Source: Plumapathes pennacea
Lineage: Eukaryota; Cnidaria; Anthozoa; Antipatharia; Myriopathidae
Direction: 5' to 3'
NCBI GenBank assembly: GCA_964036295.1
Contig: OZ038472.1
Location: 13,240,385 to 13,304,384, forward strand
DNA: 64,000 nucleotides
Positions within the stretch are counted from its first letter, which is position 1, and each line of letters begins with the position of its first letter. The notes below the pieces were generated by a model, which was not told the origin of the DNA, searched no databases, and worked only from the letters and a program-made list of their open reading frames with translations. Shown here piece by piece: positions 1-64,000 of the stretch. Made by a program: the position numbers and the translations under genes.

Positions 1-927
1 TGATATAGTCTCTAAGTAGCGAGTCCGTGATTCCAGTAACAATAAACGCTGCTTTATTTTCTCCATATCTTCCTCTCTTGATCTCTCCTTTTCCTCTACT
101 AACTCCTCGCAGTACTCAATGGCGCCTCGAATCGCCTTCTGCAATTCGTCGGTTTTCTGTGCGGCAAACACACCAATCTGATTTTCCAGGTGGTCGATAT
201 CTGCTCGTGTAAAGGTCATGAGATCTTTCAGGACTTTCATCTCAATTTCTTCAAAATTGACGATATCAGGTTGACTCTCTAAGGCAGTGATTTCTTTCAG
301 AGAGTTTTGGGCGTCTGGATCATTTGCCAGCTCTGGATCCTCTAGGAGATCGCGGACCGCTTGGAAGGCCTCATCTCGTTCCAGTTCACTTAGCTTTTGT
401 TGTGGTGCATGACCCCATTTGTTACGCGTGTCACGCATCTTTTTAATGGCGGTTCGCGTAATTTTGAAATTACTACACCAGTCGAGGAGGTTGAGCAAAC
501 CTGAGGCATCTGTCGTGTTGGCGTCAGTGATGTCTTTTGCCTGACTTCCTAGGTCACACATAAAGAGTTTAGCAATTTCCCAGTGTCCAACATTTGGATC
601 CGTCCATTTTGTGCTGTCGCTTTGCTTCCACATTGGATTGTTTTTGTTGTGGCACTTCCGCAATTCTGAAGCCCAAGGACACTTTGGGATATCGTGCCAT
701 GGGGTCGGTTTTCTCCCTCTTGCGTACGTACAACAACAAGAATGCAAAGAGTTCAATTTTGCTGTCAAGGACCCGTGAAATTTTTTCATTTCTCTTTCAA
801 TAAACGGACGGATGCCATTGCTTGCAATATACACAGCATGACTTACTGTCAGCCAGTTTCTGTGTTCTTTGCTGGACAGCTTTCCTTGCCAAGGGTCAGC
901 CACTGTACCAACGGACACAGATGCCAT
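1..927 (-). CDS. CXorf38/DUF4559-like HEPN-domain protein, N-terminal part (runs off the window)
   Basis: One open frame of 309 codons starts at the ATG at 927-925 and is still open at base 1. An in-frame TAA lies three codons upstream, which supports this start. Residues 20-60 carry a tryptophan-rich helical segment (NWLTVSHAVYIASNGIRPF). Residues 108-124 (WTDPNVGHWEIAKLFM) and the following LLNLLDWC segment resemble the DUF4559 domain of human CXorf38. Residues 168-173 read RNKWGH, which fits the R-x4-6-H motif of HEPN RNase domains, with Asn after the Arg as is usual in active members. From about residue 205 the chain becomes charged and helical, with a probable coiled coil at about 245-300. 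HEPN proteins are often RNases or dimerising parts of defence proteins; that role here is inference. What follows the coiled coil lies outside the window. No intron is visible in this part. Confidence 0.75.
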   Translation of the reverse strand, partial: MASVSVGTVADPWQGKLSSKEHRNWLTVSHAVYIASNGIRPFIEREMKKFHGSLTAKLNSLHSCCCTYARGRKPTPWHDIPKCPWASELRKCHNKNNPMWKQSDSTKWTDPNVGHWEIAKLFMCDLGSQAKDITDANTTDASGLLNLLDWCSNFKITRTAIKKMRDTRNKWGHAPQQKLSELERDEAFQAVRDLLEDPELANDPDAQNSLKEITALESQPDIVNFEEIEMKVLKDLMTFTRADIDHLENQIGVFAAQKTDELQKAIRGAIEYCEELVEEKERSREEDMEKIKQRLLLLESRTRYLETIS

Positions 928-1204
928 CGAGTCTTACAATTGAGGTTGATTTCCTACAGGTTAAAAGTAAACAGGTTTTGTCGCGTGAAAACGCCATAGA
1001 TGCTGGGATTCAAGTTTGGTGTGGCAACTATCCGCACGTGCCATTAGAATTCTTTAATGAGCAATATCTGGACTAAAGCGAAACTAGCAAGAGTGATCAA
1101 GTTCAATTTTCCCTTTCAATCTCACCAGAAAAATATCATATATAGTATAGGAAACTTGGCTTTTGGCACCTTGCTCAAATGAAACCTGCTTAAACTATAA
1201 GTTA

Positions 1205-1885
1205 TAATTGCAACACTCATATAATTGCTTCAAAAGGTCGAGAGAATGTACATTTTGAGCGGGGGAGTGAAAAGGTCGGCCAACAAGGAAAAGGGTAATG
1301 CGTGACTTATCTCATTTTCATGCACAATCGATTTTGACAGGTTGATATTGAACTTTTATTTCTAATCATAGGCCACGATTAATCCAGCTAGCCTGCGCTT
1401 CATTAATTATCTGTCTTTCTTCTTTTAAAATGCGTTTCTTTTACCAGGCTTTCTGAATAGGCAGTCGGTCTGTATCATTTCAGAACTATAATCGCCAAGG
1501 TTTTGGTAAATTCTCAGTTGTTTGTTAAGCGCAGGTTAAAGTTGAAAAACCCGTGACAGCTGGGAGCGACTTAAGTATGTCAAAATGCTTCTATCATTTG
1601 ATTATGTTTTCTTTGCTTCGCTTAGTTTTCACCAGCAATAAAAATACTGTACTAACAAAACTGCAAGAGTGCAAGTGCATGTCAACAAAAATCTCACGTT
1701 ACATACTTGAAATTCAGCCAAAAAGAAAAGGGCTTCCACACAGTTTGCACGTGAACATTACCCTATCAAACTACAGATTTTTTGCTTACACGTCGATCAA
1801 ACTCCAAAATCCTAGAAAGGGGGGTGGGGGTTCCTTTTACCAATTGCCATGATACCTACACTTGGCTTTCGAGTGAAAATAATTA
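1205..1885. repeat. Dispersed repeat, copy 1 (partner at 33354-33806)
   Basis: Long stretches match the segment in intron 1 of array copy B in the same orientation. Examples are the shared words GACTTATCTCATTTTCATG near 1300, AACAAAAATCTCACGTTACATAC near 1685, and CTTGGCTTTCG near 1861. The two copies differ by many substitutions and indels. No clear terminal repeats were found, so the class is unknown. Confidence 0.6.
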
Positions 1886-2803
1886 TTATAACATAGTCGC
1901 GATGTAAGCCACGTTCTGATTGGTCGAAGAGCGTGCTCCATAACTTTATCGTGCACGCCCGTGCTCAATAATATGACGTGAGCAAATGCCGCTTCCTTTC
2001 GACTTTTTCTAGCTTTCCTCGTTTATAAAGTAACAGAAGCTTTACAACTAAGAAGAAAATAGCTTTATTTTCCGAAGAAATTTGTACTACATGAAGTCAA
2101 ACCGGCACCCAAAGGAAATCAGTAATCAAGTCTGAAAAATTCTGTATTTCAACGGTCGGCACAGGAAATTGTATGAATCAAAACTCACCTATTTCTCGAC
2201 GGCTTAATTCTCATGGACTAGTGAAATCCATTACAGCAAAGATAAATATCCGTCAAGCCTTCAATGTCTTTGAAATGAAACGGCGTTCATTCATTCCGAA
2301 AGCCGCTATACTTGCAGTGTTTACAGTACAGTTTGCTGGCAGCTCGAATAACAAAAAAGTCCGCTCGGCAAACATTTCCATCTCTTTCGCTTATGGTGAT
2401 TGTTTACATTCTTCGGCGGATCACTTTGCTTCTCCAGACCCGCATTGTCTGCTATAGTTCAAGGTGAATCTCACGTTGTTTTGAAGCGGCGACTTGAAGC
2501 GTTCATCTTCAACAATTGTACGGTTCAAAACATTTACATCGTCACGAATTCCAAAGTCATCGAAGGCTGCTGGCTTTCACCACGCCAGGTTAACAGTACT
2601 TTCGGTGTTTTCGTCGATTAAACGACATCTTTTTCATCGACACTCATCAACTTTTAGCTGGCAGAAATGTTAGTAAGTTGTGGCGTGTTTTCAATCATCC
2701 AATGAGAGAGTTTGTTTTGCCTTTTGCGCGTCGAAAGAGAATTTTGCATTCAATCAGAAATGAAAATTTGTTTTCGCTCGTAATTTTGTGTGTCTATGTT
2801 ATA

Positions 2804-2998
2804 AAAGAATTGGTTCATGCTTTTAGCTGTGCATCTATCGAGTTATGGATGCACTTGGGAAGTTGGGAGAGCACTCGTGAAGCTAGAGTTGCTCTCGGCT
2901 ACGCCTCGAGCAACTCTTACCGCTTCTCTCGTGCTCTCCCAACTTCCCGCGTGCATCCATAACTCGATAGACGCACGCTAAGTATGAACCAATTCTTA
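2804..2998. repeat. Foldback (inverted-repeat) element, about 195 bp
   Basis: The left arm (about 2804-2874) contains TCGAGTTATGGATGCAC and AGTTGGGAGAGCAC. The right arm (about 2931-2998) carries their reverse complements, GTGCTCTCCCAACTTCC and GTGCATCCATAACTCGA. The outer ends AGAATTGGTTCAT and ATGAACCAATTCT also pair. A second small palindrome (GAGTTGCTC/GAGCAACTC) sits in the loop. This is the structure of a non-autonomous foldback/MITE element. Confidence 0.8.
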
Positions 2999-3350
2999 AG
3001 TAGCCCATCAAATATTTACATTCTATTTTTTCCTGATTATCTAACGAAATTTTGGAGTTTGAAAAATTTTGATCGATAGTTGTTTGAGTGGGTTTAAAAT
3101 TATTTTTAAGTTATATCTAAATGCGTACTGTAATAACCCCCATGAGTCATACGTACTGTATTAAGTAAGCCATCATGAACTGAAATATTTTAATACATAT
3201 GTTAGCAATGAGCCTATATTTACGTGGATTCATTTTCACTTCGAATTTGATCTGCTTCCACCTCATGTCTACATAAAGGCGAACAAATTCGGTGATGACA
3301 GCGCAAAATGTTAGTTGTCGCACCAGTTTCTATATGAAAACGCTTTCATG

Positions 3351-4078
3351 CTTGCAAACCTACAAATTTTTAATCATTTACAATTTCATCAAATGTGAAT
3401 CACTCATAAACCAAATATTATGGTTGCCTTGGAATCATTAGAAACACAGAAAAGTCTGAATTTTCGATAAATTTTTCGAACCAAGATTTGTTTCCCTTGG
3501 ACTTGCCTAACACCATAATTTTCGCCCCGATATTTCGAATATGCAAGCTATAAATTTTTTAGCTATTTACAATTTCCTCGAATATGAATCATTCATAAAC
3601 CCAATATTATGGTAGCCTTGGAATCATTAGAAATACAGAAGAATCTTGATTTTTCGATAAATTTTTCGAACCAAGATTTGTTTCCCTTGGACTTGCCTAA
3701 CACCATAATTTTCGCCCCGATATTTCGAATATGCAAGCTATAAATTTTTTAGCTATTTACAATTTCCTCGAATATGAATCATTCATAAACCCAATATTAT
3801 GGTAGCCTTGGAATCATTAGAAATACAGAAGAATCTTGATTTTTCGATAAATTTTTCGAACCAAGATTTGTTTCCCTTGGACTTGCCTAACACCATAATT
3901 TTCGCCCCGATATTTCGAATATGCAAGCTATAAATTTTTTAGCTATTTACAATTTCCTCGAATATGAATCATTCATAAACCCAATATTATGGTTGCCTTG
4001 GAATCATTAGGAATACAGAAGAATCTTGATTTTTCGATAAATTTTTCGAACCAAGATTTGTTTCCCTTGGACCTGTTA
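3351..4078. repeat. Tandem array of a 190-bp unit, about four copies
   Basis: The word ATGCAAGCTATAAATTTTTT recurs at 3541, 3731 and 3921, exactly 190 bp apart. The unit includes CCCAATATTATGGTAGCC and TTTTCGATAAATTTTTCGAACC. The first copy (from 3351) and the last are diverged, while the two middle copies are nearly identical. That pattern suggests recent homogenisation by unequal exchange. Confidence 0.9.
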
Positions 4079-4189
4079 ACACCGTAATTTTACCCTCGAT
4101 TTTTCGAAATCCTGATAACTCGAACCAAAGTTCGAAAAATCGGGATTTTATTGTAGTATGCGTCTCGCCGGCAGGGGAATATATATATA

Positions 4190-4400
4190 AATAAAAAATT
4201 CGCCGTTAATCGTATCTACAGAGAAAATAAAAAAATCGCAATTACGCTTCTCTGTATATAACTGATCCAAACTTCGCCGTTAACTAACGGCGAAATATTC
4301 ACTCTGTATATAGTGTGGACTCTAAACTTCGCCGTTAACTAACTGCGAAATAGTCACTCTGTACAGCTCTCTCTTTGCGAAATTCAATTTCTCTTTATAG
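4190..4400. repeat. Short tandem/inverted repeat around TTCGCCGTTAACTAAC
   Basis: The motif CTTCGCCGTTAACTAAC followed by GCGAAATA and TCACTCTGTA occurs twice about 55 bp apart (near 4275 and 4328). A related TTCGCCGTTAATCG lies at about 4199. GCCGTTAACTAACGGC in the first copy is self-complementary. It looks like a degenerate transposon end; the class is not identified. Confidence 0.55.
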
Positions 4401-5918
4401 AGGTACTTCACTGCAAAATTCGCACTTATCAAATGCCCGCGCCGGCAGATGATGTTTATCTTGCTTTTATCCGACAATAAACTGATAAAAGATACAATTC
4501 TGTGCCGTACTCAGAATATAGAATTAATCGACACGGACACATCTTAGTGTTTTTGAGCAACCCTCGCGGCGAGTCGAACTCATTCGTCGGTTTAAACTGA
4601 CGTACACAAATTGTTGCCGGAGTGGCTCCTTAGCCAGCCGCATTTCAGTTAACTACTCAGTGTACTAAACACCTGCTTGTGTAATTTCATCTACAGCGTG
4701 AAAAACAGAAAAGAATTTAAATAAATATTAAAGCCGTAGAAGTGATACCTTACTCCTTGAAGAGTCTCCCGACGAGAATGGCGGCGACGAAGCGAGCGGA
4801 AAGGGCCTCTGGGCGCGCGAGGAAGCAAGCTCAGAATCTGAACTTCGTCGCTGATTGGCTAATCGCCTCGTGACCATGGTAACTGAAAGCTTGCTTCGTT
4901 TTGATTGGTACTTTCAAACCGGCTCTACCAGTTCTGTTTGATTGTTGTTACTGCGAGCGAGAAGAACTGGCATGGACGTGAGCTTCCTACCTCCCTCGAT
5001 GGCTTAGATGGGGTTTACTTTTAGCTGATATGGACCTGATTTTTTTTACTGTTTAGTGTTATGAAGCCAAAAAAATTAATGTTAAGTGTTATGTAAAAAA
5101 AATTACAGTTAAGTGTTACAAGACTAGATATTAAATAAAACAAGACAAGAGGGCCTAGGTGGCTAGGTGGGGCTTACAGTTAAGTGTTATGGGCCTGAAT
5201 TATTTACTGTTAAGTGTTATGCAGTTATTGCGAATTATTTTTCGCGATGTTTGCAGTGCTGCAACGCGTTGCAAGTTTCTGAAAGCGATTCAAAAACTTG
5301 CAACACCGTTGCATGAATTTGAAGCAAATCGGCGTTGCAAATCGTCGTTGCAAATCGACCAGTGTAAACCTTGAAGGTATTGCTTTGTCGCAGCCCTGTG
5401 TACGTCGTGTGCTGCAAGAAGACACTCTCACTTTGTTTTTTCTCGTAACCTCTCTGTTTATTGATATCGTCCTTGCATCCATCCAGCGCTTCAAACCTGT
5501 TGGCCAATAAGTTACGTTCCCTCCTTTAAGTTCACGCGATGGATAGTTTGAAACAATCAAGGCCCAGTTCAGACGCAGATCTTCTCATGAGCCGAACCTA
5601 ATACATTCAGTTAAGTACATAGTACATAAAATTAAATAATCTCCGAAGGGAAAATAAACAAGAATCCCGCTTTCCGAAAACCCACTACAGAGCGAGGGGA
5701 TATCTGCGATTATCGTATTTCTAGTAATGTATTTATCAAGCAGTTCAATTAATGTTCGGCCGAATAAGTACGGCGCTTAAATTAACGGGCGAATATGATT
5801 AATTTGTGTTGATATGATCTACTGTCAGTCATACAATGCCATCTCTTCGTCTCTCCTACGCACAAAAGGCAACGACAGGCGAAATTAAATTAATTTGGGT
5901 CTACCTAAATTCGAAGAT

Positions 5919-6045
5919 CGGCGTCTGAACTAGCCTGTGAAAACAGACGGATTTGCCACCTGTTGCTTTGCGAGGCCAAAAAATACCGGCCTCGCAAAGC
6001 AACAGGTAGAAAATCTTTCTATTTTCACAGGCTACGTCTGAACTG
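5919..6045. repeat. MITE-like hairpin with a perfect 19-bp stem
   Basis: CCTGTTGCTTTGCGAGGCC (5959-5977) is followed after a 10-base loop by its exact reverse complement (5988-6006). Outside the stem, AGCCTGTGAAAA and TTTTCACAGGCT pair again, and GTCTGAACT occurs on both flanks. The element ends about 135 bp upstream of the PSMD5 ATG, so it lies in the probable promoter or 5' UTR. Confidence 0.8.
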
Positions 6046-6179
6046 GGCCTCAGTGTATACGGGAATTTTCTTTGCTGATTTATTGCTTTTTCTCGGAAAA
6101 CCGGAACTTTACCCCAGGGCCAACCGCGTGAGAAGCCCTTGCAAACGGATGGCCCTGGGACGAGTTTGTTCATTTCAAG

Positions 6180-8845
6180 ATGGCGACTGAAAAGTGCAAG
6201 GTAATTGTACAAAATATCTCTTCTTCTTCTTCCGAGAAGACAGTGCTAGATCCTCTTCGAGAGCTTAATGCCCTAACCAACAGTGCGTCCTGTAGCCTCC
6301 GAGACTTGTCGCCTCACATCCCACTGGACGTTCTGTTTAAATGTCTGAACACATCGAATGAAGAACAAATCACGTTATGCAAGTGGATATTGAAGAAACT
6401 ATTACCCTTGGAGAAAAGCGACGTCACTGTGCTAAAACACTACGACTCTGTGATAGAAGGCCTTAACCACCCGTCGGTTGAAGTACGAGAGTTGTGTTTG
6501 AGCGAACTCGAGCGCTGTTCATCCCAACTCAATGGTTTGCTCGCCTTGTTGGAAAACACAGATCTCCTGGTTTACACTACTCGTTCATTGGCAGACGAAG
6601 ATCTCTCCTGCGCACAGAAGGCAGCGAACGTACTGAAGAATGCTGCAAAACACGAGTCAGGCCTGGCGGTTCTGTTTGAGCGCGAACTGCAGAGCGAGTT
6701 TAACGAACTGCTTTTGAAAAAGGACATCGTTCGCTTCAGAGTGTATGAGTTGTTTGTAGCTGTCCAAGCTTTGTCGAACGAGGCGTTTAAGTCTTGTAAA
6801 GACTCTGGAGTCCTGTTGAAGCTTTTGAGCGAGCTTGACGGCGATGATGTCCTCCTTCGCATGAATTGTGTGGAGCTTCTCACGGAATTGGGCAATTCAG
6901 GCAAAGATGGCTTGAATTTCTTGGAAGAAGCCGGAGTTATGGTCAAACTGAACAACATTTTGTTAAGTGTGGAGTCGGATCCAATGGTTTCTTTGATGAT
7001 CCCAGGTAATATATTTTATTACCCCTCTATGGTTTGATCAATTTCAGATCAGTTTTGTCTTTCACTTTCATAATTATTTTAGGCTTAGCTAAGGCCTGTT
7101 TCAAACGTCAAACTTCACTGTATGAGTTGAATGCAATGCAGTGAACAAAAGCTATTGTTTCAGCTAATACATTGTATTTGACCCCAAAGGAAGTTCGAGT
7201 TTGAAAGAGGCTTATACAATTGCCCGATAAAAAAATATTGTTTTGGATAACTTGGTTTTGTAGGGGGGTCGTAGTGCAAGTTGGTTTAGGAAATTTAGAG
7301 AGATTGCTCTGCTTTTAGGAATGAGGGAGAGCATATAAAGATTCTTTTAACACTGCATATTTTTACACCTCAGATTGGTGAGGTTATAATTTTTCACTAA
7401 CCTTTTTCCTGTCTTTCCCAAATTGGTTTGTGAAATTTAGAGAGATTGCTTTTCTTTTAGGAATGTGGGAGAGCATATAAAGATTCTTCTAATACTGCAT
7501 ATATTTACACCTCAGATTGGTGAGGTTATAATTCACTAACCTTTTTCTGACCCTCCCAAAATGTTTCCAGGTGTCATCAAGTTTTTTGGCCACTTGGCTC
7601 AAGGAAAGCCTGAAGAGACCATGCAGCGATACCCATTGTTCATCCAAAATGTCTTCTCCCTCCTAAGCTGTGATGACCCCACTCTCGTGCCGATAGCAGT
7701 GGAAACACTTGGTGTTTTAGCTCAGACTGACGCTGGTCTTAAACAAGTGTTTGATCACCCTGCACGGAATAAACACATCATGAAAGCTCTCCGCAACCAC
7801 ACAACATCATCAGGGTCTGTAGTTCAGCTGAGAGCTCTAGATGCTTTAGCGTTAATCTTTTATACTGTGGAGCATCCATCAGAAGATTTGTCAGTGTTTG
7901 TGAAAAGTTTGTATGATGACCTCGGGCCAAGCTTTTTGCAGATGCTGATGTCGACTGCTAAGCAGCCTTTTCAGGAATTACGGTGTGCATCCTTGAGGGT
8001 AATGAAGAGTCTTGCAAAGTATAAGTGGGCACAGCAGGACATGATTACAACTCCAGGTATGATACACACTGTGTGATGGTGTCATTTGTAAAAAGAAAAC
8101 AATGCTGGCTTTGAAATGCAGTAGGCACTTCAAAATAGTTTCATGTTATGAATTACAGTTTATGAGCAGGTCACTAAACTTGGATTATTTTATGGCACTG
8201 GTAACGTTTGCATTAAATTAATTAGTTAATAATAGAGGGATACTTGATTTACATGTATGTACATGTACTTGAGGGTGTACTGTCGCATGTTATTATAACA
8301 GAAAAGAAAAAAGATCGCACTGTATGATTGACAGTCAGTACTATACTGTGTATATTCAATGCTTACTGTATATTCATCAATCAATAATTGATAAATTAGT
8401 TATTAATGCTCAATACAAGGACATTCTTGAAGGCCCAGGGAAAGATACAGGGATGGAAAACAACAGAAGAGGGGAGGGATGATGGGAAAGAAAATTGAAA
8501 GTTACCTTTTTTCCCCTTCCCCTCCACTATGTTTCACCCCCACCCCCTCCCCTAGACACACACACCTCCCTGCAACACCTCAACCTGCCCCCAGATCCAT
8601 GAAGTGCACTCATGTTATTGTTTTATGTTACATCAGGTTTTCTTGAATACCTTTTGGATCGCCACACTGAACCTGACAAAGCTGGCAAAGAACACAAGTA
8701 CGACCTTGTTGTGGAGCTGGTACATTCTCCTTTCTCTGCAGAAGTATTTGACAAACCTTACCATCTGCGGCTTCGTGAGTATGAACGGGAGGGGCCTTTC
8801 TATGTGCGTGCCCAGGCCACAGTGGCTTTAGAGGAGGCAAATTAA
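6180..8845 (+). CDS. PSMD5: 26S proteasome non-ATPase regulatory subunit 5 (assembly chaperone S5b)
   Basis: Three exons, 6180-7005, 7571-8056 and 8637-8845, join at GT-AG sites in phase 1 both times and encode 506 residues; human PSMD5 is about 504. The protein starts MATEKCK, is helical throughout with HEAT/ARM-like repeats (HPSVEVRELCLSELERC, RMNCVELLTELGNSG), and ends with the family tail KLREY/LREYEREGPFYV-type sequence, seen here as LRLREYEREGPFYVRAQ. PSMD5 binds the ATPase RPT1-RPT2 pair (PSMC2-PSMC1) in the cytosol during 19S base assembly and leaves before the proteasome is finished. The gene faces copy A tail to tail. It is an ordinary housekeeping gene and appears intact. Confidence 0.95.
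7281..7560 (+). repeat. Tandem duplication (142-bp unit, two copies) in PSMD5 intron 1
   Basis: The unit beginning TTGGTTT..GAAATTTAGAGAGATTGCT and containing GAGAGCATATAAAGATTCTT and ACACCTCAGATTGGTGAGGTTATAA occurs at 7281 and again at 7423. The second copy ends about 10 bp before the exon 2 acceptor, so it now supplies the polypyrimidine region and branch site. Each copy contains a small hairpin, CCTCAGATTGGTGAGG. Confidence 0.85.
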
Positions 8846-9015
8846 CAGCTCTAATGCAGCCCTTAAAAATGCTATTTTGCAGCAGTGTTGCAATACTTAG
8901 ACTGGGCCTTTTACTATCTGACACATAAATTCCCAGGCCAGTACACAGCTTGTACAAGAATCAAATGATGTCTTTTTGAGAGATACTGTACAGTATTGAC
9001 TGTGTTTTAAAGTGC

Positions 9016-9021
9016 AATAAA
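9016..9021 (+). promoter_or_regulatory. Poly(A) signal AATAAA, PSMD5
   Basis: The first canonical AATAAA after the PSMD5 stop codon, about 170 bases downstream. It is followed by a T/GT-rich stretch (TTTTGGGTACTATCC, then TTTTGTAG). Confidence 0.55.
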
Positions 9022-9231
9022 TTTTGGGTACTATCCTACTTTATATATTTTGTAGCTTATACTAGTTATGTGTATCGTTGAGTAAAAGTTTGTTGTGTTT
9101 TCTAGTTTACTGTAGTACCAGAGTGATAGATTGCCGTACAGCTGAACTAATGCTAACCAAACTTTTGGTGAAGATTTTGGTTTATTCCAGAATACAGTTA
9201 CAGTTTAGTTTCATGGCTGAAAACATGCCTT

Positions 9232-9390
9232 TCCTAAAAAAAATACAAAAATACAAAAATACAAAAAAATACAAAAAAAAAAAAAAAAAAAAATACAAAA
9301 ACCAAAAAACAAAAACTACAAAACAAAAACAAAAATACAAAAATACAAAAAACAAAAAACAAAAAACAAATAACAAAAAAAAAAACTAGA
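9232..9390 (+). repeat. A-rich simple repeat (AAAATAC)n / (AAAAAC)n
   Basis: About 160 bases consist of A runs broken by TAC or C, including one run of about 20 A. Translations on either strand give only Lys/Tyr/Thr or Phe/Val repeats. It may be a decayed poly(A) tail of a retroposon or simple slippage DNA. It is not a gene. Confidence 0.9.
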
Positions 9391-10071
9391 AATAAACAAG
9401 CACAGCAAAATAACAACTAATACAACAATACTGTATTGCTGGTGTAAAGTTATTTACTGTGTTTTTGTAGACATAAATTAACATATTGGATGCCAAAATG
9501 GCAGTCAGTTTATCTCAACAAATTTTCTGTCAGTATTGTAGTAACAAAAATGAACCAAGAAGTGCATTTGTTTTGTGGTCTGATTGACTCTCGACAGTTT
9601 ACAACTGACCTCCTTGTAATGTTGGTATTGTCTTGCACTATTTCAATGTTCCACACTTTATTGTAAAACTTTATTTGGTGTTGATATATAACAATCTGTA
9701 CTTTAATTACTTTTTCTTGTCAAAAGACAACGTTATTATAGTAAGTGTAAATTGAAACGATGTTTATATGCAAAATAAAGTTATTTAGGACAAATTGGTA
9801 GACAGTGTATCAATGACAACATTATTATGTGTCACTTTGAATCACGTAAATACAATTTTAGGCTTTAAAAAGAGCATGAAGTCTGCCTAATAATTCCATT
9901 TTAATTCTTATGATGAATTTAAAAATACATAATTGGTTTGCTAATTCTAAGAATCTTCAAGCTACTGCCTAACACTTCTCCTATTGTATTTATGAAAATA
10001 AGTCAACGTGTATACGCCTGAAACATACCCAAAATGTATATAGTGACTGATTTGTATACGCTTCTGACGGT

Positions 10072-13000
10072 TCAACTGGCTTCAATTGCTGTGACAGCAG
10101 TCGAAGTTTTGCTGTGTTGTTTGCAAACCCAAACGAAACCAGAGCCCTTCCTGAACTCCTTCACCATTCCTCCAAAGCCATCCTTTTGACCCAAGTCTGA
10201 GAGAAGGACCTGTAAATGCTTGTAATCAGAGCTGTACAGGTTAAACCGACGGGCTGCTCCAGGGGACTTTGCGAGACCTTTGGGGTCACTTGAAGATTGA
10301 GCACTTTTTTCTGCGCTTTTCAGGAGCTGATCCATCTGAAAAGAATGTTTGAGAGTTATAGCGTATAAGTGCCTTATGCTCCAAGCATTCCATAACGTCA
10401 CCCCTTGTTCTTAAATAGTTTAATCTTACAATGGACCATGAGCTTTGGAACTGTAAACTTTTTTGCTTAAGTCAAACACAAGAATCAGATTTACTGACTG
10501 AAAATTTTGAAAATTGAAACTGCATGCTCACGTTGCTGAACAAAATGGTTTTTAATTGAATTTTTAAACTTATTAATTTAATTCCTTTTTGGTATTTTTA
10601 AGTTAGCTTATTTTCAGCATAAAATATGTCTGGTTCAAAGGAGCACTTCTTTGCTCCTTTTCAGCCATGTAAAATGCTTCGTACCTTGTTCAAGTATTTC
10701 TTCCAGTCTCTCTTGACTGTTTCCACATTCAATCCAACTACACCCAATATCTTGTTTAGTGTCTCTTGGGATGGGAACATGCTCGCTACACCAGCAGCTT
10801 CCAACCCAGCTGCTATGAGAGCTACATTGGGGCTCACATGGTTGAGTAGCAACTGAAAACAAGGGAGGATGTCGAGTTATTATGGTTTAGCGGTGTTCAG
10901 ATAACCGTGGAAGCATAAAATTAAAATATTACTTCACCAACAACAGAGGCTGTAAGCGACACTTTTAACCAATCAGAAGTTAACTTACTTATTTACGTTT
11001 GCTTTTAATTTGAAGAATAAACCAACCAAGAGTGCGAGAAAACGCTATTGCCAATTTCTCGCTTGTTTTGATTCTGATTGGCTAAAATGCTTTTAAACTT
11101 GTTTGGACCAAGCGTAGCAAACGCAAAGAAAAACAATCACACGAATCCATTCGACAGTTCTCCGAAAACGGCTCTATGCTCTGGCTGTAAAGACACGAAT
11201 AAAAATAATGGTCGGTAGTTTGATACTATCCAGCTCAACAAACCTGCAAAACCAGCCTCAAATGCCCAGCATGCTTTAAAATGAACTCGTTAGGAGAGTT
11301 CAGTTCGTAACCCTTATGTTCATCGATGTCCAGGAAGTGAATGCCAAGCCCGTCACCATGCCCCTCGCATAACAGGAACAAGCGCCATTTTGGTTTCGGG
11401 CCAAAGTAGCTTTGTATTTTGTCCGGAAGACTTTGGAACGTTGCCAATTCTGGCCGCAGGAAAACTGTCCTGGGAACTGTGTACTGCGAAATAAGTGTGA
11501 AGATTACATTAGCACAAACTTTGTAGTAGTTTCTTTTTTCGTCCAGAGCATGTTATTTGGCGGACAAATTAATTGAACTTAAACAGCTCCTGTGTACTAA
11601 GGAAGTGGCATATAGAAACATGCTAGGAACTTAAAAATGGCTGTGGTAAAGGCGATTGCGACTCTGAAAGGCGCTGGATATCTAAGAAAGCCTAAAAGAT
11701 TGACATTTCAAACTTTGACATTGAGATCGTATATGGGCGAGTACAACAGACATAAGAGTGCAGTGTGAGTCGAACCTCTTTGGTTTGCTCAATCAGTTTG
11801 ATCATGTCACTGAATCCTTCTCTAATCTCAGTCAGCAGCATTTTCTCGTGCTGGAGTCGCTCGTCAAAGTATCGAACGACTGGCTGCAGAAGGGAAAGCC
11901 CGCCAGCGTCTTCCTTGATAGTGCTTTCTGTGGAGTTAAACAGCCAGGAGAGTTTTACGTGACCGAGTGCAACACCGTAGGTCTTGTGGCCGTCGCATAC
12001 ATGTACTGTATGCTTTGGAAAAAGAAAGAAAAAAAAAAAAAAAAAAAAAAACTAAGCTGAGCTTATTCCTAACTCATAGTCTCCAAAACCTAGCCTGTGG
12101 CTCTCTCGTTTTCGGCCAAGAGACCAGGCTACTAAATCCCCTTTGTTTGGAAATATAATTAGTTATTTTTTTATGGAAAAGCTTAAGAGAAGGAAAATAA
12201 TGATCTGATATGCAGTTGGATTTCTGGCCAAAAACTTTTAATCTGAAACGTTCAAGTTGCAGTTTCATATTTGTTGTTTAGGTGTCTTCAATTAGAAGAG
12301 AAGAGGCTTTTCTCTATGCAGCTATGTAACTTGACTGATACATAATCAAATACCTGAAGATGCCGTCCACTTCAAGTCAGGGATGACTCTGGTTTCATTG
12401 TAGCCTTTCTGCAAATCCTCTACCGCCGCCATCTTCATGCATCTCTGACATCTAACCTCACTTTCTCCTTGATTCTCTGCTGTGAAAACATCAGACTGCT
12501 CAATGTACTGAAGAAGGCACTCGGAGCAAGAGACCTTGACGCTGTGAAAAGGCTGTGACAAATCGTCAAACTCAAACAGGGTCGCGAGGATGGAATCAGC
12601 AACATTTCCACAGTTCTCCGGCCGCTCTGCCCGAACAATTACCCTGACCTCGGACGTCCGTCTGTCCACAAAGCACGGTCCACAGTCGACCCGACTCTTG
12701 TACTTGGCGTCGTGAATAACAAGTGCATTCTTGCCAATAGAAACAGAGGGATATGCTTTGACAGCCTTGAAGATGAGGTTTGGGAACATGGTACGAAGGA
12801 CATGTGGTTGTACTTTGAAAACCAGGTGTCTTATGGCAGTGAATACAGTGTTGTCGGAGGGGCTCCAGACTTCTTTAGGTAATGGCTCCAGAGAGGAGAT
12901 AACGTGAATTCTGGTCTGCGTTTGATTAGCGACCGCTAGCTGCTTGTTGATGAGGAGTTCTGCGATACACTTCTCTGGACCTACTGCGAGTATTAAATGT

Positions 13001-16000
13001 AACTATGTTACAAAAGTCCAATTACTCTGTCATTTCGGAACGATGTCTAACTCCTAAAACAAACGAAATTCTTTGTCTCTTTTTGCTGAAACTGGTTTGT
13101 AAATGGGTAATTGGCTTAATGTACCAGAGCTAGTTGCTTGATATTTATATTTTTTCAGTTTACACGACTTGCATTAGTCGGAAATATGTAAAACTTTAAC
13201 TATACCTACCAAGACTACTCGAATCGAGTGCGCCGTGATGACATGACCCCGAAATCGTCTGGAGATTCCTCGTCAGCCATTTCTCCCGTAGAATCAGGAA
13301 CACCTCCTCTTGACCAGTTATGAGGCCAAGTCCTGCTTCTTCTAGGTACCTTGCTGCCATTGTAAAAGAATATTCACCGTGGATTCCATATTCAAGTGCA
13401 AGAGACTTCAAGCGTTTCTTGCTCAATATTTCCAACCCCGCCGCTCTCTCCTGCTCCACCTTTTCTGCTAGTTTCTCTGCTCTGAACCAAACCATTCCCT
13501 GGCTTAAGTGCACTCTTTCTTCCAATACTGGTTTGATTTGTTTGAGAAGGATGGCAGGCTGTAGCTGGTACGCACATCCAACGAGGATGACTCGTTTCAA
13601 ATTTGGATTGATGTCTTGGAACGGCTTCAGGTCCAGACGGCTGGCAAGGCCCGCGCTGACGTTAAGACCCAGGAGGAGAACCTCAGCTTGTGGGGCTTTC
13701 ACGGATAACATTTGGAGCCAGTACTTTACATCAACCTTCGGTAGATTCCCGTCCAGACTGTTCCAGACGTACGCATACAGACCTCGGTCGGTCATTGACG
13801 TCAGAGCTGCCGCGTGACAAGTTATTCGATCAATGCTGATGTCAGGAACTCCCCAAAGTTCTACTTTGAGACCAGCATTTTGAAATGAATCACGTGCTTC
13901 CTCTTGCTGCATTGCGTCCTCTACTGATTGTAATGTCTGCAAATTTTGGCCGACCAGAGTCACTTTACATCTGCTCGATAAGACTCCCTTCTCGGCGACG
14001 ACTTTAAATGGGCTTCCGATGACGTGTACGCCTTCGATCGTAGCACCGACTTCGAACGTGCCTTCCTTCGGAAATAGGATAGACGCTTTATGTGTGTTCT
14101 TGCCGTCTTGCTTCACCTTGCCTTTCACGCGGGTGGTGGCGATATCAGCCATGGAAGAGGCCTCTACTCTGAACACCTGGCAAGGACATTGCAAGCTATG
14201 TAAAAATAGTCGTAGCGGGGATAAAGAAACGAATGTGGGGGAGGCTATAGCTACGGATATTGGGCCAATTTTTTAAACGAAGTCTAACTTAGACCTGGTT
14301 TATCGCTAAATTGAAGTCTAGACAGACGCCGTAAAACAGGGTCAGCCAAACGTTAAGCTGCATTTTTACAACATAGATCGGAGTCGGTTTATAAGGACGA
14401 CGCTTAGCCGTTGTCCGTTAAGCATGGCTATTGTTTAAATCTTATTTAGAGCAGGACTTTCTTAGCCGTGGTCAAAGCCTTGTTTAAAACATCGGCCCAT
14501 TCTGTTTCGAAAAAAGGCTTGCTCATGAATGGAATACTAGTTTCTGTAGAAACTAGTTTTGTTCTGTTCTGCCTAAACAAATGCCTACTTTTTGTGATGT
14601 GCTGCTGTCGTTCACTCCGTCACTTCTCAGGCCAATGCCGAACTCAAATGGTCTCCCAACGACTGCGATTTGCTGATCATCTCCCTTGTTGTCCATCTGA
14701 AGCATGTATGCAGCATTTGGATCTGTTTTGTAGTCGCTGGTCGCCAACTTTGAGCCGTGTCTAATTTCTGTACCCATTTGAGTTTTGAGAATTTGGAATT
14801 TCATCTCGTTTATCTCGTATTCAGGTTGATCTAGTACGCCCCAGAAAAATACCTGTAATAAAAATAAACAACAGAATATTAACATTGCGTCACATTTGAA
14901 CGTCTATTTTGCTGCTTTTACGTTGTAAATGAAGGATCCTATATCGCGTAATGTTTTACAATCACAGATCAGTTTCGTACGCTCTGATTGGCCAAGTTTT
15001 ATGATTCTTTTTTTTGGACATTAAGGGAAGTGTCCGGTCCAGCTTTTTGACATTGTTGTTCGTGATCAGTAAGAGGACAGATACTAAAAACTGACGTCAT
15101 CAGTTGGTGGTGGTGGTGTTAATTTTAATGATGATGATAATGATGACGATGATGAGGGCGGTACTTAGTGGTAGTGATGATGATGACGAAGAAAAAGATG
15201 ACGATAGCGATGATTGTGATTGAGACGAGGAAGACAGTGGACAACCACAAATTGACTTGTACCTTCCCATCGCTGGACAGCACAGCAGTGCTCGCTAAGC
15301 CACATGAAACCGTCGCGACCTGAAGAGCCTCCGTCAACGGCACAGGCTGAAATCTCGAAACGCTTTCAAAGGTACCACGCCCCAGCTGACCTGCAGAACC
15401 AACACCACTTGTCTGGACCACGCCCTCTTCTGTCAGCACGGCCACGTGCTGCATCCCACAAGCAAGCTCCACAACGATTGTGTCGTCCAGCTCGGTGTGG
15501 CGTTCAATGTTTCCGCCGGATAAAGGCTTCCAACTGCAAACATCTCCAATGACTGTGATGAAGAAGAACGTATCCAAAGTTGCCTCGACTCTTCTTACAC
15601 TGTCGGACAGCGTGCATTCTTTCCAAGTGAAGGAGGGCACCACGGACTTTCTGCGGTTCAGACTGCGAATAGCAAAGCCCAAGGCACGTGGAAGATCGGT
15701 TGGCAGGGTCGCACTTCTATTGGACAAAACGTTCTTGCACCACGCTTGGCAATCAGCGTAGTACGCTTTTCCTCTTACGTCGACTGCAAGTAGAACGGAA
15801 CCAGCGGATGTAACAGACACTAAATCACTGATGTTGCATGGAACAATAGCTTTTAATGCCTGGGTGTCTACGTTGGACCTCTCAGCACCGCATAAAATGA
15901 ATGCTTGGGCATCTGTCAGCGCAAATACCAGCTCGGTGAAAACAGTTCCGTAGGAGACGCTACATGTTGTAACATCCATTATGTTGTCTGTTTTCACGTC

Positions 16001-19000
16001 GGTTGGAATTGGATTGTCAACCTTGAGGCCGTAGAAGCTTTTTCCCCACATCATGACTTCGTTGTTTTCAGTGAGCACCATGGTACAGTCTTCACTGCAA
16101 GACATTTCTTTCGCTCTGGAAAGAGAGCAAAAGGGCGAGATATAAACAAAACAAAACAAAAGAAGACAGAAGGATAACATTGCATCTGTTTTACTCTACA
16201 AAGCGAGGGACAAAAGAGGAAAACAGATAAATAGAAAAGAAAATTTGGCGCCAAACTACCCACGTGACTGTTACTAAGCAACGGTAAAAAAAAACGCGCA
16301 GAACAGTAACCGATGTTTTTCGTTGTCAGATTTTTTAAATTTTTTTATTAAGCTACTAAGAACGGCTGCACAGCTTAAAAATATTACCATTTTGTTCGTA
16401 ACCACTGATTCTATTATCGACGTACCTGATTTCTTTGTTATCAGCATTCCGGCCAAGGTCGACTTTCTGTGGAGTGCTACTGTCATTTTCCTCGGTGAAA
16501 TACCCGAGCTGACCAAACCGATTGCATCCACACGTGAACACTTCCCCTTTGGTTGTCAGGAAGGCAGAGTGGTTCTTCCCAGCTGATACTTTCTGGATCT
16601 CCTTGCTTGCGCTGTACAGAGATCTCACACAAGAAAGTCCACCCTTGTTCTTAGCGTTGCCATGACCAAGTTGACCACGTGACCCTCGTCCCCAGGAATA
16701 CGCGATCCCTGAGTAGTACGTACCGTTCGCAATGCACAGGGTGTGATGTGCGCCACATGACACTGACGTCACGGTGGTGTAGTCTTTCCGACACACTGTT
16801 GGTTTAGTTTGGAATTTCATCAGTGCTGGCTCATCACACTGAAGTCCCCATCCATAAAGATAACCGCTACCAATCGCTGCAGCGTGGTGATTTCCTGCAC
16901 TAATAGATATGATGTTGGACAGACCCTGGATCTGTAGAATATATATATAGTGAGACCGATTAATTAGATAAAACGGGAACATTGGAGATATTTAGGACAT
17001 AATTTTCAAGCCTGCAGTTTTCTATCTGGCAGTAAGGTTTATTCAAACCGGCTTCAAGAACTTCCCAACTCAATGTTATATTCGGCAAATAATCGTCAGG
17101 CTTACTTTCCTATCATAGACGGGGCGTTTATACAATCAAGAAACTAAAAAGTTATATACTACTGAGCTATTTTTGGATGACTTTTACAAGTGAATGTGTG
17201 ATTGCTTTGGTTTTGCGTTTGTTACGCTTTTGGGCTGGTCCTAATAATTTTGACAGCGTTCTCGGTCGATCAGTAAAAATAGCAAAGCCCGATTGCGGTC
17301 TTCTCACGCAAGCAAAGGCGAGTTTTTGCACTGCTAATTCGCCTCTTCAAATTAAAGGAAATCGAAAACTACTTTGGCTTCTGGCTGGTTCAGAGTGTTT
17401 CCTTACAGCCTCTTTGATTGGTTGAAAGTGTATTTCTACAACCTCTTTGACTGGTTTAAAGTGCTTTCTTACAGCCTCTTTGATTGGTAATGTAAGTACT
17501 TTGGTTTTTCGAAAGTCATTCACGCTTCCTATTATTTTATAACACTTTACTTACCATGGTAGGGCTGGCCTTATCCTCCTCATCCCCATGACCCAACTGA
17601 CCAAATTCACCGCGTCCATAGGAGAACACCTTCCAATTGCTGCTCAGCATAAGTGTAAAATCAATCCCGCACGCCACTTGTGTGACGTTTATGCTGGGTT
17701 TGACGTCAGGTTCCGGGAAAAATGCAAGGTCCCCCCATGTCTGCACCCTACCATCACCGGCGACTACTGCGTGTGTACTTGACATGCTGATGGACTTAAT
17801 CTTGTTGTTGTCACACAAGACAAGACGTCTTGGGGTCAACTTGAAGTCTCCTGGAGTGTATCCTTGTGTGCTTTTTGCTTGGTTGATCCCACACTCTAAG
17901 AGCATGTCGTATGTGGTCAGCATCAGCATGTAAAACATGCCTTGATCTCTGTCCGAGCCGTCTCGTTTGCCTGTCGAGGTATAATTGACCAGTGAATCGA
18001 TTGAATTGATTTGTGTATGAAAATACAGTAGGGTCGTGCAGAGACCGGACGTACAAGCCGGTTGCCACACCCCTCCCCCTCCAAGGCTTCTTTGTTTATT
18101 ACTCTTTGAAGCTTTAGTACCACTTAACGTTGTACACTCAACTCTCTCTAATGCGGACACCCTCGGGACTAGATTTAGTGTCCGCCTTAAAGAGATGTCC
18201 GCCTTAAGAGTTCAGTTATAGAGAAACAAGTGAAATCGGCAAGGACCAAACTCTTTATGCTGTCCGCCTTAGAAAGGTGCCCGCTTAGAGAGAGTTGACT
18301 CTAGTATTCCCGTAGCATTAAACTTGCAGTTTTTGGTTTCGGTTTTGATTATCGTGTAAGATGCATTGATTAATGGACACGCTGTCTTATCAATTAACTG
18401 GTAACTTACTTGAACAGAACGCGATTTCCTTGATGTCCTTGAACTTAGTACAGGTCGGTTGTCTCTTTACTGTGACTCCAACAACACAGTCTCCTGATAG
18501 GTTCCTGTGTTGCCACGTGCTTGCAGAGCTTTTTGAAGATACACAGGAGTATAGTGGGTTGACTGGAGTTGTGGGCGGTGAATCCAGACTTACTGCCTGA
18601 AGAGGCTCAACCATAAGTACAGGCTCCTGTACACTACACAAATGGAGACAATGTATAATATCATGAGACTTGTATACAGTCAACTCTCTCTAAAGCGGAC
18701 ACCTCTCTGAGGCGGGGAGCCATGCAGATTTGGTCCTTGTTGATTTTCACCTCTTTCTCTGTAACTGAACTCTCTCTAAGGCGGACACCTTTCTTAGGCG
18801 GACACTAAATCTAGTCCCGAGGGTGTTCGCATTGGAGAGAGTTCACTGTGCTAACGGCTGCTTGTCTAAAGCACGAGGATACGATGGAATGCACACCGAT
18901 GCTCGGTTTCGCTTTCAGTCATTTCAGATTTAGACAGCACAAAGTCCCCGATTGCTATATGTTGTAAGTTAAAGTCAGTTGAAGTTTGTGCATTTAGTGT

Positions 19001-21747
19001 CCGCCTTAGAAAGGTATCGGCCTTAGAGAGAGTTCATTTACAGAGGAAGAGGTGAAAATCGACAAGGTCTAAATCTGCATGGCTGTCCGCCTTAGAGAGG
19101 TGTCCGCTTTAGAGAGAGCTGACTGTACGTATATAATACAGTCACTCTCTCAAGACGGCCACCAGTATAAGACGGACACCTCTGTTAGCCGGACAGTTGG
19201 TCCCGGGTGGTCGAATTTCATTTATTTGTCTGTATCTGCACTCTCTAAAAAGCCATACACCAAGACCAGCCCTGAGGCTGTCCGTCTTAGAAGGGGCTCA
19301 CGCTGTAGCAGTTAACGTTTAATTTTAGGTGCTCAAATTTTCATCTCAACTAATTTTGTGTTTATGAACTAAACTCTTTCACCTTTAAAATTTAAAATAA
19401 TTCCTAATCTTTATAAGAAAATGTACAAATAATGTAGTGAGAAAGAACAGTTCAAAGGTTTAAAGGCGCTGGTGTGTGTTTCCTTTGGTTTAGAAATTTT
19501 GGTTTAGAAGGTCACAATGTGGTGTGAAATTTCAAGCTGCCATGTTTCAAAGTAAGATGATGTCATTACACTTACCGCTGTTCAAAGTCAGTTCCCCACA
19601 TGAGCTTTTCGTGTTCCCCATACATGACAAGTCGCTGTTGACTCGTAGTAATCTCAGTGATAACACTGCTTCCGGTATCGATAGCCACAGGGTCAGGATA
19701 CCGCAGAAATGCACCTGGAGAGGCCAAGGTGTCGTTCAGTATCAGAGCATTCTTTCTGGCATCAAAGCAGTCTCCTTCGGGGCTGTAAGAGGTCGGAAAG
19801 GCTTGAAGGCAAGGTTTCTGGCCAGCAAGTGCATCTCCCACTCTTGAGAATAGCTCGTGGAGATTGGTTGGTGTCTTCGCCGATGTGGTGGTGAATTCTG
19901 CATTAATTTGCCTGGCTAAAGATTGAAAATCGTCTTCTATCTCTTGGCTTGGTTGGGACACTGCATCCAACTTTGTTCCAACCACAAATTTCTTGACTTG
20001 TGTGGCGTCGCCTTCGAATACTGTCTCGAACAGATCAGCCCACTTATGAAGTCCGTTAAGACTTGAAGGATCGTTTAGGGCGAAGACAAATATCGCGCAG
20101 TCCAGCTTCCGTAAGTACTGCTTCACCAGGGGGGTACACTCGGGGCTTCCTGAAGTGTCCACGATGTATAATTGACAAACCTTCGAGATGTAGTGGTTGG
20201 TGATCCAGGAACCCGTTGTTGGTTTATACTTCATGGAGTCTTTCCATGATTCACAGCCGTACTTCAAGGTCTTCACAAGGGAAGTTTTTCCCACGCCTGC
20301 ATCTCCAACCAGAACCACTTTGTACTGGTCATGTTTGCCTCCTGTCGGGGATCAGCACATTGAGAACCGTTAAGATTAATACAGTACGTTGAAGCTCCCG
20401 TAAACGGACACCAATGTGTCCGTAACTGGAACAGTCCGCTTACGAGAATGTGTAAAGACAGAGTTTGACTAAGCAAGAGTTTAAACTTGGCTTGACGTAG
20501 ACGCCCCTGACGATGGTTAGTTTATGTCAACGTAATGTTTCAAATGGTGGTGAGCAGGCCATAAAATAATAGTAAGTGCTAGCATACTGGCTTTGGATCG
20601 TAGTAAACAGTTTTAGAATGCTTGGGAAAAATTTCTAGTACAGTCAAAGCTCCCGTAAGCGAACACCTCGGTAAGCCGAAAAAATGTTCGTAACTAGAAC
20701 TGTCCGCTTACGAGAATGTGTAAATACAAAGTTTGACTGAACTACAGTTTAAACAGGGTTTCTTAGAGGCGTCCGTAAGTAGAGCTGTCCGCGTACGAGA
20801 GTGTCCGCACAGAGAGCTTGGACTATATGAGGTGCTTCCTTGATTCTTAAAATCCGGTATACAGAAAGAGAACGCAGGCATTAGTAGGTAATTGTTCAGA
20901 CAAAAGCTGATAGAAAACGGTTCAACAACCATTGAGTCGCTCATAATGTTTTCTCATTCTTTACTTCGAACCGCTGCAGCCTCGTACAAAAATCGACATT
21001 AGCACTGTATGGAGCACACGACTAATAAAGAGAATAGAGCACGCATGCGTTATTTCAATCGGTTAAAGCTTCGGTAATTTCCCCTTGTATGTCTGAGTAC
21101 AGTATAAAAGACCAGGAAAACATATCTCCTTAAGCGTGTGGCTTTTGCCATGACGAGCGAAAGCATATATTTCGACACATGTACACTACGGCTAAAGCTG
21201 AAAGTCTGGTGTGACGATGTGGATAAGAGCGAAACTACAAACGTTGTAACTTCCCGCTCTAAATTAAAAAACGAAAACAAAAACAAAAAAACACTGGTCA
21301 GTTGAATGATTGAGTTATGTTTGGTTACTATAAATTTTGCAACAGATATACGTAATGATTTTTCGCCGGTACATCATACGTCTAGTGTTAGACGTTTCGC
21401 GTGACTGCCTGTTACAGTTGCATGAACTGACAGTGACCTGTGGGTCAAGAATCTGCTGTATTCATTTACATAAGAAGCGTCTATGTTGACCATATGGATT
21501 CAGTTCGATGGTTCTTTTTTCGTCGCTGAAACAGTGAGTTTTTCAATGGGCTGTTTTACTTACTTTTTTTATCCCATTTGGCTCGAGTATACTCATCGGC
21601 CAATGTCTTGAAATTTGGCCCATCAAGTGGACTGCGCTTACGACCGTTTGGTGTGTGTTGGCACTGATTTGACGCTCAGTATATGCTGAGTAACACCGAA
21701 ATACATATCTAAGATGTGTAATACTTACCAGGTCTCGCTGGTAACAT
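10072..21747 (-). CDS. Array copy A: Rab-like GTPase / RCC1 / filamin-Ig / pseudo-ROC / COR protein
   Basis: Thirteen exons: 21729-21747, 19576-20341, 18410-18633, 17555-17970, 16426-16931, 15263-16115, 14589-14852, 13210-14176, 12354-12983, 11776-11927, 11244-11483, 10685-10852, 10072-10335. All junctions are GT-AG and phases close on 1822 residues. It starts MLPARPGGKHDQYKVVLVG. Residues 14-185 form a small GTPase: G1 GDAGVGKT (19-26), switch I PTTG, G3 DTSG (68-71, without the usual Gln), G4 TKLD (129-132), G5 TSAK (159-162). About 337-928 is an RCC1 propeller (CGAHHTLCI, AGKNHSAFL, GQLGHG). About 1017-1080 is a filamin-like Ig strand set (GKVKQDGKNTHKASILFP). About 1085-1220 is a ROC-like fold without P-loop; about 1230-1500 is COR-A/COR-B. 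C-x2-C-x22-C-x2-C follows, then a coiled coil and a C-terminal module. No signal peptide or membrane segment is seen, so it is probably cytosolic. A self-contained signalling scaffold is inferred. Confidence 0.88.
15104..15230. repeat. GAT/ATG-rich microsatellite in copy A intron 6
   Basis: GGTGGTGGTGGTG is followed by TGATGATGATAATGATGACGATGATGA and similar triplets. It lies just after the donor of exon 6 (AAG|GTACAA at 15262 on the minus strand). Reading through this donor gives a false hydrophobic, His-rich tail. Confidence 0.85.
18131..19305. repeat. GCGGACACC-type inverted repeat arrays flanking copy A exon 3
   Basis: The words CTCTCTCTAAnGCGGACACC and GGTGTCCGCCTTAGAGAGAG recur in both orientations at about 18131-18300, 18672-18850, 18985-19135 and 19138-19305, with shared inner text such as GTCCGCCTTA. 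Exon 3 (18410-18633) sits between the first two blocks. These are dispersed short elements of the kind common in anthozoan DNA. Paired copies could form long hairpins in the pre-mRNA. Confidence 0.8.
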
Positions 21748-22520
21748 CTTAGCAAACTGCAATAGTTTCCGTGTTACTCTCAATTAAAAATGCATCGATT
21801 CACGTCGATTGGACCATCGCACTGTCTATGTCTTAAACTTCCATTCATGGGTTATTTAAACTTGATGGCGTGAATATATATTGCTGGTTTGCCGTATCAA
21901 AGGAAACGCTGGTTGAATTTTGTTCAACGACTCCATGCAGACCAGACGCTCGCAAACCAAAAGTAGCACATCCGGGCATGAGGCTCTTGCGAATGTCACG
22001 CTGCCCAGGCCTACTCTATATCTACGGCCGAGTTCTGGCCAACAGCTGAAAAGACTTGTCCGAGTGGAAGCATTAAAATGCGAATTATTCCATCCACAAA
22101 AAGAAATATATACAATTTTTTCTTTATTACGGAAAATATAGACTACAGTGCATTTCTCAGTTACTTCAGATTACATGTCTGACTGGGACAACACGCCAAT
22201 AACATCTCAAAATACCAATGAAAATGTGCAGACGTTTCTCACTGGTAACACCGTGATATTTTACTGCTACTTACAAATATTGGCTTCTTCTGCCAATCAC
22301 TGTTCTTTGGAAATCGGAAACGAGTTTAGAATAGGAAATTGAGCTGTCAGGTTACTGGATATGGGGCTGATGCTGCCGCATTTTAATGTCGATCGATCGG
22401 CGATTCGCCGAGTGGTACGGTCGAGAGATACACGTACCACAGAGAAGTTTGTAAAATACGTTCGAGATGCTCGAACTGGACTTCAAAAAAGAAAAAAAAG
22501 AAATCGGATCATCGTATTTT
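20386..22520. repeat. Segmental duplicate, member 1 (partner at 58427-60690)
   Basis: This covers most of copy A intron 1, exon 1 and the upstream region. The same order of landmarks recurs at 58427-60690: ACAGTACGTTGAAGCTCCCG, GTCCGCTTACGAGAATGTGTAAA, ATATATTTCGACACATGTACACTAC, the exon 1 coding bases, GCATCGATTCACGTCGATTGG, and CGATCGGCGATTCGCCGAG. Scattered indels separate the two, including an internal deletion in the MITE near 22183. The downstream part opens with GCTCCCGTAAACGGACACC repeats (20386-20820). Confidence 0.85.
22183..22292. repeat. Internally deleted remnant of the TGAAATGGGACAACAC MITE
   Basis: TGGGACAACACGCCAATAACATCTCAAAATA and GGTAACACCGTGATATTTTACTG match the elements at 50485-50671 and 60154-60334. 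The middle portion and the right terminal repeat are missing. Confidence 0.7.
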
Positions 22521-22713
22521 ACGGTGGTCCTTTAGTATGATATACTGTTCTTGGTTCTTCTAATGGTTATATGAAGTCAAAGCAAAATGCTGTTTAATGT
22601 AGTTAAGCAAAATGGCTGAACGTTTGACTATTACAAGTACTACTACAGTGGAACCCCGCCTTAAGACATCCCGTTATTACGGCCACTTTTTTTGTTCCGA
22701 ACAAACTACTAGC

Positions 22714-22746
22714 TACCACCACCACCACCACCACCACCACCACTAC
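22714..22746. repeat. (CCA)n microsatellite
   Basis: About ten consecutive CCA triplets in the copy A/copy B spacer, just outside the copy B stop codon region. Confidence 0.9.
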
Positions 22747-22807
22747 TACAGGAATAATTTGGTAATATTACGCCACACAAACAGTATAGTGGGATGCCAA
22801 GAGTTTC

Positions 22808-25800
22808 CTAGCACTTTTTCAGTGGCTGCTGGTCAGACGATTCTAAGACATGAACAGACTTGAATTGTGGTTCACTTGGATGTTTACTGTGTTTTTTGCA
22901 AACCCAAACGTAACCATATCCTTTTCTGAATTCCCTTTTCATTCCTCCGAAGTTGTCCTTTTGTACCAAGTCTGACAGAATGGCCTGTAAATGCTGGTAA
23001 TCACGGCTGCGCAGGCTGTATTGACCTGGAACGCCAGCGTTGCTTGCAAGACTTTTGGGTTCATTTGAAGACTTGGCAGTTTCTTCGATGCTTTGCAAAA
23101 ACTGATCAAACTGAAAGAAGATGAACTCGGAAGTTACAAAGTATCAACTGTGTAAAACATGCTGTTCCAGAGTAATATAAAATGAAGTGAAACCTAATTA
23201 TACGCGACCACTAAAATGAAAGCTCTCAATGTGGCATGTACAATGTTCATAAGTGATCGTGTTATTGTTGGGTTAAATTAGTTATCTTACATATTATTTC
23301 AATTTAACCCACGGACGTATCGACTCCCTCCCTCAGATTTTTCGGAAATTCACTACTTCGCTTTTATCTAAGAATTTTTCATTAGCTGTTCATTGTCTCT
23401 TTGGACATCTGTTAGCGATTATATTTTCAAAATCGGTTTTAAGGTGCCTCCGGAGTTTCATAGGGCGCACTCGTCCATGACAACCTTTGGATCATAACTT
23501 TTTTGATTTTTATGCGATTCTTATAAAACTGTAAGAAACGTTGCAGGTATCATTCAGCAATAATATGGTAGAATTCGATTTAACTTGGGAAAAATATTTT
23601 CAGTGATATTATAGCTTAAGTGGACAGCACTTTTGAACAAAATCGCACCCAGTGAAAAATTTGGCTGGTATATTTTTGCTAAATTTCTGGAATCAGCTTA
23701 TATTAGCAGAATACACACCTTAACCAAGTTTCAGCAAAATCATTGGAGCAGAAGGAAAATTCATAGCGAAATTTTGATTTATTACCTCCGCTCTTCACGA
23801 AGGAGCACTTCTTTGCTCTTTTTCATCCATGAAAACTGCTTCGTACCTTGCTTAAGTATTTCTTCCAGTCTCTCTTGAGTATTTCCACATTCAATCCAAG
23901 TACACCCAATACATTGTTTAGTGTCTCCTGGGATGGGAACACGCTAGCCAGACCAACAACTCCCAACCCAACTTCCACAAGTAGGAGTAGGAACTGAAAA
24001 CAAGGATGTCGAATTATTATGGTTTAGTGGTGTTCAAATGACTGTGAAAAACTAAAATCAAAATATTACTTTACCAATCACAGAGGCTGTAAGAAACACT
24101 CCCAACTATTCAGAAGCTAGTGAGTTGCGTTTTGCTTTTAACTTGAAGAATAAACAAACCAGGATTGCGAAAAAACGCTATTGCCAATTTCTTGCTTGTT
24201 TTGATTCTGATTGGCCAAAAATACTCTTAGACTTGTTTGGACCAAGCATAGCAAATGCAAAGATAAAGAAATTACACGATTACACTCGGCAGTAAAGACA
24301 TGAATTTAAAAAAATGGTCGCTAGTTTGATACTTTCCAGCTCAACAAACCTTCAAAACCAGCCTCAAATGCCCAGCATGCTTTAAAATGAACTCGTTAGG
24401 AGAGTTCAGTTCGTAACCCTTATGGTCCTCGATGTCCAGGAAGTGAATGCCAAGCCCGTCACCATGCCCCTCGCACAACAGGAACAAGCGCCATTTTTGT
24501 TTTGATCCCAGGAGGCTTTTCAACTTTGCCGTAAACAAAGTTTGTGACTTTTTCATCTCTGGTTGTAGAAAAATTGTCCTTGGCACCGTGAACTTGCGAA
24601 GTAAATGAAAAATATATATGGTTAGCATGGATTTTTGAAGAGGCTAAATTTGACGTGCAACACGAACCTATATAGCACTATTTAGAAACATTGAATATTT
24701 TTCTTATTTATGGCAAAGAAATTAGCATGGAGCCTGAAAAAGATTGTTTTTTAGCCAAAAACGAGTGTTTTGCGGACTTGTATTTTTGTTTTCAACAGGG
24801 AACATTACATTTGACAGAACGTTGAGTCAATAAAATTGATCACAGAAACAAACCGAGAGCAATTCCATGTGCAAGTGCAGTAATAAGGCTCACAAAGAAT
24901 GCTTCTTAAAGAAGGTTGATTTTCAGGAACTTGAAATTTGTCTGTAGCGTATCAGTACTGACGAAGATTCCGTAAGATCTACAAGCCTTTTATATGTGAG
25001 GTCTTATGGACAAGTGTAACAACAAGGGTGCTGTGCGAGTCAAACCTCTTCAGATTCCTCGGTCAGTTTGATCATGTCATTGAATCCTTCCCTTATCTCA
25101 GACAGCAGTCTTTTGTCGTGCTGAAGTCGTTCGTCAAGATATCGAACGAGTGGCTGTAGAAGGGGACGCGCAGGGGATTCTGGATTGCCAGTTTCTGTAG
25201 AATTGAACAGTCCACTTACGTGAGACAGACAAGAGAAGAATATATGCCGTGACCAGCGAATGCAAAGAGATAATTAGTTTGTAATAAGTAATGGATTAGT
25301 TTAAACTTAATACTACTAAATACTGCCGGCACCTGGAACATACAAACAGCAAATTAATACAAAATTGCAAACAGAGTGGAGCGATAGGAGCAACTAACAG
25401 ATGCATTGTGCATAGTTTAGTTACCATTTGATCACGATACAGTAACCGGCGTCAGAAGACGTTGGTTTCTTATTTGTTCACTACTCCTCATGCATTCGAG
25501 TCATTATTAGGGCTATCAAGATTTTTCTATCATGATGTCAAAAGTCTCGTCCTGTGAGCTTATTCATCGCGCCTCTTTATGTGTAAAGGAGGGTTGTGAT
25601 AAGGCGTCTTTTGAAAGTAAAACATAAAGTTATTAAATACCTGAAGATGCAGCTGTCCATTTCAAGTCAGGGGTGACTCTGGTTTCTTTGTAGCCTTTCT
25701 GCAAATCCTTGACTTTTGCATTCTTCCTGCACCCGTGACATGTAACCTCAAGTTCTCCCTGATTCTCTGCTGTGGAAACATCAGACTGCTCAATGTACTG

Positions 25801-28800
25801 AAGAAGGCATTCGGAGCAAGAGAATTTGACGCTAGGAAAAGGCTGTGACAATTTGTCAAACTCAAACAGGGTCGCGAGGATGGAATCAGCAACCTTTCCA
25901 CAGTTCTCCGGCCGCTCTGCCCGAACAATTACCCTGACCTCAGATGTCCGTCTGTCCACAAAGCACGGTCCACAGTCGACCCGACTCTTGTACTTGGAGT
26001 CGTGAATAACAAATGCATTCTTGCCAATAGAGACAGAGGGATATGCTTTGACAGCCTTGAAGATGAAATCTGGAAACATTGTGTGGAGAGCATACGGTTG
26101 TACGTTAAACACCAGGTGTCTCATAGCGGTGAATGCGGTGCTGTCCGAGGGACTCCAAACTTCAGTATGCAGTGGCTCCAAAGAGTAGACAATGTGGATT
26201 CTTGTCTGATCTTTATTAGCGATTGCTATCTGGTTGTTGATCAGGAGTTCTGCGATGCATTTTTTTGGACCAGCTGTGAGTAAATGTAATGTTATTCAGA
26301 TTGTGCAGGCCCTCCTCCTCCAAACATGCAGTTTTTTCCCCGGGAATTTGAGGTTTTCCAAGGTTAACTAATGGTACGCTACTACACCGCTCCTAAATTG
26401 GCATTCTCTAAAGGCATTTTGTAATCAATTCACGAGACCAAATGACGCACTACTTCATTTAATGTTGTGGGTGTTTTAGCTTATAGGGTGTGCGTCATAT
26501 CCAAAACGTGCGTCAACACACTTCTGTGTGTAGATGTTGGAATTTACCAATCGAGATTACGGCGTCATCTCGGCAAGGTTGAAAACTCTAACTCCTTTAA
26601 TAACTGGTATTGCTTTAACAACTGAACCTGAAATTGGCCTGCTCAACAACTATGAAATCCCAGGTGATAAAACCAAATTTTAGGAAATCAGTTTTAGTAT
26701 GTTAGTATGCTATCCGGATAAAATAATTTGAGTTACCTACCAAGACTACCTGAGTCCAGCGCCCCGTGGTGACATGATCCTAAAAGCTCATCGAGGTTCC
26801 GCGCGATCCACTTTTCCTGTAGAATTAGGAACACATCATTTTGACCAGTCATGAGGCCAAGTCCTGCTTCCTCGAGGTATTTCACTGCCATCGAAAAACA
26901 ACATTGGCTCTGGATTCCACACTGCAGTGCCAGAGATTTTAAACCTTTTTTATCCAAGGTTTCCACTTGAGCATCTTTCTTCTGTTTGACTTTCGTTGCC
27001 AGATTCTCCGCTCTATACCAAACTATTTCGTGGCTTTGGTGCACCTTCACCTCCAGTATTTCTTTGATCTGTTTGAGAAGTTCTAGCTGGTACTCAGATC
27101 CAACCAGAACTGTTTTTTTCAAATTTGGGTTGATATCTTGGAAGGGCTTCAGGTCGAGACGATTGGCAAGGCCTGCGCTGACGTTAAGGCCAAGGAGGAG
27201 AATCTCGGCTTGTGGGGCTTTCATGGATAACATTTGGAGCCAGTACTTTACATCAACCTTCGGTAGGTCCCCGTCGCGGCTGTCCCAAACGTAGACATAT
27301 AGACCTCTGTCGGTCATCGACGTCAGATCTGCCAAGTGACAGGTCGCTTGATCTTTGCAGGCACCTGGAACTCCCCAAAACTCTAGTTTGAGACCAGTGT
27401 TTGTAAATGATTCGCGGGCTTCCTGCTGCTGCAGAGCACCTCCCACTGACTGTAATATGCTTATATTTTGACCAATTAGAGTAACCTTACATCTGCTTGG
27501 CAAGACTCCCTTCTCGACTTTGACTGTAAATGGACTTCCGAGGATGTGCAGGTCATCAATAGTAGCAATTACTTGGAAAGAGCCTTCCTCGAGGAATAGG
27601 ATAGATGCCTTATGAGTGCTTTTGGTGTCTTGCTTCACCTTGCCTTTCACACGAGTGGCTGGTTTGTTTTTAGTCGTGGAGCAGGCTTCTACCCTGAACA
27701 CCTGGTAAAGACGTAGCAGTCTATGTAAGAATACTGCAACTGTGGGCACTAACTTTTAATTTAAAGAACTATATTCAAGAATGGTTTCGTGATTATTTTT
27801 TTACCGATCCCGCTAGATGTATGTCAATATATTTTTACTAGTCAGTTCATGGTGTAGTAGATTTTAATAAGATATCAAATCAGAGCAATAAAGAAAGAAT
27901 AGTGTAACTTTTAATGCCATGAAAGTGACTTGATTGGGAGGGAAAGAGTTAAAGAAATAGATTGCAATGAAGTTTTGTGTCTTGTGTTCAAATCTAAGAT
28001 TTTCTATTTAGTACTTGAAGTGAGGTGCCATTTTATACCAATAGTCACCTTTCGTGTTGTGCTACTGATCACTCCGTCCTTTCTGGGACCAATGCTGAAT
28101 TTGAATGGTTTACCAACGACTGCCATGTTCTGGTCTTGTTCGTTGTCCAACTGAAGTACATAGGCAGTATTTCGATCTATTGTGCCTATTTGCGTTCCCA
28201 TTAGAGTTTTGAGGATCTGGATCTTCATCTCGTTCTTCTCATATTCAGGCAGGTCTGGCTGGCCCCAGAAAAACACCTGTAACAGATAATTGGAATCGCA
28301 GTTTAATTATTGGATTTGATTTTTCAGGCATCACATTTGAACAAAGGCAAATGGATTGAACCCAAGAGTGTGAACAGTAGGTTGGTCGTGATTGTCCGTG
28401 TCAAATAGTCTCCAGCAATACTGTCGTCGGTGGCTGACGTTTTGACTCCCTGAGCGGAAGTCATTTTCAAATAAAACATCGTCATTGTCACATCATTATG
28501 ACGGCCCTCATGTTCATTTTTAGTGGTAAAAATGACATTTAGCAATTGCTATACGGCAGTTCATCGCATGCTAACAATTTTAAAGTCAGGACACCAATAT
28601 TTAGTTCTCAATCTATCTCATCGTGTGATGTTATATCCTTGTTCTCAGCTCGCCTGATCGAGTTGGAGAACATCAGATTATTTTGGTCTTGGTTATATTA
28701 CGCGCAAGGCACAAATGCATGGGCCTGGACTCATACCTTCCCGGTCCTGGACAGCACAGCAGTGCTCACTGAGCCACAAGACACCATTGTGGCCTCAAGA

Positions 28801-31800
28801 GTCTCTGTCAATGGCACAGGTTGAAATTTCCAAATACTCTCGAAGGTACCATGTCCCAGTTGGCCAGCAGAACCATTGCCGCATGTTAGGACCACACCCT
28901 CGTCGGTGAGAACCGCTGCATGCTGCATTCCACAAGAAATCTCCACGATTATTGCGTCATCTAGCTCGTGGTGGCGGTCAATACTTTTGCGGCAGAAAGG
29001 CTTCCAGCTGCATACATCTCCAACGATTGTCGTGAAAAAGAACGTGTCCAAGGTTGCCTTGACTCTGTTAACACTGTCAGGCCAGGTACGTTCTTGCCAA
29101 GTGAATGAGGGTACGGCGACGCTGTTGCACTTTAAACTGCGAATAGCAGAGCCCAAAGCACGTGGAAAGTCGGTTGGTAGTGAGGCACTTCCAGTGGACA
29201 GAACCTTTTGGCACCACGTCTGAGAATCAGCAAAATACATCTTGCCGTTTGCGTCAACCGCGAGTAGAACTGAGCCAACAGATGTAATAGATACCAAATT
29301 ATCTACATTACATGGGGCAACGGCTGTTAGAGGGTGGGCGTCTACGTTAGACTTTTCAACACCGCATAACAGCAATGCTGGTGCCTCCGTTAACGCAAAC
29401 ACCAGCTCGATGAAATCAGTTTCACACCAGACGCTGCATGTTGTGACGTCTGTCATACGGTCTGCTTCCATGTCAGTTGGGAATGGGTTGTCAACCTTGA
29501 GGCCGTAGAAACTTTTCCCCCAGATAAGAACTTTGTCGCATTCAGTGAGCACCATGGTACAGTCCTCAGTGCAAGACACCTCTTTGGCTCTGCGTGGAAA
29601 GGATAAGACGACAAATAGAAGAGAGGAGGAAAAGTGTAAATTGCAATGTATTGATTTATGAAGTATTTAAGGTGAGAGGTCTGCCAAATAGCTTGGGATT
29701 TGACATCGGAGTACGTTTTCGTTTTAGAGCAGTTTTCAGATGACTTTCGTGAAACCAAAGCCAAACATAATTACAGTGCCAGCCACAAAGGCTGCAACAG
29801 AACACTTTTTACTGACATTAAACAGCAGGCTAATCATTAGTACAATAAAACGCCATTCGTGCCACTTGTTTGCTTGCTTTAGCAGCTCGCAATCAGTTTT
29901 TGTTTTGTCCCCAACTTCTATGGCCAATCCGAAAACGTATAGTAAACGCGAAACTAAAGCGATCATACGATCATTACTTTAGTCACCTGAGAACTGCAGC
30001 TCTAATAAATGAGTATTTAAGTGTCGTTCTCTCATCTACTGTTAGTCCTATTCCTGTCGCATACCTCACTTCCTCATTGGCAGCATTCCGTCCAAGGTCG
30101 ACTTTCTGCGGAGTGATACTGTAGTCTTCTTCAGCTGTGAAATATCCAAGTTGGCCAAACTGGTTGCATCCACACGTGAAAACTTCGCCTTTGGTGGTCA
30201 GGAAAGCTGAGTGGTTCTTCCCAGCTGATACTGCTTGGATGGACTTACTTGATTGGTAAAGACATGAAATACAACTGATTTCGTACGGCTTGACGCTGGC
30301 GTAGCCAAGTTGACCGCGCTCTCCACTTCCCAAGGAGTAGGGCAACGATTCATATATCAACCCATACGCAATGCACAGCGTGTGATGTGCGCCACATGAA
30401 ACTGATGTTATGGTTACGTCGTGTTGCTTTGGATACTTTCTTGGTGTTTTGACATGCTTCTCTTTTGCGTCATCTTTATGAAGTCCCCATCCGTAGAGAA
30501 CTCCCTTGTTTACAGGAAGCGACTGCTTGCCGATTGCTACAGCATGGTGGTCTCCGGCAGCAATCCTTTTAATTTTAGACAAACTCTTGATCTAGAAAAG
30601 ATTAAGAAATTTTTTATCACCAGGAAATCCCAACAAGCGCACTCTAAAACTGTTAAAACAAAAAATTACACAGTTTCCTGTCTTTACCATAGTAGAGATA
30701 GCCAGATCCTCTTCATTTCCATGGCCTAGCTGTCCAAATTCCCCACGTCCATACGAGAACACCGTTCCCATATCACTAAGCATAACAGTGAAGTCAATCC
30801 CACATGCTACTTGTGTGATTTTGTTTTCAAGGGGACGAACTTGTTGAGGCATCGCTAGCTTCGATCCCATAAGGTCTCCCCAGGTTAGCACTGCACCATC
30901 ACTGAGGGCAACTGCTGCATGAGTACCTGACATGCTGGTTGAGACGATTTCGCTAGTGTTGTTGGTTTTGGAAAGGTCAATAGGCTGTGGGGCTAACAGA
31001 AATTCACCGCCAATCGCTGAAGCATTGTTGTTTTCTGGCACCTCCTTTGCAGGGTTGAGTCCACATTCCAACAATTTGCCAAATGTGGTCGACATCAGCA
31101 TGTAAAAGAGACCTTTTTCTCTTTGGGAGCCGTCTCTTTTGCCTTAATAAACATTAGCAACGTTATGGAGAAGGTCGGCAGACAAAACACTTAGGCTATT
31201 TATGGTACAATAAATGCTAATTGCGAGCCATAATTGCAACTAAAGGATTGCTTACGAAAAAGGCGATAGCAGAATTTTAGGGTTGCTTGTTAAAGTCCTC
31301 TGATTTGTAGTGAAAATAGGTAAATGGAGGGAATTACCGGCGAAAAGTTTAAACCAGTGATAAGACAAAGAGAAGGAATCCACAATAAACACGCAGCTAA
31401 GCTGATGTTTGAGTCCTGCGTGCGTCAGTCGGTAACTTACTTGAACAGAATTTCATTTGTTTGATGTCGTTGAATTTAGTGCAGGTCGGCTGTCTCTTCA
31501 CCGTAACTCCGACCACACAGTCTCCTGAGAGGTTTTTGTGTTGCCACGTGCTAGCTGAGTTCGTCGAAGACACGCAAGAGTACAGTGGGTTGGACGGACT
31601 CACAGGCGGTGTATCCAGGTTAATAGCAGGAAGTGGTTTCACTTGAAGTACGGGCTCCTGCAAACTACACAAATAGCCGTAATAATAAGCACGAGGACTT
31701 ATCCTCATAAACTACTTTGGACGAAGTCTTGTCTCTTCCGAGCAGCGAGTATCCCCCGAAAGAAGCATTAAAATCTGCCTCGTAACATATTTTCTGGTGG

Positions 31801-34512
31801 AGAAATTGGGTGAAAAGAAATGAAAAATGAAAAATATAAAATAATAAAACTGGAATGAAATGCACCAAGGTGCGTTCGCTTTCAGTCATTTCCAAATTAA
31901 ATTTGAATACTTCCTGCATTATGTGGTAGATTTAAGAGCCAGTTTTAAAAATCTTGATATATGTTGCAAGAGGACTTTTCAGAGACAATACTAAGATCAA
32001 AATGCAGATTCTCCCAACCTTTTGAGGAAAGTATATATGAGCGGTGTAGTAAGAACTGATATACTAGTTTAGTTCGCTTTCATCTTAAAGCAAGCTATCA
32101 AAAACCGAGCTCTACATACTGCAGTATGATCAAGGGGAATATTGAAGATTCTAGTTCTTGATGAGCTGCTTACTAGTTAGCTTTTAAAGTTTCTAAAATA
32201 TAATAAGTAAAAACCTACCGTTGTTCAAGGTCTGTTGCCCATGTCAACTCTTCATCTTTCCCATACATAGTAAGACTCTGGTGACCCATAGAAACGTTAG
32301 TGATAACACTGTTGCCTGTGTCGATAAGCAGAGGGTCTGGATACCGCATGAATACACCTGGGGAAGCTAAAGCGTCATTTAATAATAATGCATTTGTTGT
32401 TGAGTCCAAACAGTCTTCTTTGGGCTTGTAAATGCTCGGAGAGTCTTGAAAGCAAGGGTTTTGGCCAGCAAGCGCGTCTCCAACTCTTTTAAAAAATTCG
32501 CTGAGATTGGTTGGATTCGTGGCCGATATGGTGTAAAATTCTGCATCATTGTTCTGTGCAAAGAATGCAGCATCGTCTTGCACCTGTTTGTTCAGCTGAG
32601 ACTCTCCGTCCATTTGTGTTCCAACCACAAATTTCTTGACTTCTGTGGCGTCGCCATCAAACTCTAACCCAAACAGACCAAGCCACTGTTCAAGTCCCTT
32701 GAGACTTTCAGGTTCATCTAGGGAAAACACAAATATCGCACAGTCTAAGTGCCTTAAGTACTGTTTTACTAGTGGAGTAAACTCGGAACTTCCCGAAGTG
32801 TCAACAATGTATAACTGACAAGTGTCCGGAACGCAGTAATTGGTGATGTAAGACCCTGGTGTTGGTTCATACTCCCTAGAATCTTTGCATGATTCACAGC
32901 CATATTTCAAGGTCTTGACAAGGAAACTCTTGCCAACGCCTGCATCTCCAAGTAGGACAACTTTGTACTGTTTACATGGGTTTCCTGTTTAGAAAAAAAT
33001 ATTACGAAAAACATTGGATAGTTGAATTTGTCCATTCAACGAGTACACTGTAACAGTAGTGTGGTCGTTGCTGAGTTTCTTGTTCTGTTTTGACAGGAAA
33101 GCACATGGCAGTGAAAAGGTCGAGATAGCATGTTGCACATTAGTTGCAATTCCGGAGACACATATGTGTATTAACACAATTTATGGTTACAGCTATAAGT
33201 TATGATTGGAAACAAGTGAAGCGGAAATGGGTTGTAACATTTTAAAGTCTAATGACTGCTTGGGTAAGAAAGCCTCAGGAGGTAAACAAATATTCAAATT
33301 GAGAACTTTGCAGCTTTTTATGCTTGATGAATCCTAATCAAATTCTAAATCATAATTACAGTGCTCATACATTGGCTTCAAAAGCTACATTTTGAGCTTA
33401 AGAGTGGAAGAGTTGGCCAGCAAAGAAAAGAGTATAAATGCGTAACTTATCTCATTTTCATGTACAATCGATTTTGACAGTATGATTTCGAAACTATATA
33501 TTTCTAATCACACGCAGCGATTAACCCAACCTGCGCTTTATTACTTATCTGGAGGAAGGAGAATGCCAAAGTGAGTATAGTTGAACAAAACAACAAGGAT
33601 ACAACCACATGTCAACAAAAATCTCACGTTACATACTCGAAACTCAGCCAAAAATAGAAAAGGAAACAAGAAAAAGGCTTCCACACCGCTTGCATATCAA
33701 CATTACCCAATCAAATTGCAGTCTTTTTTTTGCTCGTACGTCAATCAAACTCCTAAAATCCAAGAGGTTGGGTACCTCGCTTGGCTTTCGGGTGAAAACA
33801 ATTAAATGATGGGCCCTTAGGCATAAAAATCATACGGACCCCCTGTTGTTCGTCAGTATGTTTATAACGACGTTGAATACAAATAGCATTCCTGTGTTGT
33901 CTTTTGGATACTACCCTTACAAACAAAGCAATATACTCGTAATGCTGTTAATATTTGATGGTATTCGTCGCGACTTTTGCTCGTGTATAAACAATTCTGG
34001 GTTGTACTATATTTGTAAAGTCAGTTATTTGAAAAAGATGGCGGAAGATAAATGTATATCACTCGAGTCCACTCAACCATACTGTCTATTCAGTTGGAGC
34101 TGCGCTCGCGTTTTCTGCCGTGTGCGCGTCTGAGACCAGGTCCCAAAGAATGATTTATCGTGGTACGCCGGCCATTACTTTCCTTTGCTGAGCCCGGCCA
34201 CGTTTTGTCTTATCTGTGCTTACGGGTGTAGCAATCCAGTGTAGTTCACACTAGCAGCCACTGAATATACAGAGTTCAAGGTCCAGCGTGGCCCGTTTAT
34301 TCGTAGCTGAGATAGTCCCTCCATATCCGAGAGCTATTTTGACCTGTGGTGTTACTCAATGCAACTGTTCATTAAGGGTCCACATACCCCAAACCGCCCA
34401 CATATAGACAACTTGTTATTAATCTTTACCATGATAACTACAACATTGGGAGTCTGTGCCTAATCCTACCGAAATCCGAATAGAGAAACTTACCTGCATT
34501 TGCTGGTAGCAT
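22808..34512 (-). CDS. Array copy B: Rab-like GTPase / RCC1 / filamin-Ig / pseudo-ROC / COR protein
   Basis: Thirteen exons: 34494-34512, 32219-32984, 31441-31664, 30688-31142, 30065-30591, 28737-29589, 28049-28276, 26741-27701, 25641-26273, 25046-25194, 24350-24592, 23847-23993, 22808-23110. They give 1835 residues. Exon 1 encodes MLPANAG. Exons 2, 3 and 6 have exactly the lengths of copy A, and all phases match. GTPase motifs are G1 GDAGVGKS, G3 DTSG, G4 TQMD and a weakened G5 TISATN. RCC1 signatures include CGAHHTLCI, AGKNHSAFL and GQLGHG. The filamin-like strand GKVKQDTKSTHKASILF, the ROC-like segment without P-loop (CKVTLIGQNISIL), COR and C-x2-C-x22-C-x2-C all remain. Exon 12 has no Met and is easily missed. 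Large intron 1 (32985-34493) contains a dispersed repeat. B is the closest relative of A and looks intact. Confidence 0.88.
23440..23790. repeat. Dispersed element, single copy (partner at 47530-48045)
   Basis: CTCCGGAGTTTCA..GGGCGCACTCG.TCCATGACAA through GATATTATAGCTTAAGTGGACAGCACTTTT and TCGCACCCAGTGAAAAATTT match the copy C intron element. It sits in the intron between copy B exons 12 and 13, next to exon 12. Copy A lacks it at the same place, so it inserted after A and B separated or was lost from A. Confidence 0.75.
33354..33806. repeat. Dispersed repeat, copy 2 (partner at 1205-1885)
   Basis: Lies in intron 1 of copy B. It shares CTTATCTCATTTTCATG, ACAATCGATTTTGACAG and TCAACAAAAATCTCACGTTACATAC with the segment upstream of the HEPN gene, in the same orientation. 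Confidence 0.6.
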
Positions 34513-36867
34513 CGTTGCAAACTGCAGCGGTCTCTGTGTTAGATGTGCCTCGAGTGACAGCAAACCTAGCTTCGCTGTTTATCCATTACTTGGGCTTTCA
34601 CTTTGTGCATGAGTTGATTCAATTTTACCTTGTCATTTAAATAAATTTGTGGATTTGCCTTGTCACTAGGCTTTGATTATTGCCTATGTAAAAGCAGGTT
34701 TGACTTGCGCAACGATCTGTGCGGATTGCGAAGCAGAAAGCGTCGCATCCGGGTTTAGACGACCGAGAATACTGGGTCTTACTCTCTCTAGGCCTCTTCG
34801 ATATCTCCAGCCCAAATCCTAACGGTTTTATGTGGTGTGGCTTTTGCAACAGTTAGGGGACCCGAATGATGGTAGTTTAAGTTACTGGATAATTCAGGGA
34901 TATGTTAAGCTGACACGAAGTGAGGTGTGGACTCTTAGAACTGCATCACTATTTCAAATTCGATTCTGTAGTCAAACTGAATTTAAAAACAATCTGCAGG
35001 GGGCACTTCCTTTGTAGCTGCAATAAAACGTCTGATTCGTCAGTGTTTATCGTGTTGCCCCGGGCTGTGAACACGTCAAAAATAGACACCGTGATTTTGC
35101 GCAGGAATTATTTGATTGATTGAACGCGCGCAAAGAGAATTCGGCACAAGTGTAAGTTTTTCGAATGGAAACTGGGTACAAGTTGTTCCTCATTTGTTGA
35201 GGCAAAATGGCCAACGTGCCACAGCCGTGATGAGCTACAATTATATATTTTGGGGGGAGGAGGAGGGGGATGTGATTGTATATCTTTATAAACTCAGTTT
35301 CTTTGGCGCGCACGCCACAGCCAAACGGAATTCAATTAAGTTTGGCAGTGGCACGACATTTGAAACGGGCCTAAGTAAATGTTTAGCAGATGTGCATGAT
35401 TGTCATATATTTGTGTTTATGTTGTAGTCAGTTGTAATTGAGTGAATACGGTATCTATAAATCTTGCAAGAATTAACTACCTGTAAAATATAGAAATGTA
35501 ATCTGTCTTCTACATTAATGCAGAGTCACATTACAAGTAAATGTCAAATAATGTAGTGCAAGCAATAACAATGAATATGATGCACACAGCCCTGCATATT
35601 AAAAACATTTATATTAAAGTAATGGCTTCTGCTCTCTGTTGATGGCTTAGATTTCAACCTTTTGGAAAAGCTGCCTAATTGAGTAAATGAAGCATATCTA
35701 GTGCAATAGAGCCCTGGAAAGGGGAGCTGGGAGAGGTTGGATGGGTGGTACTTCATATAGTAGGCTGTACGAAGACGCTCCACCCAAAAGGGCTACCTTT
35801 TTAAGGCTGGAAATTAATACAAAAGGGGTGCCTCTTTTAGGCTGTAGGTTTATGCAAGGGACCATACTTTTTTCAGGATGGAGGTAAATAAAAAGGTAGG
35901 AATTTTAGTCCTTTCGTTATGCAGAAAGATTTCAGCAGGCCTTTCGTTGGGTTATTAAAAACAATTTTACTCCAAAAAGTTGCATAAGTCCATTAAAACG
36001 TGCAAATGACAACAAAAATAGATATCCATAGGTATATGAAAGGGGTACCTTTTTTTACGAAAAGTATGTGAACGGGGTATCTTTTCTTTCAAAAATGGTG
36101 TATGAAAGGGTAAGGTTTGGACCTTTTTAGGGTGGAGCCTCCCCGTATAGAACTTTACTGGGTATCCCCCCCTCCTCTCCATCACCCATCCCTGCCTGCA
36201 CTTCCATCGCTATCGCTAAGTAATGATAATGCTACTCAGATTGTTTCTACTATTGTCACTATTTACTACCACCACTATTTTACTAACACTAACGCAATAA
36301 GACCACTAACTCTACCACTACTACCATTTACACCCTTGATAACAAAAAAAGTCACTTTATATAAGTCTCAATGTATTCAGCACTGCCGTGCTAACTGGAG
36401 AGACTTGAAATGCACTACTTACCACTAACGTCTAACACTACTACCACATTTAAAATATGACTGGGTACAGTACCACCATCACTGCTAACACTATTAAGAC
36501 TAGCAACACTCCTACACTACTAAACCACTGCGTTACTATACTGATGAACCCAATCACATCACAACTATCATCTCAACCCACATCAATGTTACCTGTGTCA
36601 CTATACTTGCCACCACCATCACCAGTTTTTCTGCTTCTGCAACCCCTACCCTAAATACTACTGTTACTATTTCAACAAAACAATAACTACAACAACTACG
36701 GCTTACTGCTGATGCTGTTCCTACTACTAACACCAACTCACAGTCACTACCTCTCTTACTACGGCTTTTGACCTAACTATATTGCCATTACTTACTGAAG
36801 GTATATTATTTATAGTAGGAAATGAAACAGATACTAGTACTGTTATTGTTTCTATTCCCTGTTACTA

Positions 36868-37108
36868 CAGGCAGCCCAATCTAATTGTTGTGATATTCTG
36901 TTAGAATTTTTTTTTTTTTTTTGCTAAAGTTAAAAAATACTAAACTTGTCTTGTTCCTGTGCTGTTTTGAGGCCGATCAGAGCAATTCTGCTGGTGTTGG
37001 TCCCCCTGTAAGAAAACAGCATTGCTCTGATGCCTCAATTAAACAGCACATGATGGATAAAACAAACGAGAAGAAGATAAGCTTCGAATTTTTTTTAACT
37101 ATTTTTGC

Positions 37109-37162
<54 letters not shown>

Positions 37163-37194
37163 TACAGAATCTCACAACAAGATTGGGCTGCCTG
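36868..37194. repeat. Foldback element with about 38-bp terminal inverted repeats
   Basis: The left end CAGGCAGCCCAATCT..TTGTTGTGATATTCTGTTAGAA pairs with the right end TTCTACAGAATCTCACAACAAGATTGGGCTGCCTG. Inside, GAGGCCGATCAGAGCAAT pairs with ATTGCTCTGATGCCTC. A T15-type run (near 36908) and an A-run plus (AT)n tract (37109-37160) sit symmetrically next to the inner ends. Confidence 0.8.
37109..37160. repeat. (A)n(AT)n microsatellite
   Basis: About 15 A bases are followed by about 18 AT dinucleotides, inside the foldback element. Confidence 0.95.
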
Positions 37195-37351
37195 TGCTGC
37201 TACTTTATCTTATAGAACACCGACCCTAAAACAAACATCAACTTATGTGTATGTCATATGCCTTAACCTGCGTATCATGAGGATTTCTAACGAACATCAT
37301 CGTAAATTAAGTACAAGAGATGCTTTGAAAAATAACCCAACGATGTACATA

Positions 37352-37742
37352 TCAGCGTTGTGCTTTGGCAGGTTTTGAGATACTGGTAGACGTGATTGCA
37401 TCCGGGATTTTCTTGTGTTGTTTGCAAACCCAAACAAAGCCAACCCCTTCCCTGTGTTCCTTCACCAGTCCACCAAAGTCGTCCTCCTCTTTATAGGGTG
37501 ACAAAACGTTCTTTAATTTCTTATAGGCGTGACTGTGTAGCCGGAACTGTGATCCAGTATGGAGCCTGTTTTCCGCATGGTAATTGGATTTGCTTAGGGG
37601 CTGGCCAGATTCTTCCAGTCGCTTTAGGAACCTATCAACCTGCAAAGGATAGTGTTAGGTTCAAACTTCTGCACGCAGTTGCTATTAGGATTCACCTAGA
37701 GGTACCATGTATATCAATAATTCGGCAGTGACAAAAATAATA

Positions 37743-37826
<84 letters not shown>

Positions 37827-40800
37827 CTATAATAATAAAACTACCACGCTAGAAGTTCGAACTACAGTAACTCTATTACGCAAAAAATAAAATAAAATAA
37901 AATAGACTCCCGACTCGCCACGTTGAACAGTTTAAGCATGGGTTAGACCTGAATCAAAGCTGTAGAATTTAGTTGCTCGATCTAATTATAAACTTAACTC
38001 TGCTACCTTTATTGTCTATGTAAATGTTGCGCCTAGCTTCTTAATTACTTCAAAGTGATCTGGTGTAATAAGGCGTTGGGTCTGGTGTAATAAGGCGTTC
38101 ATCACCTGCCAAACTTGAAGCAGCAAAATACATTTTAGCGCATAATAATTACACCCACAAAGACGAATTGCCCTCACCTCTCTGAAGTGTCTCTCCCAGT
38201 CTGTGTTATGTAGGAGTGCTTTGGAACCCACTCCACCGGCCAGGACAGCAATGAGCGTTTCTCCTGTAGGAAACAGCCAGTCCAGGGCAACCGCAAGAGG
38301 GTCGCAAAAGTACATGAGTATGAGCTGAAAGGTTTAAAAAAGGAAAAGATCAACCGAGGGATGAAAGATAGGGAATAAAGGGGAAAAGGGGAAAAAGAAT
38401 TAGAAAGATATTCGTTGAAATAGTTGAGATGTACAGCGTCGTTCAACTTAAGAGACGCCTGTCATCTTCAAAGATGCAAGATCCGGCCCGTTAATATTGG
38501 TTATTTATCGAAAACGGTAATGTATCAGAGAAACATTCTTCACATAACCTTCATTGACTACTACTATAAGTGCTAATTCCGTTAAAGTTAACCGACATAC
38601 TAACCTTCAAACATAATCTGAGTATCGGAATAACAGTTCGAATGGCTTTATCAAATGTGTTGACTACGTATCCCTTATGGTCGTCGGGGTCCAGGAAGTG
38701 AATTCCAGTACCATCGCCATTTCCCTCGCACAGGAGAAAAATGCGCCACTTTGGACTCAGCTTTGGGATCCGACCTTTGTTTGGCAATATGCACACTGTC
38801 CTTGGAACTGTGCACTAAAAACACAAGATGCAGTGAGAGTGTTTTTGATATTATAATTGCTGTTTAACTTGAGGACAATTAGTTTTTCAATTCTGACTGT
38901 TGAAAAAGAATTTTATAGTTGCTTTGGTTTTGCGTTTCCATGCTTTTAAACTGTTCCAAACTAATTTGCTGACATTCGTGGCCAACCAGGAACGAAAACA
39001 AAAACCTACATGCGATCGGCTCACACAAGCAAGCAAGGGAGATGGTGTTCGTACTTTTTTTCCTTCAAATTAAACTGATCACAAAATGAGGCCCTCAGTT
39101 GAGCCCCATTGGCTATTCAGGAGTGAAACGTCCAGCATAGTGGTAAAGTGATGGCGTCAAAAAAATAGTTTTTCGGAAATGATGATTTTGTGTAATTCTT
39201 CGGCCTATCTAAAAAAGTTCACACATAAAAATTGGCTCTTTAGTGCATTAAACAGTTGAGATATGGGTTTTTGAAGTTTAAATTGCTTTATGCTAAACCC
39301 TTTTATTTGGCGTCAGTTCTTTTGATTTGGAACCAACGCTAAATAAGAGAGTTTAGTTAAGACTATCTCGAACTTTAAACTTCTCTATCTTTGCTTTCAG
39401 TAGGGATAGCGATTTGAAATTTTCCACACGTTCTTGCAGCAGCTCTGTATATCGCATGATGTGGTTTTGAGGTTTAAATGAAAAAGTTTGCAAAATAAAT
39501 GACGTCACACTACCACTCTACTTACCTCTTCGATGTCTGTGAGTAGTCTGGTGAGTTTGCTGAATTCTTGTTTTATCTCTGAAAGAAGCTTTTGTTCCTG
39601 ATTCTGTAGTTTCTCGTCAAGGTATTTGATAACCGGTTGAACAAAATCTCGTGGTAAGGTGTGTGACCTGCTGACTGGTCGTTCTACAGAGGTAACATGA
39701 AAAACAATGAGAACTAAAGTATGCAAAAACATGGTCAAACAACAGCAACACTAACTGGAAGTGAACACAACTTGAACAAATAGGTCAGTAAATTTTGCTA
39801 AGTCTTGTGCCAGCAACGATCTGTGCTTTCGTTGGTTTTAAATTCCATATATTACCATAAATATGGGAGGAAAATTGAACTAAAAGTCTAATTACAGGTT
39901 CTAGCTATTGGAATTTTGACTTTTAAAAACAAAGTTATGTTGACATTAGTCGAAGTTAATATTCTGAGCTAAAAAGACTGGCCAACAAAAGGCCATATTC
40001 TCTTGGGAACTGAGTAGCAGATAACTGGCATAAATGTGCACAAATACAGTTTGCCAATGGTCTGCTGTCATATGTGCTTGTATTCTAGCCCTGTTCCACA
40101 GTGAAAACAAAACTAAAACTCCTGTTCAAATTTTTTCGGACGCTTTTGTGCGCTTGTAGTCTGTGCGTTGGTATGCTTTGTACCCTGTGCAAATCATAGG
40201 GTGCTCACTGATTGTCCCTGTATCACATATTACCTACTATTATATACACCCTCTTTCTTATATATATGTAGTAAACATTTAGCAGTACCTCCAGCTCGAC
40301 CGGTCCACTCCCAGTCTGGGAGAGATTTGTCTTCTTTATGGCCATCAATAATCGTAGCGATGGTTACGTTCTGCTTGCATCCATGGCAGAAGATCTCTCC
40401 TTCAGCTTCTGCAGCTTGCAAGTCGCACTGCTTAATGTAATAAGACATGCACTGAAAGCATGAAAAACTGACAGACCATTCGTGGGACGACTCGGAAATT
40501 AACTGGAGGATGGACGCAGCGATGGAATTTGCTTTTTGGCGACAGTTTTCTGGACTGTCAGCTCGGACAACCACTCTGATTTCCGACTCGTTTCTCTCCA
40601 CCAAACTTGGCCCATAGTCAACGCGGCACTTGTACTTCTTGCCAGAAATGACAAATGAATCCTTGGCAATGAAGACACCAGAGTATGTGTGCACAGCTTT
40701 GCGCATTAAGACAGGGAAGATTGTGTGGAGGACACTAGGTTCCTTCGCCAGCAGCAGGTGTCTTGAAGTAGTGAATGCCTCGTTGTCGACGGGTTTCCAG

Positions 40801-43800
40801 ATCCCTTCAGCTTGTGGTTCCAAGAAAGGGACAACGTGGATTCTTTTTTCATCTTTATCAGCAAACGCCAACTGTTTCCTGATCAGGAGCTCCTTGATGC
40901 ACTCCTTGGAGTCATCTGAGGGTGGGTTATTTGTAGTCAATTTACATCGACAAAATAATGACAAGATCATTTCTTAGATGTGTTTAAAAACCATCATGAT
41001 TTCACATTTGCATGCATCGCATGGCATGGCAGTCACACATCTAAACACGGTTGTAGTACAATAATAGATATCGCGCGTGCTGAGTTTCGATGAGAAACGG
41101 GTTTTTAAAGTCTACTACAATCAATGAATAAAACTATAATGAAACCATTTTAAAGTACTCACCAAGCTTGCTTGAGTCAAGGACACCATGTGTACAAGAC
41201 ATGGAAATCTTAAGTACATTTTCCTTGATCCAGTTTTCTTTTAAAACCAGGAAGGCTTTCTCTCTGCCAGTTGTTAGGCCGAGTCCTGCTTCTTCCAAGT
41301 AACTGGCTGCCTTGGTAAATTGGTACTCACCGCTGATGCCACAATCCCTGGCGAGGGACTTCAGATGTTGTTTGTCTAGTGTTTTCGTGCCATCTTTATC
41401 TCCCCGAATCTCCTGAATTCTTGTGGCTAAGTCTTCCATCTTAATAGAGACCACTTCCTTGCTGTGCTGAACAGCCTGTAGTATGGATGCCATTTTGTTG
41501 GCAAACGTGGAGAACTCTGCACTGCTAAACAAGGATCCCAACATGAGCGCCCTCTTGAATTTTGGATTGATCTCTTTATATGGGTTCAGAACAAGATGGT
41601 CAGTTAGGCTTTCGTGGATGTTAATGCCCAAGAGTACGAACTCGGCATGCGGGGCTTTTCTAGATAGAGTTTGGAGCCAGAACTTCAAATTTTCTCGTGG
41701 TAGGTCACCATCGAGGCCATCCCAGACGTACACATAAATCCCTCCATCGATCATAGTTGTCAGGGCAACTGCATCACAGAACGTTTGGTCTGTGCTATCG
41801 CCAGGAACTCCCCAGAGTTCAACTCGGAGACCAGCATCTTTAAAGGACGCACGGCTTTCCGTCAGATTCAGAACAATCCCCACGTCTCTTACGCTGTCAT
41901 ACTGCTGTCCCAGCAGAGACAACCTACATCTGCGTGGCAATGCTTTTTCCTCGGCCCGAACCATGAATGGGCTTTTTTGAACGGCAGTGAGGTTGTCACA
42001 TGTGACGAGGACTTGGTATGTAGCCTTCTCGCAGAAGACGATGGAACCCGTCAACGTTCCATTATCGTCTTGCTTCACCTTGCCCTTCGCATGCTTTGTG
42101 GGCTGGTCACCAGAACAAGCTTCCACCTTGAAGATCTGCAAGAGTCGGCAGATTCTTTTAATGCTTCAGAAAATACTATATGTCTTTAACTTTAGACTTG
42201 CTCCAAATGTCGCTAAATTAATCCAGCATGTCAATAAAGGGATGTGACTTTCAGAACCCACTTTACATTCTGAGAAAAAAAAAAGTTTTATACGATAAAA
42301 AACTAAGTATGTGATGTTATTTGTTTAGTGTGCCGGAGTATTGTTTTCGCAAACAATGTGTAGAATACTAAATCAAGCTGTTTTATTGTGCAGAGCAGTA
42401 ACTTACCCCCCAGTTGCTGAATTTAATTAAGAAGCCCCTCGACTTGATGTACTTTATCCAACCAAAGGGTGATGTCAGCTACCTACTATGGCAAACTGCT
42501 AGTCTGTTCTTATTTTAATGTTCAATATTAGCTATGGAATAAAATATATTAACGTTATTTCCTTTTAACTTTTGATTGATGTTAATTACTTAATCAATAT
42601 TTTATATGAATATAGTTTCTGTATTGTGTTCTTGTGTGGCTTCAGAATATTTGAAATGTAGGTTTTTATTGTCCAACTTCCTTAGTAACGTGCAAATATA
42701 TCGCATAGTAACGTGCGAACAACCCCTTAAGGTGAAGTGCAAAAAAAATCACGGTATTTGCACGTACTAAGGACATTGTATAATGCATAATTTATTAGAC
42801 ACTTAGCATATTGTTACTCTTTGTTTGTATTTTGGCTTGCCGAAGTGTCTAATGAATAAGGGATGTTAATATTTCAAGAATCCTTACCTCTTCTGAAGCA
42901 GTTGTGCCGTTTTCTTGTGTGTTTATCGGTTTAATCCTGAACTCAAATGGCTTCCCGATGACTGCCACTTGCTGCTCCTGTCCTTCGTCTTCCAGTGAAA
43001 GTTCGTAGGCGTAAGGATGGGTTGACGTACGACGACGGGCCTCTATTTTTGGCAGTCTAATTGCTTCACCCCTTGAGGCCTTTAGGCTGCGCATCTCTTG
43101 CCACTGCTTCTCTTTTTCAAGCACGTCTAGTTCACCCCAAAAAAACACCTTAAGAGCAAGAGGTGAACCTAAAATCAATTTTACTGGCAGCTTGGCGAAA
43201 CAAATTGTTTATATGAAGGAAGGCTGTCCCTCCTTCTTGGGTCATGAGCCTCCAGGGTCATCCTGGCCGATAACAGAAAATTGTAGTTTGTCATGTTATA
43301 AGCGCTCGCTTTGATTTATAGAGAGCTATGTACGAATAGTTGGTGTACACAGGGCTACTCGCAGATTATACAAAAGAAAACTACACAAATACAAGTGCCG
43401 TAGTGATAACTGGAGGTAGCCTAATCAGCTTTTATCTCAGCAAATTATCAAAGGCCAAGTTCTCCTGACTGTGTTAAATATCTTTAGTGGGGAGATTGAG
43501 GGGGAGTTTTTGCTACTCGTGATTTTGGTTAAATTACCTTCCCACTCTTGGTTAGTACAGCGGTGCTTGCGTATCCACAGCAGATTTTGCCGACGCTACA
43601 GGAATCCATCAGTGGCACAGGCTCAAACGTGCTTACATTTTCGTAGGTACCATGCCCCAGTTGACCCGAGGAACCATTACCGCATGTCAGGACTTCTCCA
43701 TCGTCTGTGAGAACTACAGCGTGCTGCAGCCCACATGTAATCGTCATGACGATTCTGTTGTCTAGTTCGATGTGTTTCCCAATGGTTTCCTCAAGGAAAG

Positions 43801-46800
43801 GTTTCCAACTGTACACGTCTCCAACGGATGTGCCAATGAAGAAAGTGTCTAAGGTCGCTTTAACTTCGGCAACTTCAGAAAGGTCGCATGTCATCCATGT
43901 AAGCTGTGGCAACTTTGTATTGCTGGACTTCAGCTTGTGAATGGAAGAGCTTAATGAACGCGCAGGATCAGTTGAATGGGAAGCACTTTCGGCTGAAGAT
44001 AGAACTTCCTTGCACCATACCTGAGAATCTGCGAAGTGCATCGTGCCATTCTTGTCGACTGCAGCTAAAATGGGGCCAACTGACGTTAAAGATACCAAAT
44101 CCCTCACGCTACATGGGACAGCCACTCTCATTGTTTGAAAATCGAAGCTAAATCTCCCTACGCGAAACAGGAGCAGCATCGGTTGACTTTCCCTCAGCGC
44201 AAAAGCCATCTCGGTCCAGCCATTTTCACACGGCACCTTGCAGGTCGCGACGTCCACAACGGTGCTTGCGTTCAGTTCGATGGGCAGTGAATTCTGGATC
44301 TTCGCACCATAGAAACCTTTCCCCCATATTAGCACCTCGTTGTCTTTTGTGAGAACTGTGGTGCAATCTTCACTGCAAGAAACGTCCTTAGCTCTACAGA
44401 GGGTGAAAGATAAAGATTAACGAAATTAACGAAAAAAAGAAACACAGACAGACAGACAGACAGACACAGACAGTGTGAGTGACTGAGTAACTTTATTTAT
44501 ACACAGAATTTCATCATATTAGAATTTGAAAATTCTTATTTGACAGAGTAGACAGAGAGATATATAGACGGGTATAGAAAGAAGAGAGGAAGTGCTAAGA
44601 AATAACAGCAGACTGATTATTAAAATCATATTAGATTGTAAAATACTTAATTATTACTAACAGTAGAAATGTGACCATGAGCGTAAGTTGAGAAATTCAG
44701 TGGAATCCTGATAACTCGAACCCTCAAGGGAAACGAAAATTGGTTCGAGTTATCGGGAGCAAGTTATGAGAGGGTAAGATTACAGTGTTAGCAAATCAAA
44801 GGGAAACGAAATTTGGCTCTCCGACGAGTAATCAAGAATTCGAGTTATCAGAGGTAAAATTACAGTCAGTTTAGCAAATAAAAGGGAAGCGACTTTTGGT
44901 TCGAGTTATCTGGTTTCCACTGCATATGCATGTATTTGATTATTTGTACGGTCTCTTATCTTCACCAATTAACTTTTTGTGGTACATTTCCTTGCACTCT
45001 TTGAATGAGCTCTATTTCTCACTTGAAGTTAATTTAAGGACGTTCGCGCCAAAAACTTAACTTCTAACGTTTAGAATTTGTTAAAACTTCTGTAATAGTT
45101 AAATCATGGGAACCTCATGAAAAAACAAAACAAAATCAAAAAGAAACAAAATTGGGGGTTTCCAGGCTTGTTTTCGACATAAGCGGTGTGGTAAATTACC
45201 AAATTTGATCATTCCGGACGTAGTCGGTATCACAAAATGTTTCTTATCATCGGAAGTGCTCAAATTCAAATTCGATGGGTCCGTTAGTTTTATCATCTCC
45301 ATTTTCAATCTTCTCTCGGGCAAGATAAGATGATCAGAGCCGTTTTGCCAGGCTTCCGCCGGGCCAATTCCATGACCGATGTTTTTGCCTGCGCTGGAGT
45401 GGAAAAGTGGATCTTTTAACAACTTCTAACGTTCAGCTCTTTTTTTATAAGATCGGTAAAGAAACGTATATATTAAAAAATAAATAGGGGTCACTAGACT
45501 TTTAAGAGAGATCCACTTAAAGAATCCAAGAGCCGTGTTTTGCCTACATTTGTGCGCGTGACGTTGCAGTTGCGCGACCACTGTTCATGCATGCGCAGAA
45601 ATGTTGCGCGTAAAAATTCGCGCTTAAGAACGGGATTTATTATATCCTATTAATCTTACTGTTTAAACAGTAAACAGTAAAGTTCACTGCCGGCAGTTCC
45701 GGCTTACATTAACCGAGATCTTACGGTACCTGATTTCAGCAGTTTTAGTATTGTGTCCCAGCCTCACTGTCTCAGGAGTGCTACTATGGTTTGTTTTGGT
45801 GAAGTATCCAAGCTGGCCAAACTTGTTGCATCCAAAGGTGAACACCGAACCATCTTTCGTCAAGATAGCGGAGTGGTTTTTTCCAGCCGAGACTTTTTCA
45901 AATGCATTCTTTTCGACATTGGATATCTCAATGCAATGAAGGCTGCCCAGTTTTTCCAAGTTACCATGACCAAGTTGACCACGAGCTCCATATCCAGCGG
46001 AATATGGTTCTGTAAGACGTCGATATCCGTACCCAAGGCACAGGATGTGATGTGCACCACAGGACACCGATGTAACAGTAATGTTGCCTCGTGCTTTGTA
46101 CTTGGTTGGTTTTTTCACAAACTCCTTCATAGTAAGGTCTTCGCACTTCATGCCCCACTGGTAAATTACCCCGTGATTTCTAGGGAACAACTGAAAAGCC
46201 GTTGCTACAGCATAGTGATTTCCGGCCGCAATTGTTTGAACTCTCGACAAACTCTTGATCTGCAAAAAAAGACAAAGCAACTAAATGAACAAATAGGTTA
46301 GAAGTCTTATCTTGTAAAGACATTTTTGGAATTGTTAGTTACGCAAATAAGGCCCTGCAGATTTTTTATTTTATCAAAAAGAAAGTACTGTCTGCTACCC
46401 TCGCCACATAGACGGTTCATGTGAATATTTTCAAATATTTTTTTCCAGAGTTAGTCCTCCGTCGTTTGTTCCGTCAACGCTGCTCGAAAAGTCATCCAAC
46501 ATATTATACAGACACGAGTGTTTTACTGGAAAATGTACCGTGCGTAAAATCCATACGAAACTACATCCGGGACCCGAGTGGCGTACTTTCCACATCCTTA
46601 CTAGTAAGGATATCGATGGCATCATTTCCCGCTTTTGCACGGTTGTTTGTGCATTTTCTCATAAAACACTCGCGGCGGCTTGAAGATATGAACTTTATTT
46701 TCTCAAGGTAAAAATATTTTTGCTCACTCGCGCAGTGCTCGTTCGTAAAATACTGTTTTTACCACTCGATAAAATTCATATCTTCGCGCCGCCGTGTAAC

Positions 46801-49589
46801 ACCCTCTATATATCCACACAAGCTTTGAATGATGTATCAGTTACGCAGACTACAAAGCAAAATACTCTACAGGGACTAGCATTCTATCGTGTACTTACCA
46901 TAGTTGGGGTGGTTTTGTTTTCTTCATCTCCATGGCCCAGCTGTCCATACTGTCCATTTCCATAGGAAAGTACAGTTCCGTCATTAGTAAGCATCAGGGT
47001 AAAGTCGACTCCGCATGCTACCTTCGCAACTTGTCTTTCAGGGTATAGAACTTGCCGTTCGATGATAACTTTCTGCGGAACGTGGTCTCCCAATATTATG
47101 ACTCTGCCATCATCGAGGACAACTGCTGCGTGTGTGCTTGACATACTCATGGACTTAACGGTGTCGTAGGACTGCAATGCCAAAGGCTTTGGAGTGGACA
47201 GAAATTCTCTGCGAATTGTGCTATTTTCTGGCTCCGCTTGTGCAGGATTAAGTCCACATTCCAGCACTTTGCCATCTGTGGTTAACATCAACATGTAAAA
47301 CAGGCCTTTCTCACGGTCGGTGTCTTCTGAATTACCTGCTAAACAATGAGAAAATGATAAAATTATGAGAGAAATATGAGAAAATTGTAGAAACAAAAGA
47401 AACCTTTCTAAAGCCAAATACACCAAGACACGTTTAGTACAATTTGGCCATCTATCGGTTAGTGCACTTTGAATTGCAATACTAATAAAATGAGCGCGAT
47501 TATAACACTCAATTTGCTAACTTAAGTTCACTCCGGAGTTTCACCTGGCGCACTCGGTCCATGACAAACTTTGGATCATAACTTTTTTGGCTTTTATGCG
47601 ATTCCTATAAAATTTTGAGGAACGCGTTGCATTGAATTCAGTTTAACTGGGGAAAAATATTTTCAGTGATATTATAGCTTAAGTGGACAGCACTTTTTGA
47701 ACAAAATCGCACCCAGTGAAAAATTTTGCAGGTATATTTTTGTCCAGTTCCTGGAATCAGCTTATATTAACAGAATACATACCTTAACCAAGTTTCAGCA
47801 AAATTGTCGGAGCAGAAGGAGAATTCATGGCGAAATTTTGATGGTTTTATTACAATAAATGGTTAAATGGTTACAATATGTATTAAGTCAATATAAACTG
47901 ATTCTAGAAATTTAACAGAAATATACCAGCAAAATTTTTCACTGGGTGCGATTTTGTTCAAAAAGTGCTGTCCATTTAAGCTACAATATCACTAAAACTA
48001 TTTTTCCCAGTTAAATCGAATTATATCATATTATTGCGTAATGATAAGTCAGTTAACAAGCTCTCAGGTCGTTATGACAGAACTGAAACTGTCGGCTCCG
48101 TAGAAACGCCGCGAAAAAAAAAAATCGCTTTATCCTGAGAGAGCGGGTGACACCCCACCCTCCTCCTTCCTCTACGTCCGAGGGTAAATTATGATAAAAG
48201 TGTGATTTAAAAAAATTGATACTGCTGAGTAAGAAAGAACGATGAACATTTTTTATGGGAAGGCTAAAGTTTGATAAGAGACTTCAGCCACACACAGCAC
48301 CATAGAACAAAACTGAATAGGAAATAGCAGCTGTAAGCTACTATTATCTAACCCCTTATTATCTTTGCTCATTTTTCGATCGTTAACTGTGATCAATCTG
48401 TCATGAATAGGAATGAGCCTGGCCTTACTTGAAGAAAACAACAGCTCTTTGATGTCTCTGAATTCAGTACATGTTGGCTGCCTCTTCATTGTAACGCCCA
48501 GAACACAATCCCCTAAGGTGTCCTTTTGTTGCCAAGTGCTCGCCGAAAGTTCGAAATAGTCTTCGGAGTCTGGCAGATTGGTTGGTTTCGTTGAAGGTGC
48601 AGTAGGGGAAGCAGCAATAGTCACTGGCTCTTGCAACCTGAAAACGATAGAAATTAACGAAATGTTTAGTGAAGAAGTTGTACAATTGACTGGTGCATTA
48701 CTCTATCAATAGCATTACGATAAAGTCTGTTTGTCCCTGGCTGCAGCCTCAGCTCTAGTTTTATCTGTCACACCAAAATATACCGTCATTATACGCAATG
48801 AGTAATAAGACACCTACCGTTCGTAAAGATCTGTTCCCCATGAAAACTCCTCGTCTTCTCCAGACATAACAAGGCTTCGTCGGGTTAGGGTGATATCAGT
48901 GATTTCACTTTTTCCCATGTTAAACGCCACGGGGTCTGGATATCGCAAGAGTGCTCCTGGGGGAGTCAAGACGTCTTGCAAAATCAGAGCTCTATTGTCC
49001 AAATTATAGCAGAGTCTATCATGGTTGTCGTAGTCGTAGTCGTATAGTGTCTTCGGTTCTATGAAAGGCGTTTTTTCAACTAAAGCGTCTCCCACTCTTT
49101 CAAAAAGCTCATGAACTTTGCCAGGATTGTTGGCTGGGATGATACAAAACTCGGCATTCATCTGTCTAGCAAAAGATAGAGCCTTGTCTTGCAGCTTCGC
49201 TGTGCTCTCATTGAACCCTGCATCCATCTTCGTTCCGACTACGAATTTCTTGACGTGTTCCATGCTGCCTTCGAACTCTTTCTTGAGATATTCTACCCAC
49301 TGGTCAAGGCTTGAAGAATTATCAAAGGAAAACACAAACATTGCACAGTCCGGATTTTTCAGATACTGCTTTCCCAGAGGTGTATGTGCGGTTCCTGCTG
49401 GGGGGTCAACTATGCACAATCGATAAACTCCAGGGCTTTCATAGATTGTGATAGACGCCTTCACCTTTGAACTGCAGTTGAGGCAATCTTTGCTTGATCC
49501 ACAGACACACTTTAACTCCTTGATGAGGTTACTCTTGCCAACACCTGGAGCTCCAAAAAGGCCTACTTTGTATGTCAATATATTTGTGC
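37352..49589 (-). CDS. Array copy C (exons 2-13): diverged GTPase / RCC1 / filamin-Ig / pseudo-ROC / COR protein
   Basis: Exons: 48818-49589, 48429-48637, 46899-47335, 45730-46259, 43538-44393, 42888-43148, 41163-42135, 40289-40915, 39526-39683, 38605-38814, 38178-38324, 37352-37639. Phases equal those of A and B. With a 19-base first exon like theirs the product would be 1828 residues. The first exon is unresolved (see 59621-59639 and 51668-51986). G1 GAPGVGKS and G4 TKMD are kept, but G3 is DPPA instead of DTSG, G5 is PANN, and the PT-G switch I is lost, so GTP cycling is doubtful. RCC1 motifs (CGAHHILCL, AGKNHSAIL, GQLGHG), the filamin-like strand (GKVKQDDNGTLTGSIVF), ROC-like and COR regions, and C-x2-C-x20-C-x2-C are present. 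The C terminus ends FVWVCKQHKK plus a short tail. No stop or frameshift was found, so the gene still looks functional. Confidence 0.85.
37735..37824. repeat. (TAA)n microsatellite
   Basis: About 90 bases of nearly perfect TAA/AAT repeats in the intron between copy C exons 12 and 13. Confidence 0.95.
44443..44473. repeat. (CAGA)n microsatellite
   Basis: About seven CAGA units in the copy C intron between exons 5 and 6. Confidence 0.9.
44700..44920. repeat. Repeated TTCGAGTTATC / AAGGGAAACGAAA element
   Basis: GATAACTCGAACC, AAGGGAAACGAAA.TTGGTTCGAGTTATC and related words recur three times, with both ends in opposite orientation. The words match, in reverse complement, the end of the 190-bp array at 3351-4140 (TTCGAACCAAGATTTGTTTCCCTT, GATAACTCGAACC). 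The two sites are therefore one repeat family. Confidence 0.65.
46667..46796. repeat. Foldback/MITE-like element
   Basis: CGGCGGCTTGAAGATATGAACTTTATTTTCT on the left pairs imperfectly with CGATAAAATTCATATCTTCGCGCCGCCG on the right. GGTAAAAATATT and AATACTGTTTTTACC pair further in. It lies in the intron between copy C exons 4 and 5. Related text (TTTGCACGGTTGTTTGTGCATTTTCTCATAAAACACTCG) continues to its left, so the element may be longer. Confidence 0.6.
47530..48045. repeat. Long foldback element in copy C intron 3 (partner at 23440-23790)
   Basis: The left part (about 47530-47860) matches the element at 23440-23790. The right part (about 47915-48030) is the reverse complement of its core (AAATTTTTCACTGGGTGCGATTTTGTTCAAAAAGTGCTGTCC). 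The two arms flank a loop of about 60-100 bp. The partner near copy B has only the left arm. Confidence 0.75.
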
Positions 49590-50484
49590 CTATACAAAAT
49601 GATATTTCGTTTTCATCAGTCGATTGTCGTGTTTACTATTAGTCTGTAAGTCATCACAAATTAATCATTCCTCTATCACATTCTGCCATTGTCCTTTTCT
49701 TACTTTCTATCTCTATACAGATCTCTAATGAAGTCTTGAATGTGAATTCATACACAAAATAAGTTATATATTTTTCCGTGGATGCTCTTTAAGAGTAACC
49801 CCAAAAGAATGTTTTTACCTGCTGAAAATTTTTGTTGCTTGCATGAAACCAAAGCCAAATAGAATGTAGCAAAAACTTATAGTATACTAGAAATACGATA
49901 ATCGCAAATATCCCCTCGCTCTGTAGTGCGTTTTCGGAAAGCGGGGTTCTTACGTTAAAATCTTCCCACGGTTTTGTAGCGACGTCACCAGTCGGCCGCT
50001 AAAAAAAAATCTTTTGTCGCACGGCAGTCTTCAATTTTTGCGGACACTAGCTGAACTCCAAACTTTTACACGCAACTACAGAATACTCCCGAGACTTGAA
50101 AGCCAAGAAAAGCGCAACTACAATCGTGACTCGATCAGTTTTGCAGTCAGCAAAGTCGATCTTCGACACCAAATAGTGTTCTTCTTTAAGAAGGTGTTGG
50201 GGAAAAATGTTCAGAGGATTTTTGTAAGCGCCTGCCACACGATTGGTGTACAACATGGCGGCCAAATATACACTACACGTCAGAAGTTCTAGAACTGAAA
50301 TATAGCAATTATTATTACTATTTATCCAAGACATTTCTTTTACAAATGAACTGGTCCTCTTACTCCCACGAAAACATAATCACCGTACTTTGTTACTCTG
50401 CAATCTGAAAACGTTCAGTGAATAGTACTTTATCACTTGAGTGCAGGAGCTGATATGTGACCCTTTTAGTTAGTGTATCACGTA

Positions 50485-50671
50485 ACCTGAAATGGGACAA
50501 CACGCCAAAATAACATCTCAAGATAACTGAAATGTTATTTGCCAGACGTTTGCTCACTCATTCGGGTATTTGTGGGCGAATCATCTGATTGAGAGTGAAA
50601 AATCTGGTAACACCGTGATATTTTACTGTTACTTAGAAACGCGCATGTTGGTGTGTTGTCCCATTTCAGGT
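50485..50671. repeat. Complete MITE with ACCTGAAATGGGACAACAC terminal inverted repeats
   Basis: ACCTGAAATGGGACAACAC at the left end and GTGTTGTCCCATTTCAGGT at the right end are exact inverted repeats around a 187-bp element. Flanks CACGTA and CACGTG may be an eroded target-site duplication. A second copy lies at 60154-60334 and a deleted one at 22183. Confidence 0.9.
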
Positions 50672-51407
50672 CACGTGACGCCTTGTGAACGTACTGTTGG
50701 CTCGTTTGCTTTTAAAACGTTAATTATCGTATAACGTTACCAGGCTGGCAAAGGCTTTGGTAAAGTAAAACCAGTTGCAAGTACCTTTGGTTCCTGGCTG
50801 GTTGAAAGTTTTAATGCAATTTTGCGATTAGCACTGTATAATAACTGCGTTGGGTTTAATTTTCGATTACGTTCGACGGTCATCATCCGAAAACTATTTT
50901 ACGTTACATTGACAATTTCAATGGAAACACTTCCCCACTCTTAAAACACTACCTGACTGGTTTTGGGTAAAACTCCACTTACTTAAGAGATAGTCAATCC
51001 GTCACTCGAACACTCACTATTTCTCGTCTACTTACGCATTCATTCATCTTCTCATTGATTTGCTCATATTGTGGCTCATCACTCGGCCATTCTTCTACTT
51101 GTATATTTTTTCACTCACTCTCCAGCTTCCCCAAATGGGTCAATCCCTTACTTATAATCCTTTTAAGGCATTCTGCAATACGGATATCTAATCTACTGTT
51201 ACAGTGAAGATCGATAGAATGGTTCGCCACATCCCAAGGCTTTGATTTAATACAGCTATCAGAGTCGTAGTTGTGTACTCAAACATGAATTTCACTGGAA
51301 TCATCAGAAAAATATTTACCCACTACCATTACCACAAATAACTGGTCAACAAGACTGGTTTTGCGTAAGATTCTGGCTTAGAGATTCTGATTCTCACTGT
51401 TAAGGCA

Positions 51408-51652
51408 TGGCAAAACGAGGAACCATTGTGGCGGCAACATTGCTAGCGCGCATGTTTCCCAGATGTTGCTCCGGTTTGCGAAACATTTGTTATGGACATA
51501 TATTTTTGCCCTGGACACAAAAAATGTTTATGAAAAATTTCAGAAACATTTGTTGTGTCTGCACTGAGCACAACAATGTTGTCACACATTTTGCCACCAT
51601 GGAAACATCGAAGGACACAATGTTGCCGCCACAATGTGTCCTCGTTTTGCCA
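51408..51652. repeat. MITE (245 bp) with about 35-bp terminal inverted repeats
   Basis: The left end TGGCAAAACGAGGAACCATTGTGGCGGCAACATTG and the right end (51618-51652) are inverted copies with two mismatches. Internal text ACATTTGTTGTGTC / GGACATATA / GAAACATTTGTTATGG is also partly self-complementary. No clear target-site duplication was found. The element abuts the candidate exon at 51668-51986. Confidence 0.9.
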
Positions 51653-51667
51653 GTCCATTAGAGTTAC

Positions 51668-51986
51668 CTCTATTGGGACCAGACCGATGAGGTGACGCTG
51701 GTGCCGTTTCATGCTTCACCTGGCTGTCTGTTAAATGTTGCTGTTGACGAGACATCAACCAATGAAATACAGCTTGAGGATCCGAACTTGCGGCGAGCGA
51801 AGAGATGTCTCTAGGTGGCAGTAGCTGAATTATAGGCATGGTAGAAATTATTTTGGCCAGGCGTTTTACGGATACCTGGCTGAAAACATCTTCGATCACG
51901 GAGTAGTTTGGTGGCGGACTTTTTTCTATACCTGTTGACTTTAGACTTTTTTTTCGCTTTGCAGGTGTTGGACGTTTTGAGGACAT
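51668..51986 (-). CDS. Candidate coding exon (alternative first exon of copy C, or separate gene)
   Basis: Starting at the ATG at 51986, 106 codons run to a donor-like AGAG|GTAACT at 51667. The peptide begins MSSKRPTPAKRKKSLKS, then has a helical stretch (VFSQVSVKRLAKIISTMP) and LLPPRDISSLAASSDPQAVF. I do not recognise the family. The exon ends in phase 1, exactly the phase needed to join copy C exon 2 (which starts with GC), and it is the nearest upstream start on the same strand. If spliced so, copy C would gain about 100 residues before its GTPase domain. The phase match could be chance (one in three). It may also be the first exon of an unrelated transposon-derived gene interrupted by the adjacent MITE. 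Confidence 0.4.
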
Positions 51987-52422
51987 CTTGGCCCCTTACT
52001 CCTAAGGCGACCTGTGGTGTCTTGTGCCTTCACTCCGATATTATGTTCTGCTCATTCTCTTATAGATGAACAAAAAAAGAAATCATACTGTAAGTGTTCT
52101 GGTTGGTCGTCGATAAACCAAACTAGTCAGTGAATACATATAGTTTATTGCTCGATGCAGGCATAATTATAATCCCCGAGCGTAAGCGAGGGTAATGATC
52201 ACGACGCTAATGCAGTAGTATCGCCATATTTGGAAACTCCAAGCGGGTCACCATCTCGAAATTTAATGTTCGTCAGTCTGTCAGTCTTCGGACGACCTTT
52301 TAGGCCAGGTGCCTAAGCAATGACGTAATAATTATCGATTAGCGTCTCCGCCAGTGGTTAATTTCTGACAACAATTGTACGTAACTGCGTTCACAAAAAT
52401 GAATTTGAAAACTTGAAAACTT

Positions 52423-52625
52423 GAAACAGAACGGTCTCGCGAAGCTCGTCTTCAAAAGAGAAGGGAACAGGCACGGGCACGGCGAAATCGTGAAACGATC
52501 GAACAGCGCCAAAGACGCGAAAAGACGACAAACATGTTATAACCGGCAGCATCATGAACAGAAGCGTGCCGAAGAAACGGCTCCGCAAAGGGAACAGCGC
52601 TTGAAAGCAAAGCGGGAGCTTCAAA
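52423..52625 (+). pseudogene. Fragment of an STPR-repeat coding region (helicase-type transposon relic)
   Basis: In the frame from 52423 the peptide is ETERSREARLQKRREQARAR followed by NRETIEQRQRREKTTNML and a stop. After a frame change it continues RQHHEQKRAEETAPQREQRL and KAKRELQ. This Arg/Glu/Gln-rich pattern of about 23-residue repeats is the STPR type, known in front of helicase (Helitron/PIF1-like) domains in many invertebrate transposons. No helicase follows. The frameshift and the lack of an upstream start show it is decayed. Confidence 0.6.
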
Positions 52626-52825
52626 CGCCGTTTTGTGTTAAACTCAGATACTTATTCAGAAAGGACAAGCAACAAAGGTTAGTCAGTGGAAAGCGAACAA
52701 TCACCGTGACAAATACATTCTATCTACCTTGTAACTCGATCACTTCAAGAATGTATTAAAACCTGCATGCTGATCATTTTCCCTCGAAGTATTGTTTTAA
52801 TACAATTCTGTCGCCAGTTTCGGCT

Positions 52826-53382
52826 ACCGTATTCGAATAAAGCCAAGCTAAAGTTCCAAATCGTATAGTCTCTTTACAGACCATAATTAACAGATCAAAC
52901 ATTCAGTTTGTACCGCAAAACATGCACGTGCACACAACTGATCAACTATGCAATTGTTTCGTAGCTTTCTTAACAGGAAGCTGCATAGTGACTTGCAAAT
53001 TAATATAAAATCTATTTTAGGAGAAAACTGTAGTTTCAGATGTGAGCGCTGCATCCAGTTTGTTATATAGGTGCAGGCAACAGTCTAAGGGTACGAATAC
53101 ACAGATAATAAATTGTTTTATAACCTTCTGCAAACTTGCTTCAATATATTTCATTGATAGTCAAACTTCAGACTCAGACTGCTGTAGTTATTTGATCAAA
53201 TTAACAATCAACTTCATAACAATGTGCAGTTTTTTGTGAGCTTGGTTTTGCTAAGTCTCTTCCATGGAATTCAGAAGATTCATGGAATGCAAACGGAAGC
53301 CAAGCTGAACTTCTATAACGTATTATCTTTTTACAGACCACACTTAGCAGATCGAGAATTCAATTTGCAGCGCAAACATGTT
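52826..53382 (+). repeat. Imperfect direct duplication, about 457 bp apart
   Basis: Bases 52826-52925 (AAGCCAAGCTAAAGTTC.., TTTACAGACCA..TTAACAGATC, CGCAAAACATG) match 53284-53382 (AAGCCAAGCTGAACTTC.., TTTACAGACCACACTTAGCAGATC, CGCAAACATG). Both follow the STPR fragment, so they are probably parts of the same decayed element. Confidence 0.5.
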
Positions 53383-54852
53383 CTTGCAGAACTGCTGTCC
53401 CGTGCGTATTACTGGATCACACTTCTTCAAGAAGCCTGCTGATTGCCCCAGGCAAGTGAGCAATTTGATTTCTTTTTTCTTTCAAAATTTATAATTCGTC
53501 AGCCGCTGCTGAAAAACTTGCCCACAATTATATTATTCTCCAGACTCGGTGACAGTAAACAAACGGCAGTTTCTCGCAGTACAGTTTTATATTTGTTACA
53601 CTTTACTTTCAACTGAGGTCATATTTAAAGGCGAGTTTTTATTCAGTACCGCGAGCAGATTGTTTGGAGAATGACATGGAGATTATATGAACTGCTGAGA
53701 TTACCGCAACCAAGTGGGCTTGAGCGCATTAGAATTCCGCGACAGTGGTGGTTACAATAGTTTTTTTAAAAACCTTGAATGTTCTCAGTAATTCATACCC
53801 CCCTCCCTAACCAGCTTTAATGGTCCACCAATGCGTGTTCAAATAACTCAAAAGAACAAAACACTTGCACAAAGAATCAGTTTGTTTTTGTTTCTCACAT
53901 GTACAGCATACCGAGGTGTCAAGAGTCAGAATAAATCTGTTTGCACATGTAAAGCATACCAAGAAGCTCAAGTTTCGATCAAGCTGCAAACCTGAGTCAT
54001 GTCCGCCTATGCAAACGATTCTCAAACACGCCGAGAATACATATCTATACAGTAATGACAAAAATAATGGAGAATTCCGTGTACCAAGGGCTAGTTCAGT
54101 CAGTGCTTATTGCTAATGCGAGTAAAAAAAAAGAGATCAATGTACAAAAAATAAGGAAAGAATAACGAAAACAGAAAATAATAAATACATATAAGACAGA
54201 AAATTGAACAGGTTTGCCGTTATCTGGAAATACGTTTATGAATCAGTTGCATGCAGTTGCACCCGCGACTCGGGGAAGAGGGTGCCTCGGGTCTCCGGGC
54301 CAACTTTTCCTCATACACAGGGCCTTATAAAGCATATTATTCCCTGAGTCTACCCCAGTACAGTAAACATTTTCAAAGGTTTCCAGTGCATTTCAAGACT
54401 ACACTGTAACAAATTAAGTAAATTAAGCCTGGTGAAAGAGACACGATTCTCCGCATGTTTTTGGCAACAATCAAATCACACTTAAGTTCTGACTTCAGGG
54501 ATATAAGATTACGAGAATGGGAAAGCACCCACAAAACCAACACTTCCAATATTTCTGATCTTTAAAGAAACATTTATCTCGATAGATTTGACTGACAGGC
54601 TAGCTTGTACCTAACTGGTAGTGCCGGGCTAAGGTTTTGACGCATTGTACTCAACCTGGACCTAAACAAGGCCTGACAGCATTTTGGAATTGCCCAACCA
54701 CCATCTGTCGAACAAAGCTACTTTAATTTACTTCTCCTTTATATATGAACCTGGAGTAGATTAGGTCGGTGACTCCGAAATAAAACTTCGGATCATTATC
54801 GCTAGCTGGTCACAAACCCTTTTATGAATGCAGACAAACAGATAAGAAAAAA

Positions 54853-54940
54853 TTCTTACTGAGAGTCTCTTAGGATTCTTACAGAACAGCTGTAAAGATT
54901 CTTACAGAACTGCCCTAAGGATTTTTACAGAGATGCCAAA
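54853..54940. repeat. 23-bp tandem repeat, four copies
   Basis: TTCTTAC (the last copy TTTTTAC) begins units at 54853, 54876, 54899 and 54922, exactly 23 bp apart. Units read TTCTTACAGAACTGCCCTAAGGA with variations. Confidence 0.85.
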
Positions 54941-56963
54941 ATAATTACAAAACGTACTTGAAAAATTTCAGTGACTCGTCATTTGGAGCCCGGATACGCC
55001 ACTGTTCCGCCAGACATTATTACGTTTTACTACTGCATGCATTTTACGACATTTTCTTGGTATCCACAAGCTCCTCACATTTAGCTTCGGCTGTTGTCTT
55101 GTTCTTCGACTCTGGCCCAGGTAGGACTTCAAGATTTCTTTGAGTAGTTTTATTATCTTATCCCTTCTACTCCGAAAGGTATACTCTATATTGAGTTAAC
55201 TAAAGGGACGTGCCTATAGTCATTCATGACAGACACTTACCTTAAGCTCCGTTTTGCTCAGTTACCCGCACGGGCGCACCACTAAAGCATTTGCGGATCC
55301 ACGCTTCCTTCAACTAAGGGCAGTCGAACACTGGCGTCGACACTCGACTTTGCAGACAGACGTGTTTTGATTGTCCGTTTATGGGCCGAACTCACAGCAC
55401 TGTTGTTGGGCAAGTTAGCCAAGGCGAAGGCTATGTGGTTTATCGTGTAATACCGAGAACAAAGCTGGCTTTGAGTTCGGAGAAAACAAGGCGTGGTTTA
55501 ATGCTCGGTAATTTGAACTAGCGCGATTGTACACAGCGATCAAATGCCTGTCTATCGTGATGCCAGCGTGTGCACAATTCAAAGTATGTTGAAGTATATT
55601 AAATCATAACAGATTATTACGCTTTATGCTTTCAAGACTGATGGTTACAAGATCGCTTACCAAAATAGATGCCGTCAATAAGTTAACAAAAGTAAATGGA
55701 TAAAGAGGGGTATGGGTATGTGCCGTCCCAAAGGGTATCATTTTCAACAATTTAGTATGAAATAGGGTTTTGGGCCTCTGGTCTGGAAAGGGGTAGGATA
55801 TTTTAATATTTGGTCCGGAATAAGGTCAAAAATTGCCAAAAATTGCGTATCTTTGTCTGAATAGGGTCATAAGTCGCATAGTTTGGTCTCGCGAAGGTTT
55901 TTAGTCTTAGTTAATAGAATATGAACTCTAAAAAAAGAGACTATTGATTAATTGTGTCTTCCTGAAGATGCAGTAATGACAGCCTGACAGCCAATGGTGA
56001 TGTGCTTTTGAACTTTATATTTCCGGCCACACCAGCGTCGAATAAGAGTCGGCTGGAGACGAGAATCTTTCTCATCAGAACAGCATTAGTCTGTTAACTG
56101 ACCAGAGAGTGAGTTGGGTTCATTGCATGGGTGCAATAAATCATCTGATTGGTCAGTGCCATTGTTGAACAGAAACGTCAAAATGATCAGTAGCCTATTC
56201 TTAATTTTTAATTTATTTACTTGAGACATTACCGATCTATACTTGATACTCGATCGACACTTGTTTAAAGTTGGTAAGATAGGTAGATATTATTAGAATA
56301 GAGGACTACCTGTAAAACGCAAAAGGTTTCCTAGGGCCCATCCACAGGAAAATGAAAATCAATAAAAAAATTCATTTAGTTGACCGCGAGGGACCGGAGA
56401 CGAAAAACAAGGTCTCCGAGAGAGTCCTGGGAACAAATTGTTGCTGTAGAGACAAAATGGCGGACGATAGTTTCTCGCAATTTAAATACGTTTGAACTAA
56501 GAAAGTAAGGAAATCTACAATGGCGGAAAGCGAAGAACTAAGACGTAAAATTCCTGACGACGAGGTCTACAGACAAATTTTTGATGCATAGGTCAGCAAA
56601 CGTTTAGCAGTTTTTCACGGGACTGTCTAGCTACATTTTATTTGTTGCAGTGATATTTATGTTTGTGTCTTGTCTGTTCTGTTTTGGACCTATTAGTATG
56701 TTTTGTAGCCATTGAAACTCTCTGTAGTTTTTCTTGACATGAAGAAGCAAACGACAGCTGTGAGACGATGCATATTAATGCTCAATTTTATGTTAAATGT
56801 ACAGTACTGTGGTCTGCCGTCTAGAAACCATTTAAAAACTACATATTAGTAAACTCCTTGGCAAAGCTCCGTTCTGTATCAAATTTCGAGGCGCTATGTG
56901 TTAAAAGGATACGAAATAACAGAGCTTCTGCAATTATTGCAGGTTAATCTTGTGGAATCTTAG

Positions 56964-58153
56964 AGAAAGAAATACGTCCCGTTACACCGAAGTCCCAAAT
57001 GGTGTTGCCCCTGGTGCGAGAATCAAGGGCTTTCACAGGAAACGGCATCTTGACCAGGAGGCAAAAGACTTGGACAGAAGGAAGGCCAAATGAAGGGAAA
57101 ATTGAAAACCCAGTTTATTATAAGTGAGTATACAGTTCATTGCTTGTAATCCAGTCATCAACAGAGAGTCTGAAGGCACACACACAATCTACTGTACATT
57201 ATAATAATTATGATATAGATTATTATAGATATCAGTGAAACACCAGGATTTACCTGGTACTGAAAACTAATATATTTATGGCACATAATATCTTCACACA
57301 CTGGAAAGATAAAAAAAGTATGAGTTATGTATCCTCACCTGTGCTTGTGGGTTTTGAAGACAGGTAGTTCTGGTCACATGGCCATTTGGAGATACAAATT
57401 TTATCATCTAGCATTGATATAGACTCTCACTCATTCAGCTAGCTCACTCATGACAGCATACAGCTGTATTATCTACTATTACTATAAAATTCAGATCTCC
57501 ATGTGCCAGGTAATATCCTCTGGATGTATATGATATGCAACCAACCTGCAAACATTTGTCACATATTAATTCTCCATTACTCCTTAACTCCATTACTTAA
57601 TTTTGACCTGTTTATTATTTTATTAGAATTATTCAGACTTACAACTAGGTTTGTTTTCCTAATTAGTAAGACAAAGTGCAATTACTAACTGCTAAACATT
57701 AATAGATAACACTGTGCAGTAATTAAATTAATACGTACTTAACAGCTTTAACACATAATTTTTGAAATCTGATGCTTCTTTTTCTTTTAATGTTACCAGA
57801 ATATGCAGTAATGGAGATTTATACAGCAGCTGTTTATCTATGACCAAAATTGATTTACTTCATATTGTATTGTATAGGTACACATCTCTTGAATCCCAAT
57901 GCAAAACAATACAGCCAGATGATGTTGAGGCTGCCAGGGAAGTACAAGGCCTGCTTGATACAACAGGTAGTACTGATTATTAAGCTGTACTTTATCTGTC
58001 TGTTCCTTTGAGTAATATGAAAAAAAAAAAAAAAAAAAATGTTTTAAAGGTTATCTTAATCTATTATTACTTGTGGTCACTTTTGTTCTAGAAATACTTC
58101 AACAGCAGTCAAACATCATTGAGAGGCTTCAAGCAAGCAGAAAAGAAAGGTGA
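56964..58153 (+). CDS. Small unrecognised gene on the plus strand, three coding exons (5' end unresolved)
   Basis: Three exons, 56964-57123, 57878-57966 and 58092-58153, have AG acceptors and GT donors (TATAA|GTGAGT, ACAG|GTAGTA). They join in phase to about 101 residues ending KER-stop at 58153. The peptide runs KEIRPVTPKSQMVLPLVRES, then RRQKTWTEGRPNEGKIENP, then a helical C-terminal half (VEAAREVQGLLD, QQQSNIIERLQASRKER). The frame is open across both junctions, which is unlikely by chance. The family is not recognised. A likely first exon starts at 56521 (MAESEELRRKIPDDEVYRQ), but it meets an in-frame TAG at 56590-56592 just before a GTCAGC donor. An earlier GTAAAA donor after 56545 would fit the phase. 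Alternatively the true start is elsewhere or the gene is damaged. It runs antisense inside the possible copy C intron 1. Confidence 0.55.
58021..58039 (+). repeat. Poly(A) tract
   Basis: Nineteen A bases in the intron between the last two exons of the small plus-strand gene. Confidence 0.95.
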
Positions 58154-59620
58154 TTAGAATAATTATGTACTAACTAAAGTTAATTATGACTGACTGCACA
58201 GCTCCAGGGAATAGTCCTTTGACTATCAATGAAATATACTGAAGGACATAAGCAGAATTTCTAGTAAAGATTACATGGTTACAGGTTCAGTTATTTTTAC
58301 ATTGGTCAGTTTGGCCGTTTTGAAGATGCCTGTTGTCTCAGCTGCTTCAAAGAAACATCTTGGTGAAACAGCATTTTTTGTGAACTAAAATGACTTTGAT
58401 TGAATTAACATGATGTAGGTAAATACAGTACGTTGAAGCTCCCGTAAACAGACACCGTTGGGAAACAGAAAAAGTGTCCGTAACCGGAACTGTCCGCTTA
58501 CGAGAATGTGTAAATACTGCAGAGTTTGACTGAGTTGACGTAGACGGTGGTTGTTTATATCAAAGTAATTCGTGTTTCAAATGGCGAGGAGCAGGCAATA
58601 AAATAATAATAAGTGCTAGTGTACTAGCTTTGGATTGTAGTAAACACTTTTAGAATGCTATGAGGTGCTTCCTTGATTTTCAAAATCCGGCATACACGCA
58701 GGCATTAGTAGGTATTGTTCAGACAAAAGCTGATCGAAAACGGTTCAATAGCCATTGAGTCGCTCAAAATGTTTTCCCATTCTTTACTTTTAAGGAGATA
58801 TGTTTTCCTGGTCTTTTATACTGTACTCAGACATACAAGGGGAAATTACCGAAGCTTTAACCGATTGAAATAACGCATGCGTGCTCTATTCTCTTTATTA
58901 GTCGTGTGCTCCATACCGTGGTAATGCCGATTTTTGGTGACAATTTCAAGTGTTCGCGTAGGCAAGCCACAAACTGAGTATGAGGCTGCAGCGGTTCGAT
59001 TAAAAGCGTACGGCTTTTACCATGACGAGCGAATGCCATATATTTCGACACATGTACACTACAGCCAAAGCTGAAAGTCTAGTGTGACGATGTGGGTAAG
59101 AACGAAACTGCAAACTTTGTGATTTCACGCTCTAATGAAAAAGAACACTTGTCAGTTCGATGACTGAGTTATTTGGTGGTTACTATAAATTTTGCAACAG
59201 GTATTCGTCATGATTTTCCGCCGGTATAATATACGTCTGTTGAACCTTTCGCGTGACAGCTTGTTACAGTTGTTTTAAGTGATATATAGTGACCTGTGGG
59301 TCAAGAATCTGCTATATCATTTACACAAGCGTCTTTGTTTACCATGAAATAGACACAGTTTCAAGGCACCGCGTGCCTGTCTTTATAATTGTTGTGCCTT
59401 TGATGGTTCTTTTTTTGTCGCTGAAACAGTGAGTTTTTCAGTCGGCTCTTTTACTTTTTTTTTTATCCCATTTGGCTCGAGCATATTCATCGGCCAATGT
59501 CTGAAAATTTTGCTCATCAACTGAACTGCGCTTAGGGCCGTTTGGTGTGTGTTGGCATTTGATGCTCTGCATAAGCTGAGTAACATCAAAATATATCTAA
59601 GATCGTGTGTAAATACTTAC

Positions 59621-59639
59621 CAGGCCTCGCTGGTAACAT
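59621..59639 (-). CDS. Candidate first exon of copy C (MLPARP-G), 19 coding bases
   Basis: ATG at 59639 opens MLPARP and ends one base into the next codon at a consensus donor (G|GTAAGTA). The sequence is nearly identical to exon 1 of copy A and has the phase needed for copy C exon 2, giving MLPARPGTNILTYKVG. Its place, upstream of C and before the 3' end of D, matches the exon 1 positions of A and B. It would need a 10-kb intron. It could instead be an orphan promoter and exon 1 duplicate. Confidence 0.55.
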
Positions 59640-60153
59640 CTTAGCAAACTGCAATAGTTTCTGTGTTACTGTCAATTTAAAAAATGCATCGATTCACGTC
59701 GATTGGACCATCGCACTGTCTATTTTCCCGACTTCCATTCATGGGTCATTTTAACTTGATGGCGTGAATATATATTGCTAGTTTGCTGTATCAAAGAAAA
59801 CGCTGGTTGAACTTCAGTCCACGATCCATGCAGACCAGACGCTCGCGAAGCGGAAGTGGCACATCCGGGTATGAAGCCACTGCGAATGTCATGTTGCCCA
59901 GGCCTACTCGATATCTACGGCCGAGTTCTAGTCAACCCGATCGCCTCGCTGAAAACGCTGTGACCTAACAGCTGTAAAAGACTTATCCGAGTGGAAACAT
60001 TAGAATGCGAATTATTCCATCCAAAAAAAGTAAAACAAAACAAAAAACAAGGATATATACACTTTTTTCTTTATTACGGAAAACACAGACTACAGTGCAT
60101 TTCTCAGTTACTTCAGATCACATGTCTGACTATGACAATAATGACAAATGACC

Positions 60154-60334
60154 CCTGAAATGGGACAACACACTAACATAGCATCTCAAAATAACATTAA
60201 AATGTTATTTGCCAGACGTTTTCTCACTCATTCGGGTATTTCTGGGCGAATGATCTATTTGAGAGTAAAAAATCTAGTAACACCGTGATGTTTTACTGTT
60301 ATTTAGAGACGCATGGTGTGGTGTCCCATTTCAG
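60154..60334. repeat. MITE, second copy of the TGAAATGGGACAACAC family
   Basis: CCTGAAATGGGACAACACAC at the left and GTGGTGTCCCATTTCAG at the right, with interior CATCTCAAAATAAC and ATTTGCCAGACGTTTTCTCACTCATTCGGGTATTT, as in 50485-50671. Confidence 0.85.
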
Positions 60335-60686
60335 TAACTAAAAGGGTTAATTGAAACATAAAGCTAATAATACGCTAAGCCTCTGTCCGTCCGTCGGCCT
60401 GTAATGCTCTTTCCCAGGCCTTGTTGTCTTAAACTAATCTAAGATGGCGGCCACTCTGGAGCGAAAGAGAGTTCACAAATATTGGCCTCTTCTGCCGACC
60501 ACTGTTCTTTTGGAAATCGGAATTTTTCGCGAAAAAATGGTGCTGATGCTGCCGCATTTTAATGTCCATCGATCGGCGATTCGCCGAGTGGTACGGTCGA
60601 GTGGCACGCGCACTACAGAGAAGTTTGTACTTTGACGTTGTAAAATACGTTCGAGATTCTCGAACTGGACTTCAAAAAAGAAAAAA

Positions 60687-60687
<1 letters not shown>

Positions 60688-60719
<32 letters not shown>

Positions 60720-60745
60720 GCTAATCCACTACCACTACTACTAAG
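60688..60745. repeat. (CTA)n microsatellite
   Basis: About ten CTA triplets (ACTACTACTACTACT), then an imperfect continuation (CCACTACCACTACTACTAAG). It marks the right boundary of the segmental duplicate. Confidence 0.9.
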
Positions 60746-61355
60746 CTACAACCATTACTATAATCAATATTATCGCACTTATTACATTTTTTTCTTCTAC
60801 TTACTAGTGATTGATTACTGTAGTATTACAACACTATCACAACTGCTTTTGGTAAGTCAGTTCACATCCGAGAATCGACAGCCAATCAAATTTGTAAGTT
60901 CAGTCGAATAAAATGCGAGTTTACTTTAAAGTGTCCAAAATATACTGCATATACTAACGCCCCTTTGGCCGGCAAAGTCATCGGCATGGATAAATCTTGT
61001 CTGAAAAGTATGCTTCAGTGAAATCTTTCCCCCCGGTTTTAAGGCACTGGCCGGCCTGACTTCGTCTGGGAACCACTCATTCTATTTGCGAACCTGAATT
61101 GATGCTAGTACAACTATTACCACCCTCGCTCTCAAATGCTAGTTAAATCCTATTAAATTGCGAATATATTTGTACAACACAAACTTAGTTTTACTTTGAA
61201 GAAGCCTGAGTGAAATCATGAAAATATATTATGCATAACCGGCTTCCTGCAAAGGTGCATGGTGACTTCTAATCATGATGTAATTGATGCAGAAAGTTCC
61301 TTTTTGCAAAATCATTAATACAGATTTTGGAAGAACTTACGACGTGATTAATACC

Positions 61356-63767
61356 TCAGTGAGGTTTTTCCGCTGGTTCGAGAGCACCAAGTGATGTGAT
61401 TTCATCCAGGATTTGTTTGTGCTGCTTGCAAACCCAAACAAAACGATCCCCTTCCCTGGGTTCTCTAACCAGCCCACCAAAGTCGCCCTTCTTATCTCCA
61501 AGTTCTTCAAAGAATCTCTTCAATTGTTGGTACGCATCGCTGTAGAGTTGCACGTGATGCGCAGTTGGCTCAGTTTTGCCATCTTGGTCTTCGTCTTCGC
61601 TAAGCATGCCAGACTCTTTAAATGCTCGGATAATCTTATGGGCCTGTCAAAAACAAGAAAAGCTAGTTTAAAAGTCGACTGTTTCATGCTAACCGAACCT
61701 TCGGCAGAAATGTCCTCAACCAGGAATCGAAAGTTATTCTACGACGCTTTTCGTGGTTGTTTGTAGGAGTCTACAAAGTTTTCCGAGGGGTATTCCCATA
61801 TGTAAGTCATTTAGATATGGTGTTTAGTTTAAAGTGGGGATAGATCTTGTCTCTTTGGTCTGAATTAGAGTAGTGGATTTTGCTTGTTTTCGTATTTGAT
61901 CTTATATATGTGCAAATGTTTAAGATACAGGTCTTAAATAGTGTCAAAAATTCTGAAATAGGGGAGGGGTTTCCAGCACCTGGCGGGTCAGGAGTACAAC
62001 CGCAACCCCACCTCTTCGGGGGTAAAGAGGCGTAGACCCTTACCCGGGCAATGTGTTTCTTCCAGTTTGTGGTACGCAGAGCAGGGTCGTCACAGTCCAA
62101 AGCACCGCCCAAAACAGGAAGAAATGTTTCTCCTGGTGGAATGAAGTCCATTGCCTTTTCAAGGCCGGGCTTGAAGGCAGACAGTGTGAACTGAAAGTCA
62201 AAAAGAGGATATAGGAAAATGGAGTCGCTCCAATTTTCAACTATCAAATAAATTCAATTACTTTGGTAATTGCAGACCAGTTTTATAAATATCTCAGTAA
62301 CAATGATATGTTATATATCAAACTGACAATCGGGTGTAGCACTGGCACTACCTTGCTAAAACCAACTGATGAATGGCGTATGAGCACCGACAAAGTCCAC
62401 ATAAACGGATGGATGCCCGTCGGAAGTTTTTGTTTTGACGCCTAGATACTAAAATGAGCGTGGCTCGAGCTTATTTTGGCCCCTAAAAGGCACAATGAAA
62501 AAATACTTATAAAAGCATGTTTAGTGGGATGAAAAGTCCGTTCGACTGACGCCCTACCCCTGAACGGTACGACGTTTCATAAGAATGTCGGCGTTTGATC
62601 TTAAGCGCCCTAAGCGCCGAATCTGTGCGGGTGTCTATAGTGCTCTTTCCCTGACCCCTTCTAAGACGTCATACGGAATGAATTCGCGATTAATGTCAAT
62701 TCACCCCGGTTTGTCAAGGTGTGTAATTCGTCGTGTAGTCGACGCAGTTTTGTCGTAATTTCTAGATTGAAGTACAACTGACTGTAAACTGTGTCCAAGG
62801 TGCTCTTTGAGATTGAATTGCACTTAGAACAAAGAAAGGGAAAGGATGTTTGGTTGCAGAAAGGAATAGTAAAAATATAAAAAAGGAATTAATCGATACC
62901 GGCAAGTATTCCCTGCAAGTAATAACCTGCCCGATCGGGCTCATCTTACGAGTTTGGACAATGGATAGCAATAAATAAGCTAACGTTCGCGTTTACGGGC
63001 TTAACCGCTAGTAACAATAGTGATATTTAAAGACAGACGATATGCCTACCTTCAGACTGACCACAAGCAATGGGACACATTTCTCAACGAAACTACTAAA
63101 ATCGAGAATCGGATATCCACTGTGGTCAATTAGATGAATTCCAACACCATCACCATATCCCTCACACACAAGATGCAAGCGCCACTTTCTTTTGAGGATG
63201 TGAAACTTTTCGTTTGGCAATATGCACACTGTCCTTGGGACGGTACACTGGAAAGTAATCCATAACACGTAGTAAAAACGGGTTATCAGAGGTAGTGCGA
63301 TGTTGGTTTTGTTAAAGGGGAGGATAGTAGGTTTGAATTGATTAATTGTCTTGAAATTCCCATATTTTGTACTCGTTGATGTTGAGGTTACTGGTAAAGT
63401 GTAGGAGCTAAGGGCTACGATTGTGTATTTGAAACACACTTGTTAGAAATGACTTTTATCTGAGTTGTAACATTGAATGAAATATTGCCCTATCAGCGGA
63501 GGCTTTTCTTTAACCAATGTGTTCCGAAAATGGCAGGGATACCGGATTATTAATGGTGGGCCTACAAATAGACTGCAAAGCTGAGTTCTAATGTTTTTTA
63601 GGGAGAACAGCGTGAACTAACCTCTTCGTTGTCTGAAATTAGATTGGCGATCTTGTTGAACTCTTTTTTCATCTCTGAATACTGATGTTCCTGCCCAGCC
63701 TTGATGCAATGGAGCACGGGTTTCATAAGGGCTTGCGCAGATGGCTTTTCCTTGCGTTTGCGGCATT
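61356..63767 (-). CDS. Array copy D, C-terminal part (last four exons; continues past the window)
   Basis: Exons 63622-63767, 63050-63247, 62044-62190 and 61356-61643 correspond to exons 10-13 of the other copies, with the same phases. The first (ECRKRKEKPSAQALMKPVLH) is the coiled-coil exon. The second carries CTVPRTVCILPNEKF and WRLHLVCEGYGDGVGIHLID, closest to copy C. The third (FTLSAFKPGLEKAMDFIPPG) is exactly as long as in copy C (147 bases), and so is the last (288 bases), which ends with GGLVREPREGDRFVWVCKQH and a short acidic tail. The 63768-64000 remainder is intron. Upstream GTPase, RCC1 and COR exons are expected beyond base 64000. Confidence 0.85.
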
Positions 63768-64000
63768 CTGCAAAAAGATAATATATTTTGAAGCAACAAC
63801 GTACTAGATAAGCAGAAATTGGGTAGAAAAAAGATACTGCTCAACAGTACAACGGCAACGATTAATTAACATGTCCGTACAACACTCATCGGGTGGTGTT
63901 TTATCAAAACTCCCGCTGCACAGTTTGATGCCAAACTGAGTCATAAGACGATTTGGTTATTCCTTGTTTGGCTTAATCGAGCTTTATCTAATAGCTGCTG

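Follow-up and report, generated by a model that had tools for sequence, protein, structure and literature searches.

ROCO proteins and their partners provide the closest described systems for the locus reported here. The coupling of the ROC nucleotide state to COR dimerisation in these proteins is debated, and LRRK1 and LRRK2 are functionally linked to Rabs (PMC6337361). COR is not the dimeriser in every ROCO protein, as the LRRK1 dimer makes little use of it (PMC10643122). LRRK2 forms a complex with NEURL4 and the RLD protein HERC2, members of which bind several Rabs, and ARF1 and certain Rabs are reported as exchange substrates of the HERC1 RLD (PMC4565672). In Trichoplax, the ROCO proteins TRIADDRAFT_62404, 62498, and 57945 have, like the proteins described below, a Ras-like GTPase that precedes ROC-COR in the same chain; they sit within a large ROCO expansion, and a model of a dimeriser with a GTPase output has already been proposed (PMC4104024). 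The word RCC1 is absent from the text of that paper, and neither RCC1 nor filamin appears in its figure 1 legend.

A tandem array of long genes

The window (the whole 64,000-nucleotide stretch of Plumapathes pennacea DNA that was analysed) was compared with itself, which revealed three full copies (A, B, and C) and one partial copy (D) of a gene, side by side on the minus strand (Table 1). A preliminary sequence-only reading had described four head-to-tail copies encoding proteins of about 1830 residues. Both points hold for A, B, and C, which are complete, with 13 exons each and predicted products of 1822, 1835, and 1829 aa (21747..10072, 34512..22808, and 59639..37352, respectively); only four of the 13 exons of copy D lie within the window. 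The limits given for the array correspond to the last base of the copy A stop codon (10072) and the first base of copy D exon 10 (63767).

Splice sites of A, B, and C were set by hand from positions conserved between the copies. The introns of these predicted genes are GT-AG, their phases are identical, and the sole stop codon is terminal. Exons 2-9 of copy D extend outside the window, as far as position 71960 by its numbering, and their sequence was taken from the flank; without exon 1, this copy encodes 1794 aa, with the same phases as the other copies and no internal stops. A strict pattern did not find copy D exon 1 in the 9.5 kb scanned upstream. Exon 1 of copy C was placed at 59.6 kb because the sole other matching first exon is there, and this assignment over a 10-kb intron is uncertain. 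In all four copies, the open frames are unbroken across 12-13 exons. The protein identities and pairwise dN/dS values of copies A-C, given below, show that the array is no chance pattern.

It was considered whether the GTPase, RCC1, and COR segments could be separate genes, and this was rejected, as exons are shared, introns are short, and phases are equal in the four copies. The filamin-type Ig begins on the exon of the last RCC1 blade and finishes on the exon carrying ROC and COR-A. Because the Ig exons thus bridge RCC1 and ROC/COR-A, and because the gap between the GTPase exon and exon 3 is 180 nt in copy C and that between exon 3 and exon 4 (RCC1) is 298 nt in copy B, separate genes are very unlikely. 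The order first proposed (GTPase, RCC1, filamin-type Ig, degenerate ROC, COR, CxxC, and C-terminal module on one chain) is retained. No further close copy turned up among the scored candidates when the 290-Mb genome was searched with exon-8, exon-9, and GTPase queries; exons 12-13 also occur as a fragment on another chromosome. Four other open frames within the window have no Pfam matches, and Rfam and tRNA searches returned none.

Table 1. Exons of the four gene copies, in window numbering.
Feature	Position	Strand	Evidence
Copy A exon 1, start codon, MLPARP|G	21729..21747	-	Also present in B and C; GTAAGT donor site; phase 1
Copy A exon 2, Ras-superfamily GTPase followed by possible first RCC1-like blade	19576..20341	-	Pfam Ras 2.3e-23
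Copy A exon 3, linker ahead of RCC1 repeats	18410..18633	-	Splice sites and phase conserved in all four copies
Copy A exon 4, RCC1 repeats	17555..17970	-	Pfam RCC1/RLD, repeat scan
Copy A exon 5, RCC1 repeats	16426..16931	-	Pfam RCC1/RLD, repeat scan
Copy A exon 6, RCC1 repeats, second set	15263..16115	-	Pfam RCC1/RLD, repeat scan
Copy A exon 7, last RCC1 blade (end) and filamin-type Ig (start)	14589..14852	-	Pfam Filamin 6.4e-4 across exons 7-8, below cut-off
Copy A exon 8, Ig end, degenerate ROC, COR-A	13210..14176	-	PDB search, A-C exon-8 profile
Copy A exon 9, COR-B and CxxC...CxxC	12354..12983	-	hhalign against own-genome ROCO frames
Copy A exon 10, helical-looking segment	11776..11927	-	Splice sites conserved
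Copy A exon 11, first part of ROCO-type tail	11244..11483	-	hhalign tail piece
Copy A exon 12, tail	10685..10852	-	Conserved splice sites
Copy A exon 13, end of tail (WVCKQH), stop codon	10072..10335	-	
Copy B exon 1	34494..34512	-	Conserved with A and C
Copy B exons 2-13	22808..32984	-	Exon list, Pfam
Copy C exon 1, assigned tentatively across 10-kb intron	59621..59639	-	Matches A/B exon 1; sole such sequence upstream within window
Copy C exons 2-13	37352..49589	-	Exon list, Pfam
Copy D exon 10	63622..63767	-	
Copy D exon 11	63050..63247	-	
Copy D exon 12	62044..62190	-	
Copy D exon 13 with stop codon	61356..61643	-	

Homology of the C-terminal half to ROCO proteins

Pfam searches yielded no COR match above cut-off in any of the four copies, and none at all in copy A. 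Sub-threshold COR-A matches were obtained with copy C (0.025 for a piece, 0.15 for the whole copy) and copy D (0.017), and sub-threshold COR-B matches with pieces of B (0.015) and C (0.049) and with neither A nor D; in copy C, both are present in the canonical order. COR was matched in none of three reversed controls. Lone Pfam matches at 0.015-0.05 nevertheless carry little weight, because the reversed controls reach 0.042-0.12 with unrelated families. When an exon-8 profile of A, B, and C was searched against the PDB, the best match was LRRK1 (E 2e-4), within its ROC; the matching stretch contains or adjoins K746, which is a ROC residue (PMC10643122), and a second, COR-A-like stretch adds no score (-0.5 bits). 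Exon 9 gave nothing convincing in the PDB (best 0.017), the tail had no PDB match, and NCBIfam returned nothing useful for the ROC-COR part. Genome-wide searches found 63 COR-A matches (55 above cut-off) and 24 COR-B matches, and the four copies are not among them. No copy has a Pfam kinase match. Pattern searches of prokaryote genome and viral collections gave 91 and 25 matches, for none of which a relationship to the ROC-COR profile or the tail was confirmed.

The array proteins were also compared with ROCO proteins of the same genome, represented by 18 frames of at least 400 aa from 20 loci (L022 and L026, below 400 aa, were dropped); the set excludes 10 COR-A loci that are possible relatives (seven sub-threshold and three above cut-off). 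With hhalign, the four C-terminal halves aligned to the 18 frames with a local probability of 97.2 (score 96.7) over 533 colinear columns and a global probability of 99.0, compared with 0.4 for the reversed control and maxima of 0.9 (score 25.2) among 10 shuffles. The separate pieces gave 53.8 (ROC), 91.1 (COR and CxxC), and 28.9 (tail). Against the seven frames with a tail motif, which represent a few types only, the local and global probabilities were 94.2 and 97.7 (reversed 0.3; maximum of 20 shuffles 1.4). The pieces then gave 63.7 for COR and CxxC, 64.9 for the tail, and 0.1 each for RCC1, Ig, and coil; the tail result is favoured here, because these frames were picked by a tail motif that the family also has. 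Against the 11 frames without this motif, the probability was 5.5 (score 32.3) over ROC and COR-A (10 shuffles, maxima 0.2 and 19.0), and the family tail had no hhalign match.

By profile comparison, the C-terminal half is shown to be homologous to the ROC-COR half of own-genome ROCO proteins. The ROC-COR-like unit that had been placed after the Ig is thus upheld by hhalign homology with controls and by ordered sub-threshold Pfam and PDB matches, above no Pfam cut-off. A zinc-ribbon-like motif and a C-terminal module had been noted as well, and both are present, the four Cys of CxxC...CxxC being invariant in A-C. They are not additions, however, as they are common to seven of the 18 own-genome ROCO frames; the possibility that the tail and CxxC region are new inventions was rejected, since one own-genome ROCO group shares them. 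The seven tail-motif frames retain their ROC motifs, with a P-loop in six (the seventh is without that part) and G3 and G4 in all seven. In the array, none of the four inner ROCs has a P-loop, G3, or full G4, and copy D keeps the G4 Asp. The inner ROC nucleotide site is apparently dead in all four copies; because these motifs are missing, the family is classed as ROCO-derived and not as a ROCO GTPase.

Front GTPase, RCC1 repeats, and Ig

The front GTPase domain, which is internal to the chain, scores above the Pfam Ras cut-off in all four copies; in A and B it also passes the Roc cut-off (46.4 and 45.0 bits), with a higher score for Ras. It had been described as Rab-like. Rab and Ras are not separated by the best PDB matches of copy A (Rab6, 57.1 bits; HRas, 55.8 bits), and the closest own-genome GTPase frames outside the array, with 23-33% identity, resemble Rab, Rap, and Ras proteins by eye. 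In A and B, the G1 motif, the switch-I Thr, and Asp-x-x-Gly are kept, G4 is T(K/Q)xD, G5 is SA(K/T), and the catalytic Gln is replaced by Ser. Copy C is without G3 and G5, and copy D is without G3 and the Ser/Thr of G1. Because the motifs are eroded in C and D, the self-contained switch proposed earlier is plausible, judging by motif conservation, for A and B alone. The erosion of the front GTPase in two of the four copies was counted against the explanation proposed below.

RCC1 and WD40_RLD matches exceed the Pfam cut-off in all four copies. A sequence-only scan of A-C, with a model built from the copies themselves, detected nine clear and about four weak RCC1-type repeats; a very weak repeat at residues 234-256 scores -3.1 (A), 11.1 (B), and -3.4 (C). 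From the repeat scan, the single propeller first envisaged is probably two. The nearest solved relatives of the copy A propeller region are UVR8, HERC1, RCC2, HERC2, and RPGR, ahead of RCC1 itself. For the Ig, Pfam Filamin matches were obtained in three of the four copies, all below the cut-off of 26.9 bits (A 21.0, B 19.7, and C 22.0, with no D match listed), and in the PDB search with the A-C exon-8 profile, the TRIM45 Ig (0.003) was matched better than filamins. As the Filamin cut-off is not reached, the domain is called filamin-like only. Genome-wide, the nearest RCC1 and COR-A loci outside the array are, by eye, ~82 kb apart (on C5); this comparison covered 63 COR-A and at least 101 RCC1 matches (from 150 scored candidates out of 168), and misses ROC-COR regions too divergent for Pfam, such as the array itself.

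A proposed ROCO-derived scaffold and its relatives

Overall, we consider it fairly probable that the four paralogous genes encode one ROCO-derived scaffold, in which COR forms a dimer, control by ROC has been lost, and the front GTPase is in charge where it is kept. The array proteins have a GTPase, RCC1 repeats, and an Ig in front, where related frames have LRRs. COR would dimerise freed from regulation by its own ROC, the propellers and Ig would dock partners or ligands in place of the LRRs, and nucleotide control, where kept, would have shifted to the front GTPase. In A and B, this GTPase probably binds GTP and may hydrolyse it slowly, since the catalytic Gln is Ser. Copies C and D could serve as scaffolds without a switch or could modify A and B.

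In an alternative scheme, a Rab, an RCC1-like exchange factor, and a ROCO unit are fused such that the propeller acts in cis on the front GTPase, with output through the platform formed by the COR dimer. The Rab-binding complex of LRRK2, NEURL4, and HERC2 and the exchange activity of HERC1 RLDs on ARF1 and some Rabs are consistent with this, and the array proteins carry all three part types on one chain. However, the scheme seems unlikely given the broken GTPase motifs of C and D and a copy A propeller that is nearer to five other proteins than to RCC1. Moreover, many RLDs are regarded as platforms for binding. Similarly doubtful is the proposal that one chain fuses what LRRK2 meets only in complexes, namely a Rab/Ras-like switch, a pair of RCC1-type exchange or docking propellers, and a COR dimer, with the role of ROC passed to the front GTPase and with C and D as switch-less regulators.

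The tandem array and the numerous ROCO loci of this genome could instead point to intracellular recognition receptors, expanded in tandem for defence, with RCC1 propellers and an Ig in place of an LRR sensor; an immune-receptor role has been suggested for other ROCO expansions (PMC4104024; PMC5094078, on sea anemone LRR-Roc/Ras-COR-TIR genes). This is improbable, as TIR, death, and CARD domains are absent from the Pfam matches, and pairwise dN/dS is far under 1 in all nine segments (0.18-0.56 in three pairs of copies A-C, the A-C and B-C values being rough because dS is mostly >1). The windowed A-B comparison has a maximum of 0.93, in a tract of lowered dS. With dN/dS >1 in no segment and no A-B window, the role in innate sensing suggested at the outset is unsupported. 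The same low ratios, maintained despite substantial divergence (protein identity 67.6% for A-B, 46.1% for A-C, and 47.1% for B-C), and the unbroken frames of all four copies make it highly improbable that these are decaying relics of an old fusion gene, even though C and D no longer have full GTPase motifs, the ROC motifs have disappeared from every copy, and an exon 12-13 fragment lies on another chromosome.

If the array proteins are ROCO-derived scaffolds, a descendant that has lost its ROC motifs while its COR and tail are under purifying selection would offer a way to probe COR without ROC switching. The joining of a small GTPase and RCC1 propellers to a ROCO-derived chain may also hint that the LRRK2-HERC2-Rab association is old and functional.

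Among the known systems most similar to the array are own-genome ROCO frames with a W(V/L)CxxH tail (L010, L015, L016, L020, L021, L023, and L025), which share the ROC-COR-A-COR-B-CxxC-tail arrangement, colinear across 552-607 columns. In contrast to the array, they have intact ROC motifs and LRRs in front (by eye in L010, L016, and L020), and no RCC1, Ig, or second GTPase was seen in these frames. LRRK1 and LRRK2 share ROC homology with the array, LRRK1 being the best PDB match, whereas the array has no kinase, ankyrin, or LRR matches and a dead ROC. HERC1, HERC2, and other RCC1-like-domain proteins likewise have RCC1/RLD repeats above the Pfam cut-off, but the array is without a HECT match and its RCC1 repeats are fused to a GTPase and a ROCO half. 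The sea anemone NG1 (LRR-Roc/Ras-COR-TIR) is, like the array, a lineage-specific, shuffled animal ROCO with a low-threshold COR (PMC5094078); NG1 has TIR and LRR, whereas the array has RCC1, Ig, and a dead ROC. The dead ROC also distinguishes the array from the Trichoplax proteins, although the two are set apart by description and not by sequence. The architecture had been thought undescribed, which holds for RCC1 with ROC-COR among the matches listed from open-licence papers, but a Ras-like GTPase with ROC-COR is described in Trichoplax (PMC4104024).

Gene models of the array and the integrity of each copy

Judged by its introns and genes, the window is eukaryotic DNA, most probably from an animal; PSMD5-like exons are also present. 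Self-comparison of the window reveals three full copies (A, B and C) and one partial copy (D), arranged head to tail and all on the minus strand. The sequence-only reading had proposed four copies encoding proteins of about 1830 residues; this holds for A, B and C (predicted products of 1822, 1835 and 1829 aa), but D is only partial in the window. Final splice sites were set by hand where conserved between copies, replacing the automatic model, and the spliced models of A, B and C each have 13 exons with GT-AG introns, identical phases and a single terminal stop. A search of the region in front of the GTPase exon found, upstream of A and of B, a 19-nt exon that is conserved and opens the coding sequence (MLPAR/MLPAN), and a third such exon, at 59.6 kb, is putatively assigned to C. 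D has four exons within the window, and its remainder runs 8 kb past the edge with phases as in A-C and no internal stops; its exon 1 was not found in the flanking DNA beyond the window. Between D and C lie pieces 74-78% identical to exon 1 of A, its first intron and the DNA upstream of them, and the exon 1 assigned to C falls inside this stretch.

Positions of the array copies, neighboring features and related places elsewhere in the genome
Feature	Position	Strand
Copy A	21747..10072	-
Copy B	34512..22808	-
Copy C	59639..37352	-
Copy D, part in window	61356..63767	-
Stretch between D and C resembling A's upstream region	58422-60138	
Its counterpart at A	20378-22191	
PSMD5-like exons, convergent with A	6135-8073	+
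190-bp unit, four tandem copies	3360-4108	
Fragment with exons 12-13	C3:13906104-13906346	
Kinase-tail/Rab-like frames, clustered	C1:18010687-18168731	
Kinase-tail/Rab-like frame	C8:228664	
Kinase-tail/Rab-like frame	C8:11206443	

Exon 7 is common to the RCC1 end and the Ig start, and exon 8 to the Ig end, ROC and COR-A. The gap from exon 2 (GTPase) to exon 3 is 942 nt in A, 554 in B and 180 in C, and that from exon 3 to the first RCC1 exon, exon 4, is 439, 298 and 1090 nt, respectively; intron phases are kept in all four copies. All parts are under selection in A-C, with pairwise dN/dS of 0.18-0.56 (nine segments, three pairs), values that are rough because many dS are near saturation. Synonymous divergence between A and B, mostly 0.4-1.5, falls to 0.07-0.21 at A residues 1417-1516 and 1617-1723, and gene conversion in COR-B and the tail is its likely cause.

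Domain content of the family

The expected Ras/Rab-like GTPase at the front was recovered, as Pfam Ras is above cut-off in every copy (A 83.0, B 71.1, C 35.4 and D 42.7 bits). The domain of A is equally near Rab6 and HRas. In A and B this domain is above the Pfam cut-off for Roc as well, at a lower bit score than for Ras, and it keeps the P-loop, the switch-I Thr, the Asp and Gly of G3 and one G4 Asp, with the catalytic Gln replaced by Ser. C has lost G3 and G5; in D, G3 and the P-loop Ser/Thr are gone. The RCC1 repeats were also confirmed, with Pfam RCC1 and RLD above cut-off in 4/4 copies. A repeat model built from A-C themselves gives nine repeats per copy (residues ~345 to 953) and one further, very weak repeat at 234-258. 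By eye, residues 690-845 resemble about three degenerate blades; we infer that each protein probably forms two propellers. For the filamin-type Ig, Pfam Filamin is under cut-off in three of the four copies and not listed for D; in PDB the exon-8 profile matches the filamin-type Ig of TRIM45 (0.003).

The same profile matches LRRK1 within its ROC (E 2e-4). The family runs GTPase, RCC1, Ig, degenerate ROC, COR, CxxC motif and C-terminal module, and its inner ROC lacks the P-loop and G3 in all four members, with the G4 Asp kept in D. Pfam COR-A is found under cut-off in C and D, and COR-B in B and C, such that C has both in the correct order; A matches neither. Three reversed control sequences gave no COR hits, yet yielded unrelated Pfam matches at 0.042-0.12, and the COR hits of the family therefore weigh only jointly.

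Relationship to other ROCO genes in the genome

A search of the genome from which the window comes, 290 Mb in 24 contigs, gave 63 COR-A matches; 55 of them exceed the cut-off, and none of the 63 is an array copy. The matches form a large ROCO expansion, often clustered, on contigs C2, C3, C4, C7, C8 and others. Twenty of these loci were read, 18 of which gave frames of at least 400 aa. With hhalign, for which E-values refer to one comparison, the four C-terminal halves matched all 18 frames with a local probability of 97.2 (score 96.7, 533 columns; global 99.0), compared to 0.4 for the reversed control and at most 0.9 (score 25.2) for 10 column shuffles, and thus the proposed ROC-COR-like unit was upheld. 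By piece, these values were 53.8 for ROC, 91.1 for COR plus CxxC and 28.9 for the tail.

Seven of the frames have the W(V/L)CxxH tail motif that is also present in the family, a selection that favours the tail score. Against these, local probability was 94.2 (score 68.8, 552 columns) and global probability 97.7 over 607 columns; the reversed control gave 0.3, and 20 shuffles did not exceed 1.4 in probability or 26.9 in score. By piece, COR plus CxxC gave 63.7, the tail 64.9, ROC 9.2, and RCC1, Ig and coil 0.1 each. The front GTPase scored 68.8 by aligning onto the reference ROC, as expected of a Ras-superfamily domain. Over ROC and COR-A, the other 11 frames gave a probability of 5.5 and a score of 32.3, where 10 shuffles did not exceed 0.2 and 19.0; the tail found no match among them. 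The scores against 18, 7 and 11 frames place the family, as judged from alignment, with the tailed ROCO group. The zinc-ribbon-like (CxxC) motif and conserved C-terminal module are thus present as first read, but are common to the family and this group, though not to all ROCOs of the genome, rather than peculiar to the array.

Among the best candidates scored across the genome, exon 8 and exon 9 matched only the four copies, and exon 13 these plus a fragment with exons 12-13 (L034, L036, L037), around which no other family exons were found within the 20 kb read. The GTPase exon found at least 18 further, distant places, and the RCC1 exon at least six further short stretches, two of them inside the array. 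Four of eight translated GTPase-query frames (L042, L043, L049, L055) start with a kinase C-lobe-like tail, recognised by eye, with a Rab-like GTPase directly after it, and may represent a family of kinase-Rab fusions.

Proposed mechanism and known systems

The proteins could act as a COR-based scaffold with docking propellers standing in the LRR position; the front GTPase of A and B would be a slow-hydrolysis switch, and C and D would be switch-less members. No description of RCC1 combined with ROC-COR was found among the titles and abstract starts of the open-licence papers listed, and the combination may be annotated in protein databases. LRRK2-NEURL4-HERC2 with Rab binding provides a precedent for association of these parts (PMC4565672). 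The Ras-like plus ROC-COR combination is already known: ROC-COR was proposed as a dimeriser with Ras-like output in three Trichoplax proteins, and these ROCO proteins join Ras-like and ROC-COR domains, as does the array family (PMC4104024).
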